Part shown: in pieces, positions 1 to 42,056 of the stretch | Layout: each line of letters opens with the position of its first letter | Numbering within the stretch: the stretch's first letter is position 1 | Assembly: GCA_902780235.1 (NCBI GenBank) | Contig: CACZEL010000016.1 | Span: 1 to 42,056, forward strand | Direction: 5' to 3' | Source of the DNA: an uncultured Bacteroidales bacterium | GTDB lineage: Bacteria; Bacteroidota; Bacteroidia; Bacteroidales; Paludibacteraceae | DNA length: 42,056 bases | Program-made: the position numbers and the translations under genes | Notes under the pieces: model-generated | What the model was told of the DNA's origin: nothing | The model's input: only the letters and a program-made list of their open reading frames with translations | Databases searched by the model: none

Positions 1-43
1 ACAATGTTGTTTTAAAAATTAAACAAAAATGCAAAATATTATT

Positions 44-62
44 GTCGGGATACAATCCCGAC
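44..62 (-). terminator. Hairpin downstream of the HNH remnant
   Basis: A perfect 7-bp stem (GTCGGGA / TCCCGAC) with a 5-nt loop lies just past the stop of the HNH remnant. On the minus strand it is followed by an A/T-rich stretch rather than a clean U-tract, so termination is only possible. A close relative of this 19-bp hairpin occurs at 906-924, so it may instead be a small palindromic repeat. Confidence 0.35.
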
Positions 63-82
63 GAAATGGACGAAGAATCTTT

Positions 83-490
83 CTAGTATTCACAATGGCG
101 GGACATGTCGTACTCCATCGGGTTGTATTGTAGAAGGATATGCTGCTTCGTGACCTCGAGGATCTCGGCTGACGTCATCTTATCGAGGCGACCCGCCATC
201 CGCAGGGATCGCTGGACGGCATCGTAACGGCGATGCTCTGAGATAGAGAGACAGACGAGGTTATCAAACCTGTTGTCGGTAACTATTCCATTCAGGTGAT
301 GGATCTGATGACCGGGAGGGATGGGTTTGCCGGACCACGCGAGATAGACGGCATGGGAGACGAGGATTTGCTCATCCGTGTTCCATGGATGCTTAAACTG
401 CAGATACCGTTGTTTACGTTTGGCATTAGATCGAATTTTACAGTTCTCGCATGTGGTGGGAATGGCATTCTGCAGATAAGCATCGGATCT
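83..490 (-). pseudogene. HNH endonuclease-like reading frame lacking a start codon
   Basis: The minus-strand frame ending at the TAG at 83-85 is open for 135 codons and encodes an HNH-type nuclease core. A CENC zinc-knuckle-like motif near the N-terminal side is followed by IHHLNG and then DNRFDNL, the usual His...Asn spacing of small HNH enzymes. The frame is bounded upstream by a TAA at 491-493 and has no ATG, GTG or TTG before the HNH core. An ATG in another frame begins at about 483. A frameshift or loss of the 5' end is the simplest reading. A non-canonical start cannot be excluded. No promoter of the type used by neighbouring genes was seen upstream, and a terminator at 540-566 separates it from the next gene. 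Confidence 0.55.
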
Positions 491-539
491 TTAGTGCAGC
501 GACGTTGCTACAGCTCAAATCCGATGCAAAGGTAGGTAT

Positions 540-566
540 AAAAAAAGCACCCCTGAAGAGGAGTGC
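540..566 (-). terminator. Intrinsic terminator of the orphan gene
   Basis: On the minus strand GCACTCCT and AGGGGTGC form an 8-bp stem with one G-U pair around a CTTC loop, followed by seven U residues. It lies about 75 nt after the stop of the gene at 642-1040. Confidence 0.75.
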
Positions 567-641
567 AAAAACTCTACGTATTCTACGAAAACTCTACGTT
601 TTCTCTACCAATTTACTACGTGCAGTGCAAAATTTCTTCGT

Positions 642-1040
642 CTAATTATTCATTCGTGCTCTGCAAAAATCGTTGGGAGCGAGGTCATATTTAGACTGAA
701 AATTATTAAAGACGATGGCTCTTTTTGCGTCTGAAGCATACTGACGGATATTGATGCACCCTATATGATCCAAACGATATAAACCTCGGCAGTACTCGAT
801 CTTGGTAGTAGATTGTTTCAACTCGGCATCAAGCCGTTCACGGATATTCTCCTCGGAGAAACGCGTAGAGACACAGAAGAAATCCGGCGGGATGGTAGAT
901 GAGATGTCGGAATTACATTCCGACGCAACAGAAGAAGAGGCAACATTCGGCTCAATATCTTCTACTAAATAATGTGTGTCTCCATGGAAATGGAATAGAC
1001 TTTGGGGTGCCCAAATTAAAGTTTTAACATATACTGACAT
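642..1040 (-). CDS. Hypothetical protein, 132 aa, unknown function
   Basis: I do not recognise this protein. It is a soluble, mixed-composition product with no signal peptide or membrane segment. A Ser/Asp/Glu-rich stretch lies at about residues 25-55, and the C-terminal part is basic and tyrosine-rich, with cysteines in YCRGLYRLDHIGCINIRQY. The reading frame extends upstream to 1130, but a strong promoter at 1066-1096 lies inside that extension, so the ATG at 1038-1040 is the better start. The gene has its own promoter and terminator, which argues that it is expressed as a single-gene unit. Part of its coding sequence (906-924) is an 8-bp inverted repeat resembling the hairpin at 44-62. Its position next to nuclease and methyltransferase genes suggests an accessory or defence context, but this is inference. 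Confidence 0.55.
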   Translation of the reverse strand: MSVYVKTLIWAPQSLFHFHGDTHYLVEDIEPNVASSSVASECNSDISSTIPPDFFCVSTRFSEENIRERLDAELKQSTTKIEYCRGLYRLDHIGCINIRQYASDAKRAIVFNNFQSKYDLAPNDFCRARMNN

Positions 1041-1065
1041 ATTCAATAATTTTATAAAATGGGCA

Positions 1066-1096
1066 CAAAGGTACTGCTTTTTTTTGACATACGCAA
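1066..1096 (-). promoter_or_regulatory. Bacteroidota-type promoter for the 642-1040 gene
   Basis: The minus strand reads TTGCGTATGTC at 1096-1086 and TACCTTTG at 1073-1066. The first T of TTG is 23 nt upstream of the first T of the -7 box. The predicted transcript start is about 20 nt before the ATG at 1040. Confidence 0.8.
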
Positions 1097-1180
1097 TAGC
1101 TAACAAGCAGATCTTAAGCGATTTAAACAATAACGCAGCCCGTATGGACTGCGTTAAAAAAACGTAATTTTTTTGATTTT

Positions 1181-2302
1181 TTATTTGCTACTTTTCCGTC
1201 TATTGCATTCGCGGCAGAGCATTTGGCAGTTGGAGGCGATAGTGCGGCCGCCTTTGACCCAAGGCGTGATGTGGTCGGCTTCCATGACTTCGATGTCAAA
1301 AGGCTTGCCGCAGATAGCACACTTGCCACCTTGCCGCTCATAAACCTCACGACGAGTGTTGGCATCAAAAGTACGAATACCGAGGTGGTGAATGTCGCCA
1401 TCGAGAATATAGGCAAAGATACCGGATTTCTTCTGCACGTCGGAGTCTGCCATCAGTTTTGCCATTTGTTCGCCGATAGCGGTTGCAGTGAGTTTGGTGT
1501 CTTTGTGTTTGTTATACAGCAAGCCCCATTCTACGCCTTTCATCTCTTTCTTGTACTTGCGCCCGAAGAGTTTGTCTACCCAATGAATGACATCTTGGAA
1601 ATACTGCCATAACTCATCAGCATCGGTGTCATGCTGATGATCCGCCATGTACTGACGAAGCGACTTGCCTTGTGCGTCACCGATCCATTGTAGCGCGGTC
1701 TCAAAATAGTCCTGCCGAATAGGCGAACCGGACATAAAATCCGAGGCGATACGATATGCCACACAGCCCGTCTTGGAGAAGCGGCGTTTGGCTTGCGTCG
1801 TCCACGAACCGGCATAGATAGCGTTCAAAATCTCTTGGTCGGTCAACTTTTCACCCGCTATATTGATACGCTGAAACCATTTGATTTTCTCCTCGTCGGT
1901 GCCCTCGCATATATAGACTTGGAGTTTATAGTCGAGAATACGATTTTGCTGCTCTTGGGTCATGTTATTGAAGCCGAGCAAATTGCCGTCAAACTCCATC
2001 ATATATTCGCCGGCAATGAACGAACAAATAGAGATCGTGCGCTGCTGACCATCCAATACCTCGAAGTCGATACCATCTGCGCCGTCAGTCTTTACCCAAT
2101 ACATGACGTTGAGCGGAAAATTCTGCCAAACGGTATCCATGACGGCGTTGCGTTTCTTCTCGTCATAGACGAACTCGCGCTGATATTTCGGACGAATGTT
2201 CAGGCGTCCGCCGTAGCCGACGATGCCTTCTTCTTGAATACTCAAATCATTGTACCCTGCGCACAACTCCCGCACGCGTACTTCATGTAAATCTATCTTC
2301 AT
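1181..2302 (-). CDS. DUF262 and HNH domain nuclease (GmrSD-like), 373 aa
   Basis: The N-terminal half is a DUF262 (GmrS/ParB-like nucleotidase) domain. PKYQREFVY is at residues 38-46 and the hallmark DGQQR at 84-88. The C-terminus carries a zinc-bound HNH nuclease: CxxC at 328/331, the DH pair at 343-344, Asn358, and CRECN at 363-367. DUF262-HNH proteins are nuclease effectors of GmrSD-type (type IV) restriction and other defence systems. The ATG overlaps the stop of the upstream methyltransferase by 4 bp (ATGA at 2299-2302), so the two are translationally coupled. Such a pairing suggests a modification-dependent or modification-blocked nuclease system. All visible key residues are present, so it is probably active. 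Confidence 0.88.
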   Translation of the reverse strand: MKIDLHEVRVRELCAGYNDLSIQEEGIVGYGGRLNIRPKYQREFVYDEKKRNAVMDTVWQNFPLNVMYWVKTDGADGIDFEVLDGQQRTISICSFIAGEYMMEFDGNLLGFNNMTQEQQNRILDYKLQVYICEGTDEEKIKWFQRINIAGEKLTDQEILNAIYAGSWTTQAKRRFSKTGCVAYRIASDFMSGSPIRQDYFETALQWIGDAQGKSLRQYMADHQHDTDADELWQYFQDVIHWVDKLFGRKYKKEMKGVEWGLLYNKHKDTKLTATAIGEQMAKLMADSDVQKKSGIFAYILDGDIHHLGIRTFDANTRREVYERQGGKCAICGKPFDIEVMEADHITPWVKGGRTIASNCQMLCRECNRRKSSK

Positions 2303-3408
2303 GGCTTTTGTGGTTTTTTGTTGCGTATTAAAATACGAGTATAAGGAACAGTAACTTCCCCGTTAATCATCATATACAAATCTCCATCTACTGCTCCTCG
2401 TTTTTGCACCTCTTTCCTATATTTCTTATGTTCCGGTTTATAAGGACGAACGCCGCACTCTAAACCTGAATTAGAAATACCTAAACCTATTATCTCAAAT
2501 TGTTCAGGATTATACTTGTCTAAAAAGGTTAGAGGGATGCCCATCACTCCGTTGTAATCAGCTGGAATATCGTTATAGGCATTAACATTTATTCCATCAT
2601 AGTTTTCATATGTAGGATATTCCTCTGGCGAATAATGCTTGTATAAAATCAGGTCCTCATTATGCTTAGCAACTGGTAAATTTGTCAGCCAACAAGACGT
2701 AGAAACACGGGCTATCTTTTTGCCATTTTCCATATGGTGGAATTTTTCCCAATTATCCGGAACTTGAAAGAACATACCCACATTGAAATTAGTATAACCT
2801 GTACGGATTTTATCTTGTTGGAACATTTTGAATGTTTCTCGATAAGCTAAAGCATTTATATTACCAATTAGCAAGAATAATTTGCCATATTTATCTAATA
2901 AAGCAAGGTACTCACGGAATAACGAGAAGGGTGGATTTGTAACTACAATATCGGCTTCTTTGAGTAATTCGATACATTCGGGACTATCAAAAGAGCCGTT
3001 CCCTTTGAGAAGAGACAGCGCGTTTTTGTCATTTTGGATGAGCCACTGAACATCAGCCATATTTACTGCGCCATCATTATTGTAGTCAGCTACTTCTGTA
3101 ATTTCGACTTTGTAGGCTATCTTTTTAGGCTCGGTTTCTTCTATTTCGAACAACAAAGGTAACTCATCTCCGGCAATAGGTGAGCCATCATAACAAGTTG
3201 CTATGAGTTTCTTCAATCCTAATTGGTTGAAATTGAGGGCAAAGTACTTAAAGAAGTTGCTTTCGTATGGATCATCACAGTTACATAGCACTACTTTGTC
3301 TTTAAAGTACTGCTTGTAATACTTGAGTTCTTTCGCTATGTCATCCAATTTGGTATAGAACTCATCCTTTTTGGCTTCCTTTGCAGAGTTTAATGTTGCA
3401 TGTGCCAT
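2299..3408 (-). CDS. EcoRI-family adenine-specific DNA methyltransferase, 369 aa
   Basis: The protein matches the EcoRI adenine methylase family. It has an N-terminal KKDEFYTKLDDI segment, a cofactor-domain stretch containing CDDPYESNFFKYF (about 44-56) and the catalytic NPPF at 158-161. It would transfer a methyl group from S-adenosylmethionine to adenine N6 in DNA. Between the cofactor region and NPPF lies DYNNDGAVNMADV (108-120), which looks like an EF-hand/dockerin calcium loop. No EcoRI-type endonuclease is adjacent; the next gene, overlapping by 4 bp, is the DUF262-HNH nuclease. No standard TAnnTTTG promoter box was found upstream. Instead two perfect inverted repeats sit immediately before the start codon. 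The target sequence cannot be read from the protein by eye. Confidence 0.88.
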   Translation of the reverse strand: MAHATLNSAKEAKKDEFYTKLDDIAKELKYYKQYFKDKVVLCNCDDPYESNFFKYFALNFNQLGLKKLIATCYDGSPIAGDELPLLFEIEETEPKKIAYKVEITEVADYNNDGAVNMADVQWLIQNDKNALSLLKGNGSFDSPECIELLKEADIVVTNPPFSLFREYLALLDKYGKLFLLIGNINALAYRETFKMFQQDKIRTGYTNFNVGMFFQVPDNWEKFHHMENGKKIARVSTSCWLTNLPVAKHNEDLILYKHYSPEEYPTYENYDGINVNAYNDIPADYNGVMGIPLTFLDKYNPEQFEIIGLGISNSGLECGVRPYKPEHKKYRKEVQKRGAVDGDLYMMINGEVTVPYTRILIRNKKPQKP

Positions 3409-3729
3409 AGATTGATAGTCGTTTGTGCATAACTATCAATCCGAATGATAAGAAAATGTGAGTTTCTTATCATGTCTAACCAAGGCACCACTGCAATAGG
3501 ACCTTACTCATACACCTCTAAGAAACCCACAATATTGTGAGCATCTATTATTGAGGTATAGAGTAATCCTATACAGTTACCCCTTCTTATTATTTCTGAG
3601 TCTTATCCTAAAAACGATTTGCAGTGGTTTCGGTTGACACGAAATAATAGATATGCTATTAATAATTCAATTGGTGCTCACTTGCACCTGTCACCCTATT
3701 TAACGTCTTGGGCAGGTGACGATATGTTT
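3409..3729. other. Palindrome-rich non-coding spacer
   Basis: This 321-bp interval contains no convincing gene. Besides the two leader hairpins it holds a 12-bp palindrome CACAATATTGTG (3528-3539) and ACCACTGCAA at 3487-3496 complementary to 3619-3628. TATTATTTC at 3588-3596 is complementary to 3641-3649, and GGTGC/GCACC and CACCTG/CAGGTG pairs lie near 3670-3720. No TAnnTTTG box was found on the minus strand. It could be a structured RNA, an operator region or the scar of a small mobile element. Confidence 0.5.
3411..3473 (-). promoter_or_regulatory. Two consecutive perfect hairpins in the methyltransferase leader
   Basis: The first inverted repeat is ATTGATAGT / ACTATCAAT (3411-3419 and 3432-3440), ending 3 nt from the ATG. 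The second is ATGATAAGAAA / TTTCTTATCAT (3445-3455 and 3463-3473), an 11-bp perfect stem with a 7-nt loop. They could fold in the mRNA leader or bind a dimeric regulator. Their tight placement before the modification gene suggests control of its expression. Confidence 0.55.
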
Positions 3730-5199
3730 TTATTTAATTATCTCCCAATGACCGCCTTTGTCTCCATTGACACGACGGATAATGCCCTTCTTCTGCAGGT
3801 TAGATGTGTGTTTCTCTACATTTCGTTCAGTAGTTTGCACTTCTACAGCTATTTCAGGAATTGTAATTTGGGGATTAGCCTTCATCAAGTCAACAATCTT
3901 TCTCGCTGTGGTTCCAATGCGTTTCCCCGAACTTTTTCCCCGAACTTTTTCCCCGAACTTTTTCCCCGAACTTTCCGTAACAGGGTTCCCATCCTGTCCG
4001 ATATTCATATCCTTAGGCAGAGCCAACTTAACGATATATACATCTTCATCATCAATGATGGGATCCTTGCCGGTATAAAGCGGCGCATAGTGGTAGAGAT
4101 TCCGAATACCCGTTCCAAGATGCTCTCCAATACCGATTTGTATTAAGAAATTGGCGATATGCGGATTCTTCGGATGGCGTTCGTAGTTCTCCAAAGTCAC
4201 CGGTCCAGCCTTGAGCGGACGGTTTGCATTCTTGGCTAAGATACCCTCACGCGTGATGTCGAAAATAGTCTCGTAGGGATTCAGATACTCGCGGTGCGCT
4301 ATCATGTTCGCAAAGATCTCGCGGAACACCTTATCGCGCAACGACACACGCACGTCTCCTTCCATATAGAAGGGATCCGGCAAATGCTTTTCGGTAAAGC
4401 CCAACAATTCAAAATAACTATCGATGATATTGCCGAATAATTGCAGCCGGTCATCGTACCGATCGACGTTTCTCACTCGAAGAACGGCATCAATACGATA
4501 ATAGGGCAAAGCACTCTGAATGACCTCTTGTTTACCGAATAGCATTAAGGCACCGAGCGTAAGACCTTCCTGATTGGTGGCAGGGTCGCGACGATAGAGG
4601 TTCGCCTGCTTGAGCATCTCCATCAGAGACAGATTCAGCCAAGGATAATTATTGCGCACGAAACTCATCCGGTTGCGAGCGATCTCAATAGTCTCTTCCC
4701 GCAAGTCCTCAACACGCAGATAAGGATAAACCCGATCTTCCGTATGCTCGGAACTCTTTCGAAGATAAAGCATGCTGATTTGAGCATCCGTGCGAAGCTC
4801 ATAATCGCCATCCACGCTGCGGTCGTAGTATTTGTTTTTGTAGCGGTGCGCCTGACTGCTGGAAGGCACTTGCACAACGATGACTTGCGTCTTGCTGCCG
4901 GTTAAGGTGTCATCAAACTCGACGATCTCCGGTTGCAACAAAAATGACGGTTTGAGCATCTCAGCATTATTGCTGATGTTGGCAATGTTCTTGCACATCT
5001 GGTCTATAGCACGCGGATTGACACCATCGGTAATACTGCCGTCATCGTGCGCACCTAAAACAATCAAACCTCCGTCACGGTTGAGAAACGCACAAACGGT
5101 CTCGAACAAGTTGCCGGGCAACTCGCTCCACGCTTCTTTATACTCAAGGGTACGTTTCTCGCGCTGTTGGGTGATTCGTTTTAGTTCTTCGTATGTCAT
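3730..5199 (-). CDS. AlbA_2 (Schlafen-like) ATP-binding protein with C-terminal winged helix, 489 aa
   Basis: The N-terminal AlbA_2 domain (formerly AAA_4, about residues 1-130) shows LEYKEAW, FLNRDGGLIVLGAHDDG and a following IDQMCKNIAN helix. The middle region has the HATPase_c_4-like FREIFANMIAHREYLN and GIGEHLGTGIRNLY motifs. The last 60 residues form a winged-helix DNA-binding domain (ITIPEIAVEV, TERNVEKHTSNLQKKGIIRR). Members act as transcriptional regulators or appear in defence islands. The frame reaches back to 5328, but a promoter lies at 5218-5248, so the ATG at 5197-5199 is chosen. The linker before the winged helix (residues 411-426, rich in SGK) is encoded by a 13-bp tandem repeat whose copy number would shift the reading frame. 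Confidence 0.85.
   Translation of the reverse strand: MTYEELKRITQQREKRTLEYKEAWSELPGNLFETVCAFLNRDGGLIVLGAHDDGSITDGVNPRAIDQMCKNIANISNNAEMLKPSFLLQPEIVEFDDTLTGSKTQVIVVQVPSSSQAHRYKNKYYDRSVDGDYELRTDAQISMLYLRKSSEHTEDRVYPYLRVEDLREETIEIARNRMSFVRNNYPWLNLSLMEMLKQANLYRRDPATNQEGLTLGALMLFGKQEVIQSALPYYRIDAVLRVRNVDRYDDRLQLFGNIIDSYFELLGFTEKHLPDPFYMEGDVRVSLRDKVFREIFANMIAHREYLNPYETIFDITREGILAKNANRPLKAGPVTLENYERHPKNPHIANFLIQIGIGEHLGTGIRNLYHYAPLYTGKDPIIDDEDVYIVKLALPKDMNIGQDGNPVTESSGKKFGEKVRGKSSGKRIGTTARKIVDLMKANPQITIPEIAVEVQTTERNVEKHTSNLQKKGIIRRVNGDKGGHWEIIK
3923..3974. repeat. Four perfect copies of a 13-bp tandem repeat in a coding region
   Basis: The unit TTCCCCGAACTTT (plus strand) occurs at 3923-3935, 3936-3948, 3949-3961 and 3962-3974 without a mismatch. 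Because 13 is not a multiple of 3, gain or loss of one unit would frameshift the AlbA_2 protein and remove or scramble its C-terminal winged helix. Confidence 0.95.
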
Positions 5200-5217
5200 G
5201 TTTTTCAAAATGCGCTG

Positions 5218-5248
5218 CAAAGGTACTGCTTTTTTACGACATACGCAA
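5218..5248 (-). promoter_or_regulatory. Promoter of the AlbA_2 gene
   Basis: The minus strand reads TTGCGTATGTC at 5248-5238 and TACCTTTG at 5225-5218, with the same 23-nt register as the other promoters here. Transcription would start about 12 nt before the ATG at 5199. Confidence 0.8.
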
Positions 5249-5403
5249 GAGAAAGGAAGAAAAAATTTTCGCGCGCCCACCTCCCGCCGCAGAAGATACC
5301 CCCTAAAAACAAAAAACCGTTTCCTCACGTCATCGAAGATGATGTAATTGCCCCTCTTAGGCGGATGCCGCTTCTAAGCTCTGCGGTATTAAGTAAAATC
5401 CTT

Positions 5404-5454
5404 ATATTCTCGGGCGGAAATTAACCAAAATTTGCAATTTTCGCCCGAGAATAT
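5404..5454. repeat. 19-bp near-perfect inverted repeat between divergent promoters
   Basis: The arms at 5404-5422 and 5436-5454 match over 19 bp with a single mismatch (core ATATTCTCGGGCG), separated by 13 nt. The right arm abuts the cdd promoter. The interval 5200-5529 otherwise holds only the divergent promoters and a weaker imperfect repeat near 5356-5378. Confidence 0.85.
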
Positions 5455-5485
5455 TTGCATATGTCATTTTTTTGTTGTACCTTTG
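5455..5485 (+). promoter_or_regulatory. Promoter of the cdd operon
   Basis: TTGCATATGTC at 5455-5465 is followed by TACCTTTG at 5478-5485, giving the 23-nt register. The leader to the cdd start is about 40 nt. Confidence 0.85.
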
Positions 5486-5529
5486 CAGCCGCAAAGGTTT
5501 TTGGAAATAAAAATTAACCGAATCAATAT

Positions 5530-6015
5530 ATGAAAGAGTACAATTTGACAGCTAAGATGCGTGCCTATCAGTGGGACGAATTGACAGACGAACAGCGTAA
5601 GGTAGTAGAAGTAGCGAAAGAGCAGATCGAGCGCAGTTATTGTCCGTACAGCGGATTTCATGTAGGAGCAGGCGCGCTATTGGCGAACGGAGAGATCGTA
5701 AGGGGTTGTAACCAAGAGAATGCCGCTTATCCGAGTGGGCTTTGTGCGGAGCGCGTGGCGCTTTTTGCTGCCGGCGCACAATATCCCGACCAGCCGGTGA
5801 AGAAGTTGGCGATCGCTTGTTTCACGGGCGGTCATTTCACCAAAGAGCCGGGGTCGCCTTGCGGTTCCTGCCGTCAGGTGATGCTTGAGACTGAGCACCG
5901 TTATCCGGACACAAAAATGGAGGTGCTGCTGTATGGCGAAGACGCAACTTACGTCTTTGAGTCCGCAGCCGACCTGCTGCCGTTGATCTTTGTAAAAGAG
6001 AATTTGAAGGGATAG
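5530..6015 (+). CDS. cdd: Cytidine deaminase, 161 aa
   Basis: This zinc enzyme deaminates cytidine and deoxycytidine to the uridine forms in pyrimidine salvage. The sequence shows the catalytic CAE at residues 72-74 and the second zinc motif PCGSC at 110-114. CPYSGFHVGAGAL (38-50) and the substrate-binding NQENAAYPSG lie upstream of the catalytic site. Its length is close to that of the tetrameric Cdd family with a short N-terminal extension. It has its own promoter at 5455-5485 and is followed after 45 bp by the LptF/G-type gene. The spacer between them is entirely an array of heptamers. The call is secure. Confidence 0.97.
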   Translation: MKEYNLTAKMRAYQWDELTDEQRKVVEVAKEQIERSYCPYSGFHVGAGALLANGEIVRGCNQENAAYPSGLCAERVALFAAGAQYPDQPVKKLAIACFTGGHFTKEPGSPCGSCRQVMLETEHRYPDTKMEVLLYGEDATYVFESAADLLPLIFVKENLKG

Positions 6016-6057
6016 GTGAAAAGTGAAAAGTGAAAAGTGAAAGGTGAAAGGTGAAAG
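6016..6057. repeat. Six-unit heptamer array (GTGAAAA/GTGAAAG)
   Basis: Three GTGAAAA units are followed by three GTGAAAG units with exact 7-bp spacing. They fill the spacer between cdd and the permease gene. Confidence 0.95.
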
Positions 6058-6060
6058 GGG

Positions 6061-7551
6061 ATGGCTAAAGTAGTAAAGAGAATAGACATTTATTTGCTCC
6101 GGAATTTTCTGGGGCTGTTTTTGGCTACGTTCTTTATTGCGATCTTTATATTGCTGATGCAGTTCATGTGGATGCACGTGAACGATCTGGTAGGAAAAGG
6201 TATCAGCATCGGCGTACTGGCGGAGTTCTTCATCTATGCCGCTGCATCAGTCGTGCCTTTGGCCTTGCCCTTGGCGATCTTGCTCAGTTCGCTCATCTCG
6301 TTCGGAAACCTTGCGGAGAAATTCGAGTTGACGGCGATGAAAGCGGCGGGTATATCGCTGTTCCGCATCATGCGGCCGTTGGCGTTCTTTGTGATGATGC
6401 TGAGCGTGGGTGCGTTCTTTTTCAGCAATAATATCCTGCCCAAGTCGCAAACCAAACTGTGGGCGCTCATTTTCTCGCTCAGGCAGAAGAGCCCGGAGTT
6501 GCAGATCCCCGTGGGTGAGTTCTACGACGAGATCAGCGGCTACCAGATCTACGTGCGGGACAAGACGCCGCGCGGAGAGTTGCTGAACGTGATGATCTAC
6601 GACTACTCGATGGGTTTTGAGAACGCCAAAGTGATGGTCGCCGATACGGGTCGTCTGGCAGCGAGTGCGGACAAACGCTATCTGACGCTGGATCTGATCA
6701 ACGGCGAGTCGTTTGAGAACCTGAACAAGCAGCAGCAGAAAGCGACGGGTACGACCAAGAGTATCCCGTATCGTCGCGAGACCTTCAGCCACAAGCGGAT
6801 CATCATTGATTTTGCGACGGACTTCAACCGGTACGACGAGTCGATCTTGGAGGATCAGCATGTGAGCAAGAACGTGGTGCAGTTGACGCATTCGATCGAT
6901 TCGGTGCGTCAGGAGTCACGCGAACGATGCGCCGACCAGAGCGACCGAATGATCCATGAGCGCTATTTCGGGCGGGATAACCGACATGATGCGGTGATCC
7001 TGCCGGAACATGTGACGGCTGAAGAGCGGGCACATTATAACATCGATTCGCTCTGGGCATCGATGACCGTGGTGCAGCATCGTCAGGCATTGACCTTGGC
7101 TCAGGAGCGGGCACGTAACTACCGCGATCAGATCGAATACAACGCCATCCTGTTGGAGGACACCGACCGCTATATCCGCAAGCACGAGATCGAACTATAT
7201 CGAAAATTCACCTTGGCTTTTGCTTGCCTTGTGTTCTTCTTTATCGGTGCGCCGCTTGGCGCCATCATCCGTAAGGGTGGTTTGGGTGCTCCGGTCGTGA
7301 TCTCGGTGATCTTGTTTATTATTTATTATATCATCGATAATACGGGCTATAAGATGGCGCGTGAAGCGATTTGGCCGTGTTGGACGGGTATGTGGCTCAG
7401 TTCGTTCGTACTGCTGCCAGTAGGCATTTTCCTGACGTATAAGGCCGCGACGGACTCGCCGCTCTTTAACCCCGAAGCATGGGTGATCGGTTGGAAACGA
7501 TTTGTTTCCAACGTTAAACAGTCAAAATGGTTTCACTATGTGAAACGTTAA
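6061..7551 (+). CDS. LptF/LptG (YjgP/YjgQ) family permease, 496 aa
   Basis: LptF/LptG permeases form the inner-membrane core of the lipopolysaccharide exporter together with the ATPase LptB. The protein starts with the typical [13 protein letters not shown] amphipathic and first membrane segment. Three N-terminal membrane helices follow (about 10-35, 55-80, 100-125). A large periplasmic domain comes next, then three C-terminal helices (from about residue 385: [19 protein letters not shown] onward). The periplasmic part is longer than in proteobacterial homologues, with an added charged helical region (about 260-380), as is common in Bacteroidota. Only one copy is in the window, so I cannot assign it to LptF or LptG. 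ribBA starts 6 bp after its stop, suggesting co-transcription. Confidence 0.92.
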
Positions 7552-7557
7552 ACAGTT

Positions 7558-8829
7558 ATGAAAATCAACACAATAGAAGAAGCATTGGCTGATTTCCGCG
7601 AAGGGAGATTCGTCATTGTCGTGGATGATGAGGATCGCGAGAATGAAGGCGATTTCATCATTGCGGCGGAAAAGATCACGCCGGAGAAAGTCAATTTTAT
7701 GTTACAGCACGGTCGCGGCGTCCTGTGCTGCCCGATCACAGAGCAGCGTTGTGCCGAGTTGGACTTGATGCATCAGGTGGCAAACAACACATCGATGCTG
7801 GGTACGCCGTTCACGGTGACGGTCGATAAACTCGAAGGCTGCACGACCGGTGTCTCGGCGGCTGACCGTGCCGCTACCATTCGCGCCTTGGCAGATCCCA
7901 ACTCCAAGCCCGAGACCTTCGGTCGTCCCGGACATATCAACCCGCTCTATGCGAAGGCAGGTGGAGTACTGCAACGCGCAGGTCATACGGAAGCCGGTGT
8001 CGATCTGGCACGTTTGGCGGGACTGCATCCGGCAGCAGCGCTGATCGAGATCATGAACGAAGACGGCACGATGGCGCGCATGCCGCAGTTGCAAGAAGTA
8101 GCGAAGCAGTTCGACCTCAAGATCATCACGATCAAGGATTTAATCGCCTATCGCTTGGAGAAAGAAAGTCTTTCAGGCGAAGCCGGTCTTTCAGCGAAGC
8201 GGTCTAACAGTGCCAACGGTCTAACAGGCGAAGCCGGTCTTATAGAAAAAGGCGAGACAGTCTTTCTGCCTACGCAGAACGGCGAGTTTATGTTGACACC
8301 TTTCCGTGACCTGACGACAGGTCTGGAGCATGTGGTGCTGACCAAGGGTGAGTGGAAAGAAGACGAGCCCGTGCTTTGTCGGGTGCATTCGAGTTGTATG
8401 ACCGGCGACGTGTTCGGCTCGATGCGTTGCGAATGCGGTGAGCAGTTAACCAAAGCGATGCAGATGATCGAAGCCGAAGGACGCGGCATCATCGTCTATA
8501 TGAATCAGGAAGGACGCGGCATAGGCCTTATGAATAAGATACGCGCGTATAAGTTACAGGAAGAAGGGGATGACACGGTTGAAGCGAACGTGCATCTCGG
8601 TTTTCGTCCCGACGAGCGCGATTATGGGGTAGGCGCACAGATCTTACGGGAGATGGGAGCGCATAAACTGCGCTTGATGACCAATAATCCAGTCAAACGT
8701 GTCGGACTGGAGAGTTACGGCATCGAAATCGTTGAGAATGTGCCGATTGAGATACAGCCGAACCGCTGGAACGAACGTTATATGCGCACCAAAAAGGACA
8801 AAATGCATCACGATCTGAAGCTCGTTTAA
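7558..8829 (+). CDS. ribBA: RibBA: DHBP synthase / GTP cyclohydrolase II, 423 aa
   Basis: The bifunctional enzyme supplies both precursors of riboflavin. The N-terminal RibB domain makes 3,4-dihydroxy-2-butanone 4-phosphate from ribulose 5-phosphate ([11 protein letters not shown] near residues 23-33; RPGHINPL and [13 protein letters not shown] downstream). The C-terminal RibA domain opens GTP: its zinc cysteines are Cys280, Cys291 and Cys293, followed by GRGIGLMNK. The linker (about residues 201-231) is unusual: it contains two copies of GEAGL and is encoded by degenerate 16-18 bp repeats. The gene starts 6 bp after the permease. No FMN riboswitch or other leader space exists upstream, so it appears to be driven from the cdd promoter. 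Confidence 0.97.
8168..8236. repeat. Degenerate 16-18 bp repeat units within the RibBA linker
   Basis: Four units beginning GTCT and ending near GCGAAG(C)CG occupy 8168-8185, 8186-8201, 8202-8218 and 8219-8236. A related pair of units with AGCGAAGCG occurs between genes at 18022-18063. Confidence 0.8.
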
Positions 8830-8834
8830 GGACT

Positions 8835-8850
8835 TTGGCACGGTTTTTGA
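8835..8850 (+). promoter_or_regulatory. Sigma-54-like promoter for the 8912 gene
   Basis: TTGGCACGGTTTTTGA matches the -24/-12 layout (TGGCACG-N4-TTG) except that the usual -12 GC reads GA. It lies about 60 nt upstream of the start. No TAnnTTTG-type promoter in the usual register was seen. Confidence 0.45.
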
Positions 8851-8861
8851 TTCTTTCGTAG

Positions 8862-8890
8862 TAACGTAATAACGTAATTACGTAATAACG
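8862..8890. repeat. Period-8 array (TAACGTAA)
   Basis: TAACGTAA, TAACGTAA, TTACGTAA and a partial fourth unit lie in the leader of the next gene. The unit length differs from the heptamer arrays elsewhere. Confidence 0.85.
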
Positions 8891-8911
8891 AAAATTTTAA
8901 ATTTTACGATT

Positions 8912-10279
8912 ATGAAACGATTAACTACACTTCTGATGACAATGATGCTGATGAGCACCATGTTATGGGCAGACGAGACGATCACGGTTTCTGCCAACAG
9001 TTCCGACATCTCCGAAGGACTCGATCTGAAGGTTGTAGCTAAGCTATTTGCGGAGGCTAAGAACCTTGAGGAGTTCGAGACGATGCTCAACAACCCTGAC
9101 AGTGCGTTCTGTAACCTTGATCTCAACGGCGACGGACAAGTGGATTACTTACGCGTCGTAGAGACCGGCGAAGGAAACAAACGACTCATCGTTCTGCAAG
9201 CTATCCTTGCCAAAGATATCTATCAGGATGTTGCATCGATCTATGTAGAGAAAGATGAATCGACCAACGAGGTCAGCGTTCAGGTGATAGGCGACGAGTA
9301 CGTCTATGGTACGAACTACATCATCGAACCGGTATATGTCTATAGACCCGTTATCTACGATTGGTTCTGGTGCGACGCGTGGTACGCTTGGCATAGTCCT
9401 TGGTACTGGGGGTATTACCCGGGTTGGTGGTACGTACACAGCTGCTGGGCACATGACTGGTACTGGCATCACTGCTACGCTTTCCATCACCATCACCACT
9501 ACTGCTCTTTCCGTCCGGGACATCACATTCATCACGGCTATCACGACATGCATCGTCACGTGAGTCATCGCGACTACGCAGTAGCTCATCCGGAGCGTTC
9601 GTTCGAGCGCCGCAATGCAGGCATGGTGAACGCTCGTGAGATCCGCGGTACCAGCAGCGTACGAGGCACAGCCGTTCGTTCGGCAGCCGCCGCAGGTGGT
9701 AGCAGCCGCGTATCCGCAGCATCCGGGACGCAGAACCTGAATAGTAATCGCACTTTTGGTAGTACCACTACCGCTGCCACACGCAGCACGGGTTCTTCGA
9801 CCCGCGGCACAAGCAGCAGCGTAGCCCGTACACCGAGTACGAACAGTTCAAGCGCTACTACGACTCGTACGTCCAGTTCCTCTGCAACAACGCGTAGCAC
9901 GGGTTCATCAACTCGAAGCACGAGCAGCAGCGTAGCCAGAACGCCGAGTACAAGCAGTTCGAGTGCTTCTACGACTCGCACGTCCAGTTCCTCTGCAACC
10001 ACGCGCAGCACGGGTTCGTCAACCCGCAGCACGAGCAGTAGCGTAGCGAGAACGCCGAGCACGACGACACACACGTCGAGTGGAACGAGTTCTTCCAGAA
10101 CGTCGAGTTCGTCCAGCCGAAGCGGCAGTTATAGCGGAAGTAGCGGAAGTAGCCGAGGTGGCAGTTATGGAGGCAGTTACGGCGGAAGTAGCCGAAGTGG
10201 AGGAAGCAGTTCCTCCGGCGGCAGCCGCGCTCCCTCAGGAGGCGGCAGCCGTGGAGGCGGAGGATCAGTGCGCCGATAA
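8912..10279 (+). CDS. Secreted EF-hand, Trp/His-rich protein with Ser/Thr/Arg repeat tail, 455 aa
   Basis: A signal peptide (about 1-20, ending MLWA-DE) leads into a globular domain found in Bacteroidota secreted proteins of unknown role. It contains LEEFETMLNNPD and a calcium-binding-like DLNGDGQVDYLRV. A strikingly aromatic stretch follows (about 145-210), very rich in Trp, Tyr and His and including HHHHHYC, which suggests metal binding. The C-terminal half is low-complexity Ser/Thr/Arg then Gly/Ser. It includes 37-residue repeats beginning RSTGSSTR, encoded by a 111-bp DNA repeat. A terminator follows. The function is unknown; a cell-surface or periplasmic stress protein is possible. The sigma-54-like promoter hints at regulated expression. 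Confidence 0.85.
   Translation: MKRLTTLLMTMMLMSTMLWADETITVSANSSDISEGLDLKVVAKLFAEAKNLEEFETMLNNPDSAFCNLDLNGDGQVDYLRVVETGEGNKRLIVLQAILAKDIYQDVASIYVEKDESTNEVSVQVIGDEYVYGTNYIIEPVYVYRPVIYDWFWCDAWYAWHSPWYWGYYPGWWYVHSCWAHDWYWHHCYAFHHHHHYCSFRPGHHIHHGYHDMHRHVSHRDYAVAHPERSFERRNAGMVNAREIRGTSSVRGTAVRSAAAAGGSSRVSAASGTQNLNSNRTFGSTTTAATRSTGSSTRGTSSSVARTPSTNSSSATTTRTSSSSATTRSTGSSTRSTSSSVARTPSTSSSSASTTRTSSSSATTRSTGSSTRSTSSSVARTPSTTTHTSSGTSSSRTSSSSSRSGSYSGSSGSSRGGSYGGSYGGSSRSGGSSSSGGSRAPSGGGSRGGGGSVRR
9782..10060. repeat. 111-bp tandem repeat, about 2.5 copies
   Basis: Units start at 9782, 9893 and 10004 with exact 111-bp spacing and only scattered, mostly silent differences. They encode 37-residue repeats in frame. 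Confidence 0.92.
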
Positions 10280-10284
10280 ACAGA

Positions 10285-10314
10285 AAAGGATGGTCATCGA
10301 ACCATCCTTTTTTT
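10285..10314 (+). terminator. Intrinsic terminator, possibly bidirectional
   Basis: AAAGGATGGT and ACCATCCTTT form a 10-bp perfect stem with a 6-nt loop followed by more T residues. It terminates the secreted-protein gene and may also serve the convergent aspA operon. Confidence 0.88.
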
Positions 10315-10342
10315 GCTGTTAGCTATTAGCTGTTGGCTTTTA
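10315..10342. repeat. Heptamer array containing the aspA stop codon
   Basis: Units GCTGTTA, GCTATTA, GCTGTTG and GCTTTTA lie in perfect 7-bp register. The last unit supplies the TAA of aspA (10340-10342). Confidence 0.85.
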
Positions 10343-11731
10343 ATGAGCGGCCAGCATATTCGCCGGATCAAGGAGTTGATCTAACTGGTCTTTGCTCAGC
10401 AGCCCGTGTTCCAAGACGAGGTTATAAACGCTCTTGCCGGTCTCAAGGGCTTCCTTGGCGATCTTCGTCGAAGCCTTGTAACCGATAACCGGGTTGAGGG
10501 CGGTGACGATACCGATAGAGTGCTTGACGGTCTCGAGGTTGTGCTCGCGGTTGATGGTGATGCCGTCGATACATTTCTCGCGCAGGATAGCCATGACGTT
10601 ACGCAGCCACGTGATGGACTCGAAGATGCACTCGGTGATGATCGGCTCCATGACGTTGAGCTGCAGCTGACCGGCTTCGGCCGCGAAGGTGACAGCGGTA
10701 TCGTTTCCGATGACCTTGAAGCAAACTTGGTTGGTGACCTCCGGGATGACCGGATTGACCTTACCCGGCATGATCGAACTACCCGGAGCCATCGGCGGCA
10801 GGTTGATCTCGTGCAGACCGCAACGCGGACCGGATGCCATCAGACGCAGGTCGTTACAGGTCTTGCTTAACTTCACCGCCAAACGCTTGAGGGCAGCCGA
10901 ATAGCTGACGTATGCACCGGTGTCCGGTGTCGCTTCGACGAGGTCGCTCGCGAGCGTGAACGGTTCGCCCGTTAACTCGCACATCTTCTTGATACACAGT
11001 TCCGCATAGCCGGCAACGGCATTCAGACCCGTACCGATCGCGGTACCGCCCATGTTGATCTCATAGAGCAGGTTGACGTTTCGACCAAGGTTAGCTACCT
11101 CTTCTTCGAGGTTATTGGCAAACGCATGGAACTCCTGACCGCTTGTCATCGGTACCGCGTCCTGCAACTGCGTACGTCCCATCTTTATGGAGTCGTTGAA
11201 CTCATCTCCTTTCTTACGCAGCGAAGCGATGAGTCGTTGCAGCTCCTCTACCAGCACGCGGTTCATGCGGATGAAGGCATAGCGGAAAGCGGAAGGGTAG
11301 GCATCGTTGGTACTCTGCGCACAGTTGACATGGTCGTTCGGCGAGCAGAACTGATACTCACCGCGTTGGTGACCCATGATCTCCAAAGCACGGTTCGCAA
11401 TGACCTCGTTGGCGTTCATGTTCACCGTCGTACCTGCACCGCCCTGCACCATGTCGGTCGGGAACTGATCGTGCATCTTACCGTCGATGATCTCGCGGCA
11501 GGCTTGTGCGATCGCCGCATAGATCTCATCGTTGATGACGCCTAAGTCATGGTTCGCTTCCACCGCCGCCAACTTGATGTAAGCCAAAGCGATGATGTAC
11601 TCCGGAAAATCGGACATTTTGAGGTTCGATACCTTGTAGTTGTTGATACCGCGTTGGGTTTGTACTCCGTAATACGCGTTTTCAGGCACTTGCAATTCGC
11701 CCAGTAAGTCGGATTCTATTCTGTAATTCAT
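10340..11731 (-). CDS. aspA: Aspartate ammonia-lyase, 463 aa
   Basis: The enzyme interconverts aspartate with fumarate and ammonia. The signature loop GSSIMPGKVNP (about 317-327) and GGAGTTVNMNANEV, together with STNDAYPSAFR, place it in the aspartase/fumarase superfamily. The aspartase-like opening (RIESDLLGELQVP...YYGVQT) and full length favour aspartase over class II fumarase, though the two are close. It is the last gene of a minus-strand run cdsA, acyltransferase, glycosyltransferase, ftsY, aspA, 22 bp after ftsY. No separate promoter of the common type was seen before it. Confidence 0.93.
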   Translation of the reverse strand: MNYRIESDLLGELQVPENAYYGVQTQRGINNYKVSNLKMSDFPEYIIALAYIKLAAVEANHDLGVINDEIYAAIAQACREIIDGKMHDQFPTDMVQGGAGTTVNMNANEVIANRALEIMGHQRGEYQFCSPNDHVNCAQSTNDAYPSAFRYAFIRMNRVLVEELQRLIASLRKKGDEFNDSIKMGRTQLQDAVPMTSGQEFHAFANNLEEEVANLGRNVNLLYEINMGGTAIGTGLNAVAGYAELCIKKMCELTGEPFTLASDLVEATPDTGAYVSYSAALKRLAVKLSKTCNDLRLMASGPRCGLHEINLPPMAPGSSIMPGKVNPVIPEVTNQVCFKVIGNDTAVTFAAEAGQLQLNVMEPIITECIFESITWLRNVMAILREKCIDGITINREHNLETVKHSIGIVTALNPVIGYKASTKIAKEALETGKSVYNLVLEHGLLSKDQLDQLLDPANMLAAH

Positions 11732-11753
11732 ACTTTAGTGATTTAAAGATTCT

Positions 11754-12716
11754 TCATTCATTGATGGCTCCTAAAAGCGACTTGACAAACTCGACGCGGT
11801 TGAAGCACTGCAAGTCCGTCATTTGTTCGCCCAGACCGATGTAGCGTACAGGGATCTTGAACTGATCGCTGATGCCGATGACCACGCCACCTTTGGCGGT
11901 GCCGTCCAACTTAGTGATGGCGAGCGAACTTACTTGCGTAGCCGCCGTGAACTGACGTGCCTGCTCGAAAGCGTTCTGTCCGGTGGAGCCGTCCAGCACG
12001 AGCATCACGTCATGCGGTGCGTCCGGCACCACTTTCTGCATCACGTTCTTGATCTTGGTCAACTCGTTCATCAGGTTGATCTTGTTATGCAGACGACCCG
12101 CCGTATCGATCAGCACAACATCCGCGTCATTCGCTTTGGCGGACTGTAAGGTGTCGTAGGCGACAGACGCCGGGTCAGAACCTTGTTGCTGCTTGACAAC
12201 CGGCACGCCTACGCGTTCGCCCCAGATACATAACTGCTCTACGGCAGCGGCACGGAAAGTGTCGGCTGCACCGAGGTACACTTTCTTTCCTGCTGCTTTG
12301 TACTGGTAAGCTAACTTGCCGATCGTGGTGGTCTTACCTACTCCGTTGACGCCTACGACCATGACGACGTAGGGTTTGGCGGGCAGCGGTGCACTGAAAT
12401 CGAGTACATCTTCGACATTGTTCTCTTGCAGCAGCGATGCGATCTCATCCACGAGCAGGTTATTCAGTTCGTCCGTACCGATGTACTTATCGCGTTTGAC
12501 GCGTTCCTGCACGCGCTCGATGATGCGCAAGGTCGTCTCGACGCCGACATCCGATGTGATGAGGGCTTCCTCCAAGTTATCCAGCACCTCATCGTCAATG
12601 GTCGATTTGCCGATGATGGCGTGACTGATCTTACTGAGCACCGACTCCTTGGATTTCTCCAATCCTTTGTCCAGTGTCTCTTTCTTCTCTCTGTTAAATA
12701 ATCCAAAAAAGGCCAT
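11754..12716 (-). CDS. ftsY: Signal recognition particle receptor FtsY, 320 aa
   Basis: FtsY is the membrane-associated GTPase that docks the signal recognition particle and its ribosome at the translocon. The NG domain is complete: G1 GVNGVGKTT at residues 122-130, ADTFRAAAVEQL at about 151-162, DTAGR at 204-208, TKLDGTAKGG near 268-277 and a C-terminal GLGEQMTDL. The acidic A domain of the E. coli protein is missing and only a short N-terminal helical segment is present, which is normal for Bacteroidota. It sits between a glycosyltransferase and aspA in the cdsA-led operon. Confidence 0.97.
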   Translation of the reverse strand: MAFFGLFNREKKETLDKGLEKSKESVLSKISHAIIGKSTIDDEVLDNLEEALITSDVGVETTLRIIERVQERVKRDKYIGTDELNNLLVDEIASLLQENNVEDVLDFSAPLPAKPYVVMVVGVNGVGKTTTIGKLAYQYKAAGKKVYLGAADTFRAAAVEQLCIWGERVGVPVVKQQQGSDPASVAYDTLQSAKANDADVVLIDTAGRLHNKINLMNELTKIKNVMQKVVPDAPHDVMLVLDGSTGQNAFEQARQFTAATQVSSLAITKLDGTAKGGVVIGISDQFKIPVRYIGLGEQMTDLQCFNRVEFVKSLLGAINE

Positions 12717-12719
12717 AAT

Positions 12720-12757
12720 TATTTACCATTTAGTCATTTACCATTTTATCATTTATA
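12720..12757. repeat. CATTTA-type short tandem repeat, period 7-8
   Basis: Imperfect units of CATTTAC/CATTTAG/CATTTTAT fill the 32-bp spacer between ftsY and the glycosyltransferase. The array is degenerate compared with the others. Confidence 0.7.
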
Positions 12758-13645
12758 GTTCCTCCGCATTCGGTGGTATTCTCTGCGGGCATCAAAGACG
12801 GCTTTGGCGCTACCTTGTTTGCTGGTAAGGAGGAACATAGCCGCTGCGGCGTAATCCAGGAAGAACCGAAGGCTCAGCACGATCCACGGGAAGCGGCGGT
12901 TCTTGTAGATCATCAGCAGGTTGTTGCGGAAATTGAGGAAGGTCTTGCGCGGGTTGTCATAACTGAGTGAACCGCCTCCCAGATGATAGACCACGCTCTC
13001 AGGTACACACGCTAATTTCCATCCTCTGTTGCGCATGCGCCAGCATAGATCGATCTCTTCCATATGGGCAAAGAACGCTGCATCGAGACCTCCGCACTCC
13101 TTATATACTCGCGTACGCACGCACATCGCCGCACCGGTCGTCCAATCGATCTCAGCGATCGTGTCGTACTGACCGTGGTCTTGCTCTACCTTTCCGAAAC
13201 GGCGTCCCCGACAATAAGGATAGCCGAGCCAGTTCAAGTATCCGCCTGCTGCACCGGCATGCTCGAAACGGTCCCGTTGCCGCCAAGCGCGTATCTTAGG
13301 TTGCACCGCCGCTACTTCGGGATGCGCGTCCATGTAATCGAGTAGGGGAGCCAGCCATCCTTCCGTCACCTCGACATCCGAGTTCAGCAGCACGACGTAC
13401 TCGCTATCCACCTGTTCGATGGCTTTGTTGTATCCTTCCGCAAAACCGTAGTTCTTGTCCAAGACAATAGTCTTGACAGTCGGGAACTCTTTTGCCAGCA
13501 CGTCCAAACTCTCATCCGTACTGCCGTTGTCGGCTACGATGATGTCGGCTATTGGCTTTTGGCTGTTGGCTGTTAGCACCGACGGCAGGTACTTGCGCAG
13601 CATCTGCGCCCCGTTCCAATTTAATATGATGACACTACAATTCAA
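12749..13645 (-). CDS. Family 2 glycosyltransferase, 298 aa
   Basis: The GT-A fold opens with VIILNWNG, then IIVADNGSTDES and the metal-binding region LLNSDVEV (about 89-96). ARG-rich and aromatic segments near MEEIDLCWRMRNRG match rhamnosyl-type GT2 enzymes. A hydrophobic segment near residue 265 suggests membrane association. It probably adds a sugar to a surface polysaccharide or lipopolysaccharide; donor and acceptor are unknown. The only available start is TTG (13643-13645), since a TAA lies two codons upstream, and this start emerges from the AATTCTT heptamer array. Residues around ANSQKPIAD are encoded by another heptamer array (13547-13574). Confidence 0.9.
   Translation of the reverse strand: MNCSVIILNWNGAQMLRKYLPSVLTANSQKPIADIIVADNGSTDESLDVLAKEFPTVKTIVLDKNYGFAEGYNKAIEQVDSEYVVLLNSDVEVTEGWLAPLLDYMDAHPEVAAVQPKIRAWRQRDRFEHAGAAGGYLNWLGYPYCRGRRFGKVEQDHGQYDTIAEIDWTTGAAMCVRTRVYKECGGLDAAFFAHMEEIDLCWRMRNRGWKLACVPESVVYHLGGGSLSYDNPRKTFLNFRNNLLMIYKNRRFPWIVLSLRFFLDYAAAAMFLLTSKQGSAKAVFDARREYHRMRRNYK
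13547..13574. repeat. Heptamer array inside the glycosyltransferase gene
   Basis: Four units, GGCTATT, GGCTTTT, GGCTGTT and GGCTGTT, run in exact register and encode a loop between the first two strands of the GT-A domain. Confidence 0.9.
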
Positions 13646-13678
13646 TTCTTAATTCTTAATTCTTAATTTTTAATTTCT
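13644..13678. repeat. Heptamer array (AATTCTT type) at a gene junction
   Basis: AATTCTT occurs three times, followed by AATTTTT and AATTTCT. The array spans the start of the glycosyltransferase and the stop of the acyltransferase. Confidence 0.92.
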
Positions 13679-14530
13679 TTTCCACTTCCATCTGTTATGT
13701 GTCCAAAGCCATAAATGCGGCTCTGCCAATATATTTGCTTCCAAGTTACGGGCATAGGCGGTCGTGATCTCGCCTTCCGGACTGTTCTTTGGGTCCATGG
13801 ACAGCAGTTCGAATCGCGCCTGATAGTGGCCGCGTTCGGGACGATGAACGGTCAGCGCAAAGACCGGATAACCGAATTTCTTGCCTAACATCTCGCCGCC
13901 GTCCAGGAAGCCCGTTTCCTGATGCAGGAACTCGACCCACGTGCGTGTCACTTCCGGCCTTGGTTTCTGATCCGCTATCAATCCCAATACGATCGGTTTT
14001 TTCTCTGCGCGAAAACGCACCATCTCCCGTAACACACGCTGTTTCTCCACGTACGCTCCGCCACGTTTGGACCGGATGTCCAAGATGAAACGATCCGTGG
14101 ACTCTTTCTTAGCCTTGCGATAAACATTCAGCTCCGTCACCTCCGGCGAGAACCACTGCTGGCAGGACGACATCCATTCCCAGTTACCTACGTGCGCCAA
14201 CATCACGACGCACCCGCCGTAGGTCTTGGCGGCCTGGTCCACCTCTTCTGCGTTGGCAAACACCACGCGTTGCTTGATCTCTTCGTTCGGACATTGATAG
14301 CCGTACAGGGTCTCCGCGAAGGTGTAGCATAACTGATGGTAGAAAGCCCGTTCGATCTGCTTGCGCTCCTCCGCCGTCTTGTCCGGGAACGAGTTACGCA
14401 AGTTCTTCGCTACCACCTTCCGGCGGTATCGCACCACGTAGTACATCAGCGGATACAGGAAATAGTCCGCGAAGGCATAATGGACGCGAAGCGGCAGACG
14501 ACTTAGAGCAGCGGCACAATGAAATAACAT
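13670..14530 (-). CDS. LpxL/HtrB-type lysophospholipid acyltransferase, 286 aa
   Basis: Members transfer a secondary acyl chain to lipid A or related lipids at the inner membrane. The catalytic H-x4-E is visible as His113 and Glu118 in AHVGNWEW, followed by LNVYRKAKKE and a conserved ADQKPRP. The N-terminal helix (about 8-35) would anchor the protein. It starts inside the end of cdsA with a 28-bp overlap, which indicates translational coupling in a lipid-synthesis operon. Bacteroidota carry several related acyltransferases, so the exact acceptor cannot be stated. Confidence 0.92.
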   Translation of the reverse strand: MLFHCAAALSRLPLRVHYAFADYFLYPLMYYVVRYRRKVVAKNLRNSFPDKTAEERKQIERAFYHQLCYTFAETLYGYQCPNEEIKQRVVFANAEEVDQAAKTYGGCVVMLAHVGNWEWMSSCQQWFSPEVTELNVYRKAKKESTDRFILDIRSKRGGAYVEKQRVLREMVRFRAEKKPIVLGLIADQKPRPEVTRTWVEFLHQETGFLDGGEMLGKKFGYPVFALTVHRPERGHYQARFELLSMDPKNSPEGEITTAYARNLEANILAEPHLWLWTHNRWKWKRN

Positions 14531-15378
14531 AACCAGCAGAATGAAGTGATGATAGGTGCCGCCAACAGCACGCTGTCGAAACGATCCAATGCACCTCCGT
14601 GACCCGGCAGGAATTTACCGGAGTCCTTGACGCCCAACGAGCGTTTCATCAGACTCTCCATGAGGTCGCCCATCGTACCGAAAGCACTAACGAGGAAAGC
14701 AAACAGTCCCGCTACAAACAAGCCCGAATCTGTTCCCGGATGGATGCTGTCGAACCAACCGAAGCGGTTCAGTATGAAAGCTGCTCCGATCGTGAAAGCA
14801 ACGCCGCCGAACAAACCTTCCCAACTCTTCTTGGGACTGATATTCGGCGCCATCTTATGGTTTCCGCCCGATCGTTTGGCAGTCAGCGAACCGACGCAGT
14901 ACGCGCCTGTGTCATTTACCCAAATCAGTACGAACAGCGCCAACAGCAGCCATTTGTCCAGGAAATAAAGGAACAGCATCGATGCCAAAGGCAGGGCGAT
15001 CATCGACTGAGAGATGAGCAAGTTGCCCCAGTTCTTCAGCGGCTGCCCGGATTCGTTCCAAATCTCGTCTAGTAGCGCGAAGATGACAAGCAGCATGTAG
15101 CCCAAGCAGAAGATGTATCCCACCGAACGCAGATTCGCTTCGCTGCCCTCGATCCGCCATGCAAGGCACTGCACCATCATCCATAATATAGTGGTCGTGA
15201 CCAAGGCATAGACGCGCAACGCACGAGGCGAATGAACCAGACGGTGAAACTCATCCACCGCCATGATACAGAACACGAAAAACAGCGCACTGAACGCGTA
15301 CGGACTCCACAGAATACTCCCCACTACGCAGGCTACAAAAACACTCCCGCTCAGGGTTCGTTTGACTAATTCGGACAT
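14503..15378 (-). CDS. cdsA: Phosphatidate cytidylyltransferase, 291 aa
   Basis: CdsA makes CDP-diacylglycerol from CTP and phosphatidate, the branch point of bacterial phospholipid synthesis. The protein has about eight membrane segments. It carries the C-terminal family signature around KDSGKFLPGHGGALDRFDS, with the Mg-binding DRFDS near residue 262. SPKKSWEG (about 182-189) is also diagnostic. It is the first gene after the minus-strand promoter at 15398-15428, and its stop overlaps the acyltransferase start. pssA, which uses its product, is elsewhere in the window. Confidence 0.96.
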   Translation of the reverse strand: MSELVKRTLSGSVFVACVVGSILWSPYAFSALFFVFCIMAVDEFHRLVHSPRALRVYALVTTTILWMMVQCLAWRIEGSEANLRSVGYIFCLGYMLLVIFALLDEIWNESGQPLKNWGNLLISQSMIALPLASMLFLYFLDKWLLLALFVLIWVNDTGAYCVGSLTAKRSGGNHKMAPNISPKKSWEGLFGGVAFTIGAAFILNRFGWFDSIHPGTDSGLFVAGLFAFLVSAFGTMGDLMESLMKRSLGVKDSGKFLPGHGGALDRFDSVLLAAPIITSFCWLCYFIVPLL

Positions 15379-15397
15379 ATTTACATTATTTTGCGTA

Positions 15398-15428
15398 CAA
15401 AATTACTACATTTTTTGCATATATGCAA
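15398..15428 (-). promoter_or_regulatory. Promoter of the cdsA operon
   Basis: The minus strand reads TTGCATATATG from 15428 and TAATTTTG at 15405-15398, in the 23-nt register. Its TTG region is shared with the divergent promoter at 15415-15445. Confidence 0.82.
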
Positions 15429-15445
15429 GAAAATGTGTAACTTTG
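15415..15445 (+). promoter_or_regulatory. Promoter of the small acidic gene and ribF
   Basis: TTGCATATATG from 15415 and TAACTTTG at 15438-15445 give the 23-nt register. The 14-bp palindrome TTGCATATATGCAA (15415-15428) serves as the upstream element of both divergent promoters. The leader to the ATG at 15465 is only about 14 nt. Confidence 0.82.
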
Positions 15446-15464
15446 CAGCGTTTTTTGGAATTTT

Positions 15465-15818
15465 ATGGAAAATAATAGTATTGAAATGGCTCTTTTGGAG
15501 CCCGAAGAGCGCGAATTGGTCGCCTTTATCTACAATGCGATCCCTGCCGAGGATCGAGGTGAGTTAACTGCCGATGACATCCTGTTGGTGCTGGATCTGA
15601 TGGATGACTACCTTGAGGAGCAGGGCCTGCTTCGTGAGGATCCGCAAACTGGTGAGATGGAGTATCTGGAGGGCGATGTCGATGAGACCGAGCAGCTCAA
15701 TTATGTGCTTGCCGGCGTCAAAGAAGAAGGACGTCCGATCTCTGCCGTTCAGATCCAACTCATTCAAGACGCCGAACTCCAATACGGCATCGAAAAAGGC
15801 TACTACGAAGAGGATTGA
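15465..15818 (+). CDS. Small acidic hypothetical protein, 117 aa
   Basis: This highly acidic, mostly helical protein has no signal peptide or membrane segment. Two similar segments, ADDILLVLDLMDDYLEEQGL and VQIQLIQDAELQYGIEKGYY, suggest a helical bundle. Similar short acidic proteins are widespread in Bacteroidota with no assigned function. Its stop overlaps the TTG start of ribF (TTGA at 15815-15818), so the two genes are translationally coupled. The strong promoter and short leader suggest it is well expressed. Confidence 0.8.
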   Translation: MENNSIEMALLEPEERELVAFIYNAIPAEDRGELTADDILLVLDLMDDYLEEQGLLREDPQTGEMEYLEGDVDETEQLNYVLAGVKEEGRPISAVQIQLIQDAELQYGIEKGYYEED

Positions 15819-16669
15819 GACGGATCGCGACCATAGGATTCTTCGACGGGGCGCATAAGGGACATCAGTTCCTGTTCGAGCACTTGCGTCAGGAAGCGGA
15901 TCAGCGGGGACTGACGCCGCTTATCGTGACGTTCCGGCAGCACCCGCGCGTGCTGCTGCAGTCCGACTACGTGCCGCAGTTACTGACCACGGCGGAGGAG
16001 CGGCAGGCATTGCTTAGTGCTTACGGCGAGGTGCTGATGTTGCCTTTCGAGGAAATCCAATCCCTTACGGCGGCAGAGTTCATGACCCTGCTGAGGGATC
16101 GTTACGAGGTCTCGGTGCTGCTCATGGGCTACGACCATCGTTTTGGTGCCGACCGTCTCCATCGTCCGCAGGACTACCGCCGTATAGGCGAAACCTTGGG
16201 CATCGAGGTGCTGACGATGAGCGAGTACGTGGAGGGCGAACTACATGTCTCTTCTACGGAGATACGCTTGGCTTTGGAGAACGGGAATATTGCGGTCGCT
16301 AATGAGCTCCTTGGACGACCCTACAGCCTGAGCGGAACGGTCGTACATGGCAAGGCTTTCGGACGCACGATCGGTTTTCCGACAGCGAACATTCAGCCTA
16401 CGGACCCGCATAAGATCATCCCGAAGACCGGGGTTTACATGGCGCGCATGGATACGCCCACGATGGATAACGCGCCTGCTTTCGTCAATATTGATCCGCA
16501 GGGCATCATTGAAGCGCATATCCCATCGTACAAAGGCGACCTGTATGGTCGTCTGATGGAGATTCGTTTCGAACGGTTTATTCGCGATGAGCGCCGTTTT
16601 GATAGTGCTGAGGCACTGCGCAGACAGATCAAGGACGATATTGATAACATCCTGCGTCCGGACGCATAA
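15815..16669 (+). CDS. ribF: Bifunctional riboflavin kinase / FAD synthetase, 284 aa
   Basis: RibF phosphorylates riboflavin to FMN and adenylates FMN to FAD. The N-terminal adenylyltransferase domain has the HxGH motif as HKGH at residues 14-17, inside TIGFFDGAHKGH, and VSSTEIR near 147-153. The C-terminal kinase domain shows GKAFGRTIGFPTANIQP. The length is near 285-310 residues as expected. The start is TTG, overlapping the stop of the upstream gene. No ATG occurs before the HxGH region, and the resulting short N-terminus (MRRIATIGFFDG) fits the family. Its 3' end overlaps the convergent lipoprotein gene by 41 bp. Confidence 0.95.
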   Translation: MRRIATIGFFDGAHKGHQFLFEHLRQEADQRGLTPLIVTFRQHPRVLLQSDYVPQLLTTAEERQALLSAYGEVLMLPFEEIQSLTAAEFMTLLRDRYEVSVLLMGYDHRFGADRLHRPQDYRRIGETLGIEVLTMSEYVEGELHVSSTEIRLALENGNIAVANELLGRPYSLSGTVVHGKAFGRTIGFPTANIQPTDPHKIIPKTGVYMARMDTPTMDNAPAFVNIDPQGIIEAHIPSYKGDLYGRLMEIRFERFIRDERRFDSAEALRRQIKDDIDNILRPDA

Positions 16670-18026
16670 GCGCACGGCTGACACCGTTCCTATCCGTAGG
16701 ATAGGGTAGTGCAATGATGCTGTCGCCTATGCCTCGTGCCGGACTGAGACTGTCCAACCGAAAATCATAATAGACGTATTCCTTGTATTTATAGAAATTA
16801 TTGACAAACACGGTCGCCGTGTCTTGTCCGATGTAGTTCCCGACAAACGTTCCCGGGTAGTACTGCTCGATCGGCGTTGCAACGACTAACTGGTTCTCCT
16901 GATAGCCGGTGATGATGCTGTTGTAGAACGAAGTGATCGTTTGCGGAGCCGTCTTACTCAAGTTGTCGATATAGACCGCTGCCGCTTCGGGTTTGTAGTT
17001 ATTGTTCGGCTGCAGACGGATGTCGGTGAAGCCGTAGTAGGACGCGACCGTCGTATGCACGAAATCCTGCGTACCGCCTTCACAATAGACGCAGTAGTAC
17101 GCGCAGTTACTGATCTCCGTATTGGTCACCAAGGCATCCACATGCTGCAAGATCAGTCCGTAAAGCGTGTGATTATGGATGCGGCAGCCGTCCATGCGCA
17201 GGTAGGGAAAAGTGCTTGTTCCGGTACTGTAGCAGTACAGTCCCACATTGCCGGACAGGATATCGACATAGTGCAGATCATACTGTTGCTGCTTGTCGGA
17301 TTGCAGGTAGATCCCGTTCCAACTGCCGCCGGCGTAGGCGTAAGGCACCGAGTCAAAGAGCCGGTCCAAACGGTCACCGCGAATGACGATCGGCTGAGCC
17401 AAGGTTCCGAGTGCCGTGACATCGCCCAGACCGTAGATACAAGCGCCGTTATGCATGTACAGCCGTGCACCGGCATCGATGGTGATGTCGCCGTTGATGA
17501 TGAGCGTGTCGAAGATCAGGTACGGACGAACGGCTGTGAAATGGTACCCGCTCAAGGGGTTCTTCTCGCGGATACGCGTCACGTCTTGGCCGTACACCTC
17601 CAAATGAACCGCTTGCGAGACACCGTTTGCCAAGTAAAAATGCAAATTGTCTTCGAGCAGCACCGCATCGTTCTTCTTGAGCCGCTCGGCATAGACGCGT
17701 ACGAAGACGAACGCACTGTCACCGCCGTTGATCGTGAAATCTTTCAGTCGCGCCAAGTCCGGTTCGCCGTCTATATTAACCTCAAACGCATTCGCGTTCT
17801 CCAGTGCCACTCGCTCAATGCGAATAGCGGACTTATTGCGGTTATAGACTAGTAACTGCAAAGCGGCGCTGCCTTGGTCGGTAAACGCGGTATCAAAACG
17901 AAGGGTATCTTTGGAGAAAGACAAGCGCAGCGAAGGATCATCGCTCACCGTGTATTCGCGACAACCCGTCAGAGCAAAGAACAAAGAGCAAAGAACAAAG
18001 ACTAATATGTTTCTTACATGCGTCAT
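16629..18026 (-). CDS. Parallel beta-helix lipoprotein, 465 aa
   Basis: The N-terminus is a lipoprotein signal with lipobox ALTGC near residue 22. An Ig-like N-terminal region (about 30-150) is followed by beta-helix-type repeats rich in short hydrophobic and Asn/Gly turns. Examples are LIINGDITIDAGARLYMHNGA, IYGLGDVTALGTLAQPIVIRG and later IHNHTLYGLILQHVDALVTN. It ends with a DRNGVSRALMRPDAGCYQY motif that is typical of choice-of-anchor/beta-helix surface proteins of Bacteroidota. The role is unknown; binding or processing of polysaccharide is possible. The signal peptide is largely encoded by a heptamer array (17972-17999). It overlaps ribF tail-to-tail by 41 bp. Confidence 0.82.
   Translation of the reverse strand: MTHVRNILVFVLCSLFFALTGCREYTVSDDPSLRLSFSKDTLRFDTAFTDQGSAALQLLVYNRNKSAIRIERVALENANAFEVNIDGEPDLARLKDFTINGGDSAFVFVRVYAERLKKNDAVLLEDNLHFYLANGVSQAVHLEVYGQDVTRIREKNPLSGYHFTAVRPYLIFDTLIINGDITIDAGARLYMHNGACIYGLGDVTALGTLAQPIVIRGDRLDRLFDSVPYAYAGGSWNGIYLQSDKQQQYDLHYVDILSGNVGLYCYSTGTSTFPYLRMDGCRIHNHTLYGLILQHVDALVTNTEISNCAYYCVYCEGGTQDFVHTTVASYYGFTDIRLQPNNNYKPEAAAVYIDNLSKTAPQTITSFYNSIITGYQENQLVVATPIEQYYPGTFVGNYIGQDTATVFVNNFYKYKEYVYYDFRLDSLSPARGIGDSIIALPYPTDRNGVSRALMRPDAGCYQYRP
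17972..17999. repeat. Heptamer array encoding a lipoprotein signal peptide
   Basis: GAGCAAA, GAACAAA, GAGCAAA and GAACAAA on the plus strand are read on the minus strand as the hydrophobic core VFVLCSLFFAL. Confidence 0.93.
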
Positions 18027-18063
18027 CTTTCAGCGTAGCGGTCTTTTTTCTTTTAGCGAAGCG
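18022..18063. repeat. Two units of an AGCGAAGCG-type repeat
   Basis: Units ending AGCGTAGCG (18032-18040) and AGCGAAGCG (18055-18063) are each followed by GTCTTTT. The same motif family makes up the RibBA linker at 8168-8236. The array fills the junction between the lipoprotein and porT genes. Confidence 0.8.
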
Positions 18064-18072
18064 GTCTTTTAT

Positions 18073-18861
18073 CTATTCGAAATTGAAAGTCAGGCAGACA
18101 CAACTGCTTGTCAGACGCTTGATCGCCTCGGAATAAAACGCGTCCTGTGGCGCTAACTCCATACGTCCGTCGGAAGGGTAGAGTTGGTCGGCAAAACCGA
18201 TGCGGTAACTGAGCTGAGGGCAGAACTTAAACCATCGGAAATACAGATCGACACCAAAACCAACCTCGCAGAAATAGTCCATCAGGTTGAGCACGACCGG
18301 TTTCTCGCGGTCACGACTCACGTTGACGCTCACACCGCCTCCGGCAATGACGTAGGGCCGATAGTTACCTTCGCGAGCTGCCGTCCATTTGAGATAGAGC
18401 GGTAGATACACAGGCATCGCCAAGATATCCACTGACGAACCGTGACCGGGACTACCGACTACATCGTGGCCGCTCTCGGTCTTATAACTGATCGTTCGGC
18501 TCATGAACTGCATCCCGGGACAGAAACGCAGACTCAGGTAGTCACACAGCCGAAGGTCGGTCACGAAACCCACATCAAAGCCCGGCAGAATACTGCTCAC
18601 GCGGGCATGGTAGATCTCCGTCTGTCCCGTGAGCGGGTTCGCGATCGGCAACTCGCTATCCGTGACGAAGAACGAACTGAAGTTCAGACCCAACTGAAAA
18701 CCGAAGTGGAAGAGTCTATCATCCACGTACGGCTTGTTCATCGCCTGCTGAGCTTCGCAAGTTGAAAATTGAAAATTGAAAATTGAAAGGAAGAAAAGAA
18801 TGAGAATCCCTTTCACCTTTAAGCTTTCAATTTTCACTAAATATGTCCTTTCACTTTTCAC
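18073..18861 (-). CDS. porT: PorT-family outer-membrane protein, up to 262 aa
   Basis: PorT is a beta-barrel component required for type IX secretion. The mature part begins near RLFHFGFQLGLNFSSF and contains LPGFDVGFVTDLRL and YLSLRFCPGMQF, typical of the PorT family. The barrel ends in a C-terminal phenylalanine-containing strand (CLTFNFE). No ATG start is available. The longest frame begins with GTG at 18859-18861, and internal GTG codons at about 18837 and 18816 are alternatives. All lie in heptamer arrays, and the signal-peptide core FLSIFNFQFST is itself made from TTGAAAA repeats. The gene lies between a barrel receptor and a lipoprotein. Confidence 0.75.
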   Translation of the reverse strand: MKSERTYLVKIESLKVKGILILFFLSIFNFQFSTCEAQQAMNKPYVDDRLFHFGFQLGLNFSSFFVTDSELPIANPLTGQTEIYHARVSSILPGFDVGFVTDLRLCDYLSLRFCPGMQFMSRTISYKTESGHDVVGSPGHGSSVDILAMPVYLPLYLKWTAAREGNYRPYVIAGGGVSVNVSRDREKPVVLNLMDYFCEVGFGVDLYFRWFKFCPQLSYRIGFADQLYPSDGRMELAPQDAFYSEAIKRLTSSCVCLTFNFE

Positions 18862-18881
18862 CTTTCACTTTTCACTTTTCA
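18762..18881. repeat. Three closely spaced heptamer arrays at the porT start
   Basis: TTGAAAA units run 18762-18789. CCTTTCA-type units run 18809-18836 and again 18847-18881. Together they encode the porT N-terminus, provide its GTG starts and form the TGA stop of the upstream receptor gene (18879-18881). Confidence 0.92.
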
Positions 18882-21431
18882 AAACCCGCTATCCGTATGT
18901 CCGTTTCCGCTATCGTCGAAGTCATCGCCTCCGCTATCGGAATCGCCGTCCGGACGACCGCGTCTGCGACCCATCTGGTTTCCGAAGTTATAGGTCAGCG
19001 TCAGGCTGATCGAACGGCTGTGCCAACGGTTCTCGCTGAACTGCCAGAACCCTTCGCCCCACGTCGTATTACGACGTGCACGGCTGTCGAGCAAGTCGCG
19101 TACGTTCAACGCCAGCGCCAACTGCTTGTTGAGGAAAGTATGTCTCAGGCCGATGTCGATCGAGTAACTGTGACTCGTCGTACCTTGCGCTACCACGCGC
19201 GGGGAACGGTAAGCCGCTGTCAACTGTCCGCTGAAATTCTTCGTAAATAGGAACTGCGCGTTAACGCGTACCGATCCGGCGAAGATATTCTGCTTGGGCA
19301 GATTAACTGGGATAGCTACACCTTGGTGCATGATTGTTTGATTGACCGCAGCGATATTGTTCCAATAGAAATTCGCGCTGGTGGTCAGTTGGAGCAACTC
19401 GCCGAACAAGCGGTTCTTGGCTACCAACTCGACTCCTAACTCCTGACGCGTTGCTACATTGAGGTACGTGTTTTTCATCACATTTCCCTCCATGTACTTG
19501 ATGTTCTGCACCGCTCCCTCGCCGTATTTCCAGAATACACCGGCACTCAGCGTGTGACGCTCCCAACTCTTGAGGTAGTTCAGTTCCAAATTATTGGTGT
19601 AGGCGGGTAACAAGTCCACGTTACCGTAACCGATATTCGTGCTATCGCTGAAGTCCATACGTGGATTGATCTGGTGACCCCACGGACGGCGTACACGACG
19701 CGTGTAGTTCAACTGCAACTCATGGCCGTTTCCGAAATCATAGCCGATATACGCACTCGGGAAGAGTTGGAAATACGACGTATCTTTCTTATGCTCCATG
19801 CCGGCGTATGAGTCTTGAATAGCTCCCGTGCCGTCCTTGTAATGAGACTCCAGATGACGCATGTAATACTCGCCACGCAAACCTACCTGCAGCGACAACT
19901 TGTCCCAGAAACGGTTCCCGTACGTGATATAGAGCGCATGGTTCTGGGTCAGACCGTTGAAGTCGGTATAGTACTCGTTCAGTTCTTGTTTATGCGAACC
20001 GTCGGCATTGTTGTTATGGGCATCTGACGAACTGTTACTCCAGTTGCGCGTGTAGTCGTATCCGGCTTCCAAACGGCTCTGCGGCGTCGGTTTCCATTCA
20101 TAATCGGCCTTGATCTCGATACCTTGCTCTTTGCTGAGGCTGTTCTGGCCCTGATAGGTCGTGTCCGTACCTTCGATCTGCGTGTAATCGGTCAGCATGT
20201 TAAAACCGAAATGGTTATACGTTCCGCTGACGTTCAGCTTATGCTCATCCATCTCGAACTGATAGTCGAGGGTCGCGTTACCGCCCGGATGATAGCCCGT
20301 ACCATATTGGTCGCGGGTGTAGGTGCGGTTATTGGCGCTGTTGAGCACATCAACATAGGTGTACGTACGATGGTTATTATTACTCATCGTGAACACTTTC
20401 GGATCGCTCACCATACCAAAACCGGAGATTCCGATCGTGTGGCCTTCTGCGACATGGAAATTAAGACCTCCGCGTGCAAACATACCGCCGCCTTTGTGGG
20501 TCTGACGACCTTCTTGGGTCAAGTGACTCTGAATAAGACTCGAGTCCAACACCTGACTTCCCGTGCCGCTCAGGTTATACCGGTCAGTCGTGCTACCACC
20601 GTTACTCGTGTGGTAGCGGTAGCCGACATTGAAATAACCATCCACCGGACCGGCATTGAAATTGATGTTAAAGCCCACGTTGGCTCCCGGAGGCGTCGTC
20701 CACGGTTCTGCCAGCGCATAGTCGATTCCGGCTTGTACCGAACCGTAATAACCGGCTGCACGGTCTTTTTTCATCACCAGATTGATGATGCCCGAAGTGC
20801 CTTCCGGCGAATACTTTGCAGACGGATTGGTGATCAACTCGATCTTCTCGATCGTACCTGCCGGCATCTGCTGCAGCACCTGTCCGCGGTTCTCGGAGTT
20901 CAAACCGGCCGGCTTACCGTTGATCCATATCTCCACATCCTCGCTGTTGCGCAGACTGATGTTTCCTTCCTGATCGACATCTACCGACGGGATATTCTCC
21001 AACACATCGCTCACCGAAGCGCCCGCCGAAGCGATGTTCTGATCGACGGTGAACACTTTCTTATCCAACTCAAACCGCATGGACGAACCTTGTGCCACGA
21101 CCTCTACATCTTGCAGCGTCTGCGTATCTTCTTTGAGCGCGATACGTCCCACGTTGAGCGGTTTGCCGGCTACGGTGATCTCCTTGCGCTGCTCGCTATA
21201 GCCCATAAACGAAACGACCAATGTGTATTGACCGTCCTTGACGTTCAACGTAAATTCGCCGCTGGCGTCCGTGATCGTACCGGTGATGAGGTTCTCTCCT
21301 TGCATCACACTCACGTTGGCAAAATCAATAGGTTTCTTCGTACCGAAATCCACCGCTTTACCCGTTACTTCTGCGGCAAAGAGGCTGATGGTGAACAACA
21401 GAAAAACCGCAATACTAATGATTTTTTTCAT
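18879..21431 (-). CDS. TonB-dependent receptor-like outer-membrane beta-barrel protein, 850 aa
   Basis: After a signal peptide (1-19) comes a carboxypeptidase-regulatory-like domain (about 20-100: DASGEFTLNVKDGQYTLVVS). A plug domain follows (VSDVLENIPSVDVDQEGNISL; SGIINLVMKK). The rest is a large barrel of the Bacteroidota outer-membrane beta-barrel family. The final barrel strand (LTLTYNFGNQ) is followed by an extra Gly/Asp/Ser-rich tail with an RRRGR stretch. The substrate is unknown; no SusD partner is adjacent, so a glycan-uptake pair is unlikely. It overlaps the aroQ 3' end by 17 bp, indicating coupling within the rho-aroQ transcript. Confidence 0.9.
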   Translation of the reverse strand: MKKIISIAVFLLFTISLFAAEVTGKAVDFGTKKPIDFANVSVMQGENLITGTITDASGEFTLNVKDGQYTLVVSFMGYSEQRKEITVAGKPLNVGRIALKEDTQTLQDVEVVAQGSSMRFELDKKVFTVDQNIASAGASVSDVLENIPSVDVDQEGNISLRNSEDVEIWINGKPAGLNSENRGQVLQQMPAGTIEKIELITNPSAKYSPEGTSGIINLVMKKDRAAGYYGSVQAGIDYALAEPWTTPPGANVGFNINFNAGPVDGYFNVGYRYHTSNGGSTTDRYNLSGTGSQVLDSSLIQSHLTQEGRQTHKGGGMFARGGLNFHVAEGHTIGISGFGMVSDPKVFTMSNNNHRTYTYVDVLNSANNRTYTRDQYGTGYHPGGNATLDYQFEMDEHKLNVSGTYNHFGFNMLTDYTQIEGTDTTYQGQNSLSKEQGIEIKADYEWKPTPQSRLEAGYDYTRNWSNSSSDAHNNNADGSHKQELNEYYTDFNGLTQNHALYITYGNRFWDKLSLQVGLRGEYYMRHLESHYKDGTGAIQDSYAGMEHKKDTSYFQLFPSAYIGYDFGNGHELQLNYTRRVRRPWGHQINPRMDFSDSTNIGYGNVDLLPAYTNNLELNYLKSWERHTLSAGVFWKYGEGAVQNIKYMEGNVMKNTYLNVATRQELGVELVAKNRLFGELLQLTTSANFYWNNIAAVNQTIMHQGVAIPVNLPKQNIFAGSVRVNAQFLFTKNFSGQLTAAYRSPRVVAQGTTSHSYSIDIGLRHTFLNKQLALALNVRDLLDSRARRNTTWGEGFWQFSENRWHSRSISLTLTYNFGNQMGRRRGRPDGDSDSGGDDFDDSGNGHTDSGF

Positions 21432-21837
21432 CCAAAATCCATTTTACTGCCTGTGCATAGCCGTCGGTACCTTGACCGATGATGCTATGCGCACAGACAT
21501 CTGTAAGTAAACTATGCTGCCGGAATGGTTCGCGTTGGGAGATGTCGCTGATATGTACTTCTACCACCGGCACTTCGCTCTCTTCCACCGCATCGCGTAG
21601 CGCTACGCTCGTGTGCGTGTATCCGCCCGCGTTTAATATTATTCCGTCGCCATCAAAGGCTTGAATCTGATCAATCAGATCTCCTTCGTGGTTCGATTGC
21701 ACATACGTGAAGAAGACCTCCGGCCATTGTCGCTGGATATCCAACAAAATCTGTGCCATCGTCCGCGTACCGTATATCTCCGGTTTACGCATCCCCAGAC
21801 GATTCAGATTCGGTCCGTTTAAGATCAAAATCTTCAA
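21415..21837 (-). CDS. aroQ: Type II 3-dehydroquinate dehydratase, 140 aa
   Basis: AroQ removes water from 3-dehydroquinate in the shikimate pathway. The family hallmarks are present: ILILNGPNLNRLG at the N-terminus, the loop tyrosine region (PEIYG), NAGGYTHTSVALRDA and VEVHISDI. The length of 140 aa is standard. The start is TTG (21835-21837), giving the expected MKILILNGPN. It lies at the edge of an AATTTTT heptamer array that fills the gap to rho. Its 3' end overlaps the receptor gene. Confidence 0.96.
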   Translation of the reverse strand: MKILILNGPNLNRLGMRKPEIYGTRTMAQILLDIQRQWPEVFFTYVQSNHEGDLIDQIQAFDGDGIILNAGGYTHTSVALRDAVEESEVPVVEVHISDISQREPFRQHSLLTDVCAHSIIGQGTDGYAQAVKWILDEKNH

Positions 21838-21870
21838 TTTTTAATTCTTAATTTTTAATTTTTAATTCTG
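21836..21870. repeat. Five-unit heptamer array (AATTTTT/AATTCTT)
   Basis: AATTTTT, AATTCTT, AATTTTT, AATTTTT and AATTCTG run in exact register between rho and aroQ. The first unit overlaps the TTG start of aroQ. Confidence 0.93.
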
Positions 21871-23655
21871 TTAACGGGCACCGTTAACAGCTAAAAGGAA
21901 TTCGTCGTTGTCTTCGGTTCGCTCCATGTACGCTTTGAGCTTCTCCATGGCCTCCTGACCACTCATGTCGCTAAGCATTTTACGGATCTGCCACATGCGG
22001 CTCAGTACGTCTGCCGGCAAGAGCAGGTCGTCACGACGCGTGCTCGAAGCAGGGATATCCACAGCCGGGAAGATACGCTTGTTGGCTAACTTACGATCGA
22101 GCTGCAGCTCCATGTTACCCGTTCCCTTGAACTCCTCGAAGATGAGGTCGTCCATCTTAGAGCCGGTCTCGGTAAGGGCAGTAGCGATGATGGTCAATGA
22201 ACCGCCGTTCTCGATGTTACGTGCAGCACCGAAGAAACGTTTCGGTTTGTGTAGCGCTTGTGCTTCTACACCGCCGGACAGCACTTTACCGCTCGACGGA
22301 GCCACTGTGTTGTACGCACGAGCCAGACGCGTGATCGAATCAAGCAGGATAACGACGTCATGACCGCTCTCTACCAATCGTTTTGCTTTCTCGTGCACAA
22401 TATTCGCTACGCGAACATGGTTGTCTGCCGGCTCGTCGAAGGTTGAAGCGATGACCTCGGCATCCACGCTTCGCGCCATGTCAGTCACCTCCTCCGGACG
22501 CTCATCGATGAGCAGCACGATCATATAGACCTCGGGGTTATTTTTCAGAATTGCGTTAGCCAACTCTTTGAGCAGCACCGTCTTACCGGTCTTCGGTTGT
22601 GCTACAATCAGACCGCGCTGACCCTTACCGATCGGCGAGAAAAGGTCAATCATACGCACGCTCAAAGTGTCCTGACGGTTTCCGACGCAGAGTTTGAATT
22701 TCTGATCGGGGAAGAGTGGAGTGAGGTTCTCAAACGCTACGCGTTTCTTTGCCAACTCGGGAGCCAGACCGTTGATGCGGATCACTTTGTCCATCGGGAA
22801 GAATTTCTCCGGCTGCGGGTTCAGACGAATCGAGCACTCTACTGTATCGCCCGGTTTCAGACCGTACTGACGCATCTGGTCTTTGCTCACATACACGTCG
22901 TCCGGACTCGGCAGGTAGTTATAGTCTGCCGAACGCAAGAATCCGTATCCGTCCGGTGTGCACTCCAAGGTACCCATCGCGATCACGTTCTCTCCCAGAT
23001 CCGGCATCGTCGGCTTCTCTTCTTCAGTCTTCGCTTTTACCTCTTCGCTCTTAGCTTCTGCCTCTTCGCTTTTCGCTTTCTTTCCTTTTTTCTTCGGCTT
23101 CTCAGCAACTTGCTCTATAGGCTGCTCTTTCGGTTCTTCGCTTGTGGCTTTTACCTCTTCACTCTTAACTTTTACCTCTTCACTCTTCTTCGGTCTTCCG
23201 CGTTTCTTCTTCGGCTGCTCCACTACCGGCTCTTCACTTTTCTCACTTCTCACAACGTCAGTGGTCTCACTTCTCACTTCCAAAAGCGGATTCACCGCTT
23301 GTACGGTCTTATTCGGCTTGTGAGGATCTGCTGCGGTCTCTATCTGCGCCATCTGTTCGCGTTCCGTACCTACGGTAGCCATCACACGCTCACTCTTCAT
23401 TCCTGTGGTGCTCACTTTCTTGGCTGCCAATTTAACACCGCGGGTACGTTCCCGTTTAGCCGGTTTACCGGCTGCTGCACGGGCTTCCTCTTTGGCTTGC
23501 ACGTCTGCCGCACGTTTGTCGGCTTGCGCGTCCAGGATGGCATAACTGATCTCGCGGATAGACTGACTACGACGGGGACTCAATCCCATCTCGGTCGCTA
23601 TCTCGCGCACTTGGTCAAGCGTCATACGCTCGAGTTTTTGTAAATCGTATTGCAT
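21871..23655 (-). CDS. rho: Transcription termination factor Rho with long charged insertion, 594 aa
   Basis: Rho is the hexameric RNA-dependent ATPase that ends transcription. The N-terminal Rho_N helix-extended-loop ([15 protein letters not shown]) is followed by an unusual disordered, Lys/Glu-rich insertion at about residues 60-220. The RNA-binding cold-shock domain comes next (DGYGFLRS near 237). The ATPase core carries Walker A QPKTGKT near 353-359, [10 protein letters not shown], and the Q/R-loop region [22 protein letters not shown]. Large insertions in this position are known in Bacteroidota Rho and can confer phase-separation or RNA-binding behaviour. Part of the insertion is heptad-repetitive ([21 protein letters not shown]), and parts are encoded by TCTCACT heptamers (23241-23278). 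Confidence 0.97.
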
Positions 23656-23722
23656 AAGTCTTAAATAATATATTTCTTTGGAAAAATCTCAGGAAAAAAG
23701 ATCCTTTTCCCGAAATCCGCTG

Positions 23723-23753
23723 CAAAATTACAAAAAATATTTTGAATATGCAA
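23723..23753 (-). promoter_or_regulatory. Promoter of the rho operon
   Basis: The minus strand reads TTGCATATTC from 23753 and TAATTTTG at 23730-23723, in the 23-nt register. The leader to rho is about 60 nt. Confidence 0.78.
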
Positions 23754-23761
23754 GAAAAAAC

Positions 23762-23788
23762 AAAAAAATCGCTCGTTTGGAGCGATTT
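23762..23788 (-). terminator. Intrinsic terminator of cstA
   Basis: AAATCGCTC and GAGCGATTT form a 9-bp stem with a 5-nt loop. On the minus strand a U-rich tract follows directly, 10 nt past the cstA stop. Confidence 0.88.
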
Positions 23789-23798
23789 ATTGTAGAGA

Positions 23799-25286
23799 TT
23801 ATTTTTTTCTTGCCCAGCATATGAATCCGCATAGACAGGAGATAGTAATGAGTCCGGCAATGAGATAGCCTAACCAACGCCATTCAAGTGGCAGATGAAG
23901 CCCTTCCGGCGCAATGAGGATATAACTGCTGCATACCATCGTCATAAACAGCGCAGGCACCAGCGCAATGAGATAACCCCATTTATAGTTGCCATTTCGC
24001 GTGGATTGATACAGCCACACAGTGCCTGCCCAAAGGGTGAAGCAAGCGAGAGTCTGGTTCGTCCATGCGAAATAGCGCCAAACGATATTGAAATCCACGA
24101 ACACCATGCCAAACACGCACAAGAAAAGCGGCAGGGCGATCATCAGACGCTTCGGTATCGGTCGTTGATCCCATTTCAAGAAGTCCGCTACAATCAGACG
24201 AGCCGATCGCAAAGCGGTGTCACCGCTGGTGATAGGAGCGGCAATAACGCCGATGATGGCTAAAATACCACCTACCGTACCCAGCCAAGTGCGGCTGACC
24301 TTATCGATGACTAAAGCGGCGATGTTCGCTCCCGGATGTTGCGCTGCAAAAGCCTGCAGGCCGTCAATGCCATAGAGCCCTGTCTCTGGATCGGCGAAGA
24401 ATGTACCGGCAGCTGCTGCCCATATTAAAGCTAAGATACCTTCCGCTACCATCGCCCCGTAGAAGATCCAACGACCCTGGCGCTCATTGGTCACGCAACG
24501 CGCCATGATCGGACTCTGCGTTCCATGGAAACCGGAGATAGCGCCGCAAGCGATGCTTACGAACATCATTGGGAAGAGCGGCAAACCATTCGTCTGTCTG
24601 TTTTGCAGACCGTCAAAAACCTCCGGCATCTCAGCACTATGCCATCCTAACATGACCACCATGATTCCTAACCCCATAAACAGCAGTATTCCACCGAAGA
24701 TAGGGTAGAATCGTCCGATTAATTTATCCACAGGCAGCACGGTCGCCAATGCATAATAGCCGAAAATAATAAGCACCCATGCGATAGGAATGGTCGAAAG
24801 CCCAAACTGAAAGGTAGATAGCGGAGCAAGTCCTTGCAGCAAAGTGGCCGGACCACTGAGGAAAGTAGTTGTCAGCAGAATGAGCAGCACGAGACTCAAA
24901 ACACGCATAAAGACTTTCACTTTATTGCCCAACTCATCTCCTATGATATCAGGTAGCGATACACCGCCCTTACGAATCGACAGCATTCCCGACAAGTAGT
25001 CATGCACACCACCGCCAAAAATCGTTCCGAACACGATCCACAGGAACGCAGCCGGACCATAGAAAATACCCATGATCGCACCGAAGATAGGACCAAGACC
25101 GGCGATGTTCAAAAACTGCACTAAGAAGATACGCCAAGGCGCCATCGGTACAAAATCTACTCCGTCGGTCTTACTCAAGGCCGGCGTCTGACGATCCGGC
25201 TCAATCCCGAAAATCTTCTCTACCAATACGCCGTAGGTAAAGAATCCTACTACCAATACAATCAACGCTACAATAAAAGTTACCAT
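23799..25286 (-). CDS. cstA: Carbon starvation protein A family transporter, 495 aa
   Basis: CstA-family proteins are multi-spanning inner-membrane carriers for peptides or pyruvate. The sequence has about 13 hydrophobic segments. It shows the CstA core FGTIFGGGVHDYLSGMLSIRKGG, GPIFGAIMGIFYGP and SGFHGTQSPIMAR. At 495 residues it is the shorter form common in anaerobes, compared with about 700 in E. coli CstA. It is a single-gene unit with its own promoter, a palindrome at the transcript start and a terminator. This arrangement suggests dedicated regulation, perhaps by carbon supply. Confidence 0.93.
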   Translation of the reverse strand: MVTFIVALIVLVVGFFTYGVLVEKIFGIEPDRQTPALSKTDGVDFVPMAPWRIFLVQFLNIAGLGPIFGAIMGIFYGPAAFLWIVFGTIFGGGVHDYLSGMLSIRKGGVSLPDIIGDELGNKVKVFMRVLSLVLLILLTTTFLSGPATLLQGLAPLSTFQFGLSTIPIAWVLIIFGYYALATVLPVDKLIGRFYPIFGGILLFMGLGIMVVMLGWHSAEMPEVFDGLQNRQTNGLPLFPMMFVSIACGAISGFHGTQSPIMARCVTNERQGRWIFYGAMVAEGILALIWAAAAGTFFADPETGLYGIDGLQAFAAQHPGANIAALVIDKVSRTWLGTVGGILAIIGVIAAPITSGDTALRSARLIVADFLKWDQRPIPKRLMIALPLFLCVFGMVFVDFNIVWRYFAWTNQTLACFTLWAGTVWLYQSTRNGNYKWGYLIALVPALFMTMVCSSYILIAPEGLHLPLEWRWLGYLIAGLITISCLCGFICWARKK

Positions 25287-25290
25287 ACTA

Positions 25291-25311
25291 AGCCTAATTT
25301 ATAATTAGGCT
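25291..25311 (-). promoter_or_regulatory. Operator-like palindrome at the cstA transcription start
   Basis: AGCCTAATT and AATTAGGCT form a 9-bp perfect inverted repeat with a 3-nt centre. It sits between the -7 box (25313-25320) and the cstA ATG, over the predicted start of transcription. Confidence 0.55.
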
Positions 25312-25312
25312 G

Positions 25313-25343
25313 CAAAATTACTGCTTTTTTTTGACATATGCAA
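25313..25343 (-). promoter_or_regulatory. Promoter of cstA
   Basis: TTGCATATGTC from 25343 and TAATTTTG at 25320-25313 on the minus strand, with 23-nt register. Confidence 0.83.
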
Positions 25344-25362
25344 GAGAATGGAAATTTTATAC

Positions 25363-25388
25363 AAAAAAAGGAGACTTCTCAGTCTCCT
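25363..25388 (-). terminator. Intrinsic terminator after tRNA-Val
   Basis: On the minus strand GGAGACT and AGTCTCC form a stem with a GAGA loop followed by seven U residues, just downstream of the tRNA. Confidence 0.9.
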
Positions 25389-25390
25389 CG

Positions 25391-25465
25391 TGGGCGTTTA
25401 CGGATTCGAACCGCAGACCCTCTGCTTGTAAGGCAGATGCTCTAAACCAGCTGAGCTAAACGCCC
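25391..25465 (-). tRNA. tRNA-Val (anticodon UAC)
   Basis: A full cloverleaf is visible. The acceptor stem is GGGCGTT with AACGCCC. The D-arm contains AGCTCAGCTGGT. The anticodon arm CTGCCTTACAAGCAG has anticodon TAC, and the T-arm contains GGTTCGAATCC. The discriminator base is A and the CCA end is not encoded. It has its own promoter and terminator. Confidence 0.97.
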
Positions 25466-25496
25466 TCAAATTTGCTTTGTTTTTCAAAAGCGGGTG

Positions 25497-25527
25497 CAAA
25501 GGTACTGCTTTTTTTTGATATGACCAA
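25497..25527 (-). promoter_or_regulatory. Promoter of tRNA-Val
   Basis: TTGGTCATATC from 25527 and TACCTTTG at 25504-25497 on the minus strand keep the 23-nt register. The upstream element is the most divergent of the strong set. Confidence 0.7.
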
Positions 25528-25557
25528 ATTTTTTTGCAAAAAAATGCACTTTACCCC

Positions 25558-26226
25558 TCATTTTTTTTGAAATAAGCGATAATTGAACCATTTTTGGTCT
25601 TTAAAACGGCAAAATACGACATAGCACAGCAGCGTGATTCCTATTCCAATGATCATACCGCCAAAGACATCTCTTGCGAAATGTTGGCTGAGGTATATAC
25701 GGCTATAACCGCCCAATGCCGCCAGAAAAAACAAACCTGCCTGCACCGCATAACTCGTATATCGGCGAATATCTCTTGTCAGTATGATACACACGACCAA
25801 TGCCAGTGCGAAAAAACTGGTGGTATGCCCGCTGGGAAAGGATAGCCAATAGTTCATCTTGACACCATCAACCAAAGGCAACTGTACCTCAGGCATAAAC
25901 AGATCAAACCATGTCACCGGGCGCAAGGTGTTGCAGATATGTTTGAGGATCTGTGTCGATAGTGCGGATAACAGCATCGCCGCGGAGGCAAAAACACCGT
26001 CTCCGATGCGGCTGAAAAGCAGTAAGGCTACGCACACTACGTACGGAAACCATTCCGCCACCTGCGTGTAATACCTATAGAATATATCGCGCGCGGGCGT
26101 ATGACGGTCGCACAGCATAAGGTGCAATTCTCCCTGCGGGATATACAAAAGGGCTAAGCCCAATACTATGAGAAGTATCAGGCTTAGACCTATAAAGACT
26201 CCGTTTTGTTTAAAAAACTCTTTCAC
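25558..26226 (-). CDS. PAP2-family membrane phosphatase, 222 aa
   Basis: This is a type 2 phosphatidic acid phosphatase/lipid phosphatase with six membrane segments. All three catalytic motifs are present: K-x6-RP at residues 95-103 (KHICNTLRP), PSGH at 131-134 and SR-x5-H-x3-D at 175-186. Substrates in this family include phosphatidate, undecaprenyl pyrophosphate and lipid A phosphates; the exact one cannot be told. It starts 2 bp after the stop of the 906-aa surface protein, so it is the last gene of that cluster. Confidence 0.92.
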   Translation of the reverse strand: MKEFFKQNGVFIGLSLILLIVLGLALLYIPQGELHLMLCDRHTPARDIFYRYYTQVAEWFPYVVCVALLLFSRIGDGVFASAAMLLSALSTQILKHICNTLRPVTWFDLFMPEVQLPLVDGVKMNYWLSFPSGHTTSFFALALVVCIILTRDIRRYTSYAVQAGLFFLAALGGYSRIYLSQHFARDVFGGMIIGIGITLLCYVVFCRFKDQKWFNYRLFQKK

Positions 26227-26228
26227 GT

Positions 26229-28949
26229 TTACTTTACTTTCTGTCCGTAGATGTCGTAATCCGTATCTCCTTTGCGGATGACGAACTGACTGTTGATGAG
26301 CATCTTACGTGCCGGCGCTTGGTTCAATGCATCATTATCCATATCCGGATCAATGTCGCTCAATATTTGCGGACAGGATGGCAGTGTCATGCCGTTCTTG
26401 TCGGTCAGCATAACAAAGACCATATCGCCCTCTTTGAAGGTGACGTTCTGTCCCAGATAGAGGATGGACGATGTTGCACCGTCCACAGGCATACCGTTGA
26501 CGTACCATTGGTAAGTAGTAAATTGGTAGCCTTTATTCTGATAAACGGCAAGGACGTTGTTGAACTTGAACTGGAAAATATCGCTTGGATAGTTCACAAC
26601 GAGGTTGATCTGGTACTGTTTTGTATCGCAGTTCTTATCTTCTATGATGAGCGTACCGGTGTAATACCCAGGTGTCTTAAGATCCTTGGTCGGCAATGTC
26701 AATTCTCCAATCTGCGTGTTGTAGTTCGGGATAGAAATGATGGTATCTATTACGCCGGGCACAACGAATCGTCCTTGCTCATCTTTGATATCTCCTTTTG
26801 TTTTAACATAAGGAACAAGCACATTCTCGCCCGGACAAATGCTCAACGCATTCGAACTGAAAGACATATCCAGACATTGGATGACATTTACATGATAGTA
26901 TATGTAATGGGTACAGCCATATGAGTTGATATCCTCATCCACAACATCCGTTGATACATAGTACGAACGGCCATTGTATCCAATCACCTCGTCCCATCCG
27001 CTCAACGTATCTTTCGTCTCTTCCGTCTCGCGGCGATAGGTGATCATGTTCAGTACCACATCATCGTAACAATTTTCTTGCACGGTATCGATCTTTCCGT
27101 TCGCAATGAGTTCGTCCCAATATGCTGGTTTCTCTTTGTAACTCTCGAGACTGATACACGTATCCATCTTCACCTCTCCGATGACCGTATCCGGACGAAC
27201 GACGCGGAAAGAGAAACGCATGTCCTCGTTATAACGAGCATGGGTACAAGAGTTTACATAAACGGCAGAAACGGTAAGGTCATACCAACCCGGAGTGGTG
27301 TAGGTATGAGTGGTCTGTTTTTTCTGGTCATTTGGCGTACTGGGATCCGGCACATAACTCGTTCCGTCGCCGAAGAGCCATTCGATACTCTCGTATTCGT
27401 TGTTACCGATATTCAGTTTCATCTCGATCGGTTCATTCACGCAGAACTTACCGTCGTAGGTACTGTCAATCATGAGTGGTGTTCCATTGAAGGTGACGCT
27501 GCGTTGTACGGTACTCGATCCGCACGAGTAGGCGTACGAACAACGCTCTCCGAATCCATATACATGGGCGAGAAAGCCCACGTTGCCTTTTAAGTTATGA
27601 CTTCCGTTGTTGATCTCCACACGCGCATAGGAATAGTCGTCATTTCCTGCAAGAGGATGGAAATAGGTGGCAAGCGAGCGTTGGGTATTCGTTTCGTCCG
27701 TCCATACTACATTCGGTACATCTGCCGTCGTGGTCAGAATATTCATATAATGGATATCCGTTCCATCGGCATAGGTGGAGAAACTAATCTCTTTGATGAC
27801 CTGCTCGATAGGACTGATCCAAAGCATCGCCGGGTCGCCAATGCTTCCTGCTGTGGAGGTCGGCTCATCGTACGTGTTGGAAACCATGAACAAGTGTACT
27901 CCTACTGGGCAAGAGGTGGTCAGATAGCATGACGAATCTGCTATATCCGGTTCGGGAAGTTTACCTTTATACGGTGAACTGTTATGGGTGCTATAGGCTT
28001 CTTCATCGCCGATCTCAAATGTCCAGTAGTGCTTCTTGTCTACAGCAAAATTGAAAGTATGCAGTAGGATCTTATCTCCGTCCGCATTGTTGTAATATAC
28101 CTCAGTACCATCATTGATGGCCATGACGGCGATTATATCGCGTCTATGGTTCATCGAAGAGGTGATACCGAACTCCGAACCCCAATAGGCGGTAGGCATC
28201 GCCTGCGAGAAGAGGTGATCACGGTCACGCATCTTATATGGCAGGTTGGTATGTGGACAACCTTGGAAGACCGCGATCTTCTTGCCGTTCTGCGCTTTGA
28301 CGGTCGTTCCGCTCAAGTCTGCCTCGTCGCCTTCTTTCTGACCGGTCCAGATATAATACACCTGACCTTTATTCAGCGTGACGGACTGCGATCCCGTGTT
28401 GTTATTCACGGTCTTGGCGGTCAGCACGTAATCGACAGTGGTGTTGTCTTCGGTGGCCACAATGGCAAAATGACATCCTTGTGGTTGATCAGCGTGTGCA
28501 GACGGCGGATAAGTCTGAATGAGGTAGTCATCCAGCAGAGCCGCAGTAGGCAGAATATTCGCCGCATCGAAGGACTTGTTGCGATAGTTACCCGCGAAGA
28601 GGGAGATGTCCTCCGTGGAGGTGACGTGCAGCGCCGTGTAAGCTTTCTGCTCGCTGTTATAACTATAGCATGCAGCCTTGTCGTTGATCATAGGCACGGT
28701 CGTGTTACCGGGATTGATACTCAATCTCTTGGTCAAACCGGCATTCGTGTTCTCAATCGTCACCGTACATGCGGTGCGGGCAGAGATCGTGAGTGTCAGT
28801 TTTTCCGGACCGCCGGATGGCTCATCGGCACGTAGGAACGTTACCCAGAAATCCTTACCCTCGGTCGATGGAGTAGCCTGTCCCCAAGAGGGGATAGCCA
28901 TTCCGACGAGCATGCTTACTACCAATAGCGATTTAGTGAATCGTTTCAT
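26229..28949 (-). CDS. Secreted IgGFc-binding-domain and PKD protein, 906 aa
   Basis: A signal peptide (1-23) precedes an IgGFc-binding N-terminal-type domain. It opens STEGKDFWVTFLRADEPSG and includes DISLFAGNYRNKSFDAANILPTA (about 115-137), GCHFAIVATEDNT and KRIAVFQG-like segments. A PKD-like domain follows at about 500-590 (IEWLFGDGTSY, THTYTTPGWYDLTVSA). The C-terminus has a short tail, RKMLINSQFVIRKGDTDY then IYGQKVK, resembling type IX secretion sorting tails of this group. It is a paralogue of the 31181-33832 protein. It probably acts as a surface or secreted adhesin-like protein; the ligand is unknown. Confidence 0.85.
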   Translation of the reverse strand: MKRFTKSLLVVSMLVGMAIPSWGQATPSTEGKDFWVTFLRADEPSGGPEKLTLTISARTACTVTIENTNAGLTKRLSINPGNTTVPMINDKAACYSYNSEQKAYTALHVTSTEDISLFAGNYRNKSFDAANILPTAALLDDYLIQTYPPSAHADQPQGCHFAIVATEDNTTVDYVLTAKTVNNNTGSQSVTLNKGQVYYIWTGQKEGDEADLSGTTVKAQNGKKIAVFQGCPHTNLPYKMRDRDHLFSQAMPTAYWGSEFGITSSMNHRRDIIAVMAINDGTEVYYNNADGDKILLHTFNFAVDKKHYWTFEIGDEEAYSTHNSSPYKGKLPEPDIADSSCYLTTSCPVGVHLFMVSNTYDEPTSTAGSIGDPAMLWISPIEQVIKEISFSTYADGTDIHYMNILTTTADVPNVVWTDETNTQRSLATYFHPLAGNDDYSYARVEINNGSHNLKGNVGFLAHVYGFGERCSYAYSCGSSTVQRSVTFNGTPLMIDSTYDGKFCVNEPIEMKLNIGNNEYESIEWLFGDGTSYVPDPSTPNDQKKQTTHTYTTPGWYDLTVSAVYVNSCTHARYNEDMRFSFRVVRPDTVIGEVKMDTCISLESYKEKPAYWDELIANGKIDTVQENCYDDVVLNMITYRRETEETKDTLSGWDEVIGYNGRSYYVSTDVVDEDINSYGCTHYIYYHVNVIQCLDMSFSSNALSICPGENVLVPYVKTKGDIKDEQGRFVVPGVIDTIISIPNYNTQIGELTLPTKDLKTPGYYTGTLIIEDKNCDTKQYQINLVVNYPSDIFQFKFNNVLAVYQNKGYQFTTYQWYVNGMPVDGATSSILYLGQNVTFKEGDMVFVMLTDKNGMTLPSCPQILSDIDPDMDNDALNQAPARKMLINSQFVIRKGDTDYDIYGQKVK

Positions 28950-28969
28950 ATCTGATATTTATTTGTTTC

Positions 28970-31156
28970 TTAAAGTATTTCGATCTCAACACGTCTGTTA
29001 TTCTGACGACCTTCTTCCGTCTTGTTCGTGTCAATCGGTTGACTCTCGCCGCGACCTTCTGCTTCCAGACGCTCAGGCGCTATACCGCGCTCGATCAGGT
29101 CTTTCATTACCTCGTTGGCACGACCCTCAGACAAGAGCTGGTTTGCTTCGTCTTTACCTACATCGTCGGTATGACCGATGATCTTGATACGCATTTGCGG
29201 ATTGCGCGAGAGATACATATACAGATCGTTCAGTGCCTCCTCGGAGGTCTTCAGGATACGCGTCTTGTTAGTCGCGAAGAAGAGGTTCTTGACGATGAAG
29301 ACCTCACCTTTCTTGATCGGCGTCAACTGCACGTCAATCGAGTCGCCGATATTGGCGATCGCCATATCGAGTGTGTCATATCCCATCTGAGCGATATGCA
29401 GACTGTATTTCGGACCTTCCTGCAGCATCATACGTGCCGCACCGTTCGTTGAGTCGGTAGCAAGGCTGTATGCGGGTTCGGAAACTCCGCTCTTGCGGAT
29501 CTGTACCGTTGCCGGAACGACCATACCTGTCTCCTTATTGGTTACGCGCACGCGGAGAACAGGACGATGGCGCATCACAATGGTGATATATTCGGTTGAA
29601 CCAACTTGCTCGATATCAAATGACTGCATACCATCGTAGTAGTCAGCGGCTCGTGCGGTAGCCGTGTATGAACCCAAGGCATGTTTTTGACGCAACCCCT
29701 TTGGCGTGATCTGCTTCTCACGCAAAGCGATCTTACCCGTTTGGGTATCCTTGGTCTCCACATACGCCAATTGCAAGGGTTGGTTCGTCTCGGCATCCAC
29801 TACGCTGTAGATAGCATAGGCAGGAGGTGGCGGAACAGGGCGAGCCTGCTTGCCCGGTACCTCGAACTGAATGGAGAACTTAGCACCCACAAAGAGATTG
29901 TTGAGTTTGGTATCTCCGTTCAGTGCCAAGAACGTGTTGGAGTTTTGTACTTCCACTTTGTTACCTGCAAAATCCACCGGATTCGCTTTCGGCGTCGCGT
30001 TACTGTTCAGTACGCCGTACTCGGCGAACAGACTTACGCGGTAGTGAACATGTTCCTGACCGAAAGGCAGACGCTGACCGGGTTTAACTTTGGCTTTCTT
30101 TGCCTTCGGATCCGGCTGCTTCTGCAACCACTCGTCCAAATCCAAACCAATCTCGGCTGCTGCACTGATATCCGGCTGTTTGAAAACCATCTTCTGTTTG
30201 GTTTGACCGTTCAAGTCATAGATTCCCATACCGTACGGATCGACGAAAGCAGGGTCGTTGACCGTGACGTCATATTGTCCTTTCTGGCTATAACCCATCG
30301 GTAGCCCGTAGTGCACTTTGGCACCCAAAAGGAAATAGAACTTATTGAATTGCGCACCGAACATAAGCGGCAGACCGATCTCAAGCATGTTACGTGTCTC
30401 ACGCAGATCATCAAACCAATAATTGTATTCGGCGTTGTAGTTCTTGTCAATACGCGTAGCCATGAATCCGTAATCCGAAGTAGAGTTGAGGAAACGGAAG
30501 TCGAGACCTGTCTCAAACAGAAAATGGCCGTACTCAAGGCTGTAAGTAACGTCTAATCCGGCACCGCCTCCACCTTTAAGTTGCTGGAACACGTTGCTTT
30601 GATTCAGCGTTCCGGCTCCCATATAGGCTCCGTTGAGCTTATCCATCATTGCTGAATAACCGGCACGGAAACCAAGGTTGAAATACGAGATCACTTCGGT
30701 CTTCGGATTCTCCAAACTCTCTTGATATTTCTCGTAATCACGAATGGCTTTCTCCTCTTTGGCTTTCGTCTCTGCCTCTTTCTTCGCTTGATCTTCAGCA
30801 CGTTTCTCCGCTACTTTAGCACGCTCTTCTGCCGCTTTGTCGCGTTCTGCTTGTTTCTTCGCGTTCTCCTTGGCGGTCGCTGCTTTCTTCTTATCCGCCT
30901 CTTTTTTCTTGGCGTCTGCCGCTTTCGCTTTCTCAGCTGCCGCTTTTTGTTTCTCCTTGGCCTTAGCTGCTTTTTCTTTCTCTTTAGCCTTCTGTGCTTT
31001 CGCTTTCTCGGCCTCTTTCTTCTTCTGCGCAGCCGCTTTTGCCTTATCCGTCTGCGTTGCCGGTACCGGCTCAGGCATCGCGTAGCACACAATAGGTGCG
31101 CAGCTCAAACTAAGAACAACACTTGCGATCAGTATGTTTTGCAAAAAATGTCTCAT
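28970..31156 (-). CDS. OmpA-family outer-membrane protein with Lys/Ala coiled coil, 728 aa
   Basis: The order is signal peptide (1-27), a long Lys/Ala/Glu coiled coil (about 38-145), an outer-membrane barrel-like region (about 155-430), two Ig/carboxypeptidase-regulatory-like domains (about 440-600) and a C-terminal OmpA peptidoglycan-binding domain. The OmpA domain has IKIIGHTDDVG, LSEGRANEV and NNRRVEIEIL. The protein would tie the outer membrane to the cell wall. It sits exactly between two paralogous IgGFc-binding-domain proteins with 20-24 bp gaps, suggesting that it supports their surface display or shares a complex with them. Confidence 0.9.
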   Translation of the reverse strand: MRHFLQNILIASVVLSLSCAPIVCYAMPEPVPATQTDKAKAAAQKKKEAEKAKAQKAKEKEKAAKAKEKQKAAAEKAKAADAKKKEADKKKAATAKENAKKQAERDKAAEERAKVAEKRAEDQAKKEAETKAKEEKAIRDYEKYQESLENPKTEVISYFNLGFRAGYSAMMDKLNGAYMGAGTLNQSNVFQQLKGGGGAGLDVTYSLEYGHFLFETGLDFRFLNSTSDYGFMATRIDKNYNAEYNYWFDDLRETRNMLEIGLPLMFGAQFNKFYFLLGAKVHYGLPMGYSQKGQYDVTVNDPAFVDPYGMGIYDLNGQTKQKMVFKQPDISAAAEIGLDLDEWLQKQPDPKAKKAKVKPGQRLPFGQEHVHYRVSLFAEYGVLNSNATPKANPVDFAGNKVEVQNSNTFLALNGDTKLNNLFVGAKFSIQFEVPGKQARPVPPPPAYAIYSVVDAETNQPLQLAYVETKDTQTGKIALREKQITPKGLRQKHALGSYTATARAADYYDGMQSFDIEQVGSTEYITIVMRHRPVLRVRVTNKETGMVVPATVQIRKSGVSEPAYSLATDSTNGAARMMLQEGPKYSLHIAQMGYDTLDMAIANIGDSIDVQLTPIKKGEVFIVKNLFFATNKTRILKTSEEALNDLYMYLSRNPQMRIKIIGHTDDVGKDEANQLLSEGRANEVMKDLIERGIAPERLEAEGRGESQPIDTNKTEEGRQNNRRVEIEIL

Positions 31157-31180
31157 ATCTGTGTTCTCCTATATTAGCGG

Positions 31181-33832
31181 TTATTGGATGATAAACTTGA
31201 AACTACGTGTCTTCTTGTCGGTCACTACACGCAACAGGTATAATCCCGCTTCTGCAGGCGTATCGATCGTGCAACCGCCGTCAGGAATGTTGAATGTCTG
31301 ATCTTGATAGACATGTCCATCGGTGGTGATCCATTGTGCGTAACACTCGATATCGCTCTTACCTCCCCAATTCGCGTTGACAAACACTTTGTCTCCGTGT
31401 TGGTAGGAATAGGAAGCGGTGATGAACAAGCTATCCGGATTGGTTTCGAACTGATATTCGGTTCCGTCTGTGATGAACGGTCGGGCGCAAGCGCAGTTGT
31501 AATACTCGTCCGCTTGGCCTTTGTTTACCCAATAGCAGAGGTAGAACTCATCATTCTCATACTCCTCTTTTGGGAGGTCGTACATATTGAGGTTCGATGT
31601 GACCTGACCCTCAATAGCAGTACTGTCACTCTTGCGGTACCATTGGAAATTGCTTAGATTCAGTCCTTGTAACTGTGGATGGTCGGCCAGCAAACCGAGC
31701 ACGTTGCTATAGCGCTGTGCAATCACGTCGTTACCCACAGGCAAGGCGAACGGAAGAACAGCTGTCGTGTCTCCGCAATCGGAGTGAATATCAATCTGAA
31801 TGCCGTATTTCACGCCCGGTTTGGCAGTGGAAGGGATGTTAATTTCGAAATGGTCCGCTTTAATAGTCAGGTCATTCGTGTTGAAACCGTCTGCCTTAGC
31901 TGCATTGTCAAAGTCCACTTTTACCATACTGCCTTGTTGCAGGTTAATAGAACTGGTGTACGGAATCGTTCCGGGACCTTGAACACCGTTCTCCGGGCAT
32001 GGGATATTGGCTTCTCCAATCGTGAAAGTATAACGTCCGATGGTCACTTTGATGCTGATCACTGTCTCTGCGGACTGGCCTACGCATACATTGCTGCTGC
32101 TGCGGTAGATCGTACAAGTAGCCGTGTAATCTTGCGTTCCGTTATAAAAATGCGGTACAATAGTTGTGGTGTCATATACCATCACATCAGCCGATCCGTC
32201 TCCGAAATGCCATTTGATGCTATCCGGCATAAAATCCGGTTTGCAGGCAAATCGAACCGTGTCTTTTCCGCAAAGGGTGTTCTCTGCATCCGGAGAAAAC
32301 TCCTGACCGTTGATATAGATCGATTGTGACAATGATTTGGTGGCACCTCCGGCTGAGTAGCCGTAGGACTCATTGGAGGTAAAACCATACACATGCGCAA
32401 TAAAATTCGATCCGTTACTGCTCAGCGTGTGCGAAGCAGCGGTATTGCCCAAGGATATCTGGGCGTAGTAATAGGTGGTAGAACCGTTCACCTGTTTGAA
32501 ATGACTATACGCTGAATCGCCGTCGAGGAACATCAACTTCGGCTGATCCGTTACTACGTTCACGTTGTGCTTGGTTGTACCGTTCTTACTGGAATAAGTA
32601 GCAAAAGTGACTTGATCAATCTGTTGCTCAATCGGGTTTACCCATAACATAGCGGGGTCGCCATCATTCACATCGTCTGCTTTCTTGGAGGCCAAGAAGA
32701 GGTGGGTGGCACATGCACAGGAGGTTGTAACGACGCAACTGCCGTTTTTCGCGTAGTCGCCGTTCTCACCGATCGTGAATTGCCAGTAGTGCTTCTTGTC
32801 GGTCGTGAAATCAAATGTATGTACCAAATTGCCGTTAACTCGTACTTCGGTACCGTCATTCAATGCCATCACGCGGACATAATCGATCTTACGTCCGGCA
32901 GAAGTGGTGAGTACAAACGTGTTACCCCAATATTTGGTCGGCATCGCTTGCGAGAAGAGGTGGTCACGTTCTTTCTTTTGATACGGGATATTGGTATGCG
33001 GGTTGCCTTGGAAAACCGCAATCTTCTTGCCGTTACGCGCTTTGACAAACGTGCCCGACAAATCACCCGGTGTGTTATCCTTCTTGCCCGTCCATACGTA
33101 CCATACCTGACCAGCCTTCAGCATCGGAGAATGCAGCGTGTCGCCGATATGGTAGGTGTTATAAATGACGGAGTCCTCCGGATCGAGAATATAATGGTTG
33201 GCTGCGTCCTCGAATACCTGACTGATTCGTTGCGTATATTCCGTCGGACAATAGTCCACGATCGTACTATCCTCCGCAGCGATGATGGCAAAATGACTAC
33301 CTTGCGTCTTATCGGTACCTCCGTGGTCAGACGGCGTAAAAGTCTGTATCTTATATTCGTCCTTTAACGAAGCCGTCGGTAGCACGTTGGTGGCGTCAAA
33401 AGTAGCTTTCTTGTAGTTCGTCGCAAAGAGCGAGATGTTTTTATTCGAAGTAACATGCAACGCGCAGGTGTCCACTTTCTCCGAATAAACGGCATAACAA
33501 ACTTTCTGCGAACTCTGCATCGCCGTACGGGCATTGGATACTAAAACATTCCCATCGTATATCTCCACCAATTTCATCTGGTTGGCTGTTACGGCAAAAG
33601 TGTCCGAATAAGTGGTGTAAGGATTGGAAATAACCACTTGACAATCCTCACGCGATGAGATGGATAAGGACAAAGTAAGGTTGTTGTTTGGATCCTGATC
33701 CGCTTGCATAAAAGTGACCCAGAAATCTTTTCCCTCTGTAGACTGCCCTTCTTCTACTGTATCAGCGAACAGTTGTCCGAACGGCACTACCATCAGGCAG
33801 CAGAGTAGGGCATTGAATAGTTGTTTTTTCAT
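31181..33832 (-). CDS. Secreted IgGFc-binding-domain protein, paralogue, 883 aa
   Basis: It has the same architecture as the 906-aa protein: a signal peptide, STEGKDFWVTFMQADQD, NISLFATNYKKATFDATNVLPTA, GSHFAIIAAEDSTIVDY, GKKIAVFQGNPHTNIPY and MLWVNPIEQQIDQVTFATY. A PKD-like segment (SIKWHFGDGSADVM) follows. The C-terminus ends GLYLLRVVTDKKTRSFKFIIQ-like, a classical type A sorting tail of type IX secretion, unlike its paralogue's tail. It is the first gene of the cluster after the weak promoter near 33873-33903. The function is probably binding or adhesion at the surface. Confidence 0.85.
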   Translation of the reverse strand: MKKQLFNALLCCLMVVPFGQLFADTVEEGQSTEGKDFWVTFMQADQDPNNNLTLSLSISSREDCQVVISNPYTTYSDTFAVTANQMKLVEIYDGNVLVSNARTAMQSSQKVCYAVYSEKVDTCALHVTSNKNISLFATNYKKATFDATNVLPTASLKDEYKIQTFTPSDHGGTDKTQGSHFAIIAAEDSTIVDYCPTEYTQRISQVFEDAANHYILDPEDSVIYNTYHIGDTLHSPMLKAGQVWYVWTGKKDNTPGDLSGTFVKARNGKKIAVFQGNPHTNIPYQKKERDHLFSQAMPTKYWGNTFVLTTSAGRKIDYVRVMALNDGTEVRVNGNLVHTFDFTTDKKHYWQFTIGENGDYAKNGSCVVTTSCACATHLFLASKKADDVNDGDPAMLWVNPIEQQIDQVTFATYSSKNGTTKHNVNVVTDQPKLMFLDGDSAYSHFKQVNGSTTYYYAQISLGNTAASHTLSSNGSNFIAHVYGFTSNESYGYSAGGATKSLSQSIYINGQEFSPDAENTLCGKDTVRFACKPDFMPDSIKWHFGDGSADVMVYDTTTIVPHFYNGTQDYTATCTIYRSSSNVCVGQSAETVISIKVTIGRYTFTIGEANIPCPENGVQGPGTIPYTSSINLQQGSMVKVDFDNAAKADGFNTNDLTIKADHFEINIPSTAKPGVKYGIQIDIHSDCGDTTAVLPFALPVGNDVIAQRYSNVLGLLADHPQLQGLNLSNFQWYRKSDSTAIEGQVTSNLNMYDLPKEEYENDEFYLCYWVNKGQADEYYNCACARPFITDGTEYQFETNPDSLFITASYSYQHGDKVFVNANWGGKSDIECYAQWITTDGHVYQDQTFNIPDGGCTIDTPAEAGLYLLRVVTDKKTRSFKFIIQ

Positions 33833-33872
33833 ATTGATTAAATGATTAAATGTATGCGTTGTAATTCGGCTG

Positions 33873-33903
33873 CAAAATTACAAATTTTTCCGCATACGCG
33901 CGT
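33873..33903 (-). promoter_or_regulatory. Possible promoter of the surface-protein cluster
   Basis: A clear TAATTTTG box lies at 33880-33873 on the minus strand. The upstream GCGTATG element is present but shifted by about 2 nt from the usual register, so this is a weaker match. Confidence 0.5.
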
Positions 33904-33940
33904 ACACATATTCGCGAAAAATGTGTAAAAATTGACACAC

Positions 33941-35740
33941 TTATCGAATCTGTTGACCTAAAACCGTGTAAATTGTACCGTTACGTTCGATAACAACGCA
34001 ATTACCCCTTATCTCTTTACGGGCTGCGGGTATTGTCGCTTGAGGCGCAATAAGGGCTGTCTCGCCATCTCCATACGGGTCACCGTAACTTTGCGTCATG
34101 GTGGAAAAATCGACTGCATGACCTTGTTGGTCGCCCCAAATATACTCCACTAACTCCGGATAATCGATAAACGGATTGCGGTTTCCCTGAATCTTATTCA
34201 CCTCTATTGCCCGCTGTAACTCTTTCTCGCTCACCGGATCCATTCGATGCCAGGCTACCAACAGATCGCGCAGCCAAGGCTGAAACTCCTGCCAACTTGT
34301 GTTGGTCATAGCCTGTGCTGCTTCACCTGTTGTTTCCCAAGTTAAGGTGTCGCCGTAACAGGTAGCGATATAGAAATACGCACGTGCAAAATCACCCTTG
34401 TACTCGTCTGCCGGACAGAATGCACGAGTCAAACCGTGTATCGTGTCCTGGCCGGTCAAAAATGAACCATTCCAGAACGAACTGTCCGTTGGGATACCCG
34501 GTGCGTGATTCGATTTACTTCTGTTGGCAGATGCATCTCCCGGCACAAGGTGATACAAATCGCAGTACGCTTCATTCACCGTACCTCCCCACCAACTCTT
34601 GGGTAACATATGTTCGATATCAAAACCGCTGACGCTACCGGTAGGATTCTCCGGGTTGAAGAAGCGAACATTATTCGAATACATGTCCAGCACCTCATTC
34701 GTTATTGTATCACGGTCTGTGTAATAGAATGCATCCCATGTCTTGCGTGGACCGCTACCATATTTGTATCGTACGCCGCAGAAGATAATCTCACCCAATT
34801 TGGACTTGAGTACAGAGTCTTGTGTGCCTTGTGCACGCTCGTAATAATCGCTCGGCATAGGACCAATTGCCATACAGGTCGAATCAACGTTAAAAGTAGG
34901 CGGTGTATAGTGATAGCCGGAGATCATGATCGGAATGGTTTTCGTTACGGTCTGTCCGTCTATTCCTTGTCCGCTGATAGACAGTACATCATCTGCTTTA
35001 CCGGTAAAATCCAAACTGTATGCGATATCCACTTCGCCTCCTGCTGATGGCATCGTTGTGCTGCCCAAAGAGAAGACAGTTCCTTTCTGCAAGGACAATT
35101 GTATATCTCCAACCACGTGTTTACCAAGTACCATTAGACTGACTACATCTTCCGACGGCTCGTTGTCCTCTACCGGTACACTGCCAAAATCCACGGCATA
35201 CGGATGCTCGAAAACGGCTGTGTTAGGCAGCGGATCAGGTGCTTCAAACTCAATGCGTTGAACATACCAACGGTTATTGGATGCGGCTTTGGCTGCAATA
35301 GCGATCTCGCTAAGTGTATTATAGATGGATAGCACATACGGACGAATCTCCGCTTTGTGATTCGTCTCCCAAATAAGTTCCTGCCCGCACACATAAATGC
35401 CTTTGCCCGAAGTTGTGTCGTTCTTATGGGAGTATGAAGCCGCATAAACGGTCATCGTACTGATGGTATAGGTGGTGCTCAAATCGATAGTGAGTTCGCC
35501 TTTGGCGGATCCTGTTCCGCCTTTGATACCTCTACCCGAACCGGCATTGTATATATTGTTGGAAAGACTCACGCCTTGAACGCAATTGTCGGTCGAACTA
35601 AGTACGATCTTATTCAAGTCGCTCACTTTAGTGCCGGAGTCACCGCTTCCGTTTCCGCTTTTGAAAACGATGGTGTACGTCTCTGCCATCATACTGACTG
35701 AGCAGAAAAGTACTGCGAAAAGAAGGAGTCTGAATTTCAT
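33941..35740 (-). CDS. Secreted endonuclease I family nuclease, 599 aa
   Basis: A signal peptide (1-19) is followed by a beta-rich N-terminal domain (about 20-165) and an Ig-like domain (about 180-285). The catalytic endonuclease I domain comes next. Its core reads GFDIEHMLPKSWWGG and then DLYHLVPGDASANRSKSNH (about 365-405), the His-based active-site region of the family. The short C-terminal tail (RKEIRGNCVVIERNGTIYTV then GQQIR) matches the tail of the 906-aa protein and suggests export by type IX secretion. It would degrade extracellular nucleic acid for nutrients or biofilm turnover. It is the last gene of the lipoprotein, foldase, permease, pssA run. Confidence 0.88.
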   Translation of the reverse strand: MKFRLLLFAVLFCSVSMMAETYTIVFKSGNGSGDSGTKVSDLNKIVLSSTDNCVQGVSLSNNIYNAGSGRGIKGGTGSAKGELTIDLSTTYTISTMTVYAASYSHKNDTTSGKGIYVCGQELIWETNHKAEIRPYVLSIYNTLSEIAIAAKAASNNRWYVQRIEFEAPDPLPNTAVFEHPYAVDFGSVPVEDNEPSEDVVSLMVLGKHVVGDIQLSLQKGTVFSLGSTTMPSAGGEVDIAYSLDFTGKADDVLSISGQGIDGQTVTKTIPIMISGYHYTPPTFNVDSTCMAIGPMPSDYYERAQGTQDSVLKSKLGEIIFCGVRYKYGSGPRKTWDAFYYTDRDTITNEVLDMYSNNVRFFNPENPTGSVSGFDIEHMLPKSWWGGTVNEAYCDLYHLVPGDASANRSKSNHAPGIPTDSSFWNGSFLTGQDTIHGLTRAFCPADEYKGDFARAYFYIATCYGDTLTWETTGEAAQAMTNTSWQEFQPWLRDLLVAWHRMDPVSEKELQRAIEVNKIQGNRNPFIDYPELVEYIWGDQQGHAVDFSTMTQSYGDPYGDGETALIAPQATIPAARKEIRGNCVVIERNGTIYTVLGQQIR

Positions 35741-35749
35741 GGTAAGATA

Positions 35750-35777
35750 TTAATTATTAATTGTTAATTATTAATTC
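35750..35777. repeat. Heptamer array (TTAATTA) with the pssA stop codon
   Basis: TTAATTA, TTAATTG, TTAATTA and TTAATTC in exact register fill the junction. The pssA stop (35771-35773) lies in the last unit. Confidence 0.92.
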
Positions 35778-36475
35778 TTCTTCCCGCAGGTAAGCAGCAG
35801 ATTCAGCATCACGTACCATAAGATACATCCCGTGCCGCTGAAGAAGGCAAACTCGATATGATGATGAATGATCGCTTTGGCGATGCAATAACCGAGAATG
35901 ATCAGGCATCCTGCTAAAAAACTGATAATCACCACTTTCTCTTTCTTGAAAGCCTTGAAACTGAAGAACGGAATCTCGGCATTCAGCAGGTAGCAACTTA
36001 CCAACGAAAGTCCCAACAAACACCAACCCATCCAGTCGTATGCCAACATCGCGTACGGCATGCAGCAGATACCGCCCCAGAAGATGGCATTCGCCGGAGT
36101 CGCCAAACCGATAAACGAATCGTGCTGACGCTCATCGACATTAAACTTGGCCAGACGAAGCGCTGAAAAAGCGGCCATCAGCAAGGCGATCAATGCCCAC
36201 CAGCCGAGTATCGGACGCAGGTAGCAGAACAGCATCATAGCCGGCGCCAAACCAAACGTAATGTCGTCTGCCAACGAATCCAATTCAATACCTATCGGAC
36301 TTGGCGCTTTCAACAAACGGGCACTCAGTCCGTCAAAGAAATCAAAGAATGCGCCGATCAAAATGAAGATAAACGCCCATAGAAAAGCACCTTGCGTAGC
36401 TAAATAAACCGATATACTGCCGCAAAGCAGGTTGCAACTTGTGATCGCGTCAGGAATAATTCGTTTGCAATTCAT
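35771..36475 (-). CDS. pssA: CDP-diacylglycerol-serine O-phosphatidyltransferase, 234 aa
   Basis: PssA makes phosphatidylserine from CDP-diacylglycerol and serine, the route to phosphatidylethanolamine. The CDP-alcohol phosphotransferase motif is complete: Asp48-Gly49, Ala52-Arg53, Gly62, Asp66 and Asp70. About seven membrane segments are present. The ATG overlaps the stop of the upstream permease by 4 bp (36472-36475). The serine-specific assignment rests on the overall match and length; a psd gene is not in the window. Confidence 0.94.
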   Translation of the reverse strand: MNCKRIIPDAITSCNLLCGSISVYLATQGAFLWAFIFILIGAFFDFFDGLSARLLKAPSPIGIELDSLADDITFGLAPAMMLFCYLRPILGWWALIALLMAAFSALRLAKFNVDERQHDSFIGLATPANAIFWGGICCMPYAMLAYDWMGWCLLGLSLVSCYLLNAEIPFFSFKAFKKEKVVIISFLAGCLIILGYCIAKAIIHHHIEFAFFSGTGCILWYVMLNLLLTCGKKN

Positions 36476-37716
36476 AATTTTCTATATACTAAATAAGTGA
36501 CTATTATCGACGGAACACAACAAGCCATGACAATCCAGAAGAATCCCAGATAGCCTGTCGCTTCTTGGATATATCCGGCTATCGTGCCAGGTAACATCAA
36601 ACCAAGGAACATAAACGCGGTGCAAATCGAAAAATGCGCCGTCTTGTGACTGCCGTCCGCTACACGCATCATATAAAGCATACATGCCGTGTAACCAAGT
36701 CCGTAACCCAACTGCTCGATACCTACGCATAGGCTTAAGATCCAGAATGCAGTTGGCTGATTCTGTGCAAAATAGACATAGACGATGCAGGGTAAGGTCA
36801 AACAAAGCGCCATCGGCAGGATGGCTTTCTTCAAGCCCGTCTTACTGGCCCATATGCCGCCTCCGATACCGCCTAATAGCATCAGCACGACGCCGATACC
36901 CGTGATCTGACCGATCGTGTCCACGCTGATACCCAAACCGCCCTGTTCGCGCGCTGCCAAGAAGAACGGATTGCATAACTTCAACAATAAAGCCTCCGGA
37001 AGTCGGTATAGCAACATAAAACACAACGCCAAGATGATTTCCGGTTTGCGGAAAAACTCCACCCAAACCATCCCGATCTCTCGCCAAATATCTTTCACCT
37101 TTAACCTTTCACTTTTCACCTCTATTGCCGGCATGCTCCATGCGTGCCAAACAGCGATTAGAGCCAAGATGGCGCTGCAAAGGAGTAGGGCATAGGTCCA
37201 CGACGTCGAGATGTCCGTGCGTTTTTGCAACCATCCTACAATCATCAGCAACAGGGACTGACAGAAAATATTCGCAATGCGGTAGAACGTAGAACGCAAA
37301 CCGACATAAGCCGATTGATCGTGTTCGTTCAATGCGATCATATAGTATCCGTCCGCTGCAATGTCATGGGTCGCAGAGCAGAAAGCGGTGATAGTGAATA
37401 AGATAAGCGCAATCGTGAAATGTCCTTGTGGCGCTAACCATGCCAGCAACGCAACCGTCACCGCCATCAGAATTTGCATCGTCAGTACCCACCATCGTTT
37501 GGTGCGCAGCACATCGACGAACGGACTCCACAAAGGTTTGACTACCCACGGAAAAGCAATGAGCGAGGTGAACAATGCCATCTCGCTATTCGGTACACCA
37601 AGTTGCGCAAAAAGCGTTATACTGATGCTTGTAACCAAAAAGTATGGGATACCTTCCGCCAAATAGAGCGTAGGTACCCATACTAATGGTGATATATTCC
37701 TTATATTATTACGCAC
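36472..37716 (-). CDS. AmpG-like MFS permease, 414 aa
   Basis: This is a twelve-helix major facilitator protein whose opening WVPTLYLAEGIPYFLVTS matches AmpG-type muropeptide permeases, which import peptidoglycan fragments for recycling. The AmpG family also includes other carriers, so the substrate is probable only. The cytoplasmic loop between helices 6 and 7 contains VKSERLKVKD, encoded entirely by a heptamer array (37092-37119). It is coupled to pssA by a 4-bp overlap and follows the PpiD-like gene by 10 bp. Confidence 0.85.
   Translation of the reverse strand: MRNNIRNISPLVWVPTLYLAEGIPYFLVTSISITLFAQLGVPNSEMALFTSLIAFPWVVKPLWSPFVDVLRTKRWWVLTMQILMAVTVALLAWLAPQGHFTIALILFTITAFCSATHDIAADGYYMIALNEHDQSAYVGLRSTFYRIANIFCQSLLLMIVGWLQKRTDISTSWTYALLLCSAILALIAVWHAWSMPAIEVKSERLKVKDIWREIGMVWVEFFRKPEIILALCFMLLYRLPEALLLKLCNPFFLAAREQGGLGISVDTIGQITGIGVVLMLLGGIGGGIWASKTGLKKAILPMALCLTLPCIVYVYFAQNQPTAFWILSLCVGIEQLGYGLGYTACMLYMMRVADGSHKTAHFSICTAFMFLGLMLPGTIAGYIQEATGYLGFFWIVMACCVPSIIVTYLVYRKL
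37092..37119. repeat. Heptamer array inside the MFS permease gene
   Basis: CTTTCAC, CTTTAAC, CTTTCAC and TTTTCAC run in register. On the coding strand this is the GTGAAAA/GTGAAAG family also seen at 6016-6057 and 18809-18881. Confidence 0.92.
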
Positions 37717-37726
37717 ACGCGCGTGA

Positions 37727-39730
37727 TTATTGGAAGTTAGCGCGGTTGTCCACTACCTCTGCCTTGTCTTCCATCAGCTGGATAGCCTGATACGGCAGAT
37801 AAGCGAAACGACTTGCCAACTGTGCTTTTTCGCTCTCAGCAACGAAAGTCTCTGCTGCGTTGTTGGCCGCACCGGTCTTAACTACGAATACGCCCATATT
37901 GCCTTGGATCGGCTCGCTCAACGCGTTCTCACCTTGTGCAATAGCCTTACCGATCACAGCCGGCTCCATGCCTGCGTTGCCCAGACGGCTGTCACCCAAA
38001 GCTACGCGCTCTACGTGCTGGATCGACTGACCTAAGATCTCTGCGGCTGCCTCAAGGCTCTCAACACCCTTCAGTTGCTTCATCAGATAAGCAGCCTTTG
38101 CGTTGTTGGTAGCCTCGTAAGTCAACTCGGCACGAACAGCGTTCAACGAACGGTACTCACCGTCATTTACCTCTGTCAATGCTGCTACGATGAACTGCTG
38201 ACCGCACTCGAATACGTCGCTTACAGCACCTTCTTTAGCCTCGAATGCCCAACGAACGATAGCACGGCTGCCTTTCAATTGACCTACTTTATCGGTCGTT
38301 GCTGTCAGATTATACTGCGGAACAACGGTCATACCTGCCTCTTGAGCTGCTGCTTCCAATGCCTCGGCATTGTTGTTATTCACGATGAACTGCTTGGCGT
38401 TGTTATAAATAACCGAATAGGTCTTGCTCGACGGAGTTACCTCACGCGCCAGGATAGCCAGTTTCACTTTCGGAGTCGGTTTACCGAGCTCGAGGATCTC
38501 GAACGTCTGCTCACCCATTCCTTGTGCAACCGTGAAACGCTCGCCGCGTTTGCCGTTCAGTGCCGGCTCAGCGATGTTCTTCGGCAGATCACTTGCTTTG
38601 AACCAACCGAGTTCCTGATCCTCTTGACCTTCCTCTACTGCAATAGCTTTCAACTCAACGCTATCCGGCAGCGAATAACCGGCTTGCATAATACGAGCCA
38701 TAGAATACGTGTTGTTCTCGAACAAGATCTCCGTGCAGTCACCTGCTTTGGCACCCTTCGCAAAAGCGAACTCTTTGAACTGTGCCGGAACGGTCTCTTC
38801 CGAGTAGTCACGACCGTCGTACATGATATCCGAGTTGGTGTTTACTACGAGGCTGATGTCGTCCGTTGTCTTGAACTCTTCCTGCAGATTGTTCATCATC
38901 GTCTCGGCTGCCTTGAAATCGTCCTCGCTCGGTACGATGTCGAATGCGATGTACTTGATAGCACGGTTCGGAGTCTGCTTGTATTGCTCTTTGTGCTTGT
39001 TGTACAGTTTCTTGATGTCGCTCTCGCTAACCTTTACAAGGCTGTCTGCTACTGCGAAATACGGTTTCATCACGTAGTCTACCACTACGCCGTTCTGACG
39101 ACCGTTGAATGCGTACTCAGCATCCAGCGAGTTAGCCTTCAGCAGGTGTTGCAGCAATGCCGTGTATTTCTCCTGCATGTAACTGATGCGAACGGCTTTC
39201 TCCCAGTACAGCCAATAATCCTTGGCTTGCTTGAGGTTCGCGTTCTCAGCATCGTCGCTCTCGTTGTTGATAGCCGAGATCAAGCCCTTCACTGCCTCGC
39301 GGCTGAACTGACCGTCTTCGCCCATGAATGCACGACGACCACGGATGATCTGGTGTACGTTCTCGCCTACACACAACTCCGTCAACTCGTCAGCGGTAAT
39401 GTCCATACCGATCTTCTCTGCCTGAGCGCGAAGGGTGTAGTCCATTACGTACATGTTCCACACTTGGTTACGAATCTGTGCGTACGTGTCTTCATCAAAA
39501 TCCGTACGACCCGACTCAATCTTGTACACTTCTGTCAATTGTTCTTTAGCTGCCTCGTACTCCGTGTAATGAATCTTCTGACCTTCGATCTCACCGACGT
39601 TCTCGCGGCTGCGGTTGAAGAAACTACTACCGGAGTTCAAAAAGTCTCCGAGGATAAATGCCAACATGGCGAGACCCACAATTGCGATCAACAATGCGCC
39701 ATGATTTCTAATTCTTTGTAAACTTGCCAT
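37727..39730 (-). CDS. PpiD/SurA-like periplasmic peptidyl-prolyl isomerase, 667 aa
   Basis: An N-terminal cytoplasmic stub and single membrane helix (about 12-33: LLIAIVGLAMLAFILGDFL) anchor a large periplasmic domain. The SurA_N-like chaperone region (VGEIEGQKIHYTEYEAAKEQ, about 43-62) is followed by parvulin-type segments, one degenerate (about 330-420, with ELGWFKASDLPKNIAEPAL). The layout matches PpiD, which helps outer-membrane and secreted proteins fold after Sec export. It lies 34 bp downstream of an OB-like lipoprotein gene and is followed by the permease and pssA. Confidence 0.9.
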   Translation of the reverse strand: MASLQRIRNHGALLIAIVGLAMLAFILGDFLNSGSSFFNRSRENVGEIEGQKIHYTEYEAAKEQLTEVYKIESGRTDFDEDTYAQIRNQVWNMYVMDYTLRAQAEKIGMDITADELTELCVGENVHQIIRGRRAFMGEDGQFSREAVKGLISAINNESDDAENANLKQAKDYWLYWEKAVRISYMQEKYTALLQHLLKANSLDAEYAFNGRQNGVVVDYVMKPYFAVADSLVKVSESDIKKLYNKHKEQYKQTPNRAIKYIAFDIVPSEDDFKAAETMMNNLQEEFKTTDDISLVVNTNSDIMYDGRDYSEETVPAQFKEFAFAKGAKAGDCTEILFENNTYSMARIMQAGYSLPDSVELKAIAVEEGQEDQELGWFKASDLPKNIAEPALNGKRGERFTVAQGMGEQTFEILELGKPTPKVKLAILAREVTPSSKTYSVIYNNAKQFIVNNNNAEALEAAAQEAGMTVVPQYNLTATTDKVGQLKGSRAIVRWAFEAKEGAVSDVFECGQQFIVAALTEVNDGEYRSLNAVRAELTYEATNNAKAAYLMKQLKGVESLEAAAEILGQSIQHVERVALGDSRLGNAGMEPAVIGKAIAQGENALSEPIQGNMGVFVVKTGAANNAAETFVAESEKAQLASRFAYLPYQAIQLMEDKAEVVDNRANFQ

Positions 39731-39764
39731 TTTTGTATGATATAATTATAATTTTTTTGCGTTC

Positions 39765-40610
39765 TTATTCTTGTCCTTGCGGCTCTTCTAAGATAGTGAT
39801 CTTTCCGTTCTTCATCTCTGCCGTAGTACCGTTATAGTTCATGATCTTTCCGGTCAAACGAACTTTAGCGCCTACAGGTACAGGTGTCGTACCGTCCGGT
39901 ACATTACACCAATAAGCCTCGAATACCTTCGATCCGGCTTTTACATCGTCAATCCAGAACCATTTCTGCTGACCCTTGCTGATCTCGTTGCTGTAACCTG
40001 CCGATTGAACGTAACCGTCGATTACATAGACATCAGCACTTGTTCCGCCGTTCGGCAATGCCAATGCTGCCGTCTTCGCTTCTGCACAGGTCGCATAAAC
40101 TGTATCAGGTATGGTCGGACGAACAATCGAGTCGATACGTACGATGAAACCGTCCTTCAACTCCGGCGTCGAACCCTTGTAGTTGATCAGCGTACCGCGG
40201 ACGGTCAGTTTCGAACCTACCAAAGGTACATCCGTCATCTTCGTGAACTTCGTGTCGTTGATGTTGTTGATATAGTAACACGAGATACTCGTCTTGCCGC
40301 CGTTATCTGACAACTTGAAGTTGATGTTCGTGTACTTCGACGGAACATCCTCCGGATTCGTGCTGTTGACGGTTACTGTACCAGACAACTTATATATCTC
40401 TGCTGTTGCTTGGTCTGCCGGCAGACTCTTGCAAATAGCGATCGCGCTGTCAATCGAAATCACGATACCGTCCGTGTCGGGAATCAGCACGGGGATCGAG
40501 TCGCCTTGAGTCTTTTCGTTGTTACCCGGCATGCCGATGTACTGGGGCTCATTACAACTGAACATCACTACTGCTACCATAGCCAGCAGTACAAATAAAT
40601 TCTTTTTCAT
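39765..40610 (-). CDS. Lipoprotein with two OB-like domains, 281 aa
   Basis: The lipobox VVMFSC near residue 19 gives a surface or periplasmic lipoprotein. Two similar domains follow (about 50-165 and 170-275). Each contains a beta-barrel-like pattern ending in (L/I)xxYxGxTxExKxG: LINYKGSTPELKDG and IMNYNGTTAEMKNG. This is typical of OB-fold repeat lipoproteins of unknown function in Bacteroidales. The frame extends to a GTG at 40634, but the ATG at 40608-40610 gives a normal lipoprotein signal (MKKNLFVLLAM) and is preferred. The promoter is at 40656-40686. Confidence 0.82.
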   Translation of the reverse strand: MKKNLFVLLAMVAVVMFSCNEPQYIGMPGNNEKTQGDSIPVLIPDTDGIVISIDSAIAICKSLPADQATAEIYKLSGTVTVNSTNPEDVPSKYTNINFKLSDNGGKTSISCYYINNINDTKFTKMTDVPLVGSKLTVRGTLINYKGSTPELKDGFIVRIDSIVRPTIPDTVYATCAEAKTAALALPNGGTSADVYVIDGYVQSAGYSNEISKGQQKWFWIDDVKAGSKVFEAYWCNVPDGTTPVPVGAKVRLTGKIMNYNGTTAEMKNGKITILEEPQGQE

Positions 40611-40655
40611 ATGTATATTATTTATGGTTTTCACGTTTTATCTCAAAATAGCGTG

Positions 40656-40686
40656 CAAAGATACGAAAAATATTTCACGCGCGCAA
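40656..40686 (-). promoter_or_regulatory. Promoter of the lipoprotein-foldase-pssA operon
   Basis: TTGCGCGCGTG from 40686 and TATCTTTG at 40663-40656 on the minus strand, with 23-nt register. Confidence 0.72.
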
Positions 40687-40723
40687 ATAAATTAGGAAAA
40701 AATGCAAAAAAAATGCAATTTTC

Positions 40724-40754
40724 TTGCGTATGTCAATTTTTTGTTGTAATTTTG
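40724..40754 (+). promoter_or_regulatory. Promoter of infC-rpmI-rplT
   Basis: TTGCGTATGTC at 40724-40734 and TAATTTTG at 40747-40754, with 23-nt register. The leader to infC is more than 100 nt and contains a heptamer array. Confidence 0.82.
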
Positions 40755-40835
40755 CACGCTTTTTCGATGGTGGGGTATAGTGTGCCCGCACGATTAAGCA
40801 TAGTATTAATCCACGAGAGAAGAAATTCGAGGGCT

Positions 40836-40863
40836 TTTATCTTTCGACTTTTATCTTTCGACT
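40836..40863. repeat. Alternating heptamer array in the infC leader
   Basis: TTTATCT and TTCGACT alternate twice, giving a 14-bp period built of two heptamers, directly before the proposed infC start. Confidence 0.88.
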
Positions 40864-40864
40864 A

Positions 40865-41437
40865 ATTGTTAAAACAATAGCTACTATTCCTCCCAGACCA
40901 CGTGGTGGTCGAGTTATCAAAGAAGATCCGCACCGTATTAACGACAAGATCCGCGGTGTGGCTCAAGTGCGCCTGATCGGCGACAATGTAGAGCAAGGTA
41001 TCTACACGTATCAACAGGCTATGAAAATAGCAGATGACCAGAATCTTGACCTCGTCGAGATCGCTCCTACCGCTACACCGCCTGTCTGCCGCGTTATTGA
41101 CTACCAGAAATTCCTCTACGCGCAGAAAAAGAAACAGAAAGAGGCGAAAGCAAACCAGAAAAAGCAAGAGGTGAAGGAGATCCGGTTCGGTCCGCAGACA
41201 GATGACCACGATTATAACTTCAAGCTCAAGCACGCGATCGAGTTCCTCAAAGAGGGCAACAAAGTGAAAGCATATGTCTTCTTCCGCGGACGCTCTATCG
41301 TCTTCAAAGAGCAGGGCGAACTCCTTCTTGCACGATTTGCTGCCGACCTCGCCGAGTATGGCAAACCCGACAATGTACCGAACCTTGAGGGCAAACGAAT
41401 GATCATGTTCATCAGCCCCAAGAGTAACAAGGGGTAA
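40865..41437 (+). CDS. infC: Translation initiation factor IF-3, non-canonical start
   Basis: IF-3 binds the 30S subunit and proofreads initiator tRNA. Both domains are visible: the N-terminal one with [19 protein letters not shown] and LVEIAP, and the C-terminal one with [21 protein letters not shown] and [12 protein letters not shown]. The first GTG (40958) would remove the essential start of the N-domain ([10 protein letters not shown]). The frame is open upstream to 40781 without ATG, GTG or TTG in a sensible place. ATT at 40865 is proposed; ATA at 40877 and ATT at 40886 are alternatives. AUU-type starts are known for infC in other bacteria, where they allow autoregulation. Confidence 0.9.
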
Positions 41438-41571
41438 TAGTAAATCAGACTAACGAGACACTATCGACAGAGAATCGAGTCGGGGTTATCTCGTGGTCAT
41501 CTCGAGGGTATATCGTATCATACATCACCTTATATATACGTAGTATATATCCCGTGATTTTAAAATAAAGC

Positions 41572-41656
41572 CGTCCGAAGGCTTACCTTTAATTTGTACA
41601 TCGTCCTTTGTACATTGTACATTGTCCTTTGTACATTACCCGCTGCCTATCGGACG
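41572..41656 (+). promoter_or_regulatory. Long stem in the rpmI leader
   Basis: CGTCCGA-AGGC (41572-41582) pairs with GCCT-A-TCGGACG (41645-41656) as an 11-bp stem with one bulged A. It encloses a 62-nt loop and ends 31 nt before the rpmI start. The rest of the 249-bp infC-rpmI gap has only shorter repeats such as TATATACGTAGTATATA. Confidence 0.55.
41594..41635. repeat. Six-unit heptamer array (TTGTACA/TTGTCCT)
   Basis: TTGTACA, TCGTCCT, TTGTACA, TTGTACA, TTGTCCT and TTGTACA in exact register lie inside the loop of the rpmI leader stem. Confidence 0.93.
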
Positions 41657-41686
41657 AATTATTAACAATTAAATATTTATTACAAA

Positions 41687-41884
41687 ATGCCAAAGGTAAA
41701 AACGAACTCCGGTGCAAAAAAGCGTTTCACGCTTACCGGAACCGGTAAAATCAAGCGTAAGCACGCTTACAAAAGTCACATTCTGACGAAGAAGACTAAA
41801 AAGCAAAAACGTAACTTGACTCATGTTGCGTTAGTTAACCAAACGAACCTGCGCTCCGTACGTGAGATGCTGCTGCTTCGTTAA
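41687..41884 (+). CDS. rpmI: Ribosomal protein L35, 65 aa
   Basis: This small, very basic large-subunit protein has the L35 pattern [20 protein letters not shown] at the start and a C-terminal LR motif. It is of normal length and lies in the conserved order infC, rpmI, rplT. The structured 249-bp leader between infC and rpmI suggests that L35-L20 expression is regulated separately from infC. Confidence 0.98.
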
Positions 41885-41915
41885 GTATGAACCATTAAAG
41901 TGAAAGGACAGAAAC

Positions 41916-42056
41916 ATGCCAAGATCAGTAAATCACGTTGCTTCGCGCAACCGTCGCAAGAAGATCATGTCGCTCACCCGTGGTAACTTTGGTGGTCGTG
42001 CTAATGTATGGACCGTAGCAAAGAACACATGGGAGAAAGGTTTGCAGTATGCTTAC
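41916..42056 (+). CDS. rplT: Ribosomal protein L20, N-terminal part (cut by window edge)
   Basis: The first 47 codons are present: [18 protein letters not shown] followed by the conserved Gly/Arg-rich region. The basic N-terminal helix of L20 binds 23S rRNA, and in several bacteria L20 also represses this operon through a leader RNA. The remainder lies beyond the window. Confidence 0.97.

Follow-up and report, generated by a model that had tools for sequence, protein, structure and literature searches.

The window analyzed here, 42,056 bp of a contig from an uncultured, Paludibacteraceae-type member of the Bacteroidales, carries tandem arrays, mostly of period 7, at gene junctions and within genes. 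On the forward strand, a (GTGAAAA/G)6 array (6014–6058) fills the gap between a deaminase-like gene (5530–6015) and an LptF/G-like permease gene (6061–7551). The following arrays lie on the reverse strand: a weak heptamer array (10315–10342), TAACAGC-like on the gene strand, overlaps the stop codon of an aspA-like gene (10340–11731); the ftsY leader holds an array of 7 + 8 = 15-nt units (AAATGGTAAATGAC; 12716–12756), at a position where several relatives carry other heptamer-type leaders; a GGCTGTT-type array (13547–13574) occupies the 5′ end of a glycosyltransferase-like ORF (12749–13645); and an AATTCTT array (13644–13676) lies between this ORF and a lipid A acyltransferase-like gene (13670–14530). 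They continue with a 14-mer array (AGAGCAAAGAACAA; 17971–18001) at the 5′ end of ORF 16629–18026, four copies of TTGAAAA (18762–18788) at the 5′ end of a PorT/SprT-like ORF (18073–18861), a GTGAAAA/G array (18849–18881) between the latter and a TonB-receptor-like gene (18879–21431), an AATTAAA array (21831–21869) filling the rho–aroQ gap, and a coding 21-mer array (23148–23187) inside rho (21871–23655). Also on the reverse strand, a TTAATTA array (35748–35776) separates a pssA-like gene (35771–36475) from ORF 33941–35740, and a GTGAAAG array (37092–37121) inside an AmpG-like transporter gene (36472–37716) encodes EVKSERLKVK. Two arrays were given no strand, the 14-mer CTTTTATCTTTCGA in 2.1 copies (40834–40863) and a 21-mer of degenerate TTGTACA heptamers (41594–41637) upstream of an ORF at 41687, which we take to be ribosomal protein L35.

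A scan of the window for periods 1–30 at a score of at least 16 returned ten arrays (five of period 7, two of 14, two of 21 and one of 13), nine of them thus with period 7, 14 or 21; the same scan returned zero arrays in 20 simulated windows. With head-to-tail copies beyond chance (of 5–11-nt units in the original definition), the arrays qualify as heptanucleotide SSR/LSSR in the sense of Mrazek, and a TRF run agreed with the dominance of period 7. Over the whole window, 11 lag-7 segments reached a score of at least 9, against a mean of 0.17 expected from 100 Markov simulations; at this score lags 4–6 and 8–13 gave 0–2 segments each and lag 14 gave nine. The initial annotation had reported heptamer arrays at 11 places, counted here as 12 because 18762–18881 comprises two; a lag-7 segment with a score of at least 9 was present in 10 of the 12, confirming that these arrays are real and that period 7 dominates. 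Below the cut were the weak array at 10315–10342 (lag-7 score 6, lag-7 identity 0.76) and that at 40836–40863, whose true unit is a 14-mer (lag-7 identity 0.57), while the array at 41594–41635 proved to be a 21-mer built of degenerate heptamers with a lag-7 core at 41608–41625. The first 5.3 kb, described as free of arrays, was so for period 7 at the cut used, but contains a period-13 array of 4.1 copies (3922–3974).

In a 442-kb sample of the 2.28-Mb genome to which the window belongs, 50 of 79 arrays were 7-class and 38 had a period of exactly 7. Seven was the commonest unit length, again in the sense of Mrazek, with six arrays of period 8, one of period 9 and none of periods 5 and 6, so that the excess of 7 over its neighbours, on which the initial annotation had staked its reading, was borne out. 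The window together with 80 loci of relatives yielded 144 arrays, 58 of period 7 exactly and 79 in the 7-class, and five sampled genomes held 37–113 7-class arrays per Mb. Grouped by FtsY identity, there were 75.8 such arrays per Mb at 93% or above (38 loci), 52.0 at 86–92% (21 loci), 7.6 at 83–85% (7 loci) and 5.4 at 78–80% (14 loci). Other Bacteroidales families contributed a single period-7 array in 260 kb, and 50 kb of E. coli K-12 contained zero arrays. Within the sequences examined, the trait is therefore confined to one clade of gut and rumen bacteria, with a sharp onset. An assembly artefact is an unlikely source, because the arrays occur in MAGs of different projects (RUG, RGIG, UBA and metaWRAP sets, by their titles). 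Weak two-copy repeats peaked at 7 (114 vs. 1.8 expected) and also at 11 (56 vs. 0.8 expected), indicating that 7 is not the sole preferred step; in the intergenic lag autocorrelation, lags 7, 14, and 21 were raised, and lag 8 equally with 7, but 16 and 24 were not. The constancy of the period across the clade, with units that vary, supports the original proposal of a shared generating mechanism that favours steps of 7 nt.

The units were not each unique to one array, as had been stated. In the window, GTGAAA(A/G) occurs at three loci (6016, 18849, and 37092), AATT(C/T)TT at two (13644 and 21836), and related GGCTNTT/GCTNTTA units at two (10315 and 13547). More generally, a few unit families, a “dialect”, recur at unrelated loci of each genome and differ among genomes. 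Identical units were found in 138 of 2048 array pairs within genomes vs. 38 of 6337 between genomes, and the earlier exclusion of a copied element is not supported; for units within one mismatch, the observed value of 0.190 was reached in 0 of 2000 label permutations (maximum 0.111). In three exact copies, GTGAATT was found in 24 of 178 genomes (57 matches in genome G259, 20 in G286, and 0 in the window's own) and GGTGAAA in 54 of 178 (7 matches in the own genome and 0 in G259 and G286), overlapping matches included, so that one long array counts several times. The 150-bp flanks were alike in only 8 of the 138 same-unit pairs within genomes, and judged by their flanks the arrays are therefore not a conventional mobile element of the IS, MITE, or REP kind, which has sequence in common beyond the array. 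Outside arrays of the own genome, GGTGAAA occurred 30 times vs. 36 expected, and single copies of neither GGTGAAA nor AGTCGAA exceeded expectation. Such an absence of excess, together with the same units at unrelated loci, requires either that arrays are to some extent copied from one another or that some other factor specific to the genome is at work. Other dialect words were over-represented outside arrays (observed/expected: ATGAGTT 107/61 in G014; GATTATT 166/117 and GCATCGT 61/46 in G016; AAATTAA 265/212 in G000; GTGAATT 52/39 in G286), which could reflect decayed arrays or word bias.

Orthologous sites revealed how the arrays change. In the rho–aroQ gap, relative G290 has the same unit as the window's genome, in one 7-bp copy fewer, and other relatives have different material; among close relatives, G256 and G290 differ from each other; 7-bp copy-number differences also separated L017 from L022 and L170 from L176. 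Two units appear to have had local seeds: AGATTAT, upstream of ftsY in L032, runs on from the end of the preceding gene, and GAAGATT of L167 equals the aroQ start in the array-less L190. In the AmpG loop, the five closest orthologues alter or lose the unit with length unchanged. In the window's RibBA-type protein (7558–8829), the counterpart of the coding arrays of L007, L018, L021, and L022 lies by alignment in the middle, a region taken to be the linker of two enzyme domains, and an assignment of several relatives' coding arrays to the AmpG loop was accordingly rejected. Among 85 non-coding indels from 41 close-relative pairs (179 kb aligned), a small survey with few close pairs and some events counted in several of them, there was no peak at 7 bp: four indels were 7 bp, eight were 5 bp and six were 8 bp, and two of the four 7-bp indels were clean array events. 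Polymerase slippage, one of the mechanisms first suggested, thus has some direct support from the copy-number differences and from the units matching flanking gene ends, but none from the indel spectrum. In 85 arrays of at least 35 bp, exact identity was 0.294 for adjacent units vs. a within-array shuffle mean of 0.347, and 0.400 for units two apart; adjacent units being less alike than in the shuffle, multi-unit steps or another process would be needed.

Our preferred reading, held tentatively and with confidence a little short of even, combines 7-nt-biased duplication or slippage at tolerant sites with copying between arrays of one genome. A strongly 7-nt-biased duplication or slippage would make short heptanucleotide arrays in one Paludibacteraceae-type clade, and these would persist where the DNA tolerates them, in operon gaps, leaders, protein linkers, and loops. 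Existing arrays may then be copied into other tolerant sites of their own genome via template switching or gap filling, and such copying would be the source of each species' few-unit dialect; the arrays themselves would have no specific function. Confidence is lowered because the indel survey lacked a peak at 7. Several observations also sit badly with this reading: adjacent units were not the most alike, contrary to the prediction of single-unit slippage, the AmpG unit changed without a change in length, other steps (11; lag 8) were favoured too, and some dialect words were over-represented outside arrays. No donor–recipient copying event between arrays was caught among the sequences compared.

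Replication slippage acting only in place, with a preference for 7 nt and zero copying between loci, as in the polymerase-footprint idea (Mrazek, 2007), accords with the local seeds (L032, L167/L190) and the 7-bp copy-number differences and has a standing in the literature, as far as the excerpts of PMC4679880 and PMC4692102 convey it. We nevertheless regard it as unlikely, given that each genome reuses units of its own at unrelated loci, without an excess of GGTGAAA or AGTCGAA outside own-genome arrays, and given that adjacent units were not the most alike and that the indel survey had no 7-bp peak. It is likewise doubtful that heptamer arrays are written in a genome-specific manner in this clade, preformed ones being placed in trans at tolerant sites, whether by synthesis or by copying, so as to overwrite older ones and give each species its few words at many unrelated loci; if true, this would amount to a self-spreading minimal repeat without a transposase or conserved sequence.

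The location of the arrays bears on a possible function. They were enriched outside genes: of 201 arrays, 110 lay outside ORFs, where intergenic DNA totalled 229 kb, and 59 lay well inside them, with 79 in 145 kb of operonic gaps, 17 in 33 kb of convergent gaps and 14 in 51 kb of divergent gaps. Among the 79 operonic arrays, 35 overlapped the upstream stop codon and 51 overlapped the called start of the following ORF or lay no more than 10 nt from it, matching the placement of TAACTGA repeats before start codons or over upstream stops. This concentration at operon gaps and leaders, the presence of arrays at the same junction in several relatives, and the post-transcriptional role that MacGregor proposed for TAACTGA repeats (in the excerpts of PMC4679880) would suit selected regulatory elements, either leaders for translation initiation or tandem sites bound by an RNA- or DNA-binding protein that differs from genome to genome. 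We consider this quite improbable: close relatives have different units at the same junction, arrays are also found well inside coding sequence, where they often form an insertion in the protein, and arrays per kb in convergent gaps were about as many as in operonic gaps, with fewer in divergent gaps.

A preferred step, genome-specific words, and multi-copy arrays at unrelated sites would also be produced by a templated enzyme, reverse transcriptase- or telomerase-like, that adds heptamers at breaks from a template differing by species. Such an enzyme appears very unlikely, however, as RVT_1, detected in 13 of 41 genomes, was not found in the array-bearing G014 and G016 (98% complete), Y1_Tnp, detected in 24 of 41, was not found in the window's genome, and a genome with several words would require several templates. 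Of the three enzyme families searched, the presence of neither reverse transcriptase nor Y1 transposase tracks the trait, and both were rejected as generator; a Y-family polymerase, present in 34 of 41 genomes and not clade-specific, was rejected too. The least probable reading is a three-frame stop barrier, 7 not being a multiple of 3 and a stop-bearing unit thus closing all frames after a gene: stops in all three coding-strand frames occurred in 55 of 79 operonic arrays (vs. 38.5% of tiled random operonic heptamers) and in 27 of the 44 of them that lie after the stop codon, but stop-less arrays are absorbed into the downstream ORF call, and once this ascertainment is counted by adding 22 arrays at ORF 5′ ends, the bias vanishes, with 55 of 101 on the coding strand vs. 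44 of 101 on the other and therefore no clear strand preference.

The STRR heptamers of heterocystous cyanobacteria resemble the present arrays by description, being heptamer tandem repeats with several units per genome. The initial annotation knew of no named description, yet a bacterial excess of heptanucleotide repeats is already in print: the excerpts of PMC4679880 and PMC4692102, both relaying Mrazek (2007), report period 7 as the commonest in most genomes and suggest slippage over a 7-nt polymerase contact, and intergenic bias, stop-codon overlap, and polymerase-footprint slippage are published there. The present arrays share the period-7 excess of those LSSRs but, by comparison with these excerpts, the excess here is characteristic of a single clade, where it sets in sharply, and the units form vocabularies specific to each genome. 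MacGregor (2015; PMC4679880, in part) described TAACTGA direct repeats in Beggiatoaceae, some cyanobacteria, and five Bacteroidetes including Paludibacter propionicigenes; like the arrays here they are short, lie before start codons or over upstream stops and also inside some ORFs, and are accompanied by other heptamers in three Bacteroidetes. In that excerpt, however, a single unit predominates, with few related heptamers, whereas here many units occur at a constant period, and two-copy TAACTGA in any rotation or strand was absent from 442 kb of the own genome.

According to the excerpt of PMC4692102, which also mentions three tandem heptanucleotides in Calothrix PCC 7601, GGGAATC and GGGGA(T/C)T repeats of Xanthomonas and Nostoc are likewise dispersed at gene junctions and vary in length and sequence at the same junctions, but they form G-quadruplexes, whereas units here are mostly A+T-rich and several per genome; four G3 tracts on one strand were found in 0 of 50 own-genome 7-class arrays, setting these apart from G4-forming heptamers of the GGGNATC type. 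Archaeal Borg repeats (PMC9879509, in part) are similar in being fast-turning arrays in gaps and ORFs, with flanking partial repeats taken as seeds, and in adding disordered peptide. Each Borg locus, as described there, has a unit of its own, repeated perfectly and, where it lies in an ORF, a multiple of three in length; here, period 7 is frequent in coding arrays as well, and the same unit turns up at more than one locus. The phase-variable heptanucleotide tract of HMW1A in Haemophilus influenzae also consists of tandem 7-bp repeats at a gene, but is, in the excerpt of PMC8262952, a switch at one gene family, as opposed to the many housekeeping loci here. A search of the literature found no published tandem-repeat work on Paludibacteraceae, and neither clade-wide heptamer density with genome-specific dialects nor the exchange of one unit for another at a given junction or protein loop was found in the literature searched.

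The heptamer excess dates to the 2007 report, and its mechanism is still treated as a hypothesis in the excerpt of PMC4679880 that cites it. Plain copying slips do not explain why each species sampled draws mostly on a few heptamer words of its own at numerous unrelated sites. With its sharp onset, a single preferred period, freely changing units, and 178 genomes, the clade offers a natural experiment for separating the slippage step from copying between arrays, and it illustrates how new insertions in proteins and new spacers between genes can originate.

The genome that contains the window comprised 2.28 Mb in 58 contigs and was 78.6% complete. MAGs with Paludibacteraceae or uncultured Bacteroidales in the title made up most of its nearest named records by FtsY (98 to 78% identity; best 80 of 571 matches), and many came from rumen and gut; the Paludibacteraceae species Candidatus Colicola faecequi had an FtsY 90% identical. 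In the window, array-adjoining genes were housekeeping genes (LptF/G-like, RibBA, AspA-like, FtsY, RibF, PorT/SprT, AroQ, Rho, PssA and AmpG-like), named by best family match, in some cases scoring under the curated cut-off. An accessory block at 1181–5328, likely a defence island, encoded a GmrSD_N/HNH nuclease, an EcoRI-type adenine methylase and a Schlafen AlbA_2 protein, with a perfect 13-mer array (3922–3974) within the Schlafen-like ORF. A 455-aa ORF at 8912–10279, without NCBIfam or Pfam match, carried a 111-nt (37-residue) tandem repeat.

Period 7 was dominant among window arrays, in line with the initial annotation, with TRF, a period-neutral lag score and a lag-7 scan with simulations in agreement. 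Ten of the twelve heptamer arrays it had listed passed the lag-7 cut; that at 10315–10342 was weak and that at 40836–40863 was a 14-mer. Its view that every array is distinct in sequence failed already within the window, where GTGAAA(A/G) occurred at 6016, 18849 and 37092. Of 69 arrays in 400 kb drawn from 20 further contigs of the genome, 33 had a period of exactly 7. With the window included (442 kb), this was true of 38 of 79 arrays, and 50 of 79 had periods of 7, 14, 21 or 28 nt (7-class), i.e., 113 per Mb.

The 7-class density was 37–81 per Mb in four other species of the genus (G007, G014, G016, and G286), and a fifth, G004, had one period-7 and one period-14 array in the 33 kb sampled. 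Nineteen stretches from other Bacteroidales families (260 kb) held four arrays, one of period 7, and 50 kb scanned of E. coli K-12 contained none. Across the 80 named FtsY loci, density was 75.8 and 52.0 per Mb down to 86% FtsY identity but 7.6 and 5.4 per Mb from 85% downwards (68 arrays in 1.01 Mb vs. 2 in 0.32 Mb).

Other units were also present. A 15-nt unit (AAATGGTAAATGACC-like, equal to 7+8) was found at window 12716–12756, listed with L084, L087, L088, L093, and L096 for recurring non-7 units, and at five further places in the own-genome sample; an 11-nt unit (AGTAGGTGATT-like) occurred at three. Recurring words thus exist also at periods other than 7. Weak two-copy repeats in 203 kb of intergenic DNA (121 genus sequences) peaked at 7, 14, and 21, and also at 11 and 22, and the overall autocorrelation of genus intergenic DNA was raised at lag 8, without 16 or 24. 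Longer repeats with AGCGAAGCGGTCTTT-like sequence lay at 8168–8241, in the RibBA-type linker, and at 18025–18074; similar 23–24-mers in relatives (L119, L120, L173, and L187) perhaps form a second dispersed repeat family.

Placement was analyzed for 201 7-class arrays from five genomes and 59 FtsY loci, using mechanically called ORFs of ≥120 codons. Gaps held 79 operonic, 17 convergent and 14 divergent arrays; 59 were deep inside ORFs, 22 at 5′ ends (which may be leaders) and one at a 3′ end, with nine unassignable. Operonic gaps with an array had a median of 53 bp, of which a median 68% was array, and 35 of the 79 arrays overlapped the upstream stop codon. In the own-genome sample, 10 of 77 operonic gaps of 15–100 bp carried an array.

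Coding arrays are often insertions. Array-bearing proteins were longer than array-less homologues (>60% identity) in 138 of 189 comparisons, equal in 20 and shorter in 31, although these are non-independent, 37 being of the one size (11 residues) found in a gene common to L020 and L029. Different genomes carried different units at one and the same position of the RibBA-type linker, and likewise of a second protein loop (L014, L029, and L140). By contrast, the AmpG array region showed no gap in the five closest orthologues (74–89% DNA identity), with GGTGAAA in G256, GTTGAAA in G290 and no array units in two; eight more distant homologues among the matches listed had gaps of 1–7 residues. A single GGTTAAA unit, leaving one frame readable (peptide like GERLKVKGE), recurred in coding GGTGAAA arrays of different genes: window 37092–37121, L020 2059–2089, L029 5181–5211, L022 14611–14641, and L082 6972–7003.

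Each sampled genome used mostly its own dialect, a small set of heptamers recurring at unrelated loci. Among 130 of 133 arrays (three fitted a 7-nt consensus poorly), identical units made up 138 of 2048 within-genome vs. 38 of 6337 between-genome pairs; only eight of the 138 had alike flanks, and with one mismatch allowed, the observed value was reached in none of 2000 permutations. Three exact copies of GTGAATT occurred in 24 of 178 genus genomes (overlapping matches: G259, 57; G260, 26; G156, 23; G286, 20) and of GGTGAAA in 54 (G240 and G285, 32 each; own genome, 7; G259 and G286, 0), vs. 1 and 14 for the backward-read control words; G156 and G260 had both. The close genomes G256 and G290 preferred different units in BLAST tallies, which include the orthologous match: at least 27 and 9, respectively, with the AmpG query (mostly to GTGAAAG), and at least 5 and 35 with 13000–14530 (mostly to AATTCTT). 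Outside arrays, GGTGAAA (30 found vs. 36 expected) and AGTCGAA (31 vs. 41) were not raised in the own genome; ATGAGTT in G014 (107 vs. 61), GATTATT (166 vs. 117) and GCATCGT (61 vs. 46) in G016, AAATTAA in G000 (265 vs. 212) and GTGAATT in G286 (52 vs. 39) were.

Orthologous sites varied. At rho–aroQ, compared with the 29 best-matching other genomes, the own genome shared an AATTAAA array with G290, differing by one 7-bp unit; the remainder had ATTGATA, GAAGATT, GGTGAAA, 8-mers, longer repeats, hairpin-like spacers or nearly no gap. At ftsY, L008 and L009 carried AAATCTC vs. AATTCTC with 98% identical flanks. At a different junction, L020 and L029 were unlike in both unit and length. Two sites had arrays in L032 and none in L033; at ftsY in L032, the unit continued the end of the upstream gene. 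When 41 pairs of related stretches were compared, 7 bp did not stand out among indel lengths, accounting for 4 of 85 non-coding indels.

Heptamer arrays as such are a known kind. Passages of PMC4679880 and PMC4692102 describe the heptanucleotide excess in bacteria and 7-nt polymerase idea of Mrazek (2007), intergenic placement, stop-codon overlap, stops in all three frames, and arrays that vary at a given junction; clade-bound density combined with genome-specific vocabularies at constant period was not found among the literature matches listed. A local 7-nt step accounts for the birth of arrays from flanking sequence and for changes in copy number, but not by itself for units found at unrelated loci within a genome and missing from other genomes; a polymerase property would be expected clade-wide. 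Simple single-unit slippage is disfavored because units two apart were more alike than adjacent ones. As candidate generators, RVT_1, Y1_Tnp and Y-family polymerase were rejected, their distributions across 41 genomes not following the trait. The shared units would take the fewest additions to explain if arrays within a genome were copied from one another through template switching or gap filling; no copying event was caught, so we infer this step. If true, copying between arrays predicts rich-get-richer dialects.
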